A DNA stretch of 63,990 bases. It comes from Oscillospiraceae bacterium. GTDB taxonomy: Bacteria > Bacillota > Clostridia > Oscillospirales > Oscillospiraceae. The stretch spans positions 1 through 63,990 of the forward strand of contig JAFRPC010000049.1 in assembly GCA_017429325.1 (NCBI GenBank). Direction: 5' to 3'. A program made the translations under genes and the position numbers. Positions 1-63,990 of the stretch are shown here, piece after piece (position 1 is the first letter of the stretch; every line of letters begins with the position of its first letter). Under the pieces are notes generated by a model, which saw nothing but the letters and a program-made list of their open reading frames with translations, had not been told where the DNA came from and searched no databases.

Positions 1-3000
1 CAGTACCGTTGACTGTTTCTGCCACAGTCACAGTGTAGTCGATGGCCTTGAAGGTCGCGGTGACAGTGACGTTGGAGGCGGGCATGGTGAACTGATCATG
101 CTCCACCGCGATTTCGTTGTTGCCCGCGTCCTTGACAAGCAGGGCGTCCAACGCATAGCCTGCGTCCGGAGTGACGGTCAGGGTGACGGTATCCCCGAGA
201 TGCAGGTTTTCCGTTGGGTCGGCAGTCACGGTGCCGTTTTCGTAAGCCGCAACCGTTACGGTGAAGTCGATGAGCTTGAAGGTGGCGGTCACAGTGACAT
301 CGGATGCGGGCATGGTGAACTGATTGTTCGTCACATCTACAGTTTGGTTCTCGCCGTAGGTTACAGTCAGTGTGTCCAGCTCCCAGCCCTCGTCGGGCGT
401 GACGGTCAGGGTGACGGTGTCGCCCGTATGGGCTGAGGTCGGATCTGCGGTGACGGTGCCGTTGACGGTATCGGACACGGTCACGGTGTGCATGACCTCC
501 TCAAACACTGCGGTGACGGTGACCGAGGAGGCGGGCATGGTAAAGTGTCCGTTCACCAGGTCGACCTCGTTGCCCTCTGCGTCTGTGACGGTGAGCGAGG
601 CAATCTGCCAGTCGGCATCGGGTGTCACGGTGAGGTTCACGCGTTCGCCGGCCTTCGCTGCGGTCTTGTCCGCAGTGACTGTGCCGTGCTCGGTTGGCGC
701 AATCGTGACGGTATAGGGCGCGAGCTTGAAGTAGGCCAGCACCAGGACGTTCGCCGCGGGCATGGTGAAGGTGTTGTCCTCATTCAGGGGGATGGAATGG
801 TAGACAAAGTCGTAGACGTAGATCCGATCCAGGACGTAGCCCTCCGCAGGCTCCACCGTCAGGGTAATCTCGTCGCCGGCGTTGGCAACGGATTTGCTGG
901 CCGAGACGCTGCCGTTGACAGCAGGCGGCACCGTGAGGGTGTAGTCTGTGGCGGCGACCTGCACCGTGACGGTCACGTTGGAGGCCGGCATGGTGAAGCT
1001 GCCGTCTGTCACAGGGATCTCGTTTCCGTCTTCATCAGTGACGGTAACTGACGTGAGCGGATAGCCCGCGTCGGTAGTGACGGTGAGGGGAACTGTATCC
1101 CCGTAATGGGCGGTTTCGGGCACTGTGACCGTAGCGTGGGTCGGCGCATTGACGGTGATGGTGTAGTCGATTGCCTTGAAGACTGAGCTGACGGTCACGT
1201 CGGAGGCCGGCATGGTGAAGGTGTAATTTGCGCTGACGGTCACAGGATTGTTGTCTGCATCCGTGACGGTGAGGGCATCCAGGCGGTAGCACGTGTCGGG
1301 CGTGACGGTGATAACCACAGTCTGCCCGGGCCGGGCGGTCGCTTTGTCGCTGGTCACAGTGCCGTGCAGTGTGTCAAGAACTGTGACGGTGTAAATCCGG
1401 GTGAAGGTGGCAGTGACGGTGACGTTGGAGGCGGGCATGATGAACGTATAGGTTCCGTTTTCTTCGACTGCCAGCTCTACAACGCGATTCTCCGCATCCG
1501 CCACGGACAGGCTTTCCAGCGCATAGCCCTCGTCGGGGGTCACAGTCAGGGTGACTGTGTCGCCCGAGGCAGCTTTCTGCACGTCAGCTGCGACTGTGCC
1601 GTTTATAATACCGCCGTCCACAGTCACGCTGAACAAGGGGTTCAGAATGGGAATCAGCTTGCAGGCATTCTGAATGTTGGATGTGGTGGCAAGAATCTCC
1701 TCGCCATCAATTAAGAAGAACTTGCCCTGCACAAAGGTCAGATTGTCGGCGCTGACGTTACGGCTGGACTGGATAAAGTCTGTCTCTTCGGTCCAGCCGA
1801 AGGTGATGACGTCGCCCACAAGGCCGTTGTTTTTTCCATTCTTGGAATTGACGCCCGGGCCGATGCCGTAGCCGTTCGGGGAGCTGGCGGTAATCTGACC
1901 GCCGGTGATCGTGATGGCGGTCACGTTTCCGGCGCCGGCAGCATATATCTCCGTACCGCCGCCGCCGATGCCGGCGCCGTACCCGTTGCCGACAGCGGAG
2001 ACCTCGCCGCCGGTGATCATGATCGTATCCAGACTGCCGTAGTGTCCGCCCCAATCGGGATTGCTGCCGCCACCGATGCCGGCTGCGTTTGTTCCGCCTG
2101 TGGCAGAAACCTTGCCGTTGTTGATGGTTATGCTGCCAGCGGAACTGTGCAGACCGCCGCCGATGCCCGCGCCGTAGCTGCCTCCGGTTGCGGTAATCTC
2201 ACCGCCGTTGATCACGATGATACCGACGCCAAGCTGATTGCTGCCGATGGCAGCATTGTTGTAGTTCGCCCTCGCGGTCAGCTTGCCGCGGCAGTCGCTG
2301 TGGGACTGCGCCCAGATGGTCAGGCTGTTGTTGCCGCCGACGGCAATGCCTTTTGTGGCGTTTAGCGTTGCGCCGTCGCAAAGGATCAGGTTGACGCTGC
2401 CGCTGACGGTCAGACGGTTGTTATTTGTAATGTTGCCGAAAACGACCCACCAGCCATCGGTCAGCTCCGTCGTGCTTGCGTTGAGGGACGCAACGTCAGA
2501 AACAGGCGTCATGGGGTTGCCCTGGGCGTCCACATAGGGAACCGACGTGCCGAACGTTGCCGTAACCGTGACGGCGGAGGCAGGCATGGTGAATTGATTG
2601 CCCGATACTTCAATTGGGTGATTGTTTGCGTCAATCACTGTAACCGATTGCGGCACATAGCCCTCTGCCGGGATGAACGTCAGCGTGACGGTTTCGCCAA
2701 CCGTTGCTGTCGATTTGTCCGCTGTGACGGTACCGTTCTCGGTATCTGCAATCGTAATATCGTAATTGATGGCGTTAAAGCTCGCCGTAACGGTGACGTT
2801 CGCCGCAGGCATGGTGAACCGGTCGTTCTCAACCGGGACGGTCTGATCTTCCCCGCAGGTCACGGTCCAGCAGTTGAAGCTGTACCCCTCATAAGGAGTC
2901 GCGGTCAGCGTGACGGTGTCACCGAGGTGCGCTGTTGTCCGATCTGCTACGACCGTGCCGCCTACGGGCGCAAGCACGGTGACAGTATAGTCAATGGGCG

Positions 3001-6000
3001 CAAAGACTGCCGTGACCGTGACGTCAGACTGCGGCATGGTGAAGCGGTTCTCCGTCACTGGCAGCACGCTGCCGTCAGCGTCGATTACAGAAAGACTCTG
3101 CAGCTCGTAGCCCTCGTCGGGTGTGACGGTCAGGGTAATGACGTCGCCGACGTTGGCGGCCACCGGCATCGAGGTGATGCTGCCGTGCTCCGCGGGCGCT
3201 ATCGTGACGGTATAGGGTGCGAGCCTGAAGCAGACCAGCACCACGACGTTGGCGGCGGGCATAGTGAAGCTGTTTTCCGAGAGGGTGATCTCGCTGCCGT
3301 CTTCGTCCAGAACGGTGATCGACTCCACCACGCAGCCTGTGTCGGGGGTGACGGTCAGGGTGACGGTGTCGCCATAGTGAGCGGTCTGGGGCCAGGCCGT
3401 GACGCTGCCGTGCTCGGTTTCGGAAACCGTCACGGTATAGTCGTTGGGAGTGTAGATTGCGCTGAACGTCACGTCGGCGGCGGGCATGGTGAATTGGTTC
3501 TCCGTCACGGGGATCTGGTTGCCCGTGCTGTCGATGACGGCGAAGCCGGTCACGGTGTAGCCCACAGCGTCCGGGGCGGTGAGGCTCACAACATCGCCGT
3601 AATAGGCCGTTTGCTTGTCGGCGGTGGGCGTGCCATGTGCAGACTCCACCGGGGTGATGGTATAGACGCCGCGTTCAAAGACGGCGGAAAGGGTCACGTC
3701 GCTGGCCGGCATGGTGAAGCGCCAGCCGTCGTCTTCCTCCGTCACCGGGATCGTTACGCCGTTTTCATCCTCTGCCCGGAGCTCGGAAAGCACATAGCCG
3801 ATCTCTGGCTGCACCAGCAGAAGGACGCTCTCGCCCGCGTGGTAGATCGATTGCACGGGCTCCACAGTGCCGTGGTCCCCGACATAGCCTGCCACCTGAT
3901 AGTCGATGGCGTCGTAGTGGGCAACGACATAGGCCTCGCCGTCGGGCATGGTGAAGCTGCCGTCGGTTCCGACGGGGATTTCGTTGCCCGCCGCGTCGGT
4001 CACGGTAAAGTGGTTAAAGGAATAACCGGCGTCGGCCACAACGGTCAGGGTCACGGTGTCGCCCGGGTTTGCTCTGGCGGGGGTGGCGGTGACGGTGCCG
4101 TGGGCGCTTTCGATGCGCACGCCGAAATCAGAGCGGTGTTCCAGCTTGACGGTTTTGGGATTCGTGACGTTTCCGTCGGAATCGTAAATCCGGCTGCCGT
4201 CGTGGGAACCGCCTTCCGGGGTCGTGACGCCCAAATCGTCGCTGATGTACAGGCTGCCGTAAGCAAGTGCGGCATTGTTGTAGTCTATGACTTCAACGCT
4301 GTCGATCCCCTTTTCAAACCGCAGCTCGCCGTTATCGGCTCGGAAGGTGCTCGCCAAATAGTTGGTCGCTTTGACCGTTCCGTCGGCAACGGTGATATTT
4401 TTGCACCAGACGGCTTCAAACCAGGTTATAATTTCAAACTCGCCCTTCAGAATGACGGTGCCATTCGGCACATAGATGCCGCGCGGACGAGTCGAGCTGT
4501 CGTGGGTGTCGATCTTCGCGCTGTTTTCGCCCTGGATAATCAGCTCCGGCAGCTCTGAGTAGATGGTATTGGGGTGGTTCGCTGTGGCGTGACCCGCCGT
4601 CCAGGTGCAGGTTCCCCGCAGCGTCAGGGTATGGGTCTTATGGTCGTAGCTTGCCGTGCCGTCGCCAAGGACGTCGTCAAAGTTTCGGTTGCTGACCTGG
4701 GTGTCGCCCAGCCACAGAGGATAGAGGACCTCGCCCTGGTCAAAGGTGACGGTGACGGTCACGTCGGATAAGGGCATCACGAAGGCGTCCTCCGTCACCG
4801 GAATGCGGTTGCCGTCCGCATCCGTTACCATAACGACACCGGGCATGTATCCGGGATCCGCCAGATACTCCAGACTGACGGTCTGGCCAGCTATTGCGGT
4901 GGTCGCAGAGGGGATCACGGTTCCGTGCTCGGTATCCGCCACAATGACGTTGTAGAGGATCGGCGCACAGCTTGCATATACCGTAACGTTTTCCATCGGC
5001 ATGGTGAGGCGGTAGGTCTCGCCCTCTTTCGTGAAGGGGACCCGGTCGTCCGTTTCGGTTCGGACCTCCACCGCGCCAAGGGTGTAGCCCGCCTCGGGGG
5101 TCAGGGTGAAGCTGACCTCAGTGCCGAGGGTGAGGTTGTTGGCCTGGGGGCTGACGGAGATGGCCGCGTGGCTGGCGGGGTCCACCGTAACAGACAGAGG
5201 CTTGTTCCCGATGACCACACGGTTCACCACACTGCCGCTGGCATTCACCACGTTGACCCCGTTGCAGTAGCCGCCCGCGGGGGTCGTGATGGCAAGCTCC
5301 GAGCCGCACACGACGCTGCCCGCCGCGACTGCCTTGCCGTTGTGGTCATACCACACGCCATTATAGGATTGCCACTGGCCAGGGGCTGACGTCAGCCGCG
5401 CGCCGTTGCTTACCGAAAGCGTACCGCCGTTGCGGCAGTTGACGTTGGTATAATTCCCACCGATTCCGACGACCCTCACATTGCCGCCGGCAATATGGAT
5501 GTTGTCCGCCAGAAGCGCATTTGATCTCGAGTATACGGTAATGTCGCCATTGACGGTCAGGCTGCCGTTTTCTACCCAGATCCCGTAGCCGACGTTCACA
5601 CCCGTCTGATCACTGCGGAGGGTGCCGTTGCATACGACGGTCAGGTCGATCCCGCTGGCCTTGATCAGGGTGTTGCTTTGAGCCAAAGTATTGTTAAAGC
5701 TGATCGAACCGGGATTGTCCGCATACAGCGTCTGGGTGTCGGGGTCATAGCGCCACTGACCGTTCTTGAAAATGTCGCCCATGTTGCGGTTGGTCACCTG
5801 CGTGTTACCGATCCAGACGGGATAGCTGACCGGCGTGTCCACCTCCCGCTCACAGAGGATCGAGATCGTGATGTGATCGTCGGTCACCTCTCTCATCTTG
5901 AACGTGCGCATATTGTACCTTGAGCCGCCGTTAACGCCTCCGGCAATCTCTGCCGAGCCGCCGCTGATCCGGTAGAGATTGTCATAGGAGCAGGTATAGC

Positions 6001-8782
6001 CCTCCGGCGTTCGGACGTACACTTTGATATACCCGGATTGCGGCATGATGATGTAATTCTCGGTTATTTCATGAGTTTCATCATCATTCAGCCAGTAGAA
6101 GGGTTCGTCTGTCGGTCCATAGTAGCCGTAGGTTTCAAACACCAAGGGATATTTGATCTTGTCAAAGTACGCCTCCACTTTGGCGCCGCCCTTCGGCATC
6201 CGGAAGGTATAGGTGCTCTCATCCACCACGGTCACGGATACCACGGTGCCGTCGCTGGCTCCGGTCACGAGGAAGCCGCTCAGCTTGCTGTAGCGGTTCG
6301 GCACTGCGCTGATGGTCACCGTGTCATAGATCTTTGCCGAGCTGACGTCCGAGGTAAGGGTGCCGTCCCCGAACGTCGCGAGAGTGACATCGTATTCGCC
6401 GTCGTTTGCAATCTCGTTCAGATTCGCGTACACGTTCCATGCCGGCATGATGAAGCGGAACTGCCCATTCCCCAGCGCCTCAAAGGGAACGCTGCCGGAA
6501 TCGTAGGTGAGCCGCAGGCTGTCGATCCAGCTGTCTGCCGACGTACCGGGCGTGTAGGTGAGGGTCACGCTGGTGCCGGGGGCGATGCTGCCGGAGGGCT
6601 CCACCGTGACGGTGCCGTTATTGCCGTTGTTGATTCTGGTCTGCACCGTATAGCTTCCGCTTGTCGGCATGACGATCACGGTGTGCACGTTCTCCGCGTT
6701 GAAGCTGGCGTCACAGAAATGCTTGCCGTTCCTGCCGCCCTGATACGGCTCATAAAGGAAAACACCGTTCATGCTCAGGCGGCTGAATTCCGCCGGATAG
6801 CCATGGCTGGATGCAAGCTTCACCGTCCGGATGCCGCTGCCGAAGCTCAAGCCGGTTTCACCCGTGACCCTCACGCCGATGGCATCCTGCTGCCCCACAA
6901 AGATATCGACTGCGCCGCCCTCAAAGGAGACGTTGGACGCCACGATGCCGCCTTTTTGAGTATTTGTTTTGATTTCCGTATTGCTGCCCTGAATGGTAAT
7001 GGTGCTGGTCGGCGCGAAAATGGCGTAATCCGCCTCCGCAGAGCCGGTCTGCGCAAGCGTGGCGGTGCCGGTGATCTTCAAATCAATCCCGTCTGCCTCG
7101 ATCAGCGCATCGTTTCCACTCGTCTGGGCAAGGCCGACCAGATCGTTCAGCGTCAGGGTTCTGCTGGGGTAATCAAAGCTGGCTTTGCCGTCGCCGAAGA
7201 TGTCCGCGGCGTTGGTGCTTGTGACGCGTACGCCGCCCACGATAAGCGGATAGCCCTCTGCAAAGGTCGCCGTGACCGTCACCGCCGAGGCGGGCATGGT
7301 GAATTTCCAAGCCTCGAGGAACTCAATGAGCTCAATCTCGTTGCCCGTGCTGTCCTTGACCGTGATGGTTTCCAGATGCCAGCCCGCATTCTCGGAGATG
7401 TACAGATTGACCGAGGCCCCCGGCACAGCGCTGTTATAAGAGGCGCTGACCGAGCCATGCTGGGCGGACGTCACCTGTATGGCATAGGACTTTTGCCGGA
7501 ACGTGGCCGAGACAGTCACATCCTCGGCGGGCATTTTAAAGGACCAGTCGCTCCCCGCGCCTGTCAGCTCGACGGTTTGGCCCCCGGCGGTTTGCACCTG
7601 TACGGAGGTAAACTCATAGCCCTCCTCCGGGGTGACGGTCAGCTCAACCGTTTCTCCCTCCGGCTGCCGCAGCAGCGCAGTCGTCACGCTGCCGCCCGTG
7701 ATGTCTTCCGAGATCAACACATCATAGAATGGCCAGTCAGAGAAGTTCGCATAGACCGAAACGTCCTCGTCTGGCATGGTAAAGGTATAGGTGCCGTTGC
7801 TACATGTGACTGGCGATACCGGGCCGGTCTCCCCATCAATACTGATGTCGTTGAGGTACATCCCCTCGTCGGGCACCGCCCACACGGAGACGGGCTGGCC
7901 GGGATAGACTTTGCCCGCCGGCTGGTCGCTGACCAGCGTTCCGCCCCAGTCCGCGCTCAGCAGCAGGATCTTTGCCTCCTTAGGCGCAACGCTGACGCTG
8001 GCCGCGGGGTTGCCGCCGTCGTTCACGGTGCGGCCGTCGGCACTGAGGGTGTACGACGCCGGGGCGGTCACCTGAACATTGTCGCTCAGCCAGATGCCCT
8101 GGAAGGCGTAGATGGCCGGAGCACCCTGGGCGCCGCTGGCCGTCAGGGTGACGTTGCTTCGGCTGTAGCGCAAGTCGATGGGCGAGCCGATCTCCAGCAC
8201 GCCGAGGAAGGCGTAGATGCCCGCCCCCGGCACCGGGTCCGAGGTCTCGTTGGCATAGCCGAAGCTGGTGGCCGTGAGTGTGCCCTGCCGCAGATGCAGT
8301 TCTCCGGCCCGGATGCCGTAGTAGTAACCGTTGGCATTCAGGCCCGTCTTGTTTTCGTCGTCGTCCAGATACAGGCTGCTCGCGTAGACGCCGGTATCCT
8401 TGCCGGTGGTGGTCAGCGAGCCGGAGCCCCGGACCCGCAGCGAGCCGGTGACGCGGACGCCGTAGTCCGACTGGTTGAGGATGGTCCTGCCGCTCAGCTC
8501 CAGGATCAGGTCCCCGGTGGCTTCGATGGCGGATTCGCCATTATAGGTGCGCGTGCCGAGGCTGTCGAGATACAGCGTGTTCGCGGCGGGATCATAGCGC
8601 ACGGTGCCGTCCTCCAGCACGTCGCCTTTGTTTTCCTCTGTGACCTGTGTGCCCAGAACCCAGACGTCGTAGCTGACAGGGTCGGTCTCCTCTGCCCTTG
8701 CGCCAAGTGTCAGGCCGGAGAGACAACCCAGGAGCATCAGCAGCGTTAGGCAGAGGCTCGCCAGGCGTTTGAATTGTTTCAT
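1..8782 (-). CDS. Giant secreted repeat protein with divergent InlB-type repeats (3' end beyond window)
   Basis: The minus-strand frame is open from ATG 8782 to the left edge (about 2927 codons, no stop), so the gene is partial. AGGAGG lies at 8789-8794. The N-terminus is a Sec signal peptide (MKQFKRLASLCLTLLML..., cleavage probably after ALGARA-type small residues). Four beta-helix-like modules each open with a YDVWVLGTQVT-like motif, near residues 33, 511, 987 and 1352. Between and after them are about 23 copies of a roughly 70-residue repeat ending in FTMPASDVTVTATF-like motifs, the hallmark of the divergent InlB B-repeat family. A Gly-rich AGIGGG beta-helix segment lies near residues 2160-2300. 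Very high Thr/Val content and the signal peptide point to a cell-surface or extracellular adhesin-like fibre; the ligand is unknown. Any wall anchor would lie outside the window. It is the last gene seen in the leader-peptide operon. Long plus-strand ORFs over this region are antisense shadows. Confidence 0.88.
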   Translation of the reverse strand, partial: MKQFKRLASLCLTLLMLLGCLSGLTLGARAEETDPVSYDVWVLGTQVTEENKGDVLEDGTVRYDPAANTLYLDSLGTRTYNGESAIEATGDLILELSGRTILNQSDYGVRVTGSLRVRGSGSLTTTGKDTGVYASSLYLDDDENKTGLNANGYYYGIRAGELHLRQGTLTATSFGYANETSDPVPGAGIYAFLGVLEIGSPIDLRYSRSNVTLTASGAQGAPAIYAFQGIWLSDNVQVTAPASYTLSADGRTVNDGGNPAASVSVAPKEAKILLLSADWGGTLVSDQPAGKVYPGQPVSVWAVPDEGMYLNDISIDGETGPVSPVTCSNGTYTFTMPDEDVSVYANFSDWPFYDVLISEDITGGSVTTALLRQPEGETVELTVTPEEGYEFTSVQVQTAGGQTVELTGAGSDWSFKMPAEDVTVSATFRQKSYAIQVTSAQHGSVSASYNSAVPGASVNLYISENAGWHLETITVKDSTGNEIELIEFLEAWKFTMPASAVTVTATFAEGYPLIVGGVRVTSTNAADIFGDGKASFDYPSRTLTLNDLVGLAQTSGNDALIEADGIDLKITGTATLAQTGSAEADYAIFAPTSTITIQGSNTEIKTNTQKGGIVASNVSFEGGAVDIFVGQQDAIGVRVTGETGLSFGSGIRTVKLASSHGYPAEFSRLSMNGVFLYEPYQGGRNGKHFCDASFNAENVHTVIVMPTSGSYTVQTRINNGNNGTVTVEPSGSIAPGTSVTLTYTPGTSADSWIDSLRLTYDSGSVPFEALGNGQFRFIMPAWNVYANLNEIANDGEYDVTLATFGDGTLTSDVSSAKIYDTVTISAVPNRYSKLSGFLVTGASDGTVVSVTVVDESTYTFRMPKGGAKVEAYFDKIKYPLVFETYGYYGPTDEPFYWLNDDETHEITENYIIMPQSGYIKVYVRTPEGYTCSYDNLYRISGGSAEIAGGVNGGSRYNMRTFKMREVTDDHITISILCEREVDTPVSYPVWIGNTQVTNRNMGDIFKNGQWRYDPDTQTLYADNPGSISFNNTLAQSNTLIKASGIDLTVVCNGTLRSDQTGVNVGYGIWVENGSLTVNGDITVYSRSNALLADNIHIAGGNVRVVGIGGNYTNVNCRNGGTLSVSNGARLTSAPGQWQSYNGVWYDHNGKAVAAGSVVCGSELAITTPAGGYCNGVNVVNASGSVVNRVVIGNKPLSVTVDPASHAAISVSPQANNLTLGTEVSFTLTPEAGYTLGAVEVRTETDDRVPFTKEGETYRLTMPMENVTVYASCAPILYNVIVADTEHGTVIPSATTAIAGQTVSLEYLADPGYMPGVVMVTDADGNRIPVTEDAFVMPLSDVTVTVTFDQGEVLYPLWLGDTQVSNRNFDDVLGDGTASYDHKTHTLTLRGTCTWTAGHATANHPNTIYSELPELIIQGENSAKIDTHDSSTRPRGIYVPNGTVILKGEFEIITWFEAVWCKNITVADGTVKATNYLASTFRADNGELRFEKGIDSVEVIDYNNAALAYGSLYISDDLGVTTPEGGSHDGSRIYDSDGNVTNPKTVKLEHRSDFGVRIESAHGTVTATPARANPGDTVTLTVVADAGYSFNHFTVTDAAGNEIPVGTDGSFTMPDGEAYVVAHYDAIDYQVAGYVGDHGTVEPVQSIYHAGESVLLLVQPEIGYVLSELRAEDENGVTIPVTEEDDGWRFTMPASDVTLSAVFERGVYTITPVESAHGTPTADKQTAYYGDVVSLTAPDAVGYTVTGFAVIDSTGNQIPVTENQFTMPAADVTFSAIYTPNDYTVTVSETEHGSVTAWPQTAHYGDTVTLTVTPDTGCVVESITVLDEDGSEITLSENSFTMPAANVVVLVCFRLAPYTVTIAPAEHGSITSMPVAANVGDVITLTVTPDEGYELQSLSVIDADGSVLPVTENRFTMPQSDVTVTAVFAPIDYTVTVLAPVGGTVVADRTTAHLGDTVTLTATPYEGYSFNCWTVTCGEDQTVPVENDRFTMPAANVTVTASFNAINYDITIADTENGTVTADKSTATVGETVTLTFIPAEGYVPQSVTVIDANNHPIEVSGNQFTMPASAVTVTATFGTSVPYVDAQGNPMTPVSDVASLNASTTELTDGWWVVFGNITNNNRLTVSGSVNLILCDGATLNATKGIAVGGNNSLTIWAQSHSDCRGKLTARANYNNAAIGSNQLGVGIIVINGGEITATGGSYGAGIGGGLHSSAGSITINNGKVSATGGTNAAGIGGGSNPDWGGHYGSLDTIMITGGEVSAVGNGYGAGIGGGGTEIYAAGAGNVTAITITGGQITASSPNGYGIGPGVNSKNGKNNGLVGDVITFGWTEETDFIQSSRNVSADNLTFVQGKFFLIDGEEILATTSNIQNACKLIPILNPLFSVTVDGGIINGTVAADVQKAASGDTVTLTVTPDEGYALESLSVADAENRVVELAVEENGTYTFIMPASNVTVTATFTRIYTVTVLDTLHGTVTSDKATARPGQTVVITVTPDTCYRLDALTVTDADNNPVTVSANYTFTMPASDVTVSSVFKAIDYTITVNAPTHATVTVPETAHYGDTVPLTVTTDAGYPLTSVTVTDEDGNEIPVTDGSFTMPASNVTVTVQVAATDYTLTVPPAVNGSVSASKSVANAGDEITLTVEPAEGYVLDRIYVYDFVYHSIPLNEDNTFTMPAANVLVLAYFKLAPYTVTIAPTEHGTVTADKTAAKAGERVNLTVTPDADWQIASLTVTDAEGNEVDLVNGHFTMPASSVTVTAVFEEVMHTVTVSDTVNGTVTADPTSAHTGDTVTLTVTPDEGWELDTLTVTYGENQTVDVTNNQFTMPASDVTVTATFKLIDFTVTVAAYENGTVTADPTENLHLGDTVTLTVTPDAGYALDALLVKDAGNNEIAVEHDQFTMPASNVTVTATFKAIDYTVTVAETVNGT

Positions 8783-8828
8783 TGCATACCTCCTGAAAGG
8801 TTTGTTTCTTTCGATGGATTGAAGTGAC

Positions 8829-9071
8829 TCAGGGTTCTTCGGGATCGGGCTTCACGGGGTACGGATGCGGCTTGACGATGGGGACGTCGTTCCATGCGCT
8901 GCCGCCTTCGCCGCCGGCGACCTGGTCCAGCTCATCCTCGGAGAGCGCGTGCATGACCTGCAGGGCGGTGTTTGCTTCGACGAGTGCTTCGTTGGCTGCC
9001 TTGACTGCCTCTGTTGCCTTTTTCACGGCTTCTTGTGCCTTGTTTTCCAGCTCTTTTTTCGTCTTTCTCAT
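8829..9071 (-). CDS. Double-glycine leader peptide (putative exported peptide precursor)
   Basis: An 80-residue protein with AAAGGAG ahead of ATG 9071. Residues 1-42 form an Ala/Glu/Lys-rich amphipathic helix, followed by LSEDELDQVAGG (residues 43-54). This is a classic double-glycine processing motif with the hydrophobic spacing recognised by C39 peptidases. The putative released peptide (residues 55-80) is Pro-rich, has no Cys and ends DPEEP. The motif is almost the same as the LDEDMLDAVSGG of the Nif11-like peptide at 17510-17818, so both are plausible substrates of the C39 transporter at 20652. It sits between two giant surface-protein genes on the same strand. The function of the mature peptide (bacteriocin, signal or surface-protein partner) cannot be read from the sequence. 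Confidence 0.75.
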   Translation of the reverse strand: MRKTKKELENKAQEAVKKATEAVKAANEALVEANTALQVMHALSEDELDQVAGGEGGSAWNDVPIVKPHPYPVKPDPEEP

Positions 9072-9103
9072 GGTTTTTGAACTCCTTTCAAAATATGCCT
9101 GAT

Positions 9104-9130
9104 CCCGGCCTCCGATTTTCGGAGGCCGGG
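9104..9130 (-). terminator. Perfect 12-bp hairpin between giant gene and leader-peptide gene
   Basis: CCCGGCCTCCGA and TCGGAGGCCGGG form a perfect 12-bp stem with a 3-nt loop. It lies 3' of the giant gene stop (9153) and 5' of the peptide gene on the minus strand. No strong T-tract follows in the minus direction, so it may be a partial terminator or an mRNA-stabilising or processing hairpin that sets different expression of the upstream and downstream genes. Confidence 0.55.
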
Positions 9131-9152
9131 TTGTGTATGGATAGGTGATTTC

Positions 9153-12100
9153 TTATTCCTCGCCCATATAGCGGTAGAGGAAGGTCACGATCTCACCGCG
9201 GGTACAAATCTTTTTCGGAGAGAAGGTGGTTTCGCTTGTTCCGGCAGTGACCTTTTGTTCAACTGCCCAAAGAACAGGCCAATAGTAGAATCTGCCCTCG
9301 TCTACGTCTTCAAACGGATTGTCAACGTCATCGATGGACGGACTTCCGGCAAAGCGGTACAGGAAGGTCACAAACTCACCTCTGGTGCAGGTGTTATTTG
9401 GCGAGAAGGTGGTTGCGCTGGTGCCGCTTGCAATGCCCTCTTCCGCCGCCCACAGCACAGGTTCGGTGAAGTATGTCCCCTCCGGTACGTCCTCGAAGGG
9501 ATTTGTTCCGGTCTTCGGCTCAGGAGATCCGGCTGCACGCCACAGGAAAGTGACCACCTGGGCGCGGGTTGCGCCGTCGTTGGGCGAGAAGGTGGTAGCG
9601 CTGGTGCCGGCAGCGATCTGCGGGTCGTGGTAGTAGGCCCACAGCACCGGGTCATAGTAGAAATTGCCTTCTTCCACGTCGGTGAAGGGGTTCTCCCAGG
9701 CTCCGCTGACTCGCACGGGAACGCTGACGGTGGTGCCGGTGGCAACATGGGTCGCATAAACGGTGGTCTCACCCTCGGCTACGCCAAGCAGCTTTCCATT
9801 CTCTATGCGGGCAATATTTACATCCGCAACGGAGAAGGTGACATTCTCGCCGCCAAGCAGTTCGCCAAGCTCCATGGAAGCGGTCAGATCCTTTGTCTGC
9901 TCCACAGCAAGCGCAATGGGCTCACCTCCGTTGAGGGTAAAGCTCATCGGCCGGGTCAGGAAGCACTCCACATGCTCGTCATTGCTCAGCGATTCATAAT
10001 CGGTCACAGGATTGCCGGAAAGGTCGGAGATCGTGATCTCCTTCGCCACCTCCGCGGAGAAGGTGATATAGCGGTCGCGCTCCAGCATCCCGGCAGAGAC
10101 GTTCAGCAGGACGTCAAAGCGTCCGCTCTCGCCGACACCCAGCGTTTCGATCTGATCCAGATAGAGGATCCGCTCGGCTGTGGTATATTCCTGATCAAGG
10201 TTATAGGGACCGGTCAGGCGGACAAGCAGCTTTTCACCGCTTGCCGTGGCGGCGTTGCCGATGTTGGTCAGCACGCCGGTCAGGTGGAAGCCGTCCTCGG
10301 CTTGGTAGCTGCCCACGCTGGTGAGCGCATAGTCAGCCCGGAGCTCCAGCGGCTCGGAGCGATATACCGTCCGGTCGCTGTAACGATTTTCCGTTGCCTC
10401 GACCTGCAGGTATGTGCCCTTCGGCGAAGATGGAATCGTCCACTGGAAGCTGAGGGTTTCAGTGGAGTTGGGCCGCAGGCGGGTGTCTTGATCCAGACTG
10501 TAAACCTTCTTCTGCCGCTCGCCGGAGATCTGATAGACGTCCACATGGTAGCCCTCGGCAGGCGTCAAACCGTCGTTGGAAATTTCAAACTCCACTGTGA
10601 CCGTCTGTCCGGGCTGCGGCAGCTGGGCAGGCACAAGCGCGCCTTCCTCTGCGTTCTCCGCAGCGGGCTCCAAGAGCGTGAGATTCCGGGCCTTGACCGA
10701 GCCGCAGGGCTCCAGCGTAGTAGCAACCAGACGCATATCGGAAATCGCCAGCGGGTTTTCTGCATCCTCGGTTAGCTCCGTCTGATACTGGTTGTGCACC
10801 AGCAGCAGCTCACTTCCCATCAGGGTCAGGGTGATTTCGTCGTTCTGCAGGCCGGTATTGGTGAGCTGATAGGGCTTAGACCAACTAGTGCCAAGCTCGT
10901 TCTCAGGGTCTACATACTGGCTGACTGCGAAGATCTCCTGCGCGGAAAGCAGCCCGTCCGCGCCTGCGACTGCGTCTGTCCAAATCACATAGATACTGCC
11001 GTTTTCATCCTGCGCCACGTGGAAGTCCGCCATCTGATTGGCCTGCTGCTCCGACTGGCGAATGGAGTCAACCAGGATCGGCGTCACCGTGTTGGTGGAC
11101 CCGTCAAGCTTCATCTTGAGGCTGCCGTCGGGGTTGATGCCGTTTTCCAGCAGATCGGAAACGTCGATGTAGCACACACCCTGTCCGCCGCGGTACCAGA
11201 AGAGCTTGGTGTTCATCACACGCTCGCCGTCAACCTCCTGCTCGGTGCGAATGAGCTGCGGCAGCGCGTCTGCCAGCACGTCCTCGGTCAGGCGGATCTG
11301 ATAGTAGGTGTAGTGGTCCCGGAAGGAGTAGACCTGCAGGAACATCTCTTTGTCGGTCTCGGTGTCGTTGCTGGAATCGCGGTCAACCGTGTAAGCGTAG
11401 ATTGCCATTCCGTCGTAGCCGATGGCTGTGAAATCCGGGATCGAATAGTATTCCCGTCCACCGTCGGCGGTTTCAAAGGTAGGCGCGTCCAGGAAGCGCT
11501 GACCGCAGAAGTTGTCGATCAGGAACTGCTCATTGGCCGCGACATCTTCCGGTGTTTCGCCGTAGATCTCGTCGTCGTAGAATTCGTCGGTCATCCACTT
11601 ATCCTTGGCCCTGTCGTAAGGCAGGTAGCAGATGACGGAGTCGTTCACATAGGGATTTGCCAGCTCGCCCACGTCCTCGGTGGCAGAGCCGGACTTGATG
11701 TAGTAGATGATGGCGTCGCCGCTCTCGGTGTCGCAGACGACGGTGGGGTTGGCGTCATAGTAGTGGGCATCCTGCCCCGCCTGAGCGCGGCGGTCATGGG
11801 AGATCCGGGCAGTCTCGCCCACAGTGATGCTTCCATCTGTGTTGACCTCGGCAAAGGCGGCAAAGATCTCCATGCTGCGAAGGTACTCGCCGGTGGTCGT
11901 CTCGTCGGTGATGTCGTTCGCCTCGGTGGAGGCCCAGGCTATCAGCACGCGCCCGTCGCTTGTCTCGGCGATGGAGGGCTGGAAGTCGGCGGTGCCGTCG
12001 TTCGACACGGCCACCGGCTCGGCCCATGTGCCGTTCTTGTAGGTGGTCAGCATCAGAGTGGTGCGCTGATAGGGCCCTTTGTCGGGGTCGTTGGAGAGGT

Positions 12101-15100
12101 AGGCCAGAACCACAGTCCCGTCTCGGAGCGTAATCAGCTGTGCGTCAGCCCGCTCATAGCTGTTCTCCACCAGGGTGTAGGTCTGCTTCGGGGTGAAAGC
12201 ACCGCGCTTAGCCGTGCTGTTGCCAAGCCATTCGGAGCTCTCCTCCGCGCCGCTGCGGAGCAGAAAAGCGGTTTGCTTCAGTCGTTCCGCATTGGAGCCG
12301 CTGTTTGCATTTGCGTCCTGATTCTCGAAGTCTGCGAACTTGCCGAACTTGAGCCCGGCAAAGTTATACATCAGCGGAACAGAGAAGAGGAACAGGTCCA
12401 CCATGCCGCCGCCCTTGAATGTGAGGTAAGCGCCCCAGTCGCGGACTTCGGGTAGGTTTTCTTCCTCATAGTTGACCAGCACGTCCACCTGGCCCACCAG
12501 CCGCACGCCGATGGTGCCGCACAGGCCCACGCCCAGGCTGAGCTGGAACATGCCGGAGACGTCGAGGCTCCAATGGAATTCGTCGTTAAAGTCGCTCTTG
12601 AAGTCGAGCTTCGGGACAGTGATGGCATCCTTATAGGTGGTGTACTCCGGCTTGTCAGTATCGGCATGGGCGCCGAAGAAGCCCATGAGCCTGGCCTCAA
12701 TGGTGAGTCCGATGTAGGCCGGGATGAAGACCACCGGGATGATGGTATACCAGGCGGTCTTGAAGCCCACCGTGGCGCTGACATAACCGCCCATACCGCT
12801 GAGTCGGAAGGTGGAGGTCTGGATGCCGTATTTGTCTGTCACCGTGGGGTTAGTGAAGTCAAAATACATGCCGAGCGTAAAGTCAAAGCGCCACTGGGAT
12901 GCGCCGAGCTCCGCCACGTCCCGGGTGCCGTTCTCGCCGAAGTCCTCGCCGATGTTCTTAAAGGCCTGGTTCCAGCTTGCCTGCAGGCCCTCGCCCCAGG
13001 TTGCGAAGGGATGCGCGATGGCAAACAGCTGTGACCAGTCGGTGCCGTCGTCGCCCTTGAAGCGGTTGGTGGTGCTGTTTTTGATTTTGTCGATGATCTG
13101 CATGGGAGAGACGCCAATGTACATCCGGTAGCCGGTACTCAGCCGCTTCCAGCCCACATTGACAAAGGGGAACTGCAGGTTCATGCCCACATCGCCCAGC
13201 AGCGGCAGAGAACCAAAGGTCAGCTCATCCATGGCATCCATGCCCTGCACGATGGGTTCGACATAGGTGTTGGGGGTATAGATCGTGTAGCCGGTGTTTA
13301 CATTGGAATAGGTATATTCGCTGACATGGTAATTGCGGATCGCGTCGGGGTCCACACTCAGATCCACATCCTCCAGCAGGGCCTCCAGCTCCGCCATCTG
13401 GTCGGGCGGGAGCTCCAGATCCTCCGCCTGTGCCAGCAGGTCCGTGGTCAATCGGACATAGATCCGATCGCCGGGCAGGGCATGGTAGACCGTCACATCG
13501 TCGCCGTCGCTGTAGAACCGCTGGTTTTCCTCGTCAAAGCCTGTCAGCCGGACGAAGTTCGCGCCGTGGGAGGCACAGATGCCGTAATGCCAGCCGTTTC
13601 TGCCCTGCTCGTCGGAGAAGTCATCTGCCAGAACGGTGTTGTTCTCGCCTTCGCCGGTGATTTGGACGCTGAGGCGTCCCCCATCGAGCTTGTCATTGCC
13701 CTCGGGGTCCACGGCAAAAAGCAGCTCGTCGCCGGCATTGACATTCATCGTCAGGCTGAAGGACGTTGTGCGGTCCTCGGCGAAATTGCCCTTCGTCTCG
13801 GTATCCCGGCTCAGCTTTTCATTTCCGTTCAGGAAAATACGGAAGCTGGTGCCGTCGGCGCTGGGATCGGCGCTGTTGGCGAATTTCACATATTCGCCCG
13901 AAACTGTAATGCTGCCGTCCTGCTTTGCAATCCACCGATAGGCGGCGTCCACGCCATTGCCGGGCTCCACGTAATCCTTTCCAAGCACCGGCTTAGCAAC
14001 GCCCTCCGGTACATGAAGGACAACTTCAAAGGGAACCTCCTGGGTGAAGGTGTATTCGCCGGTTGTGCTGTTATAGACAGACTCTGTGACGGGGGCGAAC
14101 TTGTAGCGCTCCTGTCCCGTCTGATCCAGCACCACCAGCTGCACGCTGACCGCCTTCTCATAGTAGTAACAGGAATAGAAGCTGCCGTTTCCGTCGGCCC
14201 GCTCGGCCGTATAGCGTACAGGTTTGACGCTGGTTCGGACCGTAAAGCTCTCGTCAATATCGCCCAGCGGGACGAGACCGCTGAAGTTGGCAAGCCCCGG
14301 AACTGTAACCTTCGTATTTTCGTTTTTGAAGATCGGGGACATGACCGCGCTGACGCCGGAATCAAAGGTCTGAGACAGGTTGACCACCTTGCTCCGCGCA
14401 GGGATCGGCAGCGTCACATCACGGATGATGCTCGAGCCGTTGACGGTGATCATGCAGCGAACCTTGTAGCGCTGGGGACTGGTGGGGACCTTCATGGTGT
14501 TGGAGTGGATTGCGCCGGTATTATCCGCAATGCCCACCATATTGCCGGCGACCACAATCGCACCCTCCGCCGGTCTGGAGGAGGCGGTGCCGGTGACGCC
14601 GGTACGCAGGTTGAAGTCCTGGAAGGTCAGCGTTCCGCCAAGACTCATTTCCGTATAAGCGTTTGCGGTGGAAAGGGTGACTGCGTTTTCCGAAGCGCTG
14701 TCTGCGTGGCCGGCCTGGAAGAGGAAGCAGTCGCCCACGTAGCTGGTGCCGGTGTAGGTCGTCCAGACGCAGACGGTGTTATCGCTCTTGGGCACCACGG
14801 AGATGGGGTAAACCTTACCGTTGATGGTCTGGCCGGGAGCGGCAAAGACAAACTCGGTGTACTGGCCGTTCACGGTGCCCTCCTGGGCAAGTAAGCCGAT
14901 GGTTTCAAACTGACTCAGATCGGCGGTCTTGACCTTCACCACCACCTGATTGTTGAGCTGTGTCAGCTCGGGCTGAATGACCACATCCTGGAAGTCCAGC
15001 CGGTTGCCGGCGCCGCCGAGGTAGATGGTCTTGCCGTTGGTAAAATACTTTGAGATATCCTCATAATCCGCATCGGTGACATTCTTTTTCCAGTACAACT

Positions 15101-17483
15101 TCACGCCGGTGGCAACGTAATCGTCGGCGTAGCCTGCACTGAAGCTGATGTTGGACACGGCCAGCGTGTCGCCCAAATGGATTCCCTGCAGCTCGAGAGA
15201 GTCCATAGGGCCGACCCAGTAGTCGGTGCCGCTGATGGTGAAGCAGACCGGGAATTCGTAAATGTTCTGCAGGGTCACGTTCGCATTGATGTATTCAAAC
15301 TTCGGTCGAAGCTGCAAAATGCCGTAGGTGGGCACCTGGTCGCTGCTGTCGTTTTGGTAGAACGCCTTGTTCGGGCCCTGGCTGATGGTCTGCCAGAGCT
15401 GTTCGTTTTTCTCGAAGCGGCTGCCGGCGGTACGGAACATTTGAACCAGGTTTTCCTTGGTCAGCTTCAGCATCAGCTCCGAGGCGCTCTTATCCGAGCT
15501 GGTCAGGATCTCGATGGCGTTTTCCGGCTTGTCGGCGGGAACATATTCCAAGCCTGCAAAGCGCAGGAACCGGGTCACAGTTTCGTCGGCAGGAACCGTG
15601 ACGAAAACGGAGTCATCCAGAAACGCCACGGTGCTGTCGTTTACGCTGTCCCTGAGATCGGCGCGAACCGCCGCATCCTTCTCGTCGGCAACGTAGCTTC
15701 CGTCCTCCTTCAGGAAGGACATGTTGCCTACCGGCGCCAGAGAAACCAGGAAGGGCCGCTTGATGGGCTCGATCGAGTAGACCCAGACCCAGTTGCAGTT
15801 GTCGCATTTAGAGCCGCCCTGATACGCCAGGCCGAGATATTTCAGCGGCGAGGACCTGTTCTCCGATCTGGGGTAAAAGTCCACGGTCGTGTTTCCAAAG
15901 GACTGGGCGCTGTGATACGTGGAATTGTAATAGGTCGGATTGTAGTTTGTCGCCTTGGTGTAATCGTTTGTCACCCGAATCGAAAGATCCGCATGATGGT
16001 TATCATGATTGGCTGTGGTCCCCCAGGTCACACGGGCGCCGGCGATCCAGACGGGGTCCGGATCCTCCGACAGCTTCCAGGTGACGTTCAGATACGGAAA
16101 CCTATTATAGTAGAGAATACCGGAATCATCCTGCCAGTCCATCTCCCAGTGGCCGCCGCTGTACTGGTTATGGCCAGTGAAGCCGCTGCTGCCGCTGCCC
16201 GTGTAAGTCGGATTTGAAAGGTTGATGGGGTTGAAGGTTTGCACGCGCGTCAGACTCTGGACCTCCTCCGTGGCTCTCAGGGCCGGTGTCGGTTCTGCTG
16301 TCGCCTGCGCCGCAGCGGTGCCGGTGAGGATCACGGTGGCGTTTCGCTCCGAAACGGTGCAGCCAGTCCCCTCGCTCAGTGCCAGAGTAACGTCGGCCTT
16401 GCCGTCAAAGGCGGAGGTGGAAACCGGAATCTGCAAAGGCATATCGCTGACGCCAAAGGGGAAGACGATCTCCCGGTTGACCTCGGAATAGTCGCGGCCG
16501 GCCTCGGCGGTACCGCCCACGGTTTTGACGCGGGCGGAAACAACGCTGTTCAGGGCGCCCTCGCGGTGCAGCGTCACAGTGACCATGCCGTCCTCGATCT
16601 CGGAATAGGTCTCCGCGCTGAAGCTGATGACAGAGAGCACGGCCTCCTCGTCGTCCGCGATGGTAAAGGCGCAGCTCGACGCCGCGCTGTTGGTGGTGGT
16701 ACCCTCAGTCTCGGACAGGATCAGAAAGAACATGCGGTCGCCGTCGCTCTCGTGGTTGTCCTTCACGGTGATTTCCAGGAGCTTTTCGGTCTCGCCGGGG
16801 GCATAGGTCAGCACCACGCCTGCGCCGGGGACGACCTCGGTCATCACGTCGGCGATGTCCTGGATTTGCTGGAACATGTCCTCGGTGGCGGTGACGCGCT
16901 GGCTGCTGCCCTCCACGCCGGTGTAGAGGTTTCTTGCCTGCTGCACCGGGTCAAGCGCGTCGGCGTCAAAATCGACGCCGCTGCGCTCGGCCAGATAGTT
17001 CAGTGCCTCCAGCACGCCGGCCTCCGCAGCGGCCATACCGTCTTCGTCCTCCGCAAAGATGGCCTCGGCGTCTTCCTCCTCCTTGAGCTCGGTCAGCTCA
17101 AAGCTTTGCCCTGCGATCAGATCCATCAGAGAGCAGTTGTTCTCCGGCACCACGACCTTCGCCGAGCCGTCCGGCACGCTGACAGTGTAGTCTTTGCCGT
17201 ACTGCGCCGTCATGTCAGAGATCTTGATCAGCACGGAGCTTTCCGTCTCCGCACCGCCGCCTCTGCCGACACGCAGCAAGTAGGTTTCATTTGCGCCTTC
17301 GCGCAGGGTCGCAGAGGTGCTGGCGAGATAGAACAGATCGTTTGCGAGAATGTCCTCACCGATCTGCACCTCCGGCAGAGACACCTGCACTGCCTGCGCC
17401 TTTACCTGCGTCACCGGCGCGGCCTGAAGAAGCAGGACCAGCGACAGCAGCAGACAAAGCGCACGTTTGAGGTTGCTGTTCAT
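9153..17483 (-). CDS. Giant SLH-domain surface protein with Calx-beta and sialidase-like repeats (2776 aa)
   Basis: ATG 17483 is preceded by AGGAGG with 8-nt spacing. Residues 1-30 are a Sec signal peptide (MNSNLKRALCLLLSLVLLL). Two Calx-beta-like domains follow (about 33-125 and 285-395), then long unrecognised beta-rich segments. At about 1770-1990, repeats such as RDGTVVLAYLS and SDGRVLIAWAS resemble BNR/sialidase propeller blades. CARDB-like and Big2-like Ig folds lie at about 2240-2410 and 2530-2595. Three S-layer homology domains at the C-terminus (about 2600-2776) each carry the FxDV...FSPN..TR.E.VTFL pattern, so the protein should bind secondary cell-wall polymer non-covalently. An unusual Gly/aromatic-rich segment around 1450-1690 (for example FRLSGMGGYVSATVGFK) has no family I recognise. 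The gene lies 26 nt after the Nif11-like peptide gene, probably in the same transcript. Confidence 0.9.
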   Translation of the reverse strand: MNSNLKRALCLLLSLVLLLQAAPVTQVKAQAVQVSLPEVQIGEDILANDLFYLASTSATLREGANETYLLRVGRGGGAETESSVLIKISDMTAQYGKDYTVSVPDGSAKVVVPENNCSLMDLIAGQSFELTELKEEEDAEAIFAEDEDGMAAAEAGVLEALNYLAERSGVDFDADALDPVQQARNLYTGVEGSSQRVTATEDMFQQIQDIADVMTEVVPGAGVVLTYAPGETEKLLEITVKDNHESDGDRMFFLILSETEGTTTNSAASSCAFTIADDEEAVLSVISFSAETYSEIEDGMVTVTLHREGALNSVVSARVKTVGGTAEAGRDYSEVNREIVFPFGVSDMPLQIPVSTSAFDGKADVTLALSEGTGCTVSERNATVILTGTAAAQATAEPTPALRATEEVQSLTRVQTFNPINLSNPTYTGSGSSGFTGHNQYSGGHWEMDWQDDSGILYYNRFPYLNVTWKLSEDPDPVWIAGARVTWGTTANHDNHHADLSIRVTNDYTKATNYNPTYYNSTYHSAQSFGNTTVDFYPRSENRSSPLKYLGLAYQGGSKCDNCNWVWVYSIEPIKRPFLVSLAPVGNMSFLKEDGSYVADEKDAAVRADLRDSVNDSTVAFLDDSVFVTVPADETVTRFLRFAGLEYVPADKPENAIEILTSSDKSASELMLKLTKENLVQMFRTAGSRFEKNEQLWQTISQGPNKAFYQNDSSDQVPTYGILQLRPKFEYINANVTLQNIYEFPVCFTISGTDYWVGPMDSLELQGIHLGDTLAVSNISFSAGYADDYVATGVKLYWKKNVTDADYEDISKYFTNGKTIYLGGAGNRLDFQDVVIQPELTQLNNQVVVKVKTADLSQFETIGLLAQEGTVNGQYTEFVFAAPGQTINGKVYPISVVPKSDNTVCVWTTYTGTSYVGDCFLFQAGHADSASENAVTLSTANAYTEMSLGGTLTFQDFNLRTGVTGTASSRPAEGAIVVAGNMVGIADNTGAIHSNTMKVPTSPQRYKVRCMITVNGSSIIRDVTLPIPARSKVVNLSQTFDSGVSAVMSPIFKNENTKVTVPGLANFSGLVPLGDIDESFTVRTSVKPVRYTAERADGNGSFYSCYYYEKAVSVQLVVLDQTGQERYKFAPVTESVYNSTTGEYTFTQEVPFEVVLHVPEGVAKPVLGKDYVEPGNGVDAAYRWIAKQDGSITVSGEYVKFANSADPSADGTSFRIFLNGNEKLSRDTETKGNFAEDRTTSFSLTMNVNAGDELLFAVDPEGNDKLDGGRLSVQITGEGENNTVLADDFSDEQGRNGWHYGICASHGANFVRLTGFDEENQRFYSDGDDVTVYHALPGDRIYVRLTTDLLAQAEDLELPPDQMAELEALLEDVDLSVDPDAIRNYHVSEYTYSNVNTGYTIYTPNTYVEPIVQGMDAMDELTFGSLPLLGDVGMNLQFPFVNVGWKRLSTGYRMYIGVSPMQIIDKIKNSTTNRFKGDDGTDWSQLFAIAHPFATWGEGLQASWNQAFKNIGEDFGENGTRDVAELGASQWRFDFTLGMYFDFTNPTVTDKYGIQTSTFRLSGMGGYVSATVGFKTAWYTIIPVVFIPAYIGLTIEARLMGFFGAHADTDKPEYTTYKDAITVPKLDFKSDFNDEFHWSLDVSGMFQLSLGVGLCGTIGVRLVGQVDVLVNYEEENLPEVRDWGAYLTFKGGGMVDLFLFSVPLMYNFAGLKFGKFADFENQDANANSGSNAERLKQTAFLLRSGAEESSEWLGNSTAKRGAFTPKQTYTLVENSYERADAQLITLRDGTVVLAYLSNDPDKGPYQRTTLMLTTYKNGTWAEPVAVSNDGTADFQPSIAETSDGRVLIAWASTEANDITDETTTGEYLRSMEIFAAFAEVNTDGSITVGETARISHDRRAQAGQDAHYYDANPTVVCDTESGDAIIYYIKSGSATEDVGELANPYVNDSVICYLPYDRAKDKWMTDEFYDDEIYGETPEDVAANEQFLIDNFCGQRFLDAPTFETADGGREYYSIPDFTAIGYDGMAIYAYTVDRDSSNDTETDKEMFLQVYSFRDHYTYYQIRLTEDVLADALPQLIRTEQEVDGERVMNTKLFWYRGGQGVCYIDVSDLLENGINPDGSLKMKLDGSTNTVTPILVDSIRQSEQQANQMADFHVAQDENGSIYVIWTDAVAGADGLLSAQEIFAVSQYVDPENELGTSWSKPYQLTNTGLQNDEITLTLMGSELLLVHNQYQTELTEDAENPLAISDMRLVATTLEPCGSVKARNLTLLEPAAENAEEGALVPAQLPQPGQTVTVEFEISNDGLTPAEGYHVDVYQISGERQKKVYSLDQDTRLRPNSTETLSFQWTIPSSPKGTYLQVEATENRYSDRTVYRSEPLELRADYALTSVGSYQAEDGFHLTGVLTNIGNAATASGEKLLVRLTGPYNLDQEYTTAERILYLDQIETLGVGESGRFDVLLNVSAGMLERDRYITFSAEVAKEITISDLSGNPVTDYESLSNDEHVECFLTRPMSFTLNGGEPIALAVEQTKDLTASMELGELLGGENVTFSVADVNIARIENGKLLGVAEGETTVYATHVATGTTVSVPVRVSGAWENPFTDVEEGNFYYDPVLWAYYHDPQIAAGTSATTFSPNDGATRAQVVTFLWRAAGSPEPKTGTNPFEDVPEGTYFTEPVLWAAEEGIASGTSATTFSPNNTCTRGEFVTFLYRFAGSPSIDDVDNPFEDVDEGRFYYWPVLWAVEQKVTAGTSETTFSPKKICTRGEIVTFLYRYMGEE

Positions 17484-17509
17484 GTATAAATCCTCCTGTT
17501 TATAATATC

Positions 17510-17818
17510 CTAAATCAGTTTTTCTTCCCCGAATCCCATGACATAGTAGATCCAGGTGTGCAGTACGTCGAGCTTCTCTTGCTGTGTCAATCCGCCGCCT
17601 CCGCCGGAAACTGCGTCCAGCATGTCCTCATCCAAAAGCTCGATTTGCTCCTCGGGCGGGCAGCTCTTTTCCGGCACGATCCGATAGCCGTTGCGCTCCG
17701 CCAGAGCAATGATTTTTTCCGGCTCAATCGATCCCGGAATCGCAACCGTCTGCTCGTGGAGACTTGGGTCGCTTCTACACAGAATCGCGAATTGGCGTGC
17801 AGTAATCTGTTTCATCAC
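17510..17818 (-). CDS. Nif11-like leader peptide (RiPP/bacteriocin-type precursor)
   Basis: 102 residues. The N-terminal 60 resemble the Nif11 leader domain: RQFAILCRSDPSL, then EKIIALAERNGYRIV. They are followed by LLDEDMLDAVSGG (residues 61-73), a double-glycine cleavage motif. The predicted released part (74-102) is hydrophobic in the middle (VLHTWIYYVMGFG) and has no Cys, which argues against a lanthipeptide. Starts: GTG 17818 is 9 nt after AGGAGG (17830-17835) and ATG 17815 follows immediately; either is possible. It is the first gene after the shared regulatory element at 17877-17901. Nif11 leaders are known substrates of NHLP-type exporters, which are encoded at 20214-25033. Confidence 0.82.
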   Translation of the reverse strand: MMKQITARQFAILCRSDPSLHEQTVAIPGSIEPEKIIALAERNGYRIVPEKSCPPEEQIELLDEDMLDAVSGGGGGLTQQEKLDVLHTWIYYVMGFGEEKLI

Positions 17819-17866
17819 ATGAAACCACCTCCTCCGGAAGGTCGCACTTTTTATTCTAACGAGGAA

Positions 17867-17901
17867 ATTATAAAAGGCAAAGCGTGCAATAGTGTGACAA
17901 A
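17867..17901 (-). promoter_or_regulatory. Promoter with SARP-type direct repeats upstream of Nif11-like peptide operon
   Basis: On the minus strand a 25-bp element (17877-17901) contains TTGTCAC-ACTA-TTGCACG, two heptamers in an 11-bp period. A TATAAT -10 box follows at 17867-17872. No good -35 is present at 17 bp, which fits an activator-dependent promoter. The identical 25 bp occurs at 20122-20146 in front of the exporter operon. Confidence 0.78.
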
Positions 17902-17903
17902 AA

Positions 17904-17942
17904 AACGCCTTCGGGCATAAAAAAACGCCCGAAGGCGTTATT
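17904..17942 (-). terminator. Terminator of the two-component operon
   Basis: AACGCCTTCGGGC (17904-17916) pairs with GCCCGAAGGCGTT (17927-17939), a 13-bp stem. T-runs lie on both sides, so it is potentially bidirectional. It lies just 3' of the response regulator gene and directly upstream of the regulated promoter, insulating one unit from the other. Confidence 0.88.
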
Positions 17943-17955
17943 TTAGAAAATTTTT

Positions 17956-18753
17956 TCAGAAATTGAATATCAGCATTCCTGCCGTGACCTCAGCCCAGGA
18001 ATATTGCAGCATAAAATCGCCGTTGAAGGAATTGATGGCGGCCATATCTCCGTCCCTCATCCGGTAGAAGTCACAGTCGATGCGGGCGCGGTTGACAGCG
18101 ATGCTGCCCCGATGGCGGATCAGCGCGTCCTCCATGCCGATTTCCCTGAGCGTTGTAAGCAAGTCGTGCAGCAGCGTTCGGATCCGGGTCCCCGCCAGCT
18201 TCATATCGTCTTCCTCTTCCCAGAGCGCGGTGGAAATCTCTCCGTGGGTGCAGCTCGTGCCTTCTCGGCTGATCAGATAGGCAAAAAGCTCTTTGGTCTG
18301 CCGCCGCTGAAAATGCAGGGGCTTGTTCTGCCAGAACACCTCAAAATAGCCAAAGCAGCGGACCGTCAGCTTTTCCGGCTCCAGGGGCAACCGGGCCGGG
18401 GGAAGCGCGTCCAGCTCCGCCCGAATCTTTTCGGCGTTGACCGGCTTGAGCACATAGCCGCTGGCACGGCACTGAAATGCGTCCAGCGCGTATTCCTCAT
18501 AACCCGTGACAAATACGATCCTGGTCTGCGGCGAAAGCGTCCGGATCCGAACAGCTAACTCCAGCCCGGTCACGCCGGGCATTCGGATGTCAGAGAACAC
18601 CACGTCCGGCCGCAGCCCCTCCTCCCGAATGGCGTCCAGCGCAGGCTGCCCCAGCAGGAAGTCCCGAATCTCCGCCTCCGGCGCAGCCTCTGCAATCGCG
18701 GCGTGAAGATATTGCAGCAGCTTCCGTTCATCATCAATCGCAAAGATCAGCAT
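17956..18753 (-). CDS. Response regulator, receiver + SARP/BTAD-type DNA-binding domain
   Basis: 265 residues. The receiver domain (about 1-120) has the acidic pocket IDDE, the phospho-acceptor Asp in VVFSDIRMPG and the conserved Lys in YVLKPV. The C-terminal part (about 128-265) is a winged-helix of the OmpR/SARP type: LTVRCFGYFEVFWQNKPLHF, then KELFAYLISREG, ending in the DCDFYRM...FNGDFMLQYSWAE pattern typical of clostridial SARP-like response regulators. It starts 3 nt after the histidine kinase gene, so the two form one operon. Regulators with this domain bind direct repeats with an 11-bp period close to the -10 box, which is what the 25-bp elements at 17877-17901 and 20122-20146 contain. 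I infer that it activates both flanking operons. Confidence 0.88.
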   Translation of the reverse strand: MLIFAIDDERKLLQYLHAAIAEAAPEAEIRDFLLGQPALDAIREEGLRPDVVFSDIRMPGVTGLELAVRIRTLSPQTRIVFVTGYEEYALDAFQCRASGYVLKPVNAEKIRAELDALPPARLPLEPEKLTVRCFGYFEVFWQNKPLHFQRRQTKELFAYLISREGTSCTHGEISTALWEEEDDMKLAGTRIRTLLHDLLTTLREIGMEDALIRHRGSIAVNRARIDCDFYRMRDGDMAAINSFNGDFMLQYSWAEVTAGMLIFNF

Positions 18754-18756
18754 GAT

Positions 18757-20034
18757 CTATCCTCCTTTTTTAATGGGCACCCGAATCGTTGCAACGGTTC
18801 CCGCTCCGAGTTCAGAGCGAATCGTCAGGCTTCCGCCATGGTCCTCCAGGCGGGAGCGGACGTTTTGAATTCCGATGTGCGGTTTCCCAGCCGAGGGCGG
18901 GACGGTTGTGTCAAAGCCCGGGCCGTCATCCTGCACGGTGATCTCATAACAGTCTGTTTTCTTATCCGCAAAGATTCTCACAATTCCTCTGCCATCCGGC
19001 TTCATACGCACGCCGTGGCGCACCGCGTTTTCCACCAGAGGCTCCAGCGTCAGGGGCGGCAGGAAAAAGTCGGTACAGGTGATGTGATACTCCACCTGCA
19101 AGGCATCCTCGAAACGGGTCTGCTCCAGCTCCAGATACAGCTTCGCATGGGCGAGCTCCTTTTCAAACGGAACGGTCTTGTCCTCGGAGATCCCGGCCAG
19201 ATTGCTGCGCAGATACTGGGAAAACCTGGCGGTGGCCTGATTGGCTGCCTTCGGGTCGGTCAGGCAGAGGGCCTCGATGGTCTCCAACGTGTTATAGAGA
19301 AAGTGGGGCTTGATTTGCGAGAGCATGAGCTGCATCCGCTGCCGCTCCCGCTCCCTGCGAACCATCTCCTGCGCGCCCTGCAAATGGGGCCACAGGTAGT
19401 ACAGCGTACAGCAGCCTACAATGGCGATGGTCAGAAACGTGACCGGCTGTTCGGAGTATCCTACGATGTAGTCCATCCAAATGGAGATCAGAACGATGGG
19501 AACGATAGCAATCGGAATCCAAATCTCCTTGCCGTTTGTTTGGTGTGATTTGCGAGCACTGATCCAGACCAGGCCCGCAAGCAATATGAGGCTGATGACC
19601 AGACAGGTATTTGACAGTGGTCCGCCCTGATAGCGATTATTTTCAATGAAAAAAACGAGATGAGAAAACAGGGCGGTCAGGTAAAGTGCAGTGTTGAGTC
19701 CCACCAGCACCCAGCCCTGCCGGAAGTGGTGCTCCGGCTCCACCAAATAGTAGGGCAGCAGCAGGATGATGGGACGCAGAATGAAACCGGAAATCGACAG
19801 AACAGTCCGAAGCATGTCTCGCGGCGTACTGCCGGCGGCAATCAGGTTTTCCGTGTAGTTCTGCGCGATGAGCCCCAGGACAAGGGTCAGCAGCAGGCCG
19901 AATACCTGTTTTTGCCGTTTGCTGAAATAGGCGTCCACCGAGATTGCAAAAGCAAGCCCACCCACCTGAATCACAAGCGGTATCATCGCCATGAGCATAT
20001 AGGTGGCTTGTTGATCCAGGTGCAGGGAGAACAT
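18757..20034 (-). CDS. LytS-like membrane sensor histidine kinase
   Basis: 425 residues with AGGAGG upstream of ATG 20034. The N-terminal half (about 1-210) holds six or seven hydrophobic segments with no obvious extracellular ligand domain. The kinase part is of the His_kinase/LytS class: the phosphorylatable His lies in QIKPHFLYNTLE, the N-box is EPLVENAVRHG and the G-box is DDGPGFD followed by GIQNVRSRLE. It partners the response regulator encoded immediately downstream. Many such membrane sensors near peptide export genes detect peptides or membrane state, but the stimulus here is unknown. Confidence 0.9.
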   Translation of the reverse strand: MFSLHLDQQATYMLMAMIPLVIQVGGLAFAISVDAYFSKRQKQVFGLLLTLVLGLIAQNYTENLIAAGSTPRDMLRTVLSISGFILRPIILLLPYYLVEPEHHFRQGWVLVGLNTALYLTALFSHLVFFIENNRYQGGPLSNTCLVISLILLAGLVWISARKSHQTNGKEIWIPIAIVPIVLISIWMDYIVGYSEQPVTFLTIAIVGCCTLYYLWPHLQGAQEMVRRERERQRMQLMLSQIKPHFLYNTLETIEALCLTDPKAANQATARFSQYLRSNLAGISEDKTVPFEKELAHAKLYLELEQTRFEDALQVEYHITCTDFFLPPLTLEPLVENAVRHGVRMKPDGRGIVRIFADKKTDCYEITVQDDGPGFDTTVPPSAGKPHIGIQNVRSRLEDHGGSLTIRSELGAGTVATIRVPIKKGG

Positions 20035-20061
20035 GCCGCATCCCTCCTTTTTTGTTGTTAC

Positions 20062-20090
20062 AATATACCAGAAAACGGGTGAAAGTTCAA
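20062..20090 (-). promoter_or_regulatory. Sigma-A-type promoter for the histidine kinase operon
   Basis: Minus strand: -35 TTGAAC (20085-20090), 17-bp spacer, -10 TATATT (20062-20067). It has better -35 and spacing matches than the two SARP-element promoters, so it may be basal or constitutive. Confidence 0.7.
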
Positions 20091-20121
20091 GGTGTCCACA
20101 ATTTTTGTCGAAAAAACAAGA

Positions 20122-20159
20122 TTTGTCACACTATTGCACGCTTTGCGGTGTATTATAAT
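20122..20159 (+). promoter_or_regulatory. Promoter with SARP-type direct repeats upstream of NHLP exporter operon
   Basis: The 25 bp at 20122-20146 are identical to the reverse complement of 17877-17901 and contain TTGTCAC-ACTA-TTGCACG. A -10 box follows as TATTAT (20151-20156, the same 22-bp distance from TTGTCA as at the other site) or TATAAT (20154-20159). No consensus -35 lies at 17 bp. It probably controls 20214-25033. Confidence 0.78.
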
Positions 20160-20213
20160 AAGATGTATATTATATTGCGCGGGTTCTGTGCGTTTACGTA
20201 TAAGGAGAGCATC

Positions 20214-20636
20214 ATGGAGCAGAGAAAAAACAGTATATTCAGAAATCAGGCTGTCGAGAAGATTTCCCCCCCGGATCAGCTTTCGGATTATCTGCGGGTG
20301 ACCAATCCCGGCGTATGGGTGGTGCTGGCAGTGATCATCCTGCTGCTGATCGGACTGTTTGTCTGGTCCTGCATCGGGACGCTGGAAACTACCGCGGATG
20401 TGAAGGTCATTGTGGAGGATCACAAGGCGGAGATTCTCCTCCTTGATGGCAGCTCTGTGGAGGCTGGAATGCCCCTTCGGGTGGCCGGGCAGGAGGTGAA
20501 AATCGCCTCCGTTGAAACAGATAAATACGGCCGAACGCTGTGCTATGCGGAGCTGCTTTTGCCGGACGGAACCTATGACGGCGTGGTGGTCGTCCAGCAA
20601 ATACGTCCGATTTCTTTCCTGTTTGAAAGCAACTGA
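20214..20636 (+). CDS. Minimal HlyD-like NHLP-system secretion protein
   Basis: 140 residues from ATG 20214, preceded by AAGGAGAG. The start IFRNQAVEKISPPDQLSDYL, the following VTNPGVWVVL and one transmembrane helix (about residues 35-56) match the N-terminus of NHLP bacteriocin-system secretion (periplasmic adaptor-like) proteins. The usual long coiled-coil and lipoyl domains are missing; only about 80 extracytoplasmic residues remain. It is therefore far shorter than typical family members (about 250-400 residues), perhaps a reduced form suited to a single-membrane cell. It is the first gene of the exporter operon, ending 15 nt before the C39 transporter gene. Confidence 0.78.
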   Translation: MEQRKNSIFRNQAVEKISPPDQLSDYLRVTNPGVWVVLAVIILLLIGLFVWSCIGTLETTADVKVIVEDHKAEILLLDGSSVEAGMPLRVAGQEVKIASVETDKYGRTLCYAELLLPDGTYDGVVVVQQIRPISFLFESN

Positions 20637-20651
20637 TTCGAGGGATTTACT

Positions 20652-22829
20652 ATGGAAATCACAAAGAAAAAAGCTGCTCTAAAATCGGGCGTCGCGAAGG
20701 TCCCCATGGTGATGCAGCTGGAGGCGCTGGAATGCGGCGCGGCCTGCCTTGCCATGGTGCTGGCTTATTATGAAAAATGGATCCCGCTGGAGCAGGTGCG
20801 GGTGGACTGCGGCGTGAGCCGGGACGGCTCCAAGGCGAAGAATATCGTGCGTGCCGCAAGAAGCTACGGTCTTGCGGTGAACGCCTATCGCATGAGCCCG
20901 GAGGCGCTGCGGGAAAAGGCGAACTATCCCTGCATCATCCATTGGAACATGAACCACTTTGTTGTGCTGAATGGCTTCCGGGGCAGGTACGCTTATATCA
21001 ACGATCCGGCCCGAGGAGTCATGAAAATTTCCATGGAGGAGCTTGACAATTCCTTTACTGGCGTTGTTCTGCTTCTGGAGCCGGGCAGCAGCTTCACCCC
21101 CGGCGGGAAGCGGGAGAGCACCGTCGCCTTTGCAAAAAAGCGGCTGGTGGGCACCGGAGCGGCGGTGGTGTTCGTGGTGTTGACTACGATTATTACCTAT
21201 CTGTTTGGTATTGCCAATTCCGTCACCGCAAGAATCTTTCTGGACCGGCTGCTGACCGGCGTCAATCGGGACTTGCTGACGCCATTCCTGATTGTCCTGC
21301 TGGTACTTGCCGTCATCCAACTGATCGCCGCGTGGATTCGGGCAATCTATGCCTACAAGATCAACGGCAAGCTGGCCTTGGTGGGCAGCACGAGCTTTTT
21401 CTGGAAGGTTCTGCATCTGCCCATGGAGTTTTTCAGCCAGCGGCTGGCGGGAGATATTCAGCTCCGGCAGGACCAGAACGCTTATATTGCCGGAACGCTG
21501 GTCGGCACCTTCGGCCCGCTGATTCTGAACACCACCGTGATGGTGCTGTATCTGGTGCTGATGCTATCCCAGAGCATTCTTTTGAGCATCGTGGGGCTCG
21601 GCGTGCTGGCGCTGAATATGGTGCTGGCCCGGGTGATTTCCAACCGGCGCATTCATATTACCAGGCTGCAGCTGCGGGAGCAGGGCAGGCTGGAGGCCGC
21701 CACCGTCACCGGAATTGAGATGATCGAAACCATCCAGTCCAGCGGCTCGGAGCAGGGATATTTTCAAAAATGGGCAGGACACCAGGCGGCGGTCAACCGG
21801 CAGGAAATTCTGACGGAGCAGACCCATCAGCTGCTGGGCGGCATCCCCACCTTTTTGACCACGTTGGCGAACCACGCTGTGCTGGTGCTTGGCATCCTGC
21901 TCACCATGCAGGGCCGGTTTACTCTGGGTGGCGTGATGATGTTCCAGGGCTTCCTGTCCGCGTTTTTGTCTCCGGCCATACAGATGGTAAACGCAGGCCA
22001 GGCGCTGCAGGAGATGCGCACCCAGATGGAGCGGGTGGACGACGTGATGGAATACCCGGACGATCCGGGACTTGTCTCCAAAGCCGACGCCGACGCGCCC
22101 TTGGACAAGCTGCGGGGCAACGTGGAGCTGAAACATGTCACCTTCGGCTATTCCAAATTGGAGGAGCCGCTGATTTCCGATTTCTCCCTCTCCTTAAAAA
22201 CCGGCCAGCGGGTGGCCCTGGTGGGCGCCTCCGGCTGCGGCAAGTCCACCATCACCAAGCTGATCTCCGGCCTGTACCAACCCTGGAGCGGGGAGATCCT
22301 CTTTGACGGCAAGCCGCGCACGGCTTATCCCCGTGAGGTCATGACGGGCTCGGTTGCCGTGGTGGATCAGGAGATTGTTCTATTTGAAGACACGGTGGAA
22401 AACAACATCAAGCTGTGGGACAGCTCTATCCAGGACTTTGAAATGATCCTGGCCGCCCGGGACGCGCAGCTCCACGAGGACATCGTGCAAATGCCCAGCG
22501 GGTATCAGCACAGACTAACAAACGGTGGAAAGAATCTCTCCGGCGGTCAGCGGCAAAGGCTGGAAATTGCCCGTGTTCTGGCGCAGGACCCGACCATCAT
22601 CATCCTGGACGAGGCCACCTCCGCACTGGACGCCAAGACGGAATATGATGTGATCAACGCCATCCGGGATCGGGGTATCACCTGCATTGTGGTTGCGCAT
22701 CGCCTGTCCACCATCCGGGACTGCGACGAGATCATCGTCCTGGACCGGGGGCAGGTGGTGGAGCGGGGCACCCATGACGAGCTGATGGCCCGGGACGATG
22801 TGTACGCCTCTCTTGTGGCAAATGAATAG
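20652..22829 (+). CDS. NHLP-type C39 peptidase/ABC transporter (leader-cleaving exporter)
   Basis: 725 residues. The N-terminal C39 peptidase (about 10-150) has the catalytic Cys in LEALECGAACLAM, His in WNMNHFVVLNG and Asp in INDPARG, so it should be active. Six membrane helices (about 165-440) follow, then the ABC ATPase with Walker A GASGCGKST, signature LSGGQRQR, Walker B IIILDEATSALD and H-loop VVAHRLS. Such proteins cut leader peptides after Gly-Gly and export the remainder across the membrane. Candidate substrates are the two peptides with nearly identical L.ED.LD.V.GG motifs at 8829-9071 and 17510-17818. The partner transporter gene starts 11 nt downstream. Confidence 0.95.
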   Translation: MEITKKKAALKSGVAKVPMVMQLEALECGAACLAMVLAYYEKWIPLEQVRVDCGVSRDGSKAKNIVRAARSYGLAVNAYRMSPEALREKANYPCIIHWNMNHFVVLNGFRGRYAYINDPARGVMKISMEELDNSFTGVVLLLEPGSSFTPGGKRESTVAFAKKRLVGTGAAVVFVVLTTIITYLFGIANSVTARIFLDRLLTGVNRDLLTPFLIVLLVLAVIQLIAAWIRAIYAYKINGKLALVGSTSFFWKVLHLPMEFFSQRLAGDIQLRQDQNAYIAGTLVGTFGPLILNTTVMVLYLVLMLSQSILLSIVGLGVLALNMVLARVISNRRIHITRLQLREQGRLEAATVTGIEMIETIQSSGSEQGYFQKWAGHQAAVNRQEILTEQTHQLLGGIPTFLTTLANHAVLVLGILLTMQGRFTLGGVMMFQGFLSAFLSPAIQMVNAGQALQEMRTQMERVDDVMEYPDDPGLVSKADADAPLDKLRGNVELKHVTFGYSKLEEPLISDFSLSLKTGQRVALVGASGCGKSTITKLISGLYQPWSGEILFDGKPRTAYPREVMTGSVAVVDQEIVLFEDTVENNIKLWDSSIQDFEMILAARDAQLHEDIVQMPSGYQHRLTNGGKNLSGGQRQRLEIARVLAQDPTIIILDEATSALDAKTEYDVINAIRDRGITCIVVAHRLSTIRDCDEIIVLDRGQVVERGTHDELMARDDVYASLVANE

Positions 22830-22840
22830 GAGGTGTCGGG

Positions 22841-25033
22841 ATGGGTTGGTTCAGCAATCAAATTGAAGAGCGGCGCTCAACTGATCAACAGCTGCTCGAG
22901 GACTCCTTCGTCAAGGTTGCAGGAGTTGTACTTGGACAGCGCAGCGCCGAAAAAATCAGCGACGCTCGGATCGTCACAAAAAATGCCATCGACGAAATCC
23001 TGAAGGCTTATCACTACAGACCGGTGGAGCCGCCGGAGTCCCTACAGGACACAGAAGGGCAGTTGGATTACTGCCTGCGGCATTACGGCCTCATGCGCCG
23101 AACGGTGGAGCTGCTTGACGGCTGGTACAGGAACGCCTACGGCCCCATGCTGGGCTTTTGGGGCAAGGAAAAGCTGCCGGTTGCCCTGCTGCCGGGTCGC
23201 TTTCACGGATATTACTATACGAACCCGAAAACAAAGGAACGGGTCAGGCTGACCGGAAAAACTGCCGCTTCTCTGGACGCAGAAGCCTGGTGCTTCTACC
23301 GCCCCCTGCCCCTAAAGAAATTGGGGATGAAGGATTTGCTTCTCTATATGAAGCGGTGCGTCTCTTTGCGGGATATGGCTTCGATTGTCGGCGCGACGCT
23401 GGCAGTGACGCTGGTGGGCCTGCTGCTGCCGCGCCTGACCCGGGCGCTGACCGGCCCAGTGCTGCAAAGCGGCACGGCAAGCGCGCTGGCCGGGGCAGCT
23501 ATCTGCGTGCTGTGCGTGCTGATCGCCTCGCAGCTCTTAACGTCGGTCAAAGGGCTTGTCGTCAAGCGGCTGGAGGTCAAGACCAGCCTGGGCGTGCAGG
23601 CCTCCATGATGATGCGGCTGTTGTCGCTGCCCGCCAGCTTCTTCCGGGATTACAGCCCCGGCGAGCTGAAAAGCCGCGCCATGGGCGTGAGCACACTCTG
23701 CTCGCTGCTGATCGGGATTGTCATGTCCACGGGACTCAGCTCGATTTTCGCGCTGCTCTACCTGCCGCAGATTCTTCGTTTTGCGCCATCCTTGGCGCTG
23801 CCGTCGCTGGCTGCCACCGTACTGACCGTGATCGTCACCGCCGCCGCCACCTTCGTACAGGCGCGAATCAACCGCAAGCACTTGGAACATGAGGCCAAGG
23901 AAGCAGGTCTGCGCTACGCACTGCTCTCCGGCGTGCAGAAGATCAAGTTGGCCGGCGCGGAAAAGCGCGTTTTTGCCAAGTGGCTGGATCTATATGCCGA
24001 GGGTGCGGAGCTGGTCTACAACCCGCCCACGCTTGTAAAAGTCAGCAGCGTGCTCACCCTGGCCGTCAGCCTGCTGTCCAACGTCCTGCTGTATGGCCTT
24101 GCTGTGAAAAACAGCGTTGCGCCCGCGTCATGGTTTGCTTTCTCAGCGGCTTACGGTGCTCTCATGGGCGCGTTTACAGCCTTGGCGAACACCGCAGCCT
24201 CGGCTGCGAAAATCCAGCCCATTCTGGAAAACGCCGAGCCCATTTTATCGGCGGTGCCGGAGACCGGAGAGGGCAAGGAACTCGTCACCGCCCTCAGCGG
24301 CAGTGTGGAGCTGGACCATGTGTCCTTCCGGTACAGCAGCGACACGCCGTACATTTTGAAGGACCTCTCCCTGAAGATCCGTCCCGGCGACTATGTGGCC
24401 CTTGTGGGCAAAACCGGCTGCGGGAAATCCACCCTAATCCGCCTGCTTTTGGGCTTTGAGACCCCGGAGAGCGGCGCGGTGTATTACGACGGGAAGGATC
24501 TGCGGAGCTTAGACCCGGCCTCCGTGCGAAAGCACATCGGCACGGTCATGCAGGACGCCGGGCTGTTCCAGGGGGACATCTACTCCAACATTGCGATTTC
24601 AGCCCCGCAGTTGGGGCAGGCGGAGGCCTGGGAGGCCGCTGAGATCGCCGGGGCAGCCAATGACATCCGCTCCTTCCCCATGGGAATGCACACCCATGTG
24701 GCCGAGGGGCAGGGCGGCATTTCCGGCGGGCAGAAACAGCGGATTTTGATTGCCCGGGCGATTGCTCCGAAGCCGAAGCTCCTGATCTTCGACGAGGCAA
24801 CCTCGGCTCTGGACAATAAAACGCAAAAGCACATCTCCAAGGCTCTGGACGCCATGGATTGCACCCGCATCGTCATCGCCCACCGTCTGTCTACGATCAA
24901 AAACTGCAGCCGCATTCTGGTGCTTGACGGGGGCAAGATCATCGAGGAAGGAAGTTATAACGAGCTGATGAAACGTGACAGGTTTTTCGCCGATCTGGTT
25001 CGGCGACAGCAGCTCACAACAAACCAAGAATAA
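22841..25033 (+). CDS. NHLP-type ABC transporter, permease/ATPase partner subunit
   Basis: 730 residues with AGGAGGTG before ATG 22841. The N-terminal 190 residues contain the GYYYTNPKTKERVRLTGK and WCFYRPLPLKKLGMKDLL stretches typical of the second NHLP ATPase subunit. Six membrane helices follow, then an ATPase domain with Walker A GKTGCGKST, signature ISGGQKQR and Walker B LLIFDEATSALD. The protein is shorter than many family members because an N-terminal cyclic-nucleotide-like domain is absent. It probably forms a heterodimer with the C39 transporter encoded just upstream. It is the last clear gene of the exporter operon. Confidence 0.92.
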   Translation: MGWFSNQIEERRSTDQQLLEDSFVKVAGVVLGQRSAEKISDARIVTKNAIDEILKAYHYRPVEPPESLQDTEGQLDYCLRHYGLMRRTVELLDGWYRNAYGPMLGFWGKEKLPVALLPGRFHGYYYTNPKTKERVRLTGKTAASLDAEAWCFYRPLPLKKLGMKDLLLYMKRCVSLRDMASIVGATLAVTLVGLLLPRLTRALTGPVLQSGTASALAGAAICVLCVLIASQLLTSVKGLVVKRLEVKTSLGVQASMMMRLLSLPASFFRDYSPGELKSRAMGVSTLCSLLIGIVMSTGLSSIFALLYLPQILRFAPSLALPSLAATVLTVIVTAAATFVQARINRKHLEHEAKEAGLRYALLSGVQKIKLAGAEKRVFAKWLDLYAEGAELVYNPPTLVKVSSVLTLAVSLLSNVLLYGLAVKNSVAPASWFAFSAAYGALMGAFTALANTAASAAKIQPILENAEPILSAVPETGEGKELVTALSGSVELDHVSFRYSSDTPYILKDLSLKIRPGDYVALVGKTGCGKSTLIRLLLGFETPESGAVYYDGKDLRSLDPASVRKHIGTVMQDAGLFQGDIYSNIAISAPQLGQAEAWEAAEIAGAANDIRSFPMGMHTHVAEGQGGISGGQKQRILIARAIAPKPKLLIFDEATSALDNKTQKHISKALDAMDCTRIVIAHRLSTIKNCSRILVLDGGKIIEEGSYNELMKRDRFFADLVRRQQLTTNQE

Positions 25034-25178
25034 CGAAAACTTGAACAATATGGAGGATCAAACATGCTGAACATTCAAAAGATGCTCCATGATGCACACT
25101 GCCGAGATTGGCGCTGAAGCGAAGGATTGTCATCATCCGTTCCAATGCTTTTTGCTGGGGCGAATCTGAAAAGATCAT
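25014..25178 (-). CDS. Small ORF of unknown function, antisense to the transporter 3' end
   Basis: 54 codons from ATG 25178, preceded by AAAGGAG with 7-nt spacing. The protein starts MIFSDSPQQKALERMM and ends in a hydrophobic tail that is antisense to the end of the neighbouring transporter gene. I do not recognise it. The well-placed ribosome binding site favours a real start, while the tail suggests the original 3' end was replaced at a recombination junction. It may be a gene remnant. Confidence 0.3.
   Translation of the reverse strand: MIFSDSPQQKALERMMTILRFSANLGSVHHGASFECSACLILHIVQVFVILGLL
25063..25116 (+). CDS. Very short ORF (17 aa) after the exporter operon
   Basis: ATG 25063 has a good GGAGG (25051-25055) and encodes 17 residues, MLNIQKMLHDAHCRDWR, before TGA. 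The strong initiation signal with an early stop suggests either the truncated start of a lost gene or a tiny translated peptide. It overlaps the minus-strand small ORF, so both could be debris of a junction. Confidence 0.25.
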
Positions 25179-25202
25179 TGTCTTGCTCCTTTGTCTGTGA
25201 AA

Positions 25203-25243
25203 TAAAAAAAGAGCCAACCGTTTCTTTTCAAAACGATTGGCTC
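25203..25243 (-). terminator. Rho-independent terminator (minus direction)
   Basis: GAGCCAACCGTTT (25211-25223) and AAACGATTGGCTC (25231-25243) form a 13-bp stem with one mismatch. In the minus direction it is followed by seven T. It lies 5' of the small minus-strand ORF at 25014-25178, so it could attenuate that ORF. Confidence 0.7.
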
Positions 25244-25398
25244 CAAGGACAACAAAAATCGGCAGGTAGTACCACCCACTATCTGCCGTCCTTGTTCTGT
25301 ATTTGGTTGTTACTTGGGTTCGTATCTATCTTCAAAAGGGGAAAAGCCGTTTTTTCATCTACGAATTTGAAACTTTGAAAAACGGCCTTTGGGCAACA
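25244..25398. other. Non-coding stretch with two further inverted repeats
   Basis: CGGCAGGTAGT (25260-25270) pairs with ACTATCTGCCG (25278-25288) around the loop ACCACCC. GCCGTTTTT (25346-25354) pairs with AAAAACGGC (25378-25386). With the terminators on either side, this makes four hairpins in about 220 bp. No convincing protein gene is present. It could be a small structured RNA or accumulated terminators. Confidence 0.45.
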
Positions 25399-25399
25399 A

Positions 25400-25425
25400 A
25401 AAAGCCCGATAAAATCGGGCTTTTT
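25400..25425 (-). terminator. Terminator downstream of tRNA-Ala
   Basis: AAGCCCGAT and ATCGGGCTT (25402-25422) form a 9-bp stem with an AAA loop. T-runs flank it on both strands, so it can end the tRNA transcript. Confidence 0.85.
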
Positions 25426-25455
25426 GCCGGGTACATCTTTTTCGTACCCTTTTGA

Positions 25456-25531
25456 TGGTGGACCCAAGGGGGATCGAACCCCTGACCTCAAGATTGCGAA
25501 CCTTGCGCTCTCCCAGCTGAGCTATGGGCCC
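25456..25531 (-). tRNA. tRNA-Ala (anticodon CGC)
   Basis: The 76-nt minus-strand sequence folds as a cloverleaf. The acceptor stem is GGGCCCA/TGGGTCC, the D stem GCTC/GAGC, the anticodon stem CAAGG/TCTTG with loop TTCGCAA (anticodon CGC, reading GCG), and the T-arm AGGGG-TTCGATC-CCCCT. CCA is encoded in the DNA. Confidence 0.95.
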
Positions 25532-25542
25532 GTGCGCCATGT

Positions 25543-25571
25543 ACTATAACACAGTTCCAGCAAAAATGCAA
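25543..25571 (-). promoter_or_regulatory. Promoter of tRNA-Ala
   Basis: Minus strand: -35 TTGCAT (25566-25571), 17-bp spacer, -10 TATAGT (25543-25548), about 11 nt before the tRNA 5' end. Confidence 0.7.
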
Positions 25572-25594
25572 CTACAATTTTTGAAAAAGTACCA

Positions 25595-25623
25595 TTGAAT
25601 TCAAATATCTTCTGTGCTATGAT
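25595..25623 (+). promoter_or_regulatory. Promoter of the GNAT acetyltransferase gene
   Basis: -35 TTGAAT (25595-25600), 17-bp spacer, -10 TATGAT (25618-25623), located 33 nt before the start codon. Confidence 0.6.
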
Positions 25624-25655
25624 GAAGAAAACTTCGTCGAAAGAAGGCGAAAGCC

Positions 25656-26276
25656 ATGAATGACACCCAAAAACAGGTCCTGGCGGAGCTCTCCGCGATC
25701 CTGGTCCGGGAGCCTGTGCGCACGGAGCGGCTGCTGCTGCGGCCTTTTCGAGAAACGGACCTGCCGGAGCTCTTCGCCTATCTGTCCCAGGCCGAGCAGC
25801 GGCGTATGAGCGGCAATCCGAAAATCGAGACCCTGGAAGACGCCCGAGACGTACTGCAATTCTTTACGGACCCCTCGCATCCGCCCTACAGCTTTGCCCT
25901 GGAGCTCTTGTCGGAGCAGAAGGTCGTCGGCAACGTGTCCATCGGCTGCTATCCCTTCCTGGAATCCGACGAGCGAATGCGGGCGCTGCGCGGGGTCTCC
26001 CTGTCCTACGTGCTCAACGAGAACTACTGGCGGCGCGGCCTGATGAGCGAGGTCCTGCGGGAACTCTATGCGGTCCTGTTTGAAAAGGGGAAGCTTGAAT
26101 ACATCAACTCCGGCTATTTTGCATTCAATACGGCCTCCGCCGCTTTGCAGCAAAAGCTTGGCATGAAGCCCTGGATGGAGCATATCGTCGAGCGCGACGG
26201 GGAACAGATCCCCACGAAGGAGATGCTCCTTTGGAGAGCGGACTGGGAGGCCGGACAACAGGCGGCGAAACGATAA
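25656..26276 (+). CDS. GNAT-family N-acetyltransferase (RimJ/RimL-like)
   Basis: 206 residues, start ATG 25656 after AAGAAGGCG. The N-terminal pattern RTERLLLRPFRETDLPELFAY and the later SYVLNENYWRRGLMSEVLRE (acetyl-CoA-binding region of the GCN5 fold) are typical of RimJ/RimL-type acetyltransferases, which move acetyl groups from acetyl-CoA to N-termini or small molecules. The substrate cannot be inferred. It has its own promoter and is not obviously part of an operon. Confidence 0.85.
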   Translation: MNDTQKQVLAELSAILVREPVRTERLLLRPFRETDLPELFAYLSQAEQRRMSGNPKIETLEDARDVLQFFTDPSHPPYSFALELLSEQKVVGNVSIGCYPFLESDERMRALRGVSLSYVLNENYWRRGLMSEVLRELYAVLFEKGKLEYINSGYFAFNTASAALQQKLGMKPWMEHIVERDGEQIPTKEMLLWRADWEAGQQAAKR

Positions 26277-26371
26277 AAGCAAAGAAACTCACAGAAATAA
26301 AAAAACTTTTCATTTTTCTGCAACTCTTTTTCTTTTTTCTGCGTTCTTATTGATGAAGGGAGTGATAACCC

Positions 26372-26914
26372 ATGCGGGACGCCGCGCTGATGGAACGGCT
26401 GCGGCAGAAGGACCAGGATGCGCTGGAACAGCTGACAACGCGGTATCGGTCCTATGTCTGCACAGTCCTTTCCAATATGCTCAGCGGCTTCGGCGGATGG
26501 GCCGACGTGGAGGAACTCTGCTCCGACGTATTTCTGGCGCTCTGGCAGTATGCCGAGTCTGTCAACGCCGGAAAGGTGAAGCAATGGCTCGGCACCGTTG
26601 CGAGAAACCGCGCCAAGAGCTGGCTCCGCTCCCGAAAAACTCTGCCAATGGACCTGGACGAAATCGACCTGCCCGACGACCGACCCGGTCTTGAGGAGGA
26701 AGCGGTTCGGGAGGAGTTGGCAGCCGCGGTCCGAAGGGCAGTGGACAGTCTACGGCCCAAGGACAGGGAGATCTTTCTTCGCTACTATTTCTATTTGCAG
26801 ACGGCGGAAGCCATCGCCGCGGAAATGGACCTTCCTCCGGCAACCGTGAGGTCGCGGCTCAGCAGGGGCCGGGAGATTCTGCGAAAAAAACTGGAAAAGG
26901 AGATCAGAACATGA
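26372..26914 (+). CDS. ECF-type RNA polymerase sigma factor
   Basis: 180 residues; ATG 26372 follows AGGGAG. Region 2 is seen in YRSYVCTVLSNML...DVEELCSDVFLALWQ and region 4 in AVDSLRPKDREIFLRYYFY...AEMDLPPATVRSRLSRGREIL, where the helix-turn-helix reads the -35 element. Its stop overlaps the next start (ATGA). The overlap with a single-pass membrane protein gene is the standard sigma/anti-sigma arrangement, so activity is probably released by an envelope signal. The regulon is unknown. Confidence 0.93.
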   Translation: MRDAALMERLRQKDQDALEQLTTRYRSYVCTVLSNMLSGFGGWADVEELCSDVFLALWQYAESVNAGKVKQWLGTVARNRAKSWLRSRKTLPMDLDEIDLPDDRPGLEEEAVREELAAAVRRAVDSLRPKDREIFLRYYFYLQTAEAIAAEMDLPPATVRSRLSRGREILRKKLEKEIRT

Positions 26915-27954
26915 AATACAAGATCACGGATTTAATGGATCTGTATGAGGACAAGAACTGTCCGCTGGCTCCTATGTATCCTCCCGTGCAGAAAAATGAA
27001 AATCAAGAAGAAAAGGAGTTTTATGAAGTGAGTCAAAGTAAACATAGATTCGGCTGGAAACAGGGGCTTTCCGCCGCTGCTGCCGTCGCTCTGCTGGTCG
27101 CGGGCGGCTTCGGGGTCAAGGCCCTGCTCAGCCGCGGCTCCGGTACCGCGGCTTCTCCCGCCAGCTCCGCACAGGATCCCGCCTATAGCGATACCGTGAA
27201 GACCGAGCCGGTCCACACGATCCTGGATACGGAAGCGGAAAGCGAAGCTCCGGAAACCCTTGTGCCTACCGAAGCGACCGAGGAGACCCCTGAGAACACC
27301 AGGCACGTTTTAGGTGAATTGGACGACGAATCCTTGCGTTTCAATCAGTTCCTTACAGGCTTCGTTCAGCAGGGCATCGTCAACACGAATACCGATTTGG
27401 ACGAAGACGAAGAGCTGGTGCGATTCGTATTCCGCTATCGTTGGTACAACGATAAGAAATCCGTTCTGGAGGAGGAAGACGGCGACATCCTCTGCCGCAC
27501 CCTGACCCTGGAGCAGGTCAACGAAACGCTGAGCAGTCTGCTGGGCAGGACCATCACGCCTGACCGGGAGGATTACAGCATTGTGGATGACACCGCTTTG
27601 TCCGAAGCTGCGGAAGATAATGAGCAGTTCACCTGTTTCTTCCACGACGGACGCTTCTGGTACTATCCGCCGTTCTACACTTACGAATTCGGTTTCCCGC
27701 TCTACTTTGCCCTGGTAGACGGCATCGACGAGGAGAACTGCACCGTTCATTTCAGATATTACCGGGTCAATCCCTATAACTGGGAGGTCGGGGAAGCAGA
27801 CCGGCACGTTCCGCTCCTGCCCATGATGACCTTTTTAGACGCAGATAAGAACGCCGATATGCTCCGGATCGGAATGGGCGAAGCGACCCTGCGTGACTTC
27901 GGTGAGGACCTGCAGCTGGTGGAATTCTCCATCGAACTTGTAGAGAAGGATTAA
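26911..27954 (+). CDS. Putative membrane anti-sigma factor
   Basis: 347 residues, overlapping the sigma gene by 4 nt. A short cytoplasmic N-terminus (about 1-50, MKYKITDLMDLYEDKNCPLA) probably holds the sigma factor. One transmembrane helix follows (about 52-72, LSAAAAVALLVAGGFGVKAL), then a Ser/Thr/Glu-rich linker and a roughly 220-residue acidic extracytoplasmic domain with many aromatic residues (for example GRFWYYPPFYTYEFGF). I do not recognise a named family for the outer domain. Function is inferred from gene order and topology. Confidence 0.7.
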   Translation: MKYKITDLMDLYEDKNCPLAPMYPPVQKNENQEEKEFYEVSQSKHRFGWKQGLSAAAAVALLVAGGFGVKALLSRGSGTAASPASSAQDPAYSDTVKTEPVHTILDTEAESEAPETLVPTEATEETPENTRHVLGELDDESLRFNQFLTGFVQQGIVNTNTDLDEDEELVRFVFRYRWYNDKKSVLEEEDGDILCRTLTLEQVNETLSSLLGRTITPDREDYSIVDDTALSEAAEDNEQFTCFFHDGRFWYYPPFYTYEFGFPLYFALVDGIDEENCTVHFRYYRVNPYNWEVGEADRHVPLLPMMTFLDADKNADMLRIGMGEATLRDFGEDLQLVEFSIELVEKD

Positions 27955-27999
27955 AGCCTTCCGGCGAGACAAAAACCTTGCCCTAAATCAAAAAAAGCT

Positions 28000-28036
28000 G
28001 AATTCCCGTCTTGCAATAAGACGGGAATTCTGTTAT
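28000..28036 (+). terminator. Terminator of the sigma/anti-sigma operon, fused to the smc promoter
   Basis: GAATTCCCGTCTT (28000-28012) and AAGACGGGAATTC (28018-28030) form a perfect 13-bp stem. The T-tract is short (TGTT) because the smc promoter starts here. Confidence 0.7.
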
Positions 28037-28039
28037 AAT
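28011..28039 (+). promoter_or_regulatory. smc-ftsY promoter embedded in a terminator hairpin
   Basis: -35 TTGCAA (28011-28016) lies across the hairpin loop. After a 17-bp spacer the -10 is TATAAT (28034-28039). Confidence 0.7.
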
Positions 28040-28070
28040 ATAGTGAATTTCTATGAGTAGGAGTATATCC

Positions 28071-31000
28071 GTGTATCTCAAATCACTTGACCTGCAAGGC
28101 TTTAAGAGCTTCCCTGACAAGATCCGGCTCCAATTCGACGGCGACATCACCGCCATCGTCGGCCCCAACGGCTCCGGGAAATCGAATATTTCCGACGCCA
28201 TCCGCTGGGTCATGGGCGAGCAGAGCTCCAAAACCCTGCGGGGCGTCAAGATGGAAGACGTGATCTTCGGCGGCACCCAGAAGCGCCCCCAGCTGGGCTT
28301 CGCGGAAGCCAGCCTGATTTTTGACAATTCTGACCGTTATTTCGCCATTGACAGCGACGAGGTCATGGTGACACGCCGCTATTACCGCTCCGGCGAAAAC
28401 GAATTCTATCTCAACCGCCAATCCGCCCGCCTGCGGGATGTCAACGAGCTTTTCATGGACACAGGCCTGGGCAGAGAGGGTTATTCCAATATATCCCAGG
28501 GCAGGATCGACGAGATCCTGTCTGTCAAGAGCACGGACCGCCGCGAGGTTTTCGAGGAGGCCGCCGGGATCTCCAAATACCGCCACCGCAAGGAGGAGAC
28601 GGAGCGCCGTCTGGAGCGCACGGAGGACAACCTGCTGCGCATCAACGACAAGATCTCCGAGCTGGAGCTTCAGGTGGGTCCCCTGCGGCAGCAGTCCGAA
28701 CAGGCCAAACAATACCTTGCCCTCCGGGAGGAGCTCAAGGGCCAGGAGGTAGCCCTCTGGCTCAACAGCCTTAGCAGCTTAGCTGTCGCTGCCCAAAAGG
28801 CCGAGGAGGACTACAACGCTGCCTCCTTTATCCTACAGCAGGAACATGAGAACCTGGACGCCCTCTACAAGCGGGCGGAGGAATTGAATACCGCCCTGCA
28901 TGACCGGGACGCGGAGCTGGAGCTCTGCCGGGAGCAGATCTCCCAGGCGGAAGCGGAGCGCCAGCGGCTTTCCGGACGCCGGGATGTTTTAGAAGGGGAG
29001 AAGCGCAACCTCGAAGACAATCTGAGCCGCCTGAACCAGGAGCTCTCCGAAGAGGACAACCGCCGCAGCGGCATCGCCGAGCAGATCCGGGAGCGCAGAG
29101 GCCGTCTCTCCGCCATTGACCGGGAGGTCAAGGAGCTGGAGCTGCGGGTCCAGTCCATCCAAAAGGATTTGGATGCCCTTGCGGCTTCCTCCGAGGGCAT
29201 GAACCGCAGCTATTTGGAGCTGCGCAACCGCCACGCGGCCTGCGTTGCCGACCTGGCGGGAAAACGGGCCGACCTGTCCGCCCTGAACGAGAGCATGGAC
29301 AGGAACCGGGAGCGGGAACAGGAGCTCCAACAGGACAGCGAAGCCGCCGATGCCCGCAGGGATGAGACCCGGAAGCAGCTGGACGGCTGCCGCAAAAACC
29401 TGAAGGCCGCCCAGGAGGAGGCCCAGAGCTGCCGCAACACCCTGGCGGGCTACGCCATGCGGCAAAAGGCCCGGGAGGAAAAGGCCCTGGCCCTGCAAAA
29501 TCAGGTCCAGGAGAAGACTGTGCTCCTGGACACCACCCAGTCCAGACTGAACCTGTTCCGGGAAATGGAACGGGAATACGAGGGCTACTCCAAGGCGGTC
29601 AAATTTGTGATGCAGCAGGCGGAGGCAGGGAGCCTTCGGAATATCCACGGGCCGGTCTCCCGGCTCCTCAAGACGGAGGACCGCCTCTCCGTGGCCCTCG
29701 AGATCGCCTTAGGTCCTGCGATGCAGTACCTCGTTGTCTCCGCGGAGGAGGACGCAAAGCAGGCCATTCAGCAGCTGAAACGAAAAGACATCGGACGCGC
29801 CACCTTCCTGCCCATCTCCGCCATGGAGAGCCGTACCCTCTCCGAGCGCGGCCTGGAGGCCTGCCGCGGCTACATCGGCGTCGCCTCTGAGCTGATCCAC
29901 TTCGACGAGGCCTATCGCGGCGTCATGGAGAACCTGCTGGGCCGGACGGTCCTGACCGAGACCCTGGACGACGCCATTTCTATGGCAAGAAAGTATCACA
30001 ACCGCTTCAAGATCGTCACCCTGGACGGGCAGGTCATGAATGCCGGCGGCTCCATGACCGGCGGCAGCGTCAGCCGCAGCGCGGGCGTACTGTCCCGCGC
30101 CAACGAGATCTCCCGGCTGACGGCCCAGGTCAAGGAGCTCACCGAAGCCCGGGATACCCTGCAAAAGCAGGCCCAGGAGGCCAAGCGCCAGCGGGACCTC
30201 GGAGAGTATGAGCAGACCGCGGCCCAGGGCAAGCTGCGCCAGTGCGAGGACTCCATCCTGCGGCTGGAGGGCGAGGAAAAGCAGTACGCGGTCCTGTTCG
30301 ACGCCATCTGCCAGGCCGCCGAAAGCAATCGGCGGGAGCTGGAAGCCCTTCGCATACGCACTGCCACCGACGAGCGGCGCAAAGCGGCGCTGATGGAAGA
30401 GTGTCAAGCGCTCGAAGCACAGCGGGAGGAACTGCAAAGCGCCATTGACGCGCTGACCGTGGACCAATCCCAGCTCAACCGGGAGGGCAGCGGCCTGACG
30501 GATGAGCTGACGGAAAAGAAAATGGCCATCGCCGCCCTCTCTTCGGAGAAGCTCACCGCAATGGAGACTCTGCGCCACCAGGAGGAGCTGGCCGCAGCCC
30601 TGGAGGGGGACCGGAATCAAAAGCAGGACCTGATCGACGAGCTGGCCGCCCAGGCGGAGGGCTTGAAAAAGCAGATCGAGGAAAACGCGGCGCTGCTGAC
30701 GGAACAGACCGCAAAGACCGAGGTCCTGCGGACCTCCCTGCGGCAGACCCTGGAGCGCCGCAATCAAATCGAAGCCCAGCGCACCGGCACGGACCGGGAC
30801 GCCCAGCAGAAAAACAAGGATATTCTGGAGCTGGAACGGGAGACCGTGCGGCTTGAAAATAAAAAGAACAGCTCCCGGCTGGAGGAAAAGCAGATCATCG
30901 ACAAGCTCTGGGACAACTACGAGCTGACCCCCTCCACCGCGCCCGCCTGCGCTGCGAAGCTGGAATCCGTGGCCGCAGCCAATCGGAAGACCGCCGAGCT

Positions 31001-31646
31001 GCGGCGCAAGCTCCACGGTCTCGGCACACCGAACCTTGGGGCCATCGAGGAATTCGAGCGGGTCAACGAGCGCTATACCTATCTCTCGGAGCAGCGAGAC
31101 GACGTACAGCAGTCCAAACGGGAGCTGGAGGGCATCATCCGGGACATCACGAAGCAGATGACCGAGATCTTCACCGGGGAATTCTCCCGCATCAATCGCT
31201 ATTTCGGCGAGACCTTCACCGAAATGTTTGGCGGCGGCAGAGCCTCCCTGGAGCTGGAGGATGCGGAGGACCCCCTGGGCTGCGGCATTGAGATCAAGGT
31301 CCAGCCCCCCGGCAAGCAGCTCAAAACCATCCTGCTGCTCTCCGGCGGCGAGAAGGCCTTTGTCGCCATCGCCCTCTACTTTGCCATCCTGAAGGTACGC
31401 CCCACGCCCTTCTGTATGTTGGACGAGATCGACGCGGCCCTGGATGACAGCAATGTCCGGCGCTTTTCCAACTACCTGCGCCAGCTCTGCACCAAGACGC
31501 AGTTCATTGTCATCACCCATCGGCGCGGCACCATGGAGGAGGCCGACACCCTCTTCGGCGTCACCATGCAGGAGCAGGGCGTCTCCAAGATCCTCCACCT
31601 GGACCTGGACGAGCTGGAAAAGGAGCTGGGTCTTTCCAAGCAATAA
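28071..31646 (+). CDS. smc: Chromosome segregation/condensation protein SMC
   Basis: 1191 residues. SMC dimers load onto DNA with ScpAB and organise and separate the chromosome. The head domain has Walker A GPNGSGKSNISDAIRW near the N-terminus and, at the C-terminus, signature LLSGGEKAFVAIAL plus Walker B CMLDEIDAALDD. Two long coiled coils flank a hinge (about residues 510-660, with LEIALGPAMQYLVVSAEEDA and GGSMTGGS). GTG 28071 (VYLKSLDLQGFKSF) is preferred over the upstream ATG 28053: it has AGGAG at 28059-28063, and SMC proteins usually begin at this point. It is followed 24 nt later by ftsY, a pairing common in Firmicutes. Confidence 0.97.
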   Translation: MYLKSLDLQGFKSFPDKIRLQFDGDITAIVGPNGSGKSNISDAIRWVMGEQSSKTLRGVKMEDVIFGGTQKRPQLGFAEASLIFDNSDRYFAIDSDEVMVTRRYYRSGENEFYLNRQSARLRDVNELFMDTGLGREGYSNISQGRIDEILSVKSTDRREVFEEAAGISKYRHRKEETERRLERTEDNLLRINDKISELELQVGPLRQQSEQAKQYLALREELKGQEVALWLNSLSSLAVAAQKAEEDYNAASFILQQEHENLDALYKRAEELNTALHDRDAELELCREQISQAEAERQRLSGRRDVLEGEKRNLEDNLSRLNQELSEEDNRRSGIAEQIRERRGRLSAIDREVKELELRVQSIQKDLDALAASSEGMNRSYLELRNRHAACVADLAGKRADLSALNESMDRNREREQELQQDSEAADARRDETRKQLDGCRKNLKAAQEEAQSCRNTLAGYAMRQKAREEKALALQNQVQEKTVLLDTTQSRLNLFREMEREYEGYSKAVKFVMQQAEAGSLRNIHGPVSRLLKTEDRLSVALEIALGPAMQYLVVSAEEDAKQAIQQLKRKDIGRATFLPISAMESRTLSERGLEACRGYIGVASELIHFDEAYRGVMENLLGRTVLTETLDDAISMARKYHNRFKIVTLDGQVMNAGGSMTGGSVSRSAGVLSRANEISRLTAQVKELTEARDTLQKQAQEAKRQRDLGEYEQTAAQGKLRQCEDSILRLEGEEKQYAVLFDAICQAAESNRRELEALRIRTATDERRKAALMEECQALEAQREELQSAIDALTVDQSQLNREGSGLTDELTEKKMAIAALSSEKLTAMETLRHQEELAAALEGDRNQKQDLIDELAAQAEGLKKQIEENAALLTEQTAKTEVLRTSLRQTLERRNQIEAQRTGTDRDAQQKNKDILELERETVRLENKKNSSRLEEKQIIDKLWDNYELTPSTAPACAAKLESVAAANRKTAELRRKLHGLGTPNLGAIEEFERVNERYTYLSEQRDDVQQSKRELEGIIRDITKQMTEIFTGEFSRINRYFGETFTEMFGGGRASLELEDAEDPLGCGIEIKVQPPGKQLKTILLLSGGEKAFVAIALYFAILKVRPTPFCMLDEIDAALDDSNVRRFSNYLRQLCTKTQFIVITHRRGTMEEADTLFGVTMQEQGVSKILHLDLDELEKELGLSKQ

Positions 31647-31670
31647 AATCTATCTGTATGAGGTTTCAAA

Positions 31671-32564
31671 ATGGGATTCTTTGAAAAAATCAAAAAGGGT
31701 CTGACCAAGACCAAAAAGAGTATTGGCAGCATTTTCCCCGCCTTCCGGGCTGTGGACGACGAGTTTTATGACGAGTTGGAGGAGCGGATGATCCTGGCCG
31801 ACATCGGCGTGGAGACCTCCGTCAAGGCCGTGGAGGCCCTGCGAGAGCGGGTCAAGGCGCAAAAGCTCCGGGACGAAGATTCCGTCCACGAGGCCCTGCG
31901 GGACATTCTGACCGAAATGCTGGAAGTCGGTTCTCCGTCTCTGAATTTGGGAACGAAGCCCTCCGTTATCCTGGTCATCGGCGTCAACGGGGTGGGGAAG
32001 ACCACCACCATCGGCAAGCTGGCAAATCAGCTCTCCGTGGAAGGACGCCGGGTGCTGCTCTGCGCCGCCGACACCTTCCGGGCCGCCGCGGCGGACCAGC
32101 TGGAGATCTGGGCCCAGCGGGCCGGTGTGGAGCTGGTGCGGCAGCACGAGGGCGCGGACCCGGCCTCGGTGGTCTTTGACGGCATTTCCGCGGCCAAGGC
32201 CAGAAGCGCGGACGTGATCATCTGCGATACCGCGGGCCGCCTGCACAACAAGTCGAACCTGATGAACGAGCTGGGCAAAATCGCCCGCATCATTGATAGG
32301 GAGCTGCCCGACAGCGACAAGGAGGTCCTGCTGGTGCTGGACGGCACCACCGGGCAGAACGGCCTGCTCCAGGCCAAGCAGTTCAAGCAGATCGCCGGCG
32401 TCACCGGCATCGTGCTGACCAAGCTGGACGGCACCGCCAAGGGCGGCATCGTCATCGCCGTGGCGGACGCTCTGCAGATCCCCGTGAAATACATCGGCGT
32501 CGGCGAGGGCATCGACGACCTCATGCCCTTCCAGGCCAGAGAATTCGTCGAAGCGCTGATCTGA
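31671..32564 (+). CDS. ftsY: Signal recognition particle receptor FtsY
   Basis: 297 residues. The SRP receptor GTPase docks SRP-ribosome complexes at the membrane for co-translational insertion. The N domain (about 1-85) is followed by the G domain with G1 GVNGVGKTTTIGKLA, the insertion-box DTFRAAAADQL, G3 DTAGRLHN and G4 TKLDGTAKGG. The protein lacks the long acidic A domain of E. coli FtsY, as is usual in Firmicutes. Start ATG 31671 has GAGGT upstream. It is co-transcribed with smc. Confidence 0.97.
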   Translation: MGFFEKIKKGLTKTKKSIGSIFPAFRAVDDEFYDELEERMILADIGVETSVKAVEALRERVKAQKLRDEDSVHEALRDILTEMLEVGSPSLNLGTKPSVILVIGVNGVGKTTTIGKLANQLSVEGRRVLLCAADTFRAAAADQLEIWAQRAGVELVRQHEGADPASVVFDGISAAKARSADVIICDTAGRLHNKSNLMNELGKIARIIDRELPDSDKEVLLVLDGTTGQNGLLQAKQFKQIAGVTGIVLTKLDGTAKGGIVIAVADALQIPVKYIGVGEGIDDLMPFQAREFVEALI

Positions 32565-32565
32565 A

Positions 32566-32620
32566 AGCCTTCCCCCTGGGGGGGAAGGTGCCCCAGTGCG
32601 CACACTGGGGCGGATGAGGG
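32566..32620 (+). repeat. Dispersed palindromic repeat, family A, copy 1
   Basis: AGCCTTCCCCC, a G-run, GGAAGGTG, then CCCCAGTGCG/CGCACACTGGGG, ending GGATGAGGGG. Near-identical copies sit at 58885-58941 and (variant) 58964-59030. Two nested small palindromes suggest a REP-like element. Confidence 0.85.
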
Positions 32621-32647
32621 GTCAGGAAACGAAAGGAAACGAACAGG

Positions 32648-33358
32648 ATGCGTATCGACGGAAGACAAAACGATGAGCTTCGCCCAATTAAGATAACTTC
32701 CAACTTCAACAAATTCGCCGAGGGCTCCTGCCTCATTGAAATGGGGAACACCGTGGTGCTGTGCTGCGCCTCGGTGGAGGAGAAGGTCCCGCCCCACGTC
32801 AAGCAGGGCGGCTGGATCACCGCGGAGTATTCCATGCTTCCCCGGGCCAATCGGGAGCGCTCCCGCCGGGACATCTCCAATCTCAAGCTCGCCTCCCGCA
32901 GCGCCGAGATCCAGCGGCTGATCGGACGCAGCCTCCGCAGCGCGGCGGATCTGAAGGCCCTGGGCGAGCGCACCGTCACCATTGACTGCGACGTACTCCA
33001 GGGCGACGGCGGCACCCGGACGGCCTCTGTCACCGGCGGCTTCCTGGCCCTGGCCCTGGCCTTGCGCAAGCTGGTGGACCGGGGCGTACTGGAGGCCATG
33101 CCGCTGCGGGACTATGTGAGCGGCGTTTCTGCCGGGATCGTCGGAGACACACCCCTGCTGGACCTCTGTTACGAAGAGGACAGCCGGGCCGCCGTGGATA
33201 TGAACTGCGTCATGACAGAGGACGGACGCATCATCGAGCTCCAGGCCACCGGAGAGGGGAGACCCTATACCGCCGCGGAGCAGTGCGCCTTGTTGGAGCT
33301 CTGCGCCAAGGGAAACCGGGAGCTCTGCTCCCTGCTGAGGAGGTACGTTAGTCTATGA
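32648..33358 (+). CDS. rph: Ribonuclease PH
   Basis: 236 residues. A phosphorolytic 3'-to-5' exoribonuclease that trims tRNA 3' ends. Family markers include MRIDGRQNDELRPI, GSCLIEMGNTVVLC, the RNA-binding SRRDISNLKLASRSAEIQRL and the active-site region QGDGGTRTASVTGG. Its length is normal for the family. Its stop overlaps the rdgB start by 4 nt (ATGA), and rph-rdgB is a conserved Firmicutes pair. Confidence 0.97.
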   Translation: MRIDGRQNDELRPIKITSNFNKFAEGSCLIEMGNTVVLCCASVEEKVPPHVKQGGWITAEYSMLPRANRERSRRDISNLKLASRSAEIQRLIGRSLRSAADLKALGERTVTIDCDVLQGDGGTRTASVTGGFLALALALRKLVDRGVLEAMPLRDYVSGVSAGIVGDTPLLDLCYEEDSRAAVDMNCVMTEDGRIIELQATGEGRPYTAAEQCALLELCAKGNRELCSLLRRYVSL

Positions 33359-33948
33359 AAGTGGTATTGGCTTCCCGCAACCGGCACAAGTTAGAGGAGA
33401 TCCAGAACATCCTGGCCCGCTACGACATGGAGCTGGTGCTGCAATCGGACTTAGGCCTGGACATCGACGTGGAGGAAAATGGGACCAGCTTCGAGGAGAA
33501 CTCGGAGCTCAAAGCCCGAGCGGTCATGGAGGCCTCCGGCCTGCCCGCCATCGCCGACGACTCCGGCCTCTGCGTAGACGCCTTGGGAGGCGCTCCCGGC
33601 ATCTATTCCGCCCGCTACGGAGCGCCGGACTGTGTGACGGACTGGGACAGGCTCTGCTTCCTGCTCCGGAACCTGAAGGGCATCCGTTCGGAAGAACGGA
33701 CCGCTCGCTTTGTCTGTGTGATCACCCTGCTGTATCCCGACGGGCGGAAGCTCGTGGCTCGCGGGACCTGTGAGGGCATGATCGCCTATGAGCCCAGCGG
33801 GGAGGACGGCTTCGGCTACGACCCCGTGTTCTATCTGCCAACCCACGGCTGCACCTTTGCCCAAATGGGGCAGGAACGAAAAAACCAGATCTCACACCGG
33901 GCAAACGCCCTGAACCGGCTTTGCCAAATGTTGGAGGAACCGATATGA
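33355..33948 (+). CDS. rdgB: XTP/dITP pyrophosphatase (HAM1/RdgB family)
   Basis: 197 residues. It hydrolyses non-canonical purine nucleoside triphosphates (ITP, XTP, dITP) to monophosphates, cleaning the nucleotide pool. Motifs: the N-terminal LASRNRHKLEEI, the catalytic IADDSGLCVDALGG and the nucleotide-binding PSGEDGFGYDPVF. GAGGAGGT sits 10 nt before the start inside rph. Translationally coupled on both sides. Confidence 0.96.
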   Translation: MKVVLASRNRHKLEEIQNILARYDMELVLQSDLGLDIDVEENGTSFEENSELKARAVMEASGLPAIADDSGLCVDALGGAPGIYSARYGAPDCVTDWDRLCFLLRNLKGIRSEERTARFVCVITLLYPDGRKLVARGTCEGMIAYEPSGEDGFGYDPVFYLPTHGCTFAQMGQERKNQISHRANALNRLCQMLEEPI

Positions 33949-34391
33949 TTACAAGCAAACAGCGGGCGGAGCTCCGCGGAAAAGCCAACGAGCTGGACAC
34001 CACTCTGATGGTCGGCAAGGAAGGCGTCACCGACGCCCTTCTGGAGGAAGCGGACCGCCAGTTGGAGGCCCGGGAGCTGATCAAGGGCAAGGTCCTGGAG
34101 ACGGCTCTGATGACGGCGCGGGAGGCCTGCGACGCGATTTGCGAAGCGCTGCACGCCGAGGGCATCCAGTGCGTCGGAAACAAATTCGTGCTCTGGCGCC
34201 GCTCCGAGACCCTTGCCAAAAAGACCGGCACCGCCAAGGCAAAAATCAAAGTCAATCCCGTCCGGGCCGGCGCACAGAAGCGCCGCGCCGCGGCCAAGGC
34301 CGAACGGGAGCGGAAGAACGAATACTTCAAGCAGGCGGCCATCGAGCAGATCAAGCAGCGCCGCCGTGCGGAACAGGACGGCGAGGAATGA
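33945..34391 (+). CDS. yhbY: YhbY-type RNA-binding (CRM domain) protein with C-terminal extension
   Basis: 148 residues. The CRM domain (about 1-95, MITSKQRAELRGKANEL, VGKEGVTDALLEEADRQL, then EGIQCVGNKFVLWRRSE) binds RNA and is linked in bacteria to large-subunit assembly. The family is normally about 97 residues; here about 50 strongly basic residues are added (KAKIKVNPVRAGAQKRRAAA onward), probably extra RNA contacts. ATG 33945 overlaps the rdgB stop. It sits next to nadD as in many Firmicutes. Confidence 0.9.
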   Translation: MITSKQRAELRGKANELDTTLMVGKEGVTDALLEEADRQLEARELIKGKVLETALMTAREACDAICEALHAEGIQCVGNKFVLWRRSETLAKKTGTAKAKIKVNPVRAGAQKRRAAAKAERERKNEYFKQAAIEQIKQRRRAEQDGEE

Positions 34392-35590
34392 TACGCATCG
34401 GGGTCTATGGGGGCAGCTACAATCCCCCCCACACCGGTCACGTGCTGGCCGCCGCGGAGCTGGTACGGGAGCTGAAGCTGGACAGGCTTCTCATCGTGCC
34501 TGCCGCGACGCCGCCGCATAAGACCCTGCCCGCCGGTTCGCCCAGCCCGGAAGAGCGGCTTTCCATGTGCGAGGCCGCCTTCGCCGGGATCCCCCAGGCG
34601 GAGCTCTGCGATTTGGAGATCCGGCGGCCTGGCAAGAGCTACACCGTCGATACCCTCACGACCCTGCGGGAGCAGTACCCCGCGGACGAGCTGTATCTGA
34701 TCATGGGGACCGACATGTTGCTCTCCTTCCGCACTTGGCGTGAGCCGGAGCGCATCGCAAAGCTGGCGAAGCTGGCGGTCATGCACAGGACCAAGGACGC
34801 GGAGCTCTGGGAAGAGGTCTGCCGGGAGGCAGACAGCCTGAAACGGGAGATGCAGGCCGATATTCTGACGGTGGACAACCGCTGCATCTCCGTCTCCTCC
34901 ACCGTGGTCCGCCGTCTGTTGGCCCTGGGGGCGCCCTGGTGTCTGGAGCCCGCCGTGGAAGCGATGATCCGCCAAAACGGTTGGTATCTCTGCGGCGCGG
35001 AGCTCAAAGGCCTGCCCTACGACAGGCTGCGGGAGGTCTCCCTGGAGCTGCACGACGAGAAGCGCCGCCCCCACGTCATCGGGACAGCCGAGACAGCTGT
35101 CAAGCTGGCGGAGCTCTGGGGCGCGGACCCGGAGGCAGCCCGCCGCGCAGGCATCCTGCATGATATTACAAAGGCTCTGGGGAAAAATGAACAGTTGCAT
35201 CTGTGTGAAAAATATGCTATGATGCTGACACAAAGGCAGCGGGAGAACCCAAAGCTCCTGCACGCAAAGACAGGCGCCGTTGTGGCCCGGGAGATCTTCG
35301 GCGAGAGCGAAGCGGTAGTCAGCGCCATTCGCTGGCACACCACCGGCAAGCCTGGGATGACGACCCTGGAGAAAATCATCTACATCGCCGATTATATGGA
35401 GCCGAACCGCAGCTTTCCGGGCGTAGAGCTCCTGCGGGAGCTGGTTTGGAAGGATTTGGACGCCGCGGTGTATCAGGGAATTGCCCGGACCGTCCAACAT
35501 CTGCGGGAGAAAGGGAAGCTTGTGGACAACAACTCCCTGGAGGCCCTGGCCTATTATCAAAATCTTACGGAGAGGAGTCAACCCAAGTGA
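34388..35590 (+). CDS. nadD: NadD-YqeK fusion: nicotinate-mononucleotide adenylyltransferase + HD hydrolase
   Basis: 400 residues from ATG 34388 (ATGA overlap with yhbY). Residues 1-200 are NadD, which adenylylates nicotinate mononucleotide in NAD synthesis: IGVYGGSYNPPHTGH with the HxGH motif and ISVSSTVVRRLL near the end. Residues about 205-400 are an HD domain like YqeK, the symmetrical diadenosine tetraphosphate hydrolase: RRPHVIGTAETAVKL, GILHDITKALG, RWHTTGKPGMT and IIYIADYMEPNR. In Bacillus these are two adjacent genes; here they are one frame with no internal stop. The fusion would couple NAD metabolism with Ap4A removal. Confidence 0.95.
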   Translation: MIRIGVYGGSYNPPHTGHVLAAAELVRELKLDRLLIVPAATPPHKTLPAGSPSPEERLSMCEAAFAGIPQAELCDLEIRRPGKSYTVDTLTTLREQYPADELYLIMGTDMLLSFRTWREPERIAKLAKLAVMHRTKDAELWEEVCREADSLKREMQADILTVDNRCISVSSTVVRRLLALGAPWCLEPAVEAMIRQNGWYLCGAELKGLPYDRLREVSLELHDEKRRPHVIGTAETAVKLAELWGADPEAARRAGILHDITKALGKNEQLHLCEKYAMMLTQRQRENPKLLHAKTGAVVAREIFGESEAVVSAIRWHTTGKPGMTTLEKIIYIADYMEPNRSFPGVELLRELVWKDLDAAVYQGIARTVQHLREKGKLVDNNSLEALAYYQNLTERSQPK

Positions 35591-36369
35591 AGCTCTTTAG
35601 AAATAGACAGAAGGAAGAACCGGACGTACAGGAAGCGCAGGACGAGGTTCTGAATGCCGTTCCCATGGAACCCGCCAGGAAATCTGAGCTGGTTCTGGAC
35701 ATTGAGGGCGGATTGGATTCGGACCCCAAGCTGGAGCTGCCCGACCTGAAGGCGGAAACAAAGGCCCTGCCAGACTCGGAAGAGGTCTTCCTGGGAGAAC
35801 TGCGGACCATTTTGGAGACTGCCAAGGAGAATTCCCAGGAGGAAGCCGAAGCTGTGCTGAAACCCCTGACCCCCGAGATACAGGAGGCCCCGGACCCAGA
35901 GCGGAAGCCGGAAGCGGAGAAGCCGCTTCCCCAAGCTGCGGCGCCAGCCAAGCCGGAAGCTTCTGCGGAAAAGCCCCTTGCCTCCGTGAGCTATGAATCT
36001 ATGGCAGAGGCCGCAGCGTCTGCCCAGAAGGAGCCTACCGGGCGCTTTACCCGGGATGCGGTGGACGATGAGAGCTTCCTGGCTGAGCTCTACACGCTGA
36101 TCGGCGACGGCTCTCACAGCGCGGCGCCGAGAACGGAGGGGAGTGCGGAAAGCGAACGGGAACGTCCGACCCCCAAGCTCAGGACCCCGGTGGAGCTCAA
36201 CGAGGAGCAGCTTCAAAACGCCCCTGAAGAATTTGAAGAGGTCTTAGAGGACGACAGCACCGGCGTTCCCGGCTGGATGAAGGGCGTCTTCCTGCTGCTG
36301 ATCTCCCTGCTGCTGAGTGCCATGACCTTCTATGCCGTGGCATCGGATGTCATCGGCGAGATATTCTAA
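35587..36369 (+). CDS. Acidic single-pass membrane protein of unknown function
   Basis: 260 residues from GTG 35587 (GAGAGGAG upstream, overlapping the previous stop). Residues 1-225 are acidic, low-complexity and probably disordered. One transmembrane helix lies at the extreme C-terminus (about 230-252, GVFLLLISLLLSAMTFYAVA) and only about eight residues follow. A long cytoplasmic region followed by such a helix resembles the N-terminal part of clostridial MltG or LytR-CpsA-Psr proteins, but no extracellular catalytic domain follows. It could be a truncated cell-wall enzyme or a genuine tail-anchored protein. No frameshifted remainder is visible before rsfS. Confidence 0.65.
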   Translation: MKLFRNRQKEEPDVQEAQDEVLNAVPMEPARKSELVLDIEGGLDSDPKLELPDLKAETKALPDSEEVFLGELRTILETAKENSQEEAEAVLKPLTPEIQEAPDPERKPEAEKPLPQAAAPAKPEASAEKPLASVSYESMAEAAASAQKEPTGRFTRDAVDDESFLAELYTLIGDGSHSAAPRTEGSAESERERPTPKLRTPVELNEEQLQNAPEEFEEVLEDDSTGVPGWMKGVFLLLISLLLSAMTFYAVASDVIGEIF

Positions 36370-36392
36370 ATCAAGAAGAAATGAGGGATACT

Positions 36393-36737
36393 ATGAACCC
36401 GAAGACAATTGCCCTCACTGCGGCCAAGGCCCTGGAGGAGAAGAAAGGCATCAACATCAAGCTGCTGGAGGTTGCAGACGTCACAACGCTGGCGGAGTAT
36501 TTTCTGATTTGCACCGGCAGCTCCAGCACCCACGTCAAGACCCTCTGCGACGCCGTGGAGGAGGCCGTGGACGGCTGCGGCGAGCCGCTGCTGCACCGGG
36601 AAGGACACCGGGGCGGCACCTGGGTACTGCTGGACTTCGGCAGCCTGGTCTGCCACGTCTTTACCGACGAGACCCGCCGCTTCTATGACCTGGAACGGAT
36701 GTGGAACGACGCGAAACCCATCGCATTGGAGGCATGA
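36393..36737 (+). CDS. rsfS: Ribosomal silencing factor RsfS
   Basis: 114 residues (ATG 36393 with GAGGG upstream; ATG 36381 would add four residues). RsfS binds ribosomal protein L14 and blocks subunit joining when nutrients are low. Family features: KALEEKKGINIKLLEVADV, YFLICTGSSSTHVKTL, EGHRGGTWVLLDFGSLVCHV and the C-terminal YDLERMW. It follows the nadD-yqeK region as in other Firmicutes, and precedes leuS by 3 nt. Confidence 0.94.
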   Translation: MNPKTIALTAAKALEEKKGINIKLLEVADVTTLAEYFLICTGSSSTHVKTLCDAVEEAVDGCGEPLLHREGHRGGTWVLLDFGSLVCHVFTDETRRFYDLERMWNDAKPIALEA

Positions 36738-36740
36738 GCC

Positions 36741-39152
36741 ATGAAATATGAGTTCAAAGAAATCGAGACCAAATGGCAAAAATACTGGGTCGAAAATAAA
36801 ACCTATCAAACCAGCGACGAATCGGACAAACCCAAGTTCTACGGCCTGATCGAGTTCCCCTTCCCCTCGGGCCAGGGCCTCCACGTAGGCCACGCCCGCC
36901 CCTACACCGCCATGGACGCCATCGCCCGCAAGAAGCGCATGGAGGGCTACAACGTCCTGTTTCCCATGGGCTACGACGCCTTCGGCCTGCCCACCGAGAA
37001 CTACGCCATCCAGAACCACGTCCATCCCCGGGCCGTCACCGAGCGCAACGTGGGCGTGTTCCGCGGCCAGCTCCAGGAGCTGGGCTACAGCTTCGACTGG
37101 GACCGGGAGGTCAACACCACCGACCCAGGCTATTACAAGTGGACTCAGTGGATCTTCCTCCAGCTCTTCAAGCACGGCCTGGCCTACAAGGCCAAGATGC
37201 CCGTCAACTGGTGCACCTCCTGCAAGTGCGTCCTCGCCAATGAGGAGGTCGTAGAGGGCCTCTGTGAGCGCTGCGGCGCTCCCGTGGTCCGCAAGGAGCG
37301 GAGCCAGTGGATCCTGCGCATCACCAAGTACGCCGACCGGCTCATCGACGACCTGGAGGACGTGAACTTCCCGGACCGGGTCAAGACCCAGCAGATCAAC
37401 TGGATCGGCAGGTCCTACGGCGCCCAGGTGAAGTTCTCCACCACCTTAGGTGACGAGATCACCGTCTACACCACCCGCCCCGACACCCTCTTCGGCGCCA
37501 CCTATATGGTCCTCTCCCCGGAGCACGCCCTGATCGAGACCTGGAAGGACAAGCTGACGAACCTGGACGAGGTCCGGGCCTATCAGGCAATGGCCGCCTC
37601 CAAGTCCGACATGGAGCGCACCGAGCTCAACAAGGACAAGACCGGCGTCCGCCTGGGCGGCGTCATGGGCATCAACCCCGTCAACGGCAAGGAGATCCCC
37701 ATCTTCATCTCCGACTACGTGCTTGCCACCTACGGCACCGGCGCCATTATGGCCGTTCCGGCCCACGACACCCGCGACTGGGAATTCGCCAAGAAATTCG
37801 GCCTGCCCATCGTGGAGGTCATCGCCGGGGGCAACGTGGAGGAGGCCGCCTTCACCGACGTGGAGACCGGCATCTTAGTGAACTCCGACTTCCTCAACGG
37901 CCTGTCCGTGGCCGAGGCCAAGACCGCCATCACCAACTGGCTGGTGGAGCACAAGCTGGGAGAAGCCAAGAAGAACTTCAAGCTCCGCGACTGGGTCTTC
38001 TCCCGCCAGCGCTACTGGGGCGACCCCATTCCCATTATCATCTGCCCAAACTGCGGCTTCGTCCCTATGGACGAGAAGGACCTGCCCCTGCTCCTGCCCG
38101 ACGTGGAGAGCTATGAGCTGACCGACGACGGCGAGAGCCCTCTGGCCTCTATCCCCGAGTTCGTCAACACTACCTGCCCCTGCTGCGGCGGTCCCGCCAG
38201 ACGGGAAACCGACACCATGCCCCAGTGGGCGGGCTCCAACTGGTACTACCTGCGCTATACCGACCCCCACAACGACAAGGCCCTGGCCTCCAGGGAGGCC
38301 TTGGAGCGCTGGACCCCCGTGGACTGGTACAACGGCGGCATGGAGCACACCACCCTGCACCTGCTCTACAGCCGTTTCTGGCACAAGTTCCTCTACGACA
38401 TCGGCGTGGTCCCCACCCGGGAGCCCTATGCCAAGCGCACCTCCCACGGCATGATCCTGGGCGAGGGCGGCATCAAAATGTCCAAGTCCCGGGGCAACGT
38501 CATCAACCCCTCCGACGTCATCAAGGAGTACGGCGCCGACACCATGCGCACCTATATCATGTTCATCGGCGACTTTGAGAAGCCCGCTGCCTGGGCCGCC
38601 AATTCCGTCAAGGGCTGCAAGCGCTTCCTGGACAAGATCTGGGCCCTGGCCGAGACCGTGGAGGACGCCGAGACCGAGTACTCCAAGGCCAACGAGAACC
38701 TGATGCACAAGACCATCCGCAAGGTCACGTCCGACATCGACCAGCTCAAAGCCAACACCGCCCTGGCCCAGCTTATGACCCTGGTGAACCAGCTGGGCGA
38801 CAAGGGCTGCAACCGGGCCGAGCTCAAAACCCTGCTGGCGCTGGTCAGCCCCTTCGCGCCCCACATCGCCGAGGAGCTCTGGCAGCAGAAGGGCTTCGAG
38901 GGCCTCTGCTCCCTCTCCGCCTGGCCCCAGTACGACGAGGAAAAGTGCAAGGATCAGGAGCTCACCATCGCCATCCAGGTCAACGGCAAGACCAAGGGCA
39001 CCATCCAGGCCCCCGCGGACCTGTCCAGGGACGAGCTGGCCGCCTACGCCCAGGCGGACGAGTGGGTCCAAAAAGCCGTCGCCCGCGCCGGATCATCTAT
39101 CCTGAAAACTATCGCCGTTCCCAATAAACTGGTCAATCTTATCGTCAAGTAA
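36741..39152 (+). CDS. leuS: Leucyl-tRNA synthetase
   Basis: 803 residues. Charges tRNA-Leu. The class I signature is HVGH in [18 protein letters not shown] and the second motif is KMSKSRGNV. The editing (CP1) domain is present ([28 protein letters not shown]). Zn-type CTSCKC/CERC and CPNC/CPCC clusters are visible. Normal length, GGAGG before ATG 36741, and no upstream T-box leader because it lies inside the operon. Confidence 0.98.
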
Positions 39153-39160
39153 AAACGATA

Positions 39161-39187
39161 TGTAGCGGCGCACAGTGTGCGCCACGG
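39161..39187 (+). repeat. Dispersed palindromic repeat, family B
   Basis: TGTAGCGGCGCACAGTGTGC followed by GCCACGG, with a GGCGCACAGTGTGCGCC palindrome. The same unit occurs about 2.7 times in tandem at 56586-56685. Confidence 0.85.
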
Positions 39188-39213
39188 AAAAAAATAAAGA
39201 AGGAGCAACATTT

Positions 39214-39606
39214 ATGGACCCGATATTTCTGATCGTCATGGGCGCAATCCTTGTGCTCTCTCTCGTCGGCTATTTCCTCTTGCAGAAGAAATACAAGAAG
39301 CTGGAGGAGGGCCTGTCTCAGGCGGATAAGGACCGCCTCGCCGCCGCGGAGATCACAGTCACGAACCCCACCACCAAGGAGTGGACCCAGGAGGCCTGGG
39401 TGGCTCAGATGCTGGACAAGGGCGAGAGCTGCACCGTCCGGCTGATCTATCACAACAAGACCAACAAGAGCCAGGACTTCAACAAGCTCACCGTCGTCAC
39501 CACCGGCATCCCGAAGGCCGAAGCCGACGCCCACGGCCTGAAGGTCGGCAGCTTCGTCACCATGCGCCGCTCCTTCGAGAAGGGTACGTGCGAGATCCTT
39601 TTCTGA
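39214..39606 (+). CDS. Small single-pass membrane protein, unknown function
   Basis: 130 residues from ATG 39214 with GAAGGAG 8 nt upstream (an in-frame ATG at 39175 lacks a site). A transmembrane helix lies at residues 3-24 (IFLIVMGAILVLSLVGYFLL), followed by a basic/acidic coiled segment and a soluble domain (about 45-130) with TVRLIYHNKTNKSQDFNKLT. I do not recognise the family. It stands alone between leuS and a bidirectional terminator. Confidence 0.75.
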   Translation: MDPIFLIVMGAILVLSLVGYFLLQKKYKKLEEGLSQADKDRLAAAEITVTNPTTKEWTQEAWVAQMLDKGESCTVRLIYHNKTNKSQDFNKLTVVTTGIPKAEADAHGLKVGSFVTMRRSFEKGTCEILF

Positions 39607-39613
39607 GACAACG

Positions 39614-39646
39614 AAAAACGGGACCGCTTATCGCGGCCCCGTTTTT
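39614..39646. terminator. Bidirectional terminator between convergent genes
   Basis: AAAAACGGG(A)CCGC and GCGG(C)CCCGTTTTT pair around TTATC, with A/T runs on both sides. It serves the small membrane protein gene (plus) and the lipase-like gene (minus). Confidence 0.88.
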
Positions 39647-39656
39647 CATGAAAAGA

Positions 39657-40424
39657 TCACCAATCAATAATCGGAGACTGATAGAACACGCGGGTGTCAA
39701 GGTCCAGGATCAGCTTGGCGCTGCCGTACTTGGTGCCGGTCACGTCATAGGCGCCCCAGACGTCCTCTCTGGCGTAGCTCAGGTTGTGGGCGTGGATGCC
39801 CAGGAGGCCGTAGCCGCCGTTCTCCCGGTTGAGCCCCAGAATGGCCCAGAGGGTGTTGTTGAACAGGCTGCCGGAGAGATAGGGGACCGGGTCGGACACG
39901 TCGCCCAGACGCTTGACCACGCCCTCGCGGGAACCGGCGGACAGCAGGGGAGAGCCGAAGCAGACGGTGTTGATGATGTTGTACTTGGCCTTGAGGGTGG
40001 AGTTCGCGGCCACCTGCTGGGCGATCATGCCGCCTAAGCTGTGCCCGGCGATGATGAGGTTGGAGCCCACGGGGATGTTGGCCAGAACGGTGTTGACGAC
40101 GTTGTAGTAGTAGGCGCTCTTCAGATTGAAGCCGGAGAGCAGGTCCGTGACGACCTCGGTGGACTGGTTGAGCACGATCTCTGTGCCGGAGAGGGTGATA
40201 AGGTAGACGGTCTTGGAGGAGGAGCCGTTTTTCAGCGTGCCTTTGGTGATGCTGATGGGGCCGAGGGTGCCCTGGTTGTAGCCGTCACGCACATAGGTGT
40301 AGATCTCCGGCGCGGTGGTAAAGGTCCGGTTGTTGGCTGCGGAGACGAAGCAGAAGCAGGAAAGGGTCGTGACAAGCAGCAGGACAGCGAGAAGCGAGGA
40401 GAGAACGCGGAAGATTTTTTTCAT
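39657..40424 (-). CDS. Secreted lipase-like alpha/beta hydrolase
   Basis: 255 residues. AGGAGG lies 8 nt before ATG 40424. The Sec signal peptide (about 1-30, MKKIFRVLSSLLAVLLLVTT) is followed by an alpha/beta hydrolase core with the nucleophile elbow GHSLGG (about residues 131-136) and NTVCFGSPLL, as in class 3 lipases. Asp in GDVSDPVPYL and His in LGIHAHNLSY are candidates to complete the triad. Expected to be released or envelope-bound; substrate unknown. It is the only minus-strand protein gene right of 25.2 kb. Confidence 0.85.
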   Translation of the reverse strand: MKKIFRVLSSLLAVLLLVTTLSCFCFVSAANNRTFTTAPEIYTYVRDGYNQGTLGPISITKGTLKNGSSSKTVYLITLSGTEIVLNQSTEVVTDLLSGFNLKSAYYYNVVNTVLANIPVGSNLIIAGHSLGGMIAQQVAANSTLKAKYNIINTVCFGSPLLSAGSREGVVKRLGDVSDPVPYLSGSLFNNTLWAILGLNRENGGYGLLGIHAHNLSYAREDVWGAYDVTGTKYGSAKLILDLDTRVFYQSPIIDW

Positions 40425-40446
40425 GAATGGAGCCTCCTAAAATAGT

Positions 40447-40500
40447 TACAATTTCAGACCCGCTTCCATGGGGATAAAAGCCTGAACGGATGAAATTGTA
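40447..40500 (-). promoter_or_regulatory. Inverted repeat in the lipase leader
   Basis: TACAATTTCA (40447-40456) and TGAAATTGTA (40491-40500) are a perfect 10-bp inverted repeat with a 34-nt gap, between the predicted promoter and the start codon. It could be an operator pair or a leader hairpin. Confidence 0.45.
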
Positions 40501-40507
40501 CAAAAAT

Positions 40508-40536
40508 ATCGTATCACAAGGATTCCGGTTTGTCAA
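40508..40536 (-). promoter_or_regulatory. Promoter of the lipase-like gene
   Basis: Minus strand: -35 TTGACA (40531-40536), 17-bp spacer, -10 TACGAT (40508-40513). Confidence 0.65.
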
Positions 40537-40633
40537 TTTCTTCCTAGGATTTTTTCGTGTTTTTCGAGAGAAGTTTTCTGTTGGACGAGCTGGCTGCCTG
40601 GCGCAAAATATTCAAAATTTCTATAAATTCCAC

Positions 40634-40662
40634 TTGACAATTGACAAAAAGGCCTGTATAAT
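40634..40662 (+). promoter_or_regulatory. Strong consensus promoter of rpsU
   Basis: -35 TTGACA (40634-40639), 17-bp spacer, -10 TATAAT (40657-40662): a perfect sigma-A match, as expected for a ribosomal protein gene. A second TTGACA follows at 40641-40646. Confidence 0.88.
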
Positions 40663-40733
40663 AACCACGCCTTTTGAAAAAGGACCTGAAAGCGTCCTGG
40701 ATGGAACCGGACGCGTCGGAGGGAGGGAAATCA

Positions 40734-40916
40734 ATGTCTGAAATCAAGGTCAAGGAAAACGAGTCCTTGGAGAATGCTCTCAAGCGCTTCAAGCGGAGCT
40801 GCCAGAAGGCCGGCATCCAGCAGGAAGTCCGCAAGCGTGAGCATTACGTCAGCCCCAGCCTGAAGCGCAAGCAGAAGAGCGAGGCCGCCCGTAAGAACAA
40901 GAGAAGAGGCTTCTGA
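40734..40916 (+). CDS. rpsU: Small-subunit ribosomal protein S21
   Basis: 60 residues, [20 protein letters not shown] onward, with a basic C-terminus ([16 protein letters not shown]). The normal S21 length and sequence make this certain. ATG 40734 follows GGAGGGAGG. It has its own strong promoter and terminator, so it is monocistronic. Confidence 0.97.
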
Positions 40917-40942
40917 TTTTCTTCCAAATCAAGAAAAAAACC

Positions 40943-40974
40943 ATCTCCGTCTGAAAAGACGGAGATTTTTCTTT
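40943..40974 (+). terminator. rpsU terminator
   Basis: ATCTCCGTCT-GAAA-AGACGGAGAT (40943-40966) followed by TTTTCTTT. Confidence 0.92.
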
Positions 40975-41000
40975 ACAAAGCCCGAAAAATGTGTTATATT
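40972..41000 (+). promoter_or_regulatory. Promoter of the ECF-S gene, starting in the rpsU terminator tail
   Basis: -35 TTTACA (40972-40977) overlaps the terminator T-tract; after 17 bp the -10 is TATATT (40995-41000). Confidence 0.65.
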
Positions 41001-41053
41001 GCTGATGCGCTGTATCCGACAAAAGGGCGGAACAGCAGCAGGAGGAATTGAAC

Positions 41054-41905
41054 ATGAATCAGAATCAAAAGAACGCTGCCGCGAGCCGCGGCAGAATGGG
41101 CAAGGACCAGATCCGCAAGCTGACCCTGGCCGCCCTGCTGACCGCCGTGGTGGTGGTCCTGGCCCTGCTGGGGACGGTCATCCGCTTCGGCGTCTTCAAC
41201 GTCAATCTGGCCCTGGTCCCCATTGTCATCGGCGCAGCCCTGCTGGGCGTCTGGTACGGCGCCTGGTTCGGCCTCGTCAACGCAGCCGTCATTTTGCTCT
41301 CCGGCGACGCCGCGCCGTTTATGGCGGTCAGCGTCTTCGGCACCGTCGTCACCGTCATTGCCAAGGGCGTCCTGGCGGGCCTCTGCTCCGGTCTGGTCTA
41401 TCGCTTCATGGAGAAGTACAACAAGTACGCCGCTGTGGTGCTGGCCGCCCTGGTCTGCCCCATCGTGAACACCGGCATTTTCCTGATCGGCTGCCGCATC
41501 TTCTTCTGGGACACCATCGCCCAGTGGGGCGCCGCCAGCGGCACGAGCTCCACCTTCACCTATGCCATCGTGGGCCTTGTAGGCGTCAACTTCCTGATCG
41601 AGGTCGCCATCAACGTCATCCTCGCCCCGGCCATTGCCCGCATCCTCGGCTTCTCCGAGGACAAGAACGTCTCCATGCTCATCTACGGCGCCGTTCTGGC
41701 CCTGGTGGGGCTGGGCTTCCTGATCTTCTCCCTGACCCTGCTGCACAGGGTCTCGGCGGGCGAGAATCCCGGCGGCGTCACGAACCCGCAGACCCGCTAT
41801 CTCGTCATGGCCATCGCCTCCGGCCTGGTCCTGGCGGGCGGCAGCGCCTTGACAGCCCTCGGCGCTGTCCGGAAGAAAAGAGCCCCGACCGCTTCCGACA
41901 AGTAA
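41054..41905 (+). CDS. ECF transporter S component (vitamin/metal substrate-binding membrane protein)
   Basis: 283 residues with AGGAGG at 41040-41045 and ATG 41054. Six to eight hydrophobic helices. The N-terminal RKLTLAALLTAVVVVLALLG and the NLALVPIVIGAALLGVWYGA stretch match S components of energy-coupling factor importers, which bind a vitamin or trace metal and share a common EcfAA'T module encoded elsewhere. Substrate specificity cannot be read from the sequence. An extra C-terminal helix pair and a basic tail (RKKRAPTASDK) are present. Monocistronic between two terminator/promoter boundaries; no riboswitch is visible upstream. Confidence 0.82.
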   Translation: MNQNQKNAAASRGRMGKDQIRKLTLAALLTAVVVVLALLGTVIRFGVFNVNLALVPIVIGAALLGVWYGAWFGLVNAAVILLSGDAAPFMAVSVFGTVVTVIAKGVLAGLCSGLVYRFMEKYNKYAAVVLAALVCPIVNTGIFLIGCRIFFWDTIAQWGAASGTSSTFTYAIVGLVGVNFLIEVAINVILAPAIARILGFSEDKNVSMLIYGAVLALVGLGFLIFSLTLLHRVSAGENPGGVTNPQTRYLVMAIASGLVLAGGSALTALGAVRKKRAPTASDK

Positions 41906-41926
41906 ACCGCAGAAACATACGAAAAG

Positions 41927-41957
41927 ATCGGACGCCTCCGGGCGTCCGATTTTTTTG
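41927..41957 (+). terminator. Terminator after the ECF-S gene
   Basis: ATCGGACGCC and GGCGTCCGAT form a 10-bp stem with a 4-nt loop, followed by seven T. Confidence 0.92.
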
Positions 41958-41986
41958 TTGACGTTAGGCGGACTTTGTTGTATAAT
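41958..41986 (+). promoter_or_regulatory. secDF promoter abutting the terminator
   Basis: -35 TTGACG (41958-41963) starts right after the terminator T-tract; 17-bp spacer; -10 TATAAT (41981-41986). Confidence 0.82.
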
Positions 41987-42020
41987 ACCGTGGAATCCAA
42001 TCAGGAGGTATGATTCGTAT

Positions 42021-43289
42021 ATGAAAAAATCCATTCTCACGCTGGTGATCGTGGTCCTGGTAGTCGGTGCGCTGCTCTTTGCCGCTCTGCACGGGATCGG
42101 AGATTTCATCCAGCCGGTTTCCAAGGGCGTCGTCCTGGGCCTGGACCTGGTGGGCGGCTCTGAGATCACCTACGAAGCCAAAGTCCCCGACACCCTTGAT
42201 ACAACAGAGCTTGAGGCAGGCATGGAGGTCGCCCGGACCATGATGCAGCAGCGTCTGGATGCCCTGGGCTACACCGAGGCTACCTGCTACATCTCCGGCG
42301 AGCGCCGCCTTGTGGTGGAGATCCCCTCGGTGGAGGACCCCGAGAAGGCCGTCCAGCAGCTGGGCGCCACCGCGGTGGTCAACTTTGTGGATGCCGACGG
42401 CAAGATCTGGCTCTCCGGTACGGAGATTGAGGGGGCGGAGTATGAATTTTCCCCCATTGATTCCACCGGCATCAGCAAGCACCACGTCAAGCTGGACCTG
42501 AACGCCGACGGACGCAGCAAGCTTCGCGACGCGACCACCGCCGTGGTCTCCCGGTCCGACGGCAAGAATTATCTTGCCATTCAGATGGACGGCGAGGAGA
42601 TCTCCGCGCCCTACGTCAGCGAGGTCCTGGACACCGACGCCGTGGTCATCTCCATCGGGTCCGCCGAGGACCCGGAGGGACAGGCCCGGTATCTGGCGAA
42701 GATCATCTCCGCGGGCCGTCTGCCCTTTGAGCTGATGACGGCCAAGCAGCAGACCATCGGCGCCTCCTTAGGCGAGAAGAGTCTCTCCACCAGCCTTACC
42801 GCGGGCCTCATCGGTCTGATCCTGGTCATGCTCTTTATGATCGTGGTCTACCGCTTCATGGGCCTGATCTCCTGCATCGCCCTGACGGCCTATGCGGCCC
42901 TCTTTGCGGTGGCCATCTCCGTGCTGCACATCAATCTGAGCCTGCCCGGCATTGCGGGCATCATCCTCACCATCGGCATGGCCGTGGACGCCAACGTCAT
43001 CATCTTTGAGCGCATCAAGGAAGAACTGCGGCTGGGGAAGACCCTGCGCTTTGCAATTGAATCCGGCTATAAGCGGGCGATGCTCGCCATCATTGACGCC
43101 AACGTCACCACCATGATCGCCGGCTTTGTCCTGCTGTGGCAGGGCTCCGGCACCATCTTAGGCTTTGCCCGGACCCTGCTGATCGGCGTGGCCCTGTCCA
43201 TGCTGGTGATGCTGGTCCTCACCAAGGTCCTGCTGAAAACTGCCGTGGGCTTGAAGATCACCAACCTCAAGCTCTACTGTGCGGAATGA
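42021..43289 (+). CDS. secD: Protein translocase subunit SecD
   Basis: 422 residues from ATG 42021 (AGGAGGT upstream). SecD with SecF uses the proton gradient to pull secreted proteins through SecYEG. One N-terminal helix is followed by the motif VVLGLDLVGGSEITYEA, a periplasmic-type domain, and five C-terminal helices with the RND signature AGIILTIGMAVDANVIIFERIKEEL. Shorter than E. coli SecD, as in clostridia. secF follows 17 nt later. Confidence 0.96.
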   Translation: MKKSILTLVIVVLVVGALLFAALHGIGDFIQPVSKGVVLGLDLVGGSEITYEAKVPDTLDTTELEAGMEVARTMMQQRLDALGYTEATCYISGERRLVVEIPSVEDPEKAVQQLGATAVVNFVDADGKIWLSGTEIEGAEYEFSPIDSTGISKHHVKLDLNADGRSKLRDATTAVVSRSDGKNYLAIQMDGEEISAPYVSEVLDTDAVVISIGSAEDPEGQARYLAKIISAGRLPFELMTAKQQTIGASLGEKSLSTSLTAGLIGLILVMLFMIVVYRFMGLISCIALTAYAALFAVAISVLHINLSLPGIAGIILTIGMAVDANVIIFERIKEELRLGKTLRFAIESGYKRAMLAIIDANVTTMIAGFVLLWQGSGTILGFARTLLIGVALSMLVMLVLTKVLLKTAVGLKITNLKLYCAE

Positions 43290-43306
43290 AAGGAGGTGCT
43301 GACACA

Positions 43307-44212
43307 ATGGATAAATTCAGAAGCTTCAGCTTTACCAAGCACTTCAAGCTCTTTGGTTTCATTTCCCTGGCGCTGATCTCCGTGGGTCTGGTCAGCCTGA
43401 TCCTGACCTTCTGCGGTGTTCCCGGCCTGTTCAACTTTGACATCGACTTTGTGGGCGGCACCACCTTTGAATTCCGGCTTCCCGTCAGCGTAGACAAGGC
43501 CGTCACCGACCAGGCCGCCGAGCTCTACCAGAACGCCATCGGCAAGGCCCCCTCCTCTGTCACCTCCTCCGGCGAGAACGGCCTGCGCATCAAGGCCCTG
43601 GAGCTCAGCGACGAAGAGGTCGAGGCCGTCCAGCACGCCATCGCCGAGGCCTTTGAGGTCAACGTGGAGCAGGGCTATCAGGTGGAGCGCGTCTCCGCCT
43701 CCGTGGGCAAGGACCTGTCCAAGGCCGCCTTCACCGCCTCCCTGGTGGCGGTCATCCTGATCCTGATCTACATCGCCTTCCGCTTCGAGTTCAAGTCCGG
43801 CATCGCGGCGGTCTGCGCCCTGATCCACGACCTGCTCGTGATGCTCAGCATGTACGTCATCTTCCGCATCCCCTTCAACATCAACTTCATCGCCGCGGCC
43901 CTGACCATCTTAGGCTACTCCATCAACGCCACCATCGTGGTCTTCGATCGGGTCCGGGAGAACCGCAAGAATATGAAGACCGGCAATTTCGGAGAGATCG
44001 TGGACACCTCCATCTGGGATACCATGAGCCGCTCCATCAACACCACCGTCACCACCCTGATCGTCATGCTCATGCTCCTGATCTTAGGCGTCAGCTCCAT
44101 CCGGAACTTCGCTCTGCCCATCTGCATCGGCATCATCTGCGGCTGCTATTCCTCCGTCTGCATCTCCGGCCCCCTGTGGAACGTCTTCAACAAGGGCAAG
44201 GTCCACAAATAA
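43307..44212 (+). CDS. secF: Protein translocase subunit SecF
   Basis: 301 residues from ATG 43307 with AAAGGAGGT. Family motifs: FNFDIDFVGGTTFEFR near the N-terminus and LTILGYSINATIVVFDRVREN in the C-terminal membrane domain (six helices overall). It works with SecD, encoded just upstream. The giant Sec-type surface proteins of this genome would be natural clients. Confidence 0.96.
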   Translation: MDKFRSFSFTKHFKLFGFISLALISVGLVSLILTFCGVPGLFNFDIDFVGGTTFEFRLPVSVDKAVTDQAAELYQNAIGKAPSSVTSSGENGLRIKALELSDEEVEAVQHAIAEAFEVNVEQGYQVERVSASVGKDLSKAAFTASLVAVILILIYIAFRFEFKSGIAAVCALIHDLLVMLSMYVIFRIPFNINFIAAALTILGYSINATIVVFDRVRENRKNMKTGNFGEIVDTSIWDTMSRSINTTVTTLIVMLMLLILGVSSIRNFALPICIGIICGCYSSVCISGPLWNVFNKGKVHK

Positions 44213-44253
44213 TATTCAGAACGTAGGGGCCGAACTCGAAGAGTCACGAAGTA

Positions 44254-44289
44254 TGCCCACATCGGCCCTGCTGCCCACATCGGCCCTGC
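44254..44289 (+). repeat. 18-bp tandem duplication
   Basis: GCCCACATCGGCCCTGCT occurs twice in direct tandem between secF and its terminator. No coding role is seen. Confidence 0.85.
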
Positions 44290-44290
44290 T

Positions 44291-44331
44291 GCCCTGCGGA
44301 ACCGCTGAACCGGTTTCGCAGGGCATATTTT
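44291..44331 (+). terminator. secDF terminator
   Basis: GCCCTGCG(G)AACCG and CGGTT(T)CGCAGGGC pair (44291-44324), followed by a T-rich ATATTTTATTT. Confidence 0.85.
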
Positions 44332-44351
44332 ATTTCCGCTGCACATACCAT
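44323..44351 (+). promoter_or_regulatory. Sigma-E-like promoter of the spoIIIA operon
   Basis: GCATATT (44323-44329), 14-bp spacer, CATACCAT (44344-44351). This is close to the mother-cell sigma-E consensus of Bacillus (KMATATT, 14-15 bp, CATACAMT). It overlaps the tail of the secDF terminator and implies a start codon at 44368 rather than 44350. Confidence 0.68.
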
Positions 44352-44367
44352 GTCCCAGGTGATCAAC

Positions 44368-45390
44368 ATGGACGAGCAACAAGTTCACATCCCGGAGCTC
44401 TTTCCCGAGCCCTGGCAGAGCGCCGTCCGCGCCTTGCTCACGCAGCAGGGGGAACGGGTCGAGGAGCTGCGCTTCCGGGCAGCGCGTCCGCCCGTCTGGG
44501 TCTCGGAGCGCCGGGAACGTCCCCTGCGCTGCCGCGGCGGGCCGGACCGGGCGGAACCGGCCCTCTTAGAGGAGATCGTTCAGCGGGCCGCGGGCCGCTC
44601 CGTCTACGCGGTCCAGGAGCAGCTCCGGGCCGGGTATCTTTCCCTGCGGGGCGGGCACCGGCTGGGCGTCTGCGGGAGCGTTACCGCGGAAGGGCGCAGC
44701 ATTAAAACGATGCGGAGCTTTCAGTCGCTGAATCTGCGCCTGGCAAGGGAACGCCTCGGCTGCGGCGAGGCGGTCTGCGCCTGGCTGCGTCGGAACCCCG
44801 GCTCCCTGCTGCTGCTCGGCCCGCCGGGCATCGGGAAAACCACCCTCCTGCGGGACTGCGTGCGGCAGCTTTCAGACGGGGAAGAACAGCGGGTTGGGCT
44901 GGTGGACGAACGGGGCGAGCTGGCGGCCTGCTGGAACGGTGTGCCCCAGCTCAACGTCGGGACCAAGACGGATGTTCTGACCGGCTGCCCCAAGGCCGTC
45001 GGCATGGAGCTGCTGCTCCGCACCATGTCCCCGGACTGGATCGCGGTGGATGAGATCAGCGGGGAGGCCGATGCAGAGGCTCTGGTCCGGGCCTCCTATT
45101 GCGGGGTCCGCTTTCTGGCGACGGCCCATGCTGATTCGCCGGAGGACCTGCGGCGGCGGCCCGTCTATCGGTCCCTGCTGGCTGCCGCGGTTTTTGAGAC
45201 CGTGGCCGTGCTGGGGGAGGACAGAAGTATACACTGTGAAAGGATGAATCATGGAGTATTTGAGATGGATTGCGGCGGGGATGATCCTGCTCTCCTCCAC
45301 ATGGGTGGGACTTCACGCGGCCCTGCGGCTGCGCAGAACGGACGAGCAGCTGCGGGAGCTCTGTACGGCGCTGGAGCGTATGACGGGTGA
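44368..45390 (+). CDS. spoIIIAA: Stage III sporulation protein AA (ATPase)
   Basis: 340 residues from ATG 44368 (AGGTGATC upstream; ATG 44350 lies inside the sigma-E -10). SpoIIIAA is the secretion-type ATPase of the mother-cell-to-forespore feeding-tube channel. Walker A LLGPPGIGKTTLLRDC, Walker B WIAVDEISGEADA and GVPQLNVGTKTDVLTGCPK are present. The recognisable domain ends near 45245 (AVLGEDRSIHCE). The frame then runs 140 nt further into spoIIIAB, adding a Gly/Ala-rich tail unlike the family. This is either a real long overlap or a frameshift in the last codons. Confidence 0.95.
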   Translation: MDEQQVHIPELFPEPWQSAVRALLTQQGERVEELRFRAARPPVWVSERRERPLRCRGGPDRAEPALLEEIVQRAAGRSVYAVQEQLRAGYLSLRGGHRLGVCGSVTAEGRSIKTMRSFQSLNLRLARERLGCGEAVCAWLRRNPGSLLLLGPPGIGKTTLLRDCVRQLSDGEEQRVGLVDERGELAACWNGVPQLNVGTKTDVLTGCPKAVGMELLLRTMSPDWIAVDEISGEADAEALVRASYCGVRFLATAHADSPEDLRRRPVYRSLLAAAVFETVAVLGEDRSIHCERMNHGVFEMDCGGDDPALLHMGGTSRGPAAAQNGRAAAGALYGAGAYDG

Positions 45391-45766
45391 GCTCCACTAC
45401 GCGGGCACTCCGTTTGTGCCCCTGTGTCAGCGGATGGCGGATTCTTCCAGAGGCGAGGTCCGCGTCTTCTTTTCCGTCCTGCGGCGGGAGGCGGCCCGAC
45501 CCGAGGGCGGCAGTCCGGGCCTGACGGAGCTCGCGGCGCGGGAGGCGGGACTGCTCCTGCCCGAGCCGGGACTTCTGGCCCTGGAACGGCTCTTTGACAG
45601 CTTCGGCTGTGAAGATTTGGAGACCCAGGTGGGACAGCTCCGATTGGCCGCGGAGGAGCTGTCCCGCCTGTCCGAAGAGCTGCGGAGGCAGCTGGCGGGG
45701 AAATGCCGAAGCTATCAGCTTTTAGGGCTGACCACCGGCGCGGCCATTTTGGTGCTGGTGCTGTAA
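45251..45766 (+). CDS. spoIIIAB: Stage III sporulation protein AB
   Basis: 171 residues, MEYLRWIAAGMILLSSTWVG onward. N-terminal and C-terminal membrane helices flank a helical, Arg/Glu-rich GspF-like middle (ELCTALERMTGELHYAGTPF). It is a membrane component of the SpoIIIA-SpoIIQ channel. It overlaps spoIIIAA by 140 nt and spoIIIAC by 1 nt. Confidence 0.93.
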   Translation: MEYLRWIAAGMILLSSTWVGLHAALRLRRTDEQLRELCTALERMTGELHYAGTPFVPLCQRMADSSRGEVRVFFSVLRREAARPEGGSPGLTELAAREAGLLLPEPGLLALERLFDSFGCEDLETQVGQLRLAAEELSRLSEELRRQLAGKCRSYQLLGLTTGAAILVLVL

Positions 45767-45960
45767 TGGACATCGACCTGATTTTCAAAATCGCCGCCGT
45801 GGGCATCATTATCTCCATACTCAACCAGGTGTTGATCCGCTCCGGGCGGGAGGAACAGGCGACCATGACCACCCTCGCCGGGCTTGTGGTGGTCCTGATG
45901 CTGGTGGTGGAGAAGATCGCCGACCTCTTTTCCCTGGTAAAGGAGCTGTTTCACTTTTGA
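45766..45960 (+). CDS. spoIIIAC: Stage III sporulation protein AC
   Basis: 64 residues, MDIDLIFKIAAVGIIISILN onward, with two membrane helices. The normal size and position identify SpoIIIAC. ATG 45766 overlaps the spoIIIAB stop by 1 nt. Confidence 0.94.
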   Translation: MDIDLIFKIAAVGIIISILNQVLIRSGREEQATMTTLAGLVVVLMLVVEKIADLFSLVKELFHF

Positions 45961-46346
45961 TGAACACGGCGATGAAGCTCTCTGTCTTTGCGGTGGCCGC
46001 GGCCCTGCTGACGGTCCTGGTCAAAAAACAGTCCCCGGAATTGGCCCTGGTGCTGTCTCTCTGCGCTTGTACCTTAGGCGCCGCGGTGCTTTTGCAGGCC
46101 CTGAGGCCGCTGCTGAGCCTGGCAAATTCCCTGGCCGCCAAGGCGGGCCTGGAGCCGGAGCTGGCGGAACCCCTGTGGAAATGCCTCGGCATGGGACTGC
46201 TGACGGAGATCTCCGCCGGTCTCTGCGCCGACGCCGGACAGACGGCGCTGGCAAAGGTGGTGGAGCTGGGGGGCGGGATCCTCTGCCTCTGTGTCAGCCT
46301 GCCCCTGCTTCAGGCCGTCCTGGCGCTGATCGAGGGCCTGCTGTGA
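45960..46346 (+). CDS. spoIIIAD: Stage III sporulation protein AD
   Basis: 128 residues with four hydrophobic segments; KKQSPELALVLSLCACTLGA and LWKCLGMGLLTEISAGLCAD match SpoIIIAD. ATG 45960 overlaps the previous stop by 1 nt. Confidence 0.94.
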   Translation: MNTAMKLSVFAVAAALLTVLVKKQSPELALVLSLCACTLGAAVLLQALRPLLSLANSLAAKAGLEPELAEPLWKCLGMGLLTEISAGLCADAGQTALAKVVELGGGILCLCVSLPLLQAVLALIEGLL

Positions 46347-47428
46347 GACGGCTGGCGGCGCTGCTGGCGGCCCTGCTCCTGATCGCTGCGTTGAGCGTTC
46401 CCGTCTATGCGGAGGAGGCGATGACGGCCCTGCAAGGGGAGGCAGACCCGGAGGCGGGGCTCTCAGAGGCTGTCATTGCCCAAATCGGCGAGTATGACGG
46501 CGCCCTGGAGGGCTTCGGGCTCCGGCTCCTGCGGCTCCTGACCGCCACCCTGGGCCAGCTCCAGGAGCTGCATCTGCGGGAGGGCCTTGCCGCTGTGGGG
46601 ATGATTCTGGCCGCCGCGCTGCTCTGCGCCCTCCTGAAGGACAACGAGAAGACCGGCGCTGCGGCGCCCCTGCTGGGGGCCTTGACCGTTCTGGCGGCCT
46701 GCACGGGAAATCTGCGAACTATGATCGGCCTTGGGACCCAGACCATTTCGGACCTGCACCAGTATACCGCGCTTCTGCTGCCCGCGATGACGCCGCTGCT
46801 GGCAGCCTCCGGGAAGCTCCACGCCGCGGCTACCTCGGGCTTTGCCATGGTGATGCTGGAGGCCCTGCTGAGCCTGGTGACAAAGCTTTTGGTGCCCATG
46901 CTGTATCTCCTGCTGCTTCTTTGCGCCGCGGAGGAGGGCCTGGGGATGAAAAACCTGAGCAAGCTGCGGGAGCTGCTGCACTGGATGCTGGTAACAGCCA
47001 TCAAGGGCGTGATGTACGGCTACACCGCGGTGCTGAGCGTCACAGGGCTGATCGCCGGGACCCTGGACACGCAAAAGCTCCGCACGCTGCGCAGCGTGAT
47101 CGCAGGCATGGTCCCGGTGGTGGGCAATCTCGTCTCGGAGGCCTCCGGCTCCCTCCTCAGCGCGGCCTCCCTGCTGAAAACCGGCGTGGGCCTCTATGGG
47201 ATGCTGGCGGTATTCGGCATTGCCTTGGGACCCTTTCTGCAAGTCGGGCTGCATTACCTGTTGCTGAAGCTCGCTGCCGCCCTCTGCGGCCTCTTCGGCG
47301 CGGGCAGTGTGGCGGCTCTGGTGGAAAAGCTGGGCCAGGTCCTGGGTCTGCTGCTGGCCCTGACGGGCATCGCCTGCCTGATGTCTCTGATGATTTTGAT
47401 ACTCTGTATTCGGACGGTGAGCCCATGA
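46343..47428 (+). CDS. spoIIIAE: Stage III sporulation protein AE
   Basis: 361 residues from GTG 46343 (GTGA overlap with spoIIIAD). A signal-like first helix (RRLAALLAALLLIAALSVPV) is followed by a polytopic membrane region containing TAIKGVMYGYTAVLSVTGL and SVIAGMVPVVGNLVSEASGS, typical of this channel subunit. Confidence 0.95.
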   Translation: MRRLAALLAALLLIAALSVPVYAEEAMTALQGEADPEAGLSEAVIAQIGEYDGALEGFGLRLLRLLTATLGQLQELHLREGLAAVGMILAAALLCALLKDNEKTGAAAPLLGALTVLAACTGNLRTMIGLGTQTISDLHQYTALLLPAMTPLLAASGKLHAAATSGFAMVMLEALLSLVTKLLVPMLYLLLLLCAAEEGLGMKNLSKLRELLHWMLVTAIKGVMYGYTAVLSVTGLIAGTLDTQKLRTLRSVIAGMVPVVGNLVSEASGSLLSAASLLKTGVGLYGMLAVFGIALGPFLQVGLHYLLLKLAAALCGLFGAGSVAALVEKLGQVLGLLLALTGIACLMSLMILILCIRTVSP

Positions 47429-47901
47429 CAGCCATCAAAACCTATCTGCTGCGCCTGATATTCTGCGGCTTTCTGGTGAGCCTGTGTCAGGTCCCGCTGC
47501 GGGGCAAGCGGGCGGGGAAGCTTGTGGCGCTCTGCGGCGGCTGTCTGCTGCTGCTGACTGCGGTAAAGCCCCTGCTCCAGGTGGACCTTTCCGCCCTGCC
47601 GGAGCTCATGACCGGCCTGACCCAAGCCCAGCGTCAGGCCGAGGCCTTTGAGAAGAATGAGGCGCTCTTACAGGGCCTGGTGGAGGCCCAGACCGTCAGC
47701 TGGCTCGAGACCCAGGCGGCGGAGCTGAAGCTGGAAGTCTCTTTTTCGGTGGAGACCCTCCGGGTGGAGGACGGGCTCTTCATCCCGTATCGGGTCCGCG
47801 TCACCGGCCTCTGGACGCCGGAGCAAAAAGAAGCGCTGGGGAATCGAATCCGCCGGGAGCTGGAGATCCCGGCTGAGCGGCAGAAGTGGGAGAACGGATG
47901 A
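47425..47901 (+). CDS. spoIIIAF: Stage III sporulation protein AF
   Basis: 158 residues. Two N-terminal membrane helices (LLRLIFCGFLVSLCQVPL; LVALCGGCLLLLTAVKPLL) precede a soluble ring-building-type domain. Overlaps its neighbours by 4 nt on each side. Sequence is weakly conserved in the family, so the call rests on position and topology. Confidence 0.9.
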   Translation: MTAIKTYLLRLIFCGFLVSLCQVPLRGKRAGKLVALCGGCLLLLTAVKPLLQVDLSALPELMTGLTQAQRQAEAFEKNEALLQGLVEAQTVSWLETQAAELKLEVSFSVETLRVEDGLFIPYRVRVTGLWTPEQKEALGNRIRRELEIPAERQKWENG

Positions 47902-48458
47902 AGAAGCTCCGGGATGATTTGGCAAAGCTCCCGCTGCTGCTGCGCCGCTGGAGGCTTCCGCTGCTGATCCTTTTGGCGGGCGTGGCCCTGATGCTCTGGC
48001 CCACGGGCCAAGAGAAGCAGCCGGAGCAGGCGCAGCCGAGCCCTGCCGCTGCCGAAGACAGCGAGGACGCCGCGGAGCGCTATCGCGCCCAGACGGAACA
48101 GAGGCTGGAGGAGCTGCTCTCCCAGGTGGAGGGGGCGGGCCGGGTCCGGGTCATGCTGACCCTGGAGGCAGGTCCCGTCACCCGCTATCAAACGGAGCTC
48201 TCCCAGTCCGCCTCTTCCGAAGGGGAGCGGCGGACGGAAAGCCGGGAGGAAAAGACGCTCATTTTGAACCGGGGCAGCGCATACAATGAAGCAGCCGTTG
48301 TGACGACGGTCTATCCGAGCTTTCAGGGCGCCCTGGTAGTGGCGGAGGGCGGGGGAGACCCCCAGGTCTGCTATCAGCTCACCGCCGCGGTCTCGGCCCT
48401 GCTCCAGCTCGGCACGGACCAAATCACAGTTGTGAAAATGAAGGAATGGGGGAACTAA
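47898..48458 (+). CDS. spoIIIAG: Stage III sporulation protein AG
   Basis: 186 residues with one N-terminal helix (LLILLAGVALMLW), a Glu/Gln/Pro-rich linker and a ring-building domain (LEELLSQVEGAGRVRVMLTL...ALVVAEGGGDPQV). SpoIIIAG forms the large ring of the feeding tube between mother cell and forespore. Confidence 0.94.
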   Translation: MKKLRDDLAKLPLLLRRWRLPLLILLAGVALMLWPTGQEKQPEQAQPSPAAAEDSEDAAERYRAQTEQRLEELLSQVEGAGRVRVMLTLEAGPVTRYQTELSQSASSEGERRTESREEKTLILNRGSAYNEAAVVTTVYPSFQGALVVAEGGGDPQVCYQLTAAVSALLQLGTDQITVVKMKEWGN

Positions 48459-48459
48459 G

Positions 48460-49026
48460 ATGAAAAGTTGGAAACGAAACGCCATCGTCGCCGCCGTACT
48501 GCTCTTTGTCTGCGGCGGCATCTATCTGAACTGGCGATACGACGAAAAGAAGCCGGTGGACCTGGTCTCCACCCTGGACGGGGAGAAGCTTCTGGACGAC
48601 GCCGCCCTGGTCATCCGCAGCGAGACGGAGGGCCCGGAGGCGCTGGCAGAGGCCGCAGCCTCCCCGCAGGGCACGGCCTCGGAGGTCTTCGCCAAAATGC
48701 GGCTCAGCCGCCAGCAGAGCCGGGACAGCGCCGTGCATCTGCTCCAGGAGACCATTTCCTATGCCGGGGAAAGCGAGGATATGAGCGTCCCTGCGATGAA
48801 GCTGGAATCCATTGTCAATCTGGCCCTGTCCGAGGCCTCCATTGAGAGCCTGGTGCTGTCCAAGGGCTATGCCGAGTGCGTGGCCTATATGACGGAGGAG
48901 GGCATCGACCTGGCCGTGGCCTCTCCGGGCCTGTCCGAGACGGATGTGGCCGTGCTGACAGACATCGTGCTGTCCCAGACAAACTACGACCTCTCCCAGA
49001 TCCGGATTATTGAGGTAAATTCCTGA
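48460..49026 (+). CDS. spoIIIAH: Stage III sporulation protein AH
   Basis: 188 residues. One N-terminal helix (AIVAAVLLFVCGGIYLNW) and a C-terminal YscJ/FliF-like domain (MKLESIVNLALSEASIESLV) that binds SpoIIQ from the forespore. Last gene of the operon. Confidence 0.94.
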   Translation: MKSWKRNAIVAAVLLFVCGGIYLNWRYDEKKPVDLVSTLDGEKLLDDAALVIRSETEGPEALAEAAASPQGTASEVFAKMRLSRQQSRDSAVHLLQETISYAGESEDMSVPAMKLESIVNLALSEASIESLVLSKGYAECVAYMTEEGIDLAVASPGLSETDVAVLTDIVLSQTNYDLSQIRIIEVNS

Positions 49027-49035
49027 ATTTTTCAG

Positions 49036-49063
49036 TTGTATTTTTTCCAATTTGTGATACAAT
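49036..49063 (+). promoter_or_regulatory. Promoter of the asp23-nusB operon
   Basis: -35 TTGTAT (49036-49041), 16-bp spacer, -10 TACAAT (49058-49063), in an AT-rich gap between spoIIIAH and the Asp23-family gene. Confidence 0.55.
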
Positions 49064-49096
49064 GGAAAAAAGCCCCATACAAAGGAGGAAACAACC

Positions 49097-49426
49097 GTGG
49101 CAGATAATAAGGATTACATGACCAGAGAGCTGGAAAACGGCAGTGTCAACATCAATGAGGACGTCATCGTCACCATCGCCACTGCCGCCATTCATGACAT
49201 CGAGGGCGTCGTCAACCTCAAGAACGACCGCAAGGGGGTCCGTGTGAGCTTCGGAGAAGATTCCGTGGACCTGGAATGCGGTCTGACGGTGCTCTACGGC
49301 CACTCTGTGGTGGAAATCGCCAAAAACGTGCAGAACGCCGTCAGCAGCGCCGTGGAATCCATGACCGGGCTGAAGGTCGGCTGCGTGGATGTCAACGTGG
49401 TTGGCATTTCCATGGGAAAGAACTGA
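49097..49426 (+). CDS. Asp23/Gls24-family envelope stress protein
   Basis: 109 residues; AAAGGAGG before ATG 49097. DVIVTIATAAIHDIEGVVNL and VEIAKNVQNAVSSAVESMTG are typical of Asp23/Gls24 (YqhY-like) proteins, small soluble proteins found near the membrane and linked to envelope or lipid homeostasis. The neighbouring nusB matches the conserved yqhY-nusB order. Confidence 0.92.
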   Translation: MADNKDYMTRELENGSVNINEDVIVTIATAAIHDIEGVVNLKNDRKGVRVSFGEDSVDLECGLTVLYGHSVVEIAKNVQNAVSSAVESMTGLKVGCVDVNVVGISMGKN

Positions 49427-49442
49427 GAAACGGAGCGCAGCT

Positions 49443-49895
49443 ATGACCAGATCTGCTGCCAGAGAAATCGCCGTCCATCTGATTTACGCCGTGCAGTGCA
49501 CCGGCGAACCGGTCCAGACCGTACTGGAGGGGCGATTTGACGAGGCTTACTATCCCCAGCTCTCCGGCGAGAACGATGTCTATTCCGACCGACCGGGGAA
49601 CAAACAGCAGGCCTATATCCGCGGGGTCGTGGAGGGCGTCTGTTCCAAACAAGCGGAATTGGAGGACTTTCTGAAACAGTACTCCATCGGTTGGAACGTG
49701 AGCCGCATCTCCCGCCTGGCCCGCGCAATCATGGAGCTTGCCATGTACGAGGCCCTCTACGTCGAGGATGTGCCCATGAATGTTGCCATTCACGAGGCGG
49801 TCAAGCTGGCCCAGAAATACGAGGAGCCGGAGACCGTGGCCTTCGTCAACGGCATTCTGGGCGCCTTTTCCCGGGACAGGAAGCCGGAAGCATGA
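49443..49895 (+). CDS. nusB: Transcription antitermination factor NusB
   Basis: 150 residues from ATG 49443 (MTRSAAREIAVHLIYAVQCT). With NusE (S10) it binds boxA RNA and supports rRNA antitermination. The C-terminal half SRLARAIMELAMYEALYVED and EAVKLAQKYEEPETVAFVNG is diagnostic. Overlaps the next gene by 4 nt. Confidence 0.95.
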   Translation: MTRSAAREIAVHLIYAVQCTGEPVQTVLEGRFDEAYYPQLSGENDVYSDRPGNKQQAYIRGVVEGVCSKQAELEDFLKQYSIGWNVSRISRLARAIMELAMYEALYVEDVPMNVAIHEAVKLAQKYEEPETVAFVNGILGAFSRDRKPEA

Positions 49896-50884
49896 GGACC
49901 CTCGGATTCGACACCAGCAACTATACCACCTCCGTGGCGGCCTTTGACGGAAGGGCAGGGGAGAACCTCTCCCGTCTGCTCCCCGTGGCCTCCGGAGCCC
50001 TTGGCCTTCGCCAATCGGAGGCCCTGTTTTCCCATGTAAAGCGCCTGCCGGAGTTGTCCGACAGGCTCTTTGCGTCTCTTCCCACGGCGGAGATTGCCGC
50101 CGTCGGCGTCAGCACAAGGCCCAGGGCCGTGGAGGGCTCCTATATGCCCTGCTTCCTGGCGGGGGAATCCCAGGCCAGGGTCCTGGCCTCGGCCCTGCAC
50201 GTCCCCCTCTATGCCTTCTCCCACCAGCAGGGCCATATCGCGGCGGTGCTCTATTCCGCGGGCCGCATGGACTTGCTGGGCACCGCCTTTCTGGCCTGGC
50301 ATCTTTCCGGCGGCACCACGGAGCTGCTGCTGGTCCGCACCACAGCGGAAGGGGAGATCGCCTGCGAAAAGCTCGGCGGCACCACGGACATCTCCGCAGG
50401 CCAGCTCATTGACAGAACCGGTCAATTGTTAGGCCTGGACTTCCCCGCAGGCAAAGCTTTAGATGAATTGGCAGGCGAGGGATCAGGGATCAGGGATCAG
50501 CGATCAGAGGAGCACGTAGGGGGCGGCGCCCTCGACGCCCCGCATCTTGGACAACAAAACTGGTTCCGCGTCAAGGTAAACGGGACCGAATTCTCCCTCT
50601 CCGGTGTTCAAAATCAGGTCCAGGCTTACCGCGAAACCGGCGCCTCCGAGGCCGAGACCGCCTATTTTGCCCTGCGCTCCGTCGTGGAGGCCGTGAAGAA
50701 GGCCACCCGGAACGCCCAAAAGGCACAGCCCCTGCCGGTGCTCTTCTCCGGCGGCGTGGCCTCCAACAGCCTGCTTCGCCGCCAAATGCCGGAGGCGATT
50801 TTCGGCGAACCGCGCTGCTCCACCGACAACGCCTTAGGCATCGCCGTCCTGACTTGGCTGAAATACCAAAGTCAGAAAATGTAG
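49892..50884 (+). CDS. TsaD-like (Kae1/M22 family) protein with an in-frame repeat insertion
   Basis: 330 residues from ATG 49892. The ASKHA fold is evident: FDTSNYTTSVA, metal-binding HQQGH (SHQQGHIAAVL), HLSGGTTELLLV and LFSGGVASNSLLRR. It resembles TsaD, which makes t6A in tRNA, but diverges in the N-terminal domain. In Clostridia such a paralogue commonly sits between nusB and xseA while true tsaD is elsewhere; the exact role is unknown. Residues about 196-225 (GSGIRDQRSEEHVGGGALDA onward) are encoded by DNA that matches intergenic repeats of this genome, at a point where relatives have a short loop. Confidence 0.82.
   Translation: MRTLGFDTSNYTTSVAAFDGRAGENLSRLLPVASGALGLRQSEALFSHVKRLPELSDRLFASLPTAEIAAVGVSTRPRAVEGSYMPCFLAGESQARVLASALHVPLYAFSHQQGHIAAVLYSAGRMDLLGTAFLAWHLSGGTTELLLVRTTAEGEIACEKLGGTTDISAGQLIDRTGQLLGLDFPAGKALDELAGEGSGIRDQRSEEHVGGGALDAPHLGQQNWFRVKVNGTEFSLSGVQNQVQAYRETGASEAETAYFALRSVVEAVKKATRNAQKAQPLPVLFSGGVASNSLLRRQMPEAIFGEPRCSTDNALGIAVLTWLKYQSQKM
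50477..50545 (+). repeat. Repeat-derived segment inside the TsaD-like gene
   Basis: Three to four tandem GGGATCA/GCGATCA units (50478-50505) are followed by GTAGGGGGCGGCGCC-CTCG-ACGCCCC. The latter is nearly the same as GTAGGGGGCGGCGCCCACGACGCCCC at 63761-63786 between genes. Confidence 0.8.
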
Positions 50885-50903
50885 GGACAAGCATCGCTTG
50901 TCC
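50885..50903. repeat. Small palindrome between the TsaD-like gene and xseA
   Basis: GGACAAGC-ATC-GCTTGTCC directly after the TsaD-like stop. It resembles the other short palindromes scattered in this region. Confidence 0.65.
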
Positions 50904-50920
50904 GCCGATTACAGAATCGT

Positions 50921-52114
50921 ATGGATAATATTCTGACCGTTACCCAACTGAATCACCTGATCAAGGCCGCCTTTGACAACGTGCCCGCCCTGCAAAACGT
51001 CTGCGTTCGGGGCGAACTGAGCAACTACAAGCTCTATCCCTCCGGCCACCACTATTTCACGCTGAAGGACGCGGAGGCCTCCCTGAAATGCGTCATGTTC
51101 AAGGGCAGCGCCTATTCCCTGCGCTTCCGGCCCCAGAACGGCATGTCCGTCCTGGCGGTGGGCCGGGTCTCGGTCTATCCGAAGGACGGGGTGTATCAGC
51201 TCTACTGCACCCGACTGATCCCGGACGGGGCAGGGGAGCTTCAGCTCGCCTTTGAGCAGCTCAAACAGCGGCTTCAGGCCGAGGGCCTCTTTGATTTGTC
51301 CCGCAAGAAGCCGCTGCCTGCCTATCCGCAGAGGATCGGCATTGTCACCTCCCCCGCTGGCGCCGCCATCCACGACATGCTCCGCATCCTTGGCAAGCGC
51401 TACCCCCTCGCCAAGCTCATCCTGCTGCCGGTCCGGGTCCAGGGCGAGGAGGCCGCCGGGGAGATTTCCCGCGCCATTGCCTATGCCAACCGGGAGGCCC
51501 TGGCGGAGCTGCTGATCGTTGGCCGGGGCGGCGGCTCCATGGAGGACCTCTGGGCCTTCAACGAGGAGCCCGTGGCCCGGGCCATCGCCGCGTCGGAGAT
51601 CCCGGTCATCTCCGCCGTGGGCCACGAGCCGGATGTGACCATCTCCGATTTCGTGGCGGACCTGCGGGCGGCCACCCCCTCCAACGCCGCGGAGCTGGCC
51701 GTCCCGGACCGGGAAGAGCTGAAAGTCCAGCTGGCCGGACTGCAAAAGTCCATGAAAGCTGCTCTGGACCGGAAGCTGCAGCTCGCCCGGAGCCGCACCG
51801 AGGCCCTGAACGCCCGGCTGAATCGTCAGGACCCCATCCGACAGATCCAGGACCGGCGCCAGAGCCTGGACCAGGCCCTCCAGGCCATGACAGCCGCCCA
51901 AACAGCCGCCCTGCACGCCCGTCGCCGGGAGCTGACCCGCCTGGCCGCCGCCCTGGACGCCATGAGCCCCCTGAAGGTCCTGTCCCGCGGCTACGCCGTT
52001 GTCACCGCGCCGGACGGAAGGCTGATCTCGTCGGCAGAAGCAGCGAAAACAAGAGAGATCCTTGATATCACGTTCCAGGACGGAACGATCCGCACAATAC
52101 CGGATCACCGTTAA
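50921..52114 (+). CDS. xseA: Exodeoxyribonuclease VII large subunit
   Basis: 397 residues. With XseB it degrades single-stranded DNA to oligonucleotides. The N-terminal OB fold (VRGELSNYKLYPSGHHYFTL) is followed by the catalytic region with RIGIVTSPAGAAIHDM, GRGGGSMEDLWAFNEE and VISAVGHEPD, and a coiled-coil C-terminus. xseB follows after a palindromic insertion. Confidence 0.97.
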   Translation: MDNILTVTQLNHLIKAAFDNVPALQNVCVRGELSNYKLYPSGHHYFTLKDAEASLKCVMFKGSAYSLRFRPQNGMSVLAVGRVSVYPKDGVYQLYCTRLIPDGAGELQLAFEQLKQRLQAEGLFDLSRKKPLPAYPQRIGIVTSPAGAAIHDMLRILGKRYPLAKLILLPVRVQGEEAAGEISRAIAYANREALAELLIVGRGGGSMEDLWAFNEEPVARAIAASEIPVISAVGHEPDVTISDFVADLRAATPSNAAELAVPDREELKVQLAGLQKSMKAALDRKLQLARSRTEALNARLNRQDPIRQIQDRRQSLDQALQAMTAAQTAALHARRRELTRLAAALDAMSPLKVLSRGYAVVTAPDGRLISSAEAAKTREILDITFQDGTIRTIPDHR

Positions 52115-52121
52115 AACACAG

Positions 52122-52231
52122 ATCGGGATTTGTATGAATGTAGCGCGGGCAATCTGCCCGCCGTTCCTCCTCAATATACGGTGCTTTGCGGGCAGATTGC
52201 CCGCGCTACAAACAACTCGACAAATCCCGAT
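52122..52231. repeat. Nested palindromic element between xseA and xseB
   Basis: The outer arms ATCGGGATTTGT (52122-52133) and ACAAATCCCGAT (52220-52231) enclose a perfect 23-bp inverted repeat (52139-52161 and 52188-52210, beginning TGTAGCGCGGGCAATCTGCC). The arrangement looks like one palindromic element inserted within another; the RNA would fold into a long hairpin in the operon mRNA. Confidence 0.9.
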
Positions 52232-52252
52232 TTACACCGGAAGGAGGTCCCT

Positions 52253-52495
52253 ATGCCGAAACTCAAAACGCAAAGCTTTGAAGCAAGCATGAACCGTCTG
52301 GAGGAGATCGTCAAAAAGCTGGAGGATGGCTCCGTCCCCCTGGAGGAATCCATGAAGCTCTTCCAGGAGGGAACGCAGCTGGCCGCCGCCTGCGGCAAGC
52401 TGCTGGACGAGGCGGAGCAGCAGATCGTCAAGCTCACAAAGGGTCCTGACGGGACCCTCCGGGAGGTGCCCTTTGCCAATGAAGACCCTGAATGA
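52253..52495 (+). CDS. xseB: Exodeoxyribonuclease VII small subunit
   Basis: 80 residues from ATG 52253 with AAGGAGGT. SFEASMNRLEEIVKKLEDGS and VPLEESMKLFQEGTQL match the helical XseB hairpin. The ispA start lies inside it (17-nt overlap). Confidence 0.96.
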   Translation: MPKLKTQSFEASMNRLEEIVKKLEDGSVPLEESMKLFQEGTQLAAACGKLLDEAEQQIVKLTKGPDGTLREVPFANEDPE

Positions 52496-53354
52496 ATCCT
52501 GGGCGGCCTCCAAGCGCCGCTTTGAAGCCCGCCTTGCCGCCGTTTACGCCGACGCGAAGCGGGAACCCCAGCTCCGTCTCTTCGAGGCCATGGACTACAG
52601 CCTCCTGGCCGGAGGGAAACGGCTGCGGCCCTTCCTGGTTTATGAATTTTGCCGGGCTTGCGGCGGAAGAGAAGAGGACGCCGACCCCGCTGCCCTGGCA
52701 ATCGAAATGGTCCATACCTACAGCCTGATCCACGACGACCTGCCCGCCATGGACAACGACGACTACCGCCGGGGCAGGCTCACGAACCACAAGGTCTACG
52801 GCGAGGCGATGGCCATCCTGGCGGGCGACGGCCTGCTGACCGACGCTTTCCGGGTCCTGAGCGCCTCCGGCCTGCCGGAGGACCGGGCCGCCGCCTGCGT
52901 TCGCATCCTGGCGGAGAACGCCGGACCCTGGGGCATGGTGGGCGGTCAGGTCCTGGATATGCTCTCGGAGGAACGGGAGCTGACGGAGGAAGAAGTCCTG
53001 GCGATCCAGTCCCGGAAGACCGGCTGCCTGATCCGGGCCGCCTGCCAGCTGGGCGTTGTCTGCGGCGGCGGGACCGACGCCCAGCTTCAGGCCGCGGGCC
53101 GCTACGCCGACGGCGTGGGTCTGGCCTTCCAGATCCGGGACGACGTGCTGGACGTGACCGGCGACGCCGCGAAGCTGGGCAAAGCGGTGGGCATGGACGC
53201 AGATAAAAATACCTTTGTCCGCCTCTACGGCCTTTCCCGCTGCGAGGAGCTTATTCACTCCTATACAGAATCCGCGGTGGAAGCCCTGTCGGAATTCCCG
53301 GAACCGGAGACTCTTGCGGCCCTTGCCAGCTTTTTGGCGGACCGGGACAGATAA
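52479..53354 (+). CDS. ispA: Polyprenyl (farnesyl-type) diphosphate synthase
   Basis: 291 residues from ATG 52479. It condenses isopentenyl diphosphate with allylic diphosphates, giving farnesyl diphosphate for undecaprenyl carriers and quinones. First Asp-rich motif DDLPAMDND preceded by HTYSLIH; second motif FQIRDDVLD; LLAGGKRLRPFL near the N-terminus. The xseA-xseB-ispA order and the following dxs place it in the isoprenoid cluster. Confidence 0.95.
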   Translation: MKTLNESWAASKRRFEARLAAVYADAKREPQLRLFEAMDYSLLAGGKRLRPFLVYEFCRACGGREEDADPAALAIEMVHTYSLIHDDLPAMDNDDYRRGRLTNHKVYGEAMAILAGDGLLTDAFRVLSASGLPEDRAAACVRILAENAGPWGMVGGQVLDMLSEERELTEEEVLAIQSRKTGCLIRAACQLGVVCGGGTDAQLQAAGRYADGVGLAFQIRDDVLDVTGDAAKLGKAVGMDADKNTFVRLYGLSRCEELIHSYTESAVEALSEFPEPETLAALASFLADRDR

Positions 53355-53368
53355 GGAAACACGAAACG

Positions 53369-53396
53369 AGCGCCAGGAAACGGCGCTTGTTTTGTT
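53369..53396 (+). terminator. Terminator after ispA
   Basis: AGCGCC-AGGAAAC-GGCGCT followed by TGTTTTGTTA. The stem is short, so it may be leaky. Confidence 0.6.
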
Positions 53397-53456
53397 ATGC
53401 CCTTACACATAGTCACAATAATGTGAAATTATATGAATTATTAATACTTTTTTAAC

Positions 53457-53485
53457 TTGTATATTTATTTGGAATATGCTATAAT
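53457..53485 (+). promoter_or_regulatory. Promoter of the OLE-like RNA
   Basis: -35 TTGTAT (53457-53462), 17-bp spacer, -10 TATAAT (53480-53485) in an AT-rich island. The predicted transcript starts near 53492. Confidence 0.75.
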
Positions 53486-53491
53486 CTCGTA

Positions 53492-54110
53492 AAGGTGGCG
53501 CTGTATCCTAGTCGGAACCGACGATTACCAGGAAGGGCCTAAAAATCCTTTGAAGGGCATATCGGTGAAGTCCCTGGTGCTTGCTTGTTTCGCCCAGATT
53601 CGGGTGGGTGCTGGGGGTTAAGGTTTCCGGGCGGCCATCAATGGCATGGTGGTTACGACCCAGTTACCGTGGAGACCTGTTTTCGTGCGGCCGCCGCACA
53701 ATCCCGTGGTCAAGGACGGCGTACGGGACAGGAGATGAACCTGCATCGCGGTGCGAAATCGTGCTGTGTGCAGTGTAGCCTGCCTTGCGTGGATACGATG
53801 GGGAAAGAGGAGCCACGCGCACTTACCTGTGGCCACAGGCAAAGGCGATATTCTCTGGAAACCGTACCTGCAAAAGAGGCTAAGAATCGACGGCATCCGG
53901 TGTGGAAAACACCTAGGCAGTCAGCAATGGATATTCGGAGGATTACAGTGCGGACTCAGTGGCAATCGGGTACTGTGTTCAGGCAACGGCACAGCGCAGA
54001 CATGAAAAGGGAACTGCCTGCCCGGCGACGGGCGGTTGTCTGCGGGGAAAGCCAACCCGACCTATGCCGCAAGATTTACTCCGGATATTGCCACCATTTC
54101 ACTTAATCTA
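53492..54110 (+). ncRNA. ole: OLE-like large non-coding RNA (about 610 nt)
   Basis: No convincing protein gene spans this stretch although it has its own promoter; the ORFs in it are short, lack ribosome binding sites and look unlike proteins. OLE RNA is a roughly 610-nt, highly structured RNA of anaerobic and extremophilic Firmicutes. It is encoded directly upstream of its membrane partner OapA within the xseA-xseB-ispA...dxs-tlyA-argR-recN cluster. Length, position and the adjacent oapA all match. Local hairpins are visible, for example GTCG-GAAC-CGAC (53511-53522) and GCCCG-GCGA-CGGGC with a GNRA loop (54020-54033). I could not align it to the OLE covariance model, so the call rests on context, size and structure. 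OLE ribonucleoproteins sit at the membrane and are linked to ethanol, cold and Mg2+ stress in Bacillus halodurans. Confidence 0.82.
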
Positions 54111-54125
54111 TTAGAGGAAGCAGCC

Positions 54126-54755
54126 TTGAGTTCAAAGACTACAAAATCCGTCCATCCGGAAAAAGCCCCCGAACGGCATAAAAAAACTGCCGCCGGGGGA
54201 AAATCCAATTCCAGAGTCCGCTGGCTCATCACCATTTTTTTGCTGGCTCTGGTCATATCCGCAGCCTTTTCCTTTCTGTCCCAGGAGCTGCTCAGCGCGG
54301 CTTCTCTCTTCGGCGCCTTCGTGGTGCTGCTGGCCATCATCGCCCTCGGCGTTTTCTTTGACCTGCTGGGTGTAGCCGTCACGGCGGCGGAGGAGAAGCC
54401 CTTTCACTCCATGGCCTCCCGCAAGGTCCCCGGCGGCGCGGAGGGTATCTGGCTGCTCCGCAACGCCGACAAGGTTTCCTCCATCTGCAACGACGTGGTG
54501 GGGGACATCTGCGGCATCCTCTCCGGCGCGGCGGCGGCGGTCATCGCCCTGGAGGCCTGGACCGGCCTGCACAGCCTGTCCCAGCGTGTGATCCAGCTCC
54601 TGCTCTCGGCCTTGGTGGCAGCGCTGACCATCCTCGGCAAGGCCTTCTGCAAGCAGATCGCCCTGAACAACTCCACCGCCATCGTCCACGGGGCGTCCAA
54701 GGTGGTCTGGCGCTTCAAGCGACTTTTTTCAAGAAAGCTAAAGAGACAAAAATGA
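54126..54755 (+). CDS. oapA: OLE-associated membrane protein OapA
   Basis: 209 residues from TTG 54126, with GAGGAAG 6 nt upstream; longer readings would run into the RNA. A basic N-terminus (about 1-32) suits RNA binding. Four hydrophobic helices follow (about 33-52, 58-77, 135-155, 163-185) with FFDLLGVAVTAAEEKPFHSM and ADKVSSICNDVVGDICGILS between them. A DLLG motif (residues 79-82) recalls the Asp/Gly pair described as functionally important in Bacillus halodurans OapA (from memory). The C-terminus is again very basic (RFKRLFSRKLKRQK). Located between the RNA and dxs, as in known OLE loci; it overlaps dxs by 4 nt. Confidence 0.85.
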   Translation: MSSKTTKSVHPEKAPERHKKTAAGGKSNSRVRWLITIFLLALVISAAFSFLSQELLSAASLFGAFVVLLAIIALGVFFDLLGVAVTAAEEKPFHSMASRKVPGGAEGIWLLRNADKVSSICNDVVGDICGILSGAAAAVIALEAWTGLHSLSQRVIQLLLSALVAALTILGKAFCKQIALNNSTAIVHGASKVVWRFKRLFSRKLKRQK

Positions 54756-56590
54756 ATGATTCCTACGAATTCCCGAGCCCCGAGGCGCTCAAGCGCCTGG
54801 CTCCAGAGGCCTTACAGGCGCTCTGCGGGCAGATACGGGCGTTTTTAATCGAATCCGTCTCCCGGACCGGGGGGCATCTGGCCTCGAATCTCGGCGTTGT
54901 GGAGCTGACGGTGGCGATCCACCGGGTCTACGACACGTCGAGGGACCGGCTGGTCTTTGACGTGGGCCATCAGTCCTACGTCCACAAGCTGCTGACAGGC
55001 CGGGCGGAACAGTTCCCCAGCCTGCGGAAGTTAGACGGGCTGGCGGGCTTTCCCAAGCCCTCCGAGAGCGTCCACGACGCCTTTGTGGCCGGGCACGCCT
55101 CCAACTCCGTCTCCGTGGCCTTGGGAATGGCCCGGGCAAGGACCCTGGCAGGGGAGGACTACGACGTGGTCGCCCTGATGGGGGACGGCGCCCTCACGGG
55201 CGGCCTGGCCTACGAGGGCCTCAGCGACGCGGGCTCCAGCGGCGAGCCCCTGGTGGTCATCCTCAACGACAACGGCATGTCCATCGCCCAGAATGTGGGC
55301 GGTATGGCAAAGCACCTGTCCAACATCCGCACGAAACCCAGCTACTTCCAAATCAAAAAAGCCTGGCAGACCGCCACCAAGGGCAGCGCCCTGGGCAGGA
55401 CCCTCTATCGGGGCGTCCACCACATCAAGGAGGGGCTCAAGAAGCGGCTGATCAGCTCCAACACCTTCAACGACATGGGCTTTGAGTACTTCGGCCCCGT
55501 GGACGGCCACGACCTGGAGAAGCTTACCTGGGTGCTGAAACAGGCCCGAGAGCTCCGCAAGCCCGTGGTGGTCCATGTCATCACGAAGAAGGGCTGCGGC
55601 TACAAGCCCGCCGAGGCGAACCCCGACCTCTTCCACGGCGTCGGGCCCTTCGACCCCGCCCTTGGGGTCCAGAAGAGCCATAAACAGACTTTCTCCGACA
55701 GCTTTGGGCAGGCCCTGTGCCGACTTGCCGAACAGGACCGCCGCATCTGCGCGGTGACTGCCGCGATGAAGAACGGCACCGGGCTGGAGGGCTTTGCGGA
55801 AGCCTTCCCGGAGCGCTTCTTCGACGTGGGCATCGCCGAGGGCCACGCAGTCTCTATGGCCGCGGGCCTCGCGAAACAGGGGATGCTCCCGGTGGTGGCG
55901 GTCTATTCCACTTTCCTCCAGCGCGGCTTTGACATGCTGATCCACGACACGGCCATTTTGGGCCTGCATGTGGTCTTCGCCGTGGACCGGGCCGGGCTCG
56001 TGGGCGCCGACGGGGAGACCCACCACGGTGTCTTCGATGTGGGTTATCTGCGGCTGGTGCCCGGAATGCAAATCTTAGCGCCTGCCAACCAGCAGGAACT
56101 GAAGCAGATGCTGGAACAGGCGTTATTCAAAATGAACGGCCCCGTGGCCGTCCGCTACCCCAGGGGCGGCGACGGCGCCTGGACCGAGGCCCCCGCCTCC
56201 GCGGTCCTTCGCAGCGGGACGGATATTACCCTCTGCGGCTATGGGACCACGGTCAACAGCCTGCTCCGGGCAGCGGAGCTGCTGGCAGAACAAGGCGTCC
56301 ACGCCGAGCTTGTCCAGCTCCGGCAGCTCGCCCCCATTTCCCCGGATTGGAAGGCCTCCGTCCGCAAGACCGGCGCCCTGCTGCTGGTGGAGGAATGTCC
56401 CGCCCACGCCGGGATCTATGACGCCCTGGCCGCGGAGCTTGCCGCCGAACCGGCGCTTGGTTCCGTCCGCCTGCGGGGCCTGGACCTGGGCACCGGCTTC
56501 ATCCAGCACGGCCCCGTGGAAGCCCTGCTTTCCAGAGCCGGTTTAGATGCAGAAGGCATCGCCGCGTCCGCACTCGCCCTGCTCCGGTAG
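54752..56590 (+). CDS. dxs: 1-deoxy-D-xylulose-5-phosphate synthase
   Basis: 612 residues. Thiamine-diphosphate enzyme that joins pyruvate and glyceraldehyde-3-phosphate, the first step of the MEP isoprenoid pathway. GHASNSVSVALGMA and the TPP motif GDGALTGGLAYEGL are present, then VFAVDRAGLVGADGETHHGV in the pyrimidine domain and PVAVRYPRGG in the C-terminal part. It supplies precursors for IspA, encoded upstream. Confidence 0.97.
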   Translation: MNDSYEFPSPEALKRLAPEALQALCGQIRAFLIESVSRTGGHLASNLGVVELTVAIHRVYDTSRDRLVFDVGHQSYVHKLLTGRAEQFPSLRKLDGLAGFPKPSESVHDAFVAGHASNSVSVALGMARARTLAGEDYDVVALMGDGALTGGLAYEGLSDAGSSGEPLVVILNDNGMSIAQNVGGMAKHLSNIRTKPSYFQIKKAWQTATKGSALGRTLYRGVHHIKEGLKKRLISSNTFNDMGFEYFGPVDGHDLEKLTWVLKQARELRKPVVVHVITKKGCGYKPAEANPDLFHGVGPFDPALGVQKSHKQTFSDSFGQALCRLAEQDRRICAVTAAMKNGTGLEGFAEAFPERFFDVGIAEGHAVSMAAGLAKQGMLPVVAVYSTFLQRGFDMLIHDTAILGLHVVFAVDRAGLVGADGETHHGVFDVGYLRLVPGMQILAPANQQELKQMLEQALFKMNGPVAVRYPRGGDGAWTEAPASAVLRSGTDITLCGYGTTVNSLLRAAELLAEQGVHAELVQLRQLAPISPDWKASVRKTGALLLVEECPAHAGIYDALAAELAAEPALGSVRLRGLDLGTGFIQHGPVEALLSRAGLDAEGIAASALALLR

Positions 56591-56685
56591 CGGCGCACAG
56601 TGTGCGCCACGGCATCCCCCCCGGTAGCGGCGCACAGTGTGCGCCACGGCATCCCCCCCGGTAGCGGCGCACAGTGTGCGCCACG
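56586..56685 (+). repeat. Tandem array of family B palindromic repeats (period 37 bp, 2.7 copies)
   Basis: GGTAGCGGCGCACAGTGTGC-GCCACGG-CATCCCCCCC starts at 56586, 56623 and 56660 without mismatch. It overlaps the dxs stop, so the array may have grown from a single element there. A single copy lies at 39161-39187. Confidence 0.95.
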
Positions 56686-56710
56686 ATAAACCCTATCATT
56701 GGAGACCAGC

Positions 56711-57523
56711 ATGAAAAACAAAGAACGCTTAGACCTTTTCCTGACCGAACACGGCTATGCCGAGACCCGCTCCAAGGCCCAGGCGCTGATCATGGCGGGC
56801 CTGGTCTACGTGGACGGGCAGAAAGCCGACAAGCCCGGCTTTGCCGTGGAGGCCTCCCAGAGCGTGGAAGTCCGGGGGACTGCCTGCCCCTATGTCAGCC
56901 GCGGCGGGCTCAAGCTGGAAAAGGCCCTGCGGGAGTTCGGCGTGGACCCTAAGGGCTATGTCTGCTCCGATTCCGGCGCCTCCACCGGCGGCTTCACGGA
57001 CTGCCTGCTCCAGCAGGGGGCCGCGAAGGTCTACGCCATCGACGTGGGCTACGGCCAGCTGGCCTGGAAGCTCCGCAGCGACGAGCGAGTGGTCTGCATG
57101 GAGCGCACCAATATCCGCAATCTCACCCCCCAGGACTTAGGGGAGGCCCTGGACCTGTCGGTCATCGACGTTTCCTTTATCTCCCTGAAGCTGGTCCTGC
57201 CGGTCATCTATACCTTGCTCAAGCCTGAGGGCCAGGTCCTCTGTCTGATCAAGCCCCAGTTCGAGGCCGGGAAGGACAAGGTGGGGAAGAAGGGCGTAGT
57301 CCGGGACCCCGCGGTGCATCGGGAGGTCTTAGAGGCCTTCCTGGAGACCGCCGCCGCCTGCGGCTTCACCCTGCTGCACCTGACTTTTTCCCCCGTAAAA
57401 GGCCCGGAGGGCAATATCGAATTTTTGGGACATCTGTCCAAGGCGCCCGCGCCCCCCTTTGAGCCTGACTGTGAATTCATCGTCCGGCAGGCCCACGAAT
57501 CCCTTGATCATCCTGTCTCATAG
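56711..57523 (+). CDS. tlyA: TlyA-family rRNA 2'-O-methyltransferase
   Basis: 270 residues from ATG 56711 (GGAGACC upstream). The S4 RNA-binding domain (about 1-65, RLDLFLTEHGYAETRSKAQA) and CPYVSRGGLKLEKAL are followed by the FtsJ-like methyltransferase with SAM motif DSGASTGGFTDCLLQ and VIDVSFISLKLVLP. Members methylate ribose of cytidines in 16S/23S rRNA and affect capreomycin sensitivity. Fixed neighbour of dxs and recN in Firmicutes. Confidence 0.95.
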   Translation: MKNKERLDLFLTEHGYAETRSKAQALIMAGLVYVDGQKADKPGFAVEASQSVEVRGTACPYVSRGGLKLEKALREFGVDPKGYVCSDSGASTGGFTDCLLQQGAAKVYAIDVGYGQLAWKLRSDERVVCMERTNIRNLTPQDLGEALDLSVIDVSFISLKLVLPVIYTLLKPEGQVLCLIKPQFEAGKDKVGKKGVVRDPAVHREVLEAFLETAAACGFTLLHLTFSPVKGPEGNIEFLGHLSKAPAPPFEPDCEFIVRQAHESLDHPVS

Positions 57524-57537
57524 AAAAGGAATTTTGT

Positions 57538-58398
57538 ATGAAAAGAGTCGTCATGACCCCCAACCCCTACCGGGACCGGGATTTCTCCTGCGTCCGGGAG
57601 GCGGTCCGCATCCTGGAAGCCTCCGGCGTGGAGGTCAAGGTCTGTCTGGCCTTCGAGGTGGACAGCAGCTTTGCGCTTCCCTCCAACGTCCCCCTGCACA
57701 ACCTCCAGGAGGAGCTTCGGAGCGCCGAGGCCCTGATCTGCTTCGGCGGCGACGGGACCATCCTCCATGCCTCGAAAATCGCCATGCGCCGGAATCTGCC
57801 CATCTTAGGCGTCAACATTGGCACCGTGGGCTTTATGGCCGAGCTGGAATCCGGGGAAATGGAGCTGCTCGCCCGGCTCGCAACGGAGGATTATCGGGTG
57901 GAGGAGCGCATGACCCTCTTTGTCCGCCTGCTCCATGAGGGGCGGGTCATCTATCGGGACCTGGCCCTGAACGACGCCGTTGTCACCAAGGGCGCCGTGG
58001 CCCGGGTCATCCAGACCGCCGTCCTGCTGGACGGGGTAGAGGCGATGAACTTCTCCGGCGACGGGGTGATCGCCGCCACGCCCACCGGCTCCACGGCCTA
58101 TTCCATGTCGGCGGGCGGCCCCATTGTGGAGCCCCACGCGGACAACATCCTTCTGACCCCCATCTGCGCCCACAATCTCCAGCCCAGGAGCCTCATCGCC
58201 GCTCCCAACCGGCGGGTGGAGATCCAGGTAGGCCGCATCAACCACCGCAACGCCTTCCTCTCGGTGGACGGCGGGAAGGCCATGCGGGTCTACGGCGGGG
58301 ACCGCATCCTGATCGAAGAGGGCTATCAGAAAATCAAACTGCTCAAATTGAAGGACACGACCTTCTTTGATATTGTCAAGTCGAAACTCAACCACTAA
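57538..58398 (+). CDS. nadK: NAD kinase
   Basis: 286 residues. Phosphorylates NAD to NADP. GGDGTILHASKIA (catalytic Asp), NLPILGVNIGTVGFMAELE, FSGDGVIAATPTGSTAYSMS and ILLTPICAHNL are family markers. Sits between tlyA and argR, 15 nt and 23 nt from its neighbours, as in other clostridia. Confidence 0.97.
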   Translation: MKRVVMTPNPYRDRDFSCVREAVRILEASGVEVKVCLAFEVDSSFALPSNVPLHNLQEELRSAEALICFGGDGTILHASKIAMRRNLPILGVNIGTVGFMAELESGEMELLARLATEDYRVEERMTLFVRLLHEGRVIYRDLALNDAVVTKGAVARVIQTAVLLDGVEAMNFSGDGVIAATPTGSTAYSMSAGGPIVEPHADNILLTPICAHNLQPRSLIAAPNRRVEIQVGRINHRNAFLSVDGGKAMRVYGGDRILIEEGYQKIKLLKLKDTTFFDIVKSKLNH

Positions 58399-58421
58399 GA
58401 TTGAAGAATGTGAGGGAACCC

Positions 58422-58874
58422 ATGAAATCTCAGAGACAAACCAAGATCCTGGAAATCATTGCCTCCAAGGACATTGAGACCCAGGAGCAGCTCTTAGAGG
58501 AGCTGCGCCAGGCCGGCTTCCGCAGCACCCAGGCCACCATCTCCCGCGACATCAAGGAGCTTCGCATCCTGAAGGACCTGACTGCCATGGGGACCTACCG
58601 ATATTCCATTGGCACGAAGGAGACCTCCGGGGCCTTCTCCTCCCGGCTGAACACCATCTTCAAAGAGAGTGTCATCAGCTATGACTATGTGGATTTTGTC
58701 GTCATTGTCAAGACCCTCCCCAGCCTGGCCCCCGCGGCAGGCCGCGCCATCGACGCGATGAACATGTCCGTCGTGGTGGGCACCGTGGCCGGCGACGACA
58801 CCCTGGTCATCTTCATGCGAGACGTGCAGGCCGCCATCGGCTTCTGCCTGGAAATCAAAAAGCTTCTTGATTAG
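58422..58874 (+). CDS. argR: Arginine repressor ArgR/AhrC
   Basis: 150 residues from ATG 58422 (TGAGGG upstream; the in-frame TTG 58401 is less likely). The N-terminal winged helix (RQTKILEIIASKDIETQEQL, STQATISRDIKELRI) binds ARG boxes; the C-terminal hexamerisation/arginine-binding core contains AAGRAIDAMN and GTVAGDDTLVIFMR. Position before recN is conserved. Confidence 0.97.
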   Translation: MKSQRQTKILEIIASKDIETQEQLLEELRQAGFRSTQATISRDIKELRILKDLTAMGTYRYSIGTKETSGAFSSRLNTIFKESVISYDYVDFVVIVKTLPSLAPAAGRAIDAMNMSVVVGTVAGDDTLVIFMRDVQAAIGFCLEIKKLLD

Positions 58875-58884
58875 AGTACCTTAT

Positions 58885-58941
58885 AGCCTTCCCCCTCGGG
58901 GGAAGGTGCCCCAGTGCGCACACTGGGGCGGATGAGGGGCG
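58885..58941 (+). repeat. Dispersed palindromic repeat, family A, copy 2
   Basis: Nearly the same as 32566-32620: AGCCTTCCCCCTCGGGGGAA, GGTGCCCCAGTGCGCACACT, GGGGCGGATGAGGGGC. Confidence 0.9.
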
Positions 58942-58963
58942 TATGAATCCCGCCTCCTTACGA

Positions 58964-59030
58964 AGCCTTCCCCCTCGGGGGAAGGCGGCATCGGGCGTCT
59001 CACGGAAGCCCGATGACGGATGAGGGGCGT
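58964..59030 (+). repeat. Dispersed palindromic repeat, family A variant, copy 3
   Basis: Shares AGCCTTCCCCCTCGGGGGAA and the GGATGAGGGGCGTA end with copy 2. The middle palindrome is replaced by GGCATCGGGCGTCTCACGGA-AGCCCGATG, so the element has a variable centre and constant ends. Confidence 0.88.
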
Positions 59031-59062
59031 AAGACGAAGAAACGCGCAGGAGGACAGGCCGC

Positions 59063-60712
59063 ATGTTATCGCTTCTGCATATCGAGAACATCGCCGTCAT
59101 CGAGCAGGCGGACATCCGCTTTGAGCGCGGCTTCAACGTCCTGTCCGGCGAGACCGGCGCGGGCAAATCCATTGTGATCGACGCCATCTCCGCCATCTTG
59201 GGCGAACGCGCCTACCGGGAGATGATCCGCACCGGCGCCGAAAAGGCCTTTGTCTCCGCCGTCTTCGACGGAGTACCGGCCCTGGACTGGTTCGAGACCT
59301 ACCACGTCCCCTTCGACGAGGAGCTGCTCATCCAGCGGGAAATTTTTCTGGACGGGCGGAACCTCTGCAAGGTCAACGGTCAGGGCGTCACCGTGAGCCA
59401 GCTCCGGAGCTTAGGCCGCCGCCTGATGACCATCCACGGCCAGCATGATTCCCAGCAGCTCTTCGACGAGGAGACCCACCTGGCCCTGCTGGACGCCTTC
59501 GCCGGGGACGAGACCCAGCGGCAGACCTATGCCGCCGCCTGGGAAAAGGTCCGCGCCTGCCGGGCGGAGCTGGAACGGCTCAGCTTAGACGAGGGCGAGA
59601 AGGCCCGCCGTCAGGAGATGCTCCAGCACCAGATCCGGGAGCTGGAACGAGCGGAGCTCCACCCAGGGGAAGACGAGGCCCTGGAGCAGCGGATGAAGCT
59701 GCTGACCAACGCCGAAAAGCTCTCCGGCGCGGTGAACGAGGCCGTGCTTGCCCTCTACGGCGACGAGGACCGGCAGGGCGCGGCGGAGCTCTTGGAGGAA
59801 GCCGTGGACCGGCTGGAAAGCTGTCTGCGCTGCGATGAAGGCCTCCAGCCCCTCTGCGAGAGGCTGCGGGAGCTGGGCTATGGGCTGACGGACGCGGGGG
59901 AGAGCCTGCGGGACTACCGCGAGAACCTCAGCGATTCCGAGGAAGAGCTGGACGCCATCGGCGCCCGGCTGGACCTGCTCCACAAGCTGAAGCGGAAATA
60001 CGGGGCGAGCTGCGAGGAGATGCTGGCCTTCCTGGCCCGAGCCAAGGATGCCCTGGACGAGATCCTCTTCGCCGACGAAAAGCTGAAGCAGGCGGAAAAG
60101 GCCCTGACTGCCGCGGAGACCCAGGCGAACAAGCTGGCGCTGGCGCTGCGGGCCCTGCGCAAAAGCGCCGCCCGCAGCTTAGAGATACATATCTGTGAGG
60201 AGCTATCCGCCCTGAATATGCCGAAGGTCCGCTTTGTCTGCGAGTTTACAGAGGCGCCCCTGGGGCCGGACGGGCTGGACAGCCTGCGCTTCCTGATGTC
60301 TGCCAACGTGGGGGAGGCGCTGAAGCCCCTGTCCAGGGTGGCCTCCGGCGGCGAGCTGGCCCGCATCATGCTGGCGATGAAGAACGTGATGGCGGAGCAT
60401 GAGACCGTCTCCACGTTGATTTTTGACGAGGTGGACGCGGGCGTCTCGGGGCGGGCCGCCCAGAAGGTGGCCGAAAAGCTCCGCAGCGTCGCCCAGGGCC
60501 GTCAGGTCCTCTGCGTCACCCATCTGCCCCAGCTTGCGGCGCTGGCCGAACACCACCTGCTGATCTCCAAGTCCGAGCGGCAGGGGAGGACCTATACCGA
60601 GGTCACGGTCCTGGACCGTCCGGGCCGCATCGACGAGCTGGCCCGCATGATCGGCGGAACGGAGATCACCGAAACCACCCGCAAGAGTGCCGCAGAAATG
60701 TTAGGAGGATAA
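59063..60712 (+). CDS. recN: DNA repair protein RecN
   Basis: 549 residues; AGGAGGACAGG before ATG 59063. SMC-like ATPase recruited early to double-strand breaks. Walker A SGETGAGKSIVIDAISAILG, long central coiled coil, signature ASGGELARIMLAMK and Walker B TLIFDEVDAGVSG with CVTHLPQLAALA at the end. Normal length. Confidence 0.97.
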   Translation: MLSLLHIENIAVIEQADIRFERGFNVLSGETGAGKSIVIDAISAILGERAYREMIRTGAEKAFVSAVFDGVPALDWFETYHVPFDEELLIQREIFLDGRNLCKVNGQGVTVSQLRSLGRRLMTIHGQHDSQQLFDEETHLALLDAFAGDETQRQTYAAAWEKVRACRAELERLSLDEGEKARRQEMLQHQIRELERAELHPGEDEALEQRMKLLTNAEKLSGAVNEAVLALYGDEDRQGAAELLEEAVDRLESCLRCDEGLQPLCERLRELGYGLTDAGESLRDYRENLSDSEEELDAIGARLDLLHKLKRKYGASCEEMLAFLARAKDALDEILFADEKLKQAEKALTAAETQANKLALALRALRKSAARSLEIHICEELSALNMPKVRFVCEFTEAPLGPDGLDSLRFLMSANVGEALKPLSRVASGGELARIMLAMKNVMAEHETVSTLIFDEVDAGVSGRAAQKVAEKLRSVAQGRQVLCVTHLPQLAALAEHHLLISKSERQGRTYTEVTVLDRPGRIDELARMIGGTEITETTRKSAAEMLGG

Positions 60713-60719
60713 TGGAATC

Positions 60720-62342
60720 ATGGAATCCCTGCGCCCGACGGCCCTCGCCAACCGGAAACGGCTGCTGCTCTGGGCAGTCCTCTCCTATTGTTTGCTGCTG
60801 ATGCTGTCCTATGGCTTCCCCGTCTCCGGGGACGACTGGACCTTTTCACCGGAGCGTCTGGGCAGCTATACCGTCCTGGACCCCTTTGTGCGGGGCTATG
60901 AAGTCTCCCTGCACCACTATCTCACCACCAACGGAAGGCTCCTGGGCAATTTCCTGGTCACGTTTGCGATGTTTTCCAAGGTCGTCCGGGAGCTGCTGCG
61001 CTGCGGCATTATCCTTGGCATCCTGTTCTTTGCCTTCCGGCTTTCCGGCTGCCGCAGCCTGGCCGCCTGGCTGGCCTTTTTCGCCCTGCTCATCGCCCTT
61101 CCGTCCAACCTGGCGGCGGAGGCCTATGCCTGGGCCTCGGGCTTCTGCAACTATGTCCCGCCCACCCTCCTGTTTTTGCTCTATGTCAGCTTTGTCCGGC
61201 GGGTGTTCTGCGAGGACCGACACCGCCGGGAATGGCAATGGGTGGTCCTGCTTTTCGGGCTGGGCTTCTGCTCCCAGCTCTTTGTGGAGAATTTCACCCT
61301 GGGCCTCTGCGTCCTGTCCTGCGCCGTGTTTGTGACGGACTGGATTCGCAGCAGGCGGCCCGACCCGGCCCTGGCGGCCCACCTCTGGGGCGCCCTCGTG
61401 GGCTGCGCCGTGATGTTTGCGGCTCCGGGCTATCAGAACGTGGGCACGGAGGGCTACCGGAGCGTCGCCGCGTCGCTGGAGGAGCTGCTGGAGGTCGTGG
61501 AGGCGAATTTCCAGAGGCTGTCCCTGCTGCTGACCGAGGAAAATGATACGGTCATCCTGCCCCTCTGCTTCGGCGGGATTCTTAGCTGCTGCCGGGCCCT
61601 TCGGGAACGCCCGGAGACCAAGCGCCTCCCGGCTTGGGGCTGTATCCTGTATTTCACCGCCTTTCCGCTGGTCTGCTATGGGCTCCGCACCTTTGGGCGC
61701 TACCTGTTCCCGGTGGACTTCCTGGCGAATTTCGGCTTTTTCGCCGCAATTATCGTGACAGCCATTTTCTGTGTCCGGGAGAAGTCGGCGCGGTTCCTGC
61801 TGCTGGTCTGCGCCGGATGTTTTCTGATTTTCATTGCCCCGCTGCTGATCGTGAATCCGGTGGGGGCCCGCAACGCCTATTTCTTTGACGTGCTGCTGCT
61901 CCTGATGGCCGTGACCCTGCTGCGGCAGGCCCTCCAGGGGCGGACGGAGCTGAAACGGCTGGCGCCTGCCCTGGCTCTGGCGGCCCTGCTGCTGCTGGTC
62001 GGGAACCTCAACATCTATTACCGCAACGGGAAGGTGGAGCGGCTGCGGGTCCAGCTCATCGAAGAGGCCATGGAGCGCGGCGACCGCGAAATCTACCTGC
62101 CGGACTATCCCTATTCCAACTATACCCACGGAGCAAATCACACCCGCGCCATGGGGCGCTATTACTACTACAAAAAACCGGGCGACATCGACTTTACTTT
62201 CATTCCCTACCAGCTCTGGGTCCAAGGCCCGGAGGCCTGGCAGGAGACGGAGGCCCCCGAAGATTCGGGGACCGTCTCGGAAACCGGAGAGGAAGCAGAG
62301 ACGGAAGCGCCTGAGACTGGATTGGAGCTGGAAACCACATGA
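60720..62342 (+). CDS. Polytopic membrane protein, DUF6056-like
   Basis: 540 residues; AGGAGG lies 11 nt before ATG 60720, 7 nt after recN. About ten membrane helices. An early loop carries PVSGDDWTFSPER and HHYLTTNGRLLGNFL, the kind of acidic, Asn/Gly/Arg-containing loop seen in DUF6056 and related GT-C-like membrane glycosyltransferases. A polar Glu/Thr-rich C-terminal tail of about 45 residues (ETEAPEDSGTVSETGEEAET) follows the last domain. Possibly involved in surface glycan assembly; not proven. Overlaps tyrS by 4 nt. Confidence 0.72.
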   Translation: MESLRPTALANRKRLLLWAVLSYCLLLMLSYGFPVSGDDWTFSPERLGSYTVLDPFVRGYEVSLHHYLTTNGRLLGNFLVTFAMFSKVVRELLRCGIILGILFFAFRLSGCRSLAAWLAFFALLIALPSNLAAEAYAWASGFCNYVPPTLLFLLYVSFVRRVFCEDRHRREWQWVVLLFGLGFCSQLFVENFTLGLCVLSCAVFVTDWIRSRRPDPALAAHLWGALVGCAVMFAAPGYQNVGTEGYRSVAASLEELLEVVEANFQRLSLLLTEENDTVILPLCFGGILSCCRALRERPETKRLPAWGCILYFTAFPLVCYGLRTFGRYLFPVDFLANFGFFAAIIVTAIFCVREKSARFLLLVCAGCFLIFIAPLLIVNPVGARNAYFFDVLLLLMAVTLLRQALQGRTELKRLAPALALAALLLLVGNLNIYYRNGKVERLRVQLIEEAMERGDREIYLPDYPYSNYTHGANHTRAMGRYYYYKKPGDIDFTFIPYQLWVQGPEAWQETEAPEDSGTVSETGEEAETEAPETGLELETT

Positions 62343-63559
62343 AACTGTACGAAGAACTGAAAGCCCGCGGCCTTGTGGCCCAGGTGACAAACGAAGAAAT
62401 CATCCGCGAGATGATCAACGAGGGCAAGGCCACCTTCTACATCGGCTACGACTGCACCGCTGACAGCCTCACGGCAGGGCACTTCATGACCCTGACCCTG
62501 ATGAAGCGGCTTCAGCAGGCGGGGAACAAGCCCATTGCCCTGATCGGCGGCGGCACCACCATGATCGGCGACCCCACCGACAAGACGGAAATGCGCAAAA
62601 TGCTGACCAGGGAGCAGATCGACTACAACGCCGCCTGCTTCAAGAAGCAGATGGAGCGCTTCATTGAGTTCGGCGAGGGCAAGGCCCGGATGGTCAACAA
62701 CGCCGACTGGCTGATGGACCTGAACTACGTGGAGCTCCTGCGGGAGGTCGGCGTGCACTTCTCCGTCAACAATATGCTGCGGGCCGAGTGCTACAAGCAG
62801 CGCATGGAGAAGGGCCTCACCTTCCTGGAATTCAACTATATGATCATGCAGTCCTATGACTTCTACCACCTGTTCAAGACCTACGGCTGCAATATGCAGT
62901 TTGGCGGCGACGACCAGTGGTCCAATATGCTGGGCGGCACCGAGCTCATCCGCAGGAAGCTGGGCCAGGACGCCCACTGCATGACCATCACCCTGTTGAC
63001 GGATTCCCAGGGCAAAAAAATGGGCAAGACCGCTGGAAACGCCGTCTGGCTGGACCCGAACAAGACCAGCCCCTTCGAGTTCTACCAGTACTGGCGCAAC
63101 GTGGACGACGCGGACGTGCTCAAGTGCATCCGCCTGTTGACCTTCCTGCCCCTGGAGCAAATCGACGAGATGGATAAGTGGGAGGGCGAGCAGCTCAATC
63201 GGGCCAAGGAGATCCTGGCCTGGGAGCTGACCAAGGACGTCCACGGCGCGGAGGAGGCCGACAAGGCCCAGACCGCCGCCCGGGCCCTCTTCTCCGGCGG
63301 CGGCTCCGACGAGAACATGCCGACCACGACCCTGAGCGAAAAAGATTTGACTGACGGAAAAATCGACGTGCTGAGCCTGCTCATTGCCTGCGGAATGATC
63401 GCATCCCGTTCCGAGGGACGCCGTCTGATCCAAGGCGGCGGCGTCATGGTGAATGAGGAAAAGGTATCTGACATTTCCGTCGTCTACACGGCTGCCCAGC
63501 TAAAGGAAGGCCTGAAAATCAGAAAAGGCAAGAAAGTCTATCACAAGGCTGTACTGTAA
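62339..63559 (+). CDS. tyrS: Tyrosyl-tRNA synthetase
   Basis: 406 residues. Class I enzyme charging tRNA-Tyr. The HIGH-like motif is AGHF in DSLTAGHFMTLTLM; the KMSKS-like loop is KKMGKT; tyrosine-binding YIGYDCTADSL and MQSYDFYHLF are present. A C-terminal S4 domain (LLIACGMIASRSEGRRLIQG) contacts tRNA. Translationally coupled to the membrane protein gene upstream, with no T-box leader. Confidence 0.97.
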   Translation: MKLYEELKARGLVAQVTNEEIIREMINEGKATFYIGYDCTADSLTAGHFMTLTLMKRLQQAGNKPIALIGGGTTMIGDPTDKTEMRKMLTREQIDYNAACFKKQMERFIEFGEGKARMVNNADWLMDLNYVELLREVGVHFSVNNMLRAECYKQRMEKGLTFLEFNYMIMQSYDFYHLFKTYGCNMQFGGDDQWSNMLGGTELIRRKLGQDAHCMTITLLTDSQGKKMGKTAGNAVWLDPNKTSPFEFYQYWRNVDDADVLKCIRLLTFLPLEQIDEMDKWEGEQLNRAKEILAWELTKDVHGAEEADKAQTAARALFSGGGSDENMPTTTLSEKDLTDGKIDVLSLLIACGMIASRSEGRRLIQGGGVMVNEEKVSDISVVYTAAQLKEGLKIRKGKKVYHKAVL

Positions 63560-63587
63560 GCTTAGAAAATATCGGACCTGGACGAAC

Positions 63588-63990
63588 TCGGGGAAGCTCC
63601 CCGGTTTTGTCATTGCGAGCCAGTGCGCACACTGGCGCGGCAATCCGCATCCCCCGTCCCTGGTGACTGGTGACTGGTCACTGGTCACTCGTCCGTGCGG
63701 GGCATCGCGGACGGCTGAGAGCCGTCCCTACAGAGCCGTCCCTGCGGCGGAAGAAATCGTAGGGGGCGGCGCCCACGACGCCCCGTGGAGCGTATCGAAA
63801 CGGGAACGGGCCGTCCAGGGGCCGGCCCCTACGGCGGGGAAGCTCCCCGGTTTTGTCATTGCGAGCCAGTGCGAAGCCGCCCAAAGGCATGGCTTGTGCC
63901 TCCGAGCATAGCTCTCCGGCACTGCCCGCAGGGCTCCACCGGAGCCCTGGCGCTGAACGCGCTTGCACTGGCGCGGCAATCCGCATCCCC
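63588..63990. repeat. Repeat-rich non-coding end of the window
   Basis: A unit starting GGGGAAGCTCCCCGGTTTTG, then TCATTGCGAGCCAGTGCG and ending GGCGCGGCAATCCGCATCCCC, occurs at 63588-63656. It occurs again from 63834 to the edge, where about 90 bp interrupt its centre. Between them are TGACTGG/TGACTGG/TCACTGG units (63662-63689), AGCCGTCCCTACAG/AGCCGTCCCTGCGG and the GTAGGGGGCGGCGCC repeat also found in the TsaD-like gene. No gene is convincing here. Confidence 0.85.

Follow-up and report, generated by a model that had tools for sequence, protein, structure and literature searches.

A double-glycine peptide recurrently paired with a giant SLH surface protein beside an NHLP-type exporter in an Oscillospiraceae genome

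The window, the whole stretch of DNA analysed here (1–63,990), is an entire contig of an Oscillospiraceae genome (G000) that is 73% complete, and the gene giantA is truncated at base 1. Two double-glycine (GG) leader peptides, two giant Sec-type surface proteins, a two-component system and a C39 exporter had been reported by a first-pass annotation of this DNA, and all were confirmed at their positions:

2..8782, minus strand: giantA, signal-peptide-like start and InlB B-repeats; truncated by contig end
8829..9071, minus strand: pepA, 80-aa double-glycine peptide with a leader of 54 aa and a core of 26 aa
9104..9130, minus strand: hairpin between giantB and pepA, without a T run (sequence read by eye)
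9153..17483, minus strand: giantB, 2776 aa, with a signal-peptide-like start and with Calx-beta, CARDB and three SLH; the conserved neighbour of pepA
17510..17815, minus strand: pepB, 101-aa double-glycine peptide with a weakly Nif11-like leader; candidate pheromone
17877..17901, minus strand: 25-bp promoter element, copy 1, preceding pepB, four bases upstream of TATAAT
17899..17944, minus strand: terminator-like hairpin 3' of the response regulator gene (relatives compared by eye)
17956..18753, minus strand: response regulator, C-terminal part weakly Trans_reg_C-like (E 0.046, below cut-off)
18757..20034, minus strand: sensor kinase, His_kinase and HATPase_c, six hydrophobic N-terminal segments
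20122..20146, plus strand: 25-bp element, copy 2, preceding the exporter operon, identical to the pepB copy
20214..20636, plus strand: short adaptor of 140 aa with a single membrane segment, resembling the N-terminal part of the NHLM HlyD model
20652..22829, plus strand: ABC1, C39 peptidase, permease and ATPase (TIGR03796)
22841..25033, plus strand: ABC2, permease and ATPase (TIGR03797-like)

A scan of the short ORFs of the window with a GG-leader pattern found pepA and pepB and no third match. The inverted repeats of the hairpin at 9104..9130 are alike in G013 and G014, carrying a C-G to T-A change, and the hairpin at 17899..17944 has counterparts before pepB in G013, G014 and G002.

GiantB contains Calx-beta and SLH (three stretches each) and CARDB, all over the Pfam cut-offs. 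With SLH domains by Pfam and a hydrophobic start by simple hydropathy scan (a predicted signal peptide), it can be classed as an SLH surface protein. GiantA has at least 2927 aa and continues beyond the window; 21 stretches of it score over the cut-off of the InlB B-repeat family. A comparison of giantB residues 1380–2280 with solved structures returned no relatives at E≤1. The pepA core motif was also sought inside the giants and rejected there, with matches at noise level only; neither result points to contact of pepA with a giant.

The exporter had been called a full NHLP-type system. Its parts list is complete, but two of the parts fall below curated cut-offs. ABC1, whose C39 domain is PF03412, passes TIGR03796 (900.3 bits, cut-off 853.3), while ABC2 is 2 bits short of TIGR03797 (707.2 bits, cut-off 709.4). 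The adaptor, scored as the longer ORF 20052–20636 and not as the 140-aa form 20214–20636, reached 25.9 bits against the TIGR03794 cut-off of 156.2, with only the first 53 of 421 positions matched.

The cleavage region of pepA reads ...DELDQVAGG before the predicted cut and EGGSAWNDVPIVKPHPYPVKPDPEEP after it, and the core contains one Ser, no Cys and no Thr. Cores of pepA-type GG-leader peptides are 20–26 aa long. Identity was 57% in the core and 24% in the leader, counted over 78 pairs among 13 chosen peptides from other genomes, with the window's own pepA left out. Pooled across genera, the cores gave a pN of 0.30 and a pS of 0.60, so that the overall constraint on the core is moderate. pepA had no relatives among solved structures at E≤1, and its helical part gave one weak tail-fibre match among phage families. 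Defence models had no matches to the peptides or giantB, and generic matches to the subtilase described below.

The evidence that this layout is more than chance is in the genomes of relatives, not in the window on its own. Among 400 genomes of the family, 19 have relatives of pepA, 19 have a strong giantB match and 17 have both (p=8e-26, a value that treats genomes as independent, which their kinship violates). The pepA count is that after dropping two matches judged false by eye, in G026 (E 3e-4) and at G299:C16 (internal stop); it is 20 of 400 if G026 is retained. A GG-type peptide adjoins the giant at 20 of the 21 strong giantB places, and the remaining place is truncated by a contig end; at two of the 20 a subtilase gene lies between, and one is inferred across two contigs. 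At E≤1e-10 the giantB profile matched 26 genomes, seven of them left out of the strong set. Three of the seven were read – G094 has a GG peptide, G268 is truncated and G074 is without a GG peptide – and G152, G252, G339 and G375 were left unread. Distant giants in G670, G420, G444 and G074 had no GG peptide within the stretch read, that of G444 being close to a contig end.

The pepA profile was derived from seven loci known beforehand to adjoin giants. It found 13 further loci: nine have a giant neighbour, two have giant-like or SLH pieces at the contig edge, and the last two lie on contigs too short to judge, the visible side of one (G148:C35) being without a giant. The pairing of a pepA-type peptide with a giant also occurs in three other families (f13, f23 and f26). 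The peptide is 5' of the giant at some loci and 3' at others, and the hosts are gut bacteria, several of them ruminant-derived.

As one example of a working pairing, the first-pass annotation had suggested that each small peptide works with the product of the gene that follows it. A link between peptide and giant is real and recurs in relatives, but the conserved unit is pepA with giantB, not the pairs then proposed: pepA tracks the giantB family on either side, and pepB tracks the two-component system. Pairing of pepA with giantA, its next gene, was rejected because giantA-type genes were called in few pepA loci and giantB in nearly all. Relatives with the exporter and peptides and without the giants, named at the time as evidence against a link, were found in part, in that neither pepA nor a strong giantB is present in 30 of the 49 exporter genomes. 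Every one of the 19 pepA genomes has the exporter, 17 of them with matches at E≤1e-180 and the other two with 39% identity. Mapping the pepA label onto a tree of the 49 exporters takes 9 changes, and well supported branches force at least 6 of these. The recurrent adjacency, together with a matching export pump, suggests from gene content and order that peptide and giant cooperate outside the cell.

The same adjacency could come from a common surface-phase promoter if pepA were secreted unmodified to do a job of its own, as a neighbour signal or a narrow bacteriocin. Co-transcription would account for it, and many genomes with exporters of the same clade, without pepA and strong giantB, carry quite different, unrelated GG peptides. 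Among 14 pepA members there are also weak matches to GG-peptide models, namely the VP1 pheromone model (NF033772; two members, best E 0.008) and ComC (one member, E 0.002). However, the pairing outlasts changes of regulators, subtilase and gene order across genera and families, the core is conserved better than the leader, and reading of the loci by eye recognised no immunity gene. We consider an independent job for pepA possible but rather doubtful.

Could the peptide instead be a RiPP precursor whose modifying enzyme is located elsewhere? The accessible part of PMC2887384 describes NHLP exporters alongside modified precursors. As the first-pass annotation had it, no RiPP-modifying enzyme is visible, and there is none among the matches listed for the contig, which ends inside giantA. 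A radical SAM motif search of 31 pepA loci (spans of up to 40 kb) gave no candidate except at L130, where the gene lies 8 kb from that locus's own pepA. In G014 a radical SAM gene of no assigned class lies on the opposite strand, some 2 kb beyond giantA; neither this gene nor that of L130 reached a curated cut-off among the matches listed. In G013 the genes to the left of giantA are a cation exchanger and genes resembling housekeeping ones. G018, of the same genus, with a 57% exporter relative and pepA not found, has near its exporter a LanM (326.6 bits, cut-off 304) and likewise a radical SAM protein. Of the 14 pepA members, one hits the plantaricin C lantibiotic model, going by its E value of 2.4e-5, and three match the Type-A lantibiotic model weakly. 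RiPP precursors have a hypervariable core behind a conserved leader. The pepA-type peptides have the reverse, and the composition of the pepA core, with its single Ser, also argues against modification. With no enzyme candidate among the matches listed for the contig, a RiPP system is disfavoured; the enzymes of G014, G018 and L130 keep the reading alive as a very unlikely one.

A Peptidase_S8 protein (subtilase) lies beside the peptide and the giant in many loci, and all eight of the chosen proteins were confirmed as such. pepA might then be a substrate or inhibitor of a subtilase that processes the giant, the peptide timing its cutting or release. Arginine in the core goes with S8 presence in several genomes: G002, G217 and G150 have arginine-containing cores and S8, while G000, G013, G390 and G299 have arginine-free cores and were negative with the S8 query. 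These last four keep peptide and giant without an S8 match of this type (G000 being 73% complete), which counts against a subtilase-centred role. So do G014, whose core is arginine-free although a different contig of that genome carries an S8 match at 35%, and G659, which has arginine in its core and no S8 gene called in the surrounding stretch read. Such a role for pepA seems improbable.

pepB appears to belong to a different relationship. Counted from the ATG at 17815 it has 101 aa; the GTG start given earlier (17818) is one codon upstream. Its cleavage region is ...DEDMLDAVSGG, then GGGLTQQEKLDVLHTWIYYVMGFGEEKLI. The leader scores 16.5 bits against TIGR03798 (cut-off 32.3) and 17.6 against Pfam Nif11 (cut-off 23.8), both below, and pepA matches neither model. 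At five of five loci the first gene called on the same strand 3' of the regulator is pepB (with a gap of about 1 kb in G148), four of these loci having supplied profile sequences. By gene order only, this makes a three-component arrangement of a GG peptide gene adjoining kinase and regulator, and pepB may be the pheromone of the adjacent regulator system. Pheromone cores are often divergent, whereas that of pepB is well conserved within the genus, which counts against this role.

The 25-bp element, overlooked in the first-pass annotation, has exactly two copies in the incomplete genome, before pepB and before the exporter, and none of 100 shuffles of the window produced a shared 25-mer. G013 has a pair of related sites at the same two promoters. 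The best scores at pepB were 15/25 in G002, equalled by 41 of 3000 random pieces, and 14/25 in G014, equalled by 302 of 3000. In G002, G014 and G011 the exporter shows no element of this type, and there is none upstream of pepA. Identical in G000 and related in G013, the shared sites are putative binding sites of the regulator.

The explanation we lean towards, with somewhat less than even confidence, is a conserved secreted peptide–giant module, with its own peptide-pheromone control in the window's genome. The C39 exporter would cut pepA after GG and release it unmodified, and outside the cell pepA would serve the SLH protein of the giantB family as its small partner, whether ligand, subunit or assembly factor. 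GiantB would be exported by the Sec route and then retained at the wall through its SLH domains, and in many relatives the secreted subtilase may be part of the unit. pepB would likewise be cut and exported, as a signal for the adjacent kinase, and the response regulator would bind the 25-bp element, switching on the exporter operon and the pepB–giantB–pepA–giantA operon jointly.

In a bolder version, giantB-family proteins would have pepA-type peptides as obligate extracellular subunits, a C39-pumped peptide joining a Sec-exported giant that the subtilase often processes; we regard this as possible but less likely than not. If true, Gram-positive surface structures would here be assembled from parts exported by two routes, in a system spanning several families of the order, and NHLP exporters would be used beyond the making of natural products. 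GG peptides with a core kept better than the leader and with one giant family as neighbour point to a structural or assembly role. Annotation reads NHLP exporters as bacteriocin exporters, and genome-mining tools may label such loci bacteriocin clusters.

No description of the peptide–giant pairing was found in the literature searched, largely without subscription journals, and the accessible part of a rumen bacteriocin survey (PMC13289728) mentions neither NHLP nor the S-layer. Like the NHLP/NHLM system (TIGR03794, 03796, 03797), the locus has a C39-peptidase ABC protein over its cut-off, a second ABC protein and an adaptor in a single operon. It differs in the 2-bit shortfall of ABC2, a much shorter adaptor, peptides under the curated precursor-family cut-offs and no modifying enzyme among the matches listed for the contig. 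The ComAB-CSP-ComDE and BlpAB-BIP-BlpHR systems, as far as the accessible part of PMC7595303 describes them, share a C39 exporter and a GG peptide gene adjoining kinase and regulator. In the candidate circuit here, one element likewise precedes both the exporter and the peptide gene; it differs in its PF06580-type kinase and in the giant SLH proteins of the operon. Pneumococcal VP1, a GG peptide with a biofilm role, resembles pepA weakly, and no giant partner is mentioned for it in the same part of that source (PMC7595303). GiantB resembles other SLH-anchored surface proteins in its signal-peptide-like start, repeat-rich body and SLH domains; unlike them, the giantB family is tied to a GG-leader peptide with a core of 20–26 aa.

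The gene arrangement described in the first-pass annotation is real, and its coordinates match ours except at the double-glycine (GG) peptide pepB, whose likely start is the ATG at 17815. The window is one entire contig of a genome that is 73% complete. On the minus strand the order is kinase, response regulator, pepB, the SLH giant giantB, the GG peptide pepA and the second giant, giantA, which is truncated by the end of the contig. The plus strand, starting divergently from the kinase, carries a short adaptor gene, then ABC1 (with its C39 domain) and ABC2. Family scans placed the exporter in the NHLM type (ABC1 above the cut-off, ABC2 2 bits under it, and the adaptor a short form far under it). 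By the same scans giantB is an SLH protein that also carries Calx-beta and CARDB, and giantA an InlB-repeat protein; no Pfam or NCBIfam family was over its cut-off for pepA or pepB. A tRNA-Ala (CGC) gene is directly beyond the exporter operon (25456–25531, minus strand), and the region right of the module (28053–63559) resembles a core chromosomal block (SMC, FtsY, LeuRS, SecD/F, sporulation, RecN; judged from first residues).

The conserved unit is pepA plus giantB, found in exporter genomes, often beside the exporter, and in many cases with a subtilase. Searched with a profile of the central giantB region, 400 genomes of the family gave 26 with a match at E ≤ 1e-10, 19 of them at E ≤ 1e-140 (21 places). 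Each peptide had been paired with the giant encoded after it; a peptide-giant pairing stood, as pepA with giantB, with a GG-type peptide adjoining the giant at 20 of the 21 places, but pepB belongs with the two-component system. This count assumes that contigs C5 and C63 of G257 carry two parts of one gene. A subtilase gene intervenes between peptide and giant in G247 and on contig C1 of G285. The remaining place (G225:C163) has its 5' end cut off, and its opposite side is without a peptide.

The peptide profile A2, from an alignment of eight peptides from seven loci, matched 20 of the 400 genomes (19 after one weak match was removed). It found 17 of the 19 strong-giantB genomes; in the two it missed, G150 and G390, a divergent peptide was seen by eye. 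At 13 loci with a kept match no peptide had previously been seen. The giant is the direct neighbour in nine of these, and two have a giant-like or SLH piece at the contig edge. Of the other two, the G342 contig stops at the peptide, and G148:C35 has no giant on the visible side, the other side being the contig end. The co-occurrence check proposed earlier for related genomes was run on the 400 genomes, taken as one set for the exporter, peptide, pepB and giant searches since handles and totals agree. Fisher tests, which treat these related, non-independent genomes as independent, gave p = 8e-26 for peptide with giant and p = 3e-15 both for peptide with exporter and for giant with exporter.

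Giants of 18 loci are alignable over most of their length, except about giantB residues 1141–1320. Among the distant giants in the family, the one in G094 is followed by a GG peptide; none was seen beside the one in G074. When 33 giant loci were checked by pattern, 22 had a peptide next to the giant and 2 had one beyond a subtilase; two of the nine misses (L130 and L170) have a peptide on other evidence. As a control, 324 other genes of 300–1500 aa were taken from the retrieved loci (with some overlap); 21 had such a neighbour, and by our reading 17 of these were module genes themselves. A hairpin lies in the gap between giantB and pepA (9104–9130), and similar hairpins in G013 and G014 show a compensated base change. 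It may determine the pepA : giantB ratio.

An order-wide search of 315 genomes gave 12 giant matches at E ≤ 1e-20, three from Oscillospiraceae itself; eight of the nine outside the family were examined, G689 being left out. Four, from other families (G659, G503, G552, and G641, whose giant span was taken from its open frame), have a GG peptide immediately beside the giant, and exporter genes are visible at the first three. The giants of G550 and G444 are close to contig ends, and no GG peptide was seen at the giant loci of G670 and G420. Close pepA relatives occur in nine named records, all of them genome bins assigned to Oscillospiraceae or Clostridia. Six are from the rumen, omasum, duodenum, abomasum or reticulum of goat, sheep or water buffalo, and one more has a name reminiscent of a rumen genome project.

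Searches with ABC1 gave matches in 9 of 23 genomes of the genus (E ≤ 1e-80) and in 49 of the 400 family genomes (E ≤ 1e-180; 52 places). Surroundings were examined for 46 of the 52 places and for the genus loci with a simple codon-usage gene finder, which may miss small genes and is weak in seven AT-richer loci (L080, L084, L088, L090–L093). All 19 pepA genomes carry the exporter, G099 and G173 at 39% identity. At several exporter loci a giant SLH protein is adjoined by short peptides of the GG, GA or GS kind (core e.g. GDPFADIPRVPENPIDDELRKDG); GA and GS cut sites are described in a passage of PMC7595303 as known for GG peptides and less common. Other loci, of the kind the first-pass annotation had set against a pairing, do have exporter and peptides with the giant absent; their GG peptides are unrelated ones. 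In an exporter tree of 49 rows the pepA label, assigned by our reading of the loci, requires nine changes, at least six of them forced by well supported branches.

Seven loci in the same exporter clade (L058, L059, L060, L061, L066, L069, L071) have GG peptides in whose core a 'YG.G' or 'YGN' motif is repeated, e.g. ACINGDYGNGEARFAALRKAGFDPNVVQGLVN, and no giant of the giantB family was called there. GG-peptide arrays, some with paired CxxC motifs (zinc-ribbon-like), adjoin the exporter at L068, L070, L075 and L095. At L163:3701–9842 and further loci the exporter is surrounded by STAS-domain proteins, an ECF sigma factor and a 66-aa partner (Pfam), which perhaps provide alternative control of it. 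Table 2 of PMC2887384 places a Nostoc S-layer homology protein among the proteins whose distribution tracks the NHLP exporter; this may be an earlier pointer to an S-layer/NHLP link.

It is unlikely that pepA has a modifying enzyme. The called genes of 31 pepA loci, in windows of up to 40 kb, were searched for CxxxCxxC and CHG motifs. Apart from a radical SAM protein encoded 8 kb from the L130 peptide, it picked up a motif of chance origin in an ABC transporter and a single CHG in a protein that looked unrelated. The earlier remark that no modifying enzyme is visible agrees with a PF04055 search of 20 genomes, in which none of the matches listed was on the window's contig. G014 has a PF04055 match in a 460-aa protein some 2 kb beyond giantA, on the opposite strand; among the matches listed, neither this protein nor that of L130 reached a curated cut-off. 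In G018, an exporter relative of the same genus in which pepA was not found, the exporter has a radical SAM protein and an above-cut-off LanM close by (L022:12670–16097). This locus is lanthipeptide-like and its exporter belongs to the same clade, members of which can thus serve lanthipeptides too.

Four of the five known loci went into the pepB profile, which had matches in 4 of the 400 genomes; G013 is outside that sample. The first same-strand gene called after the regulator is pepB in every one of the five loci, with a gap of 1 kb in G148. Directly after pepB comes giantB in the window's genome (G000), G013 and G014; pepA sits between the two in G002, and in G148 the contig ends. The G148 pepB has a similar leader and a different core. 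pepB could be a pheromone of the adjacent kinase. By eye, transposase-like genes on the opposite strand separate regulator and kinase in G002 (L020:14326–15400). The promoters of pepB and the exporter share an element.

Copies of the 25-bp element
17877–17901, minus strand, before pepB, four bases upstream of TATAAT
20122–20146, plus strand, before the exporter, an unchanged copy of the pepB-side element

No match turned up in 100 shuffled versions of the window, and in the 73% complete genome a 20-base part occurs only at these two sites with up to 3 mismatches. Within the element a 7-base repeat occurs twice at a distance of 11 bases, a layout we take to be reminiscent of SARP-type regulator sites. 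Related sites in G013 score 21/25 before pepB and 19/25 before the exporter, on a background where 2585 of 3000 random 190-base pieces reach a best of 11–13. The best scores before pepB in G002 (15/25) and G014 (14/25) are equalled or exceeded by 41 and 302 of 3000 random pieces, respectively; the distance to a -10-like box appears conserved in both despite these low scores. The element is absent before the exporters of G002, G014 and G011, and before pepA of G000, G013 and G014.

Eight chosen neighbours are Peptidase_S8 proteins, two of them with SLH domains. Among ten genomes searched, the S8 type is present in G002, G217 and G150, with a 35% match in G014, and was not found in the other six; the window's own genome is incomplete. 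An ORF of 40–49 aa without the GG motif, e.g. ...VLRDVLTASGKDWDLPVV..., follows giantA-type genes in four genomes; it was not seen in G013, and the window ends before the corresponding place.

ORFs of 40–49 aa after giantA-type genes
L147:2832–2954
L145:8989–9135
L135:3879–4028
L140:19281–19424

Leader and core were compared in the 13 of 18 compiled pepA-type peptides that are arginine-bearing and readily aligned, leaving out the arginine-free window-type peptides. Mean identity was 57% in the core vs 24% in the 22 leader residues before GG, and in 75 of the 78 pairs the core showed the greater similarity. Core differences, synonymous and then nonsynonymous, were 12 and 2 between G285 and G247, 9.8 and 8.2 between G285 and G107, and 4 and 1 between the two G247 copies; the two G107 copies have no core differences. 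The pooled core pS was 0.60 and pN 0.30. These identities, with pS vs pN, therefore suggest that the predicted secreted part, the core, is under constraint. Direct action of pepA on the giant is tentatively ranked as the most likely role; a separate job for the peptide ranks next and seems rather unlikely. The constrained cores of the pepA type differ from the cores of NHLP precursors, which a section of PMC2887384 describes as hypervariable.
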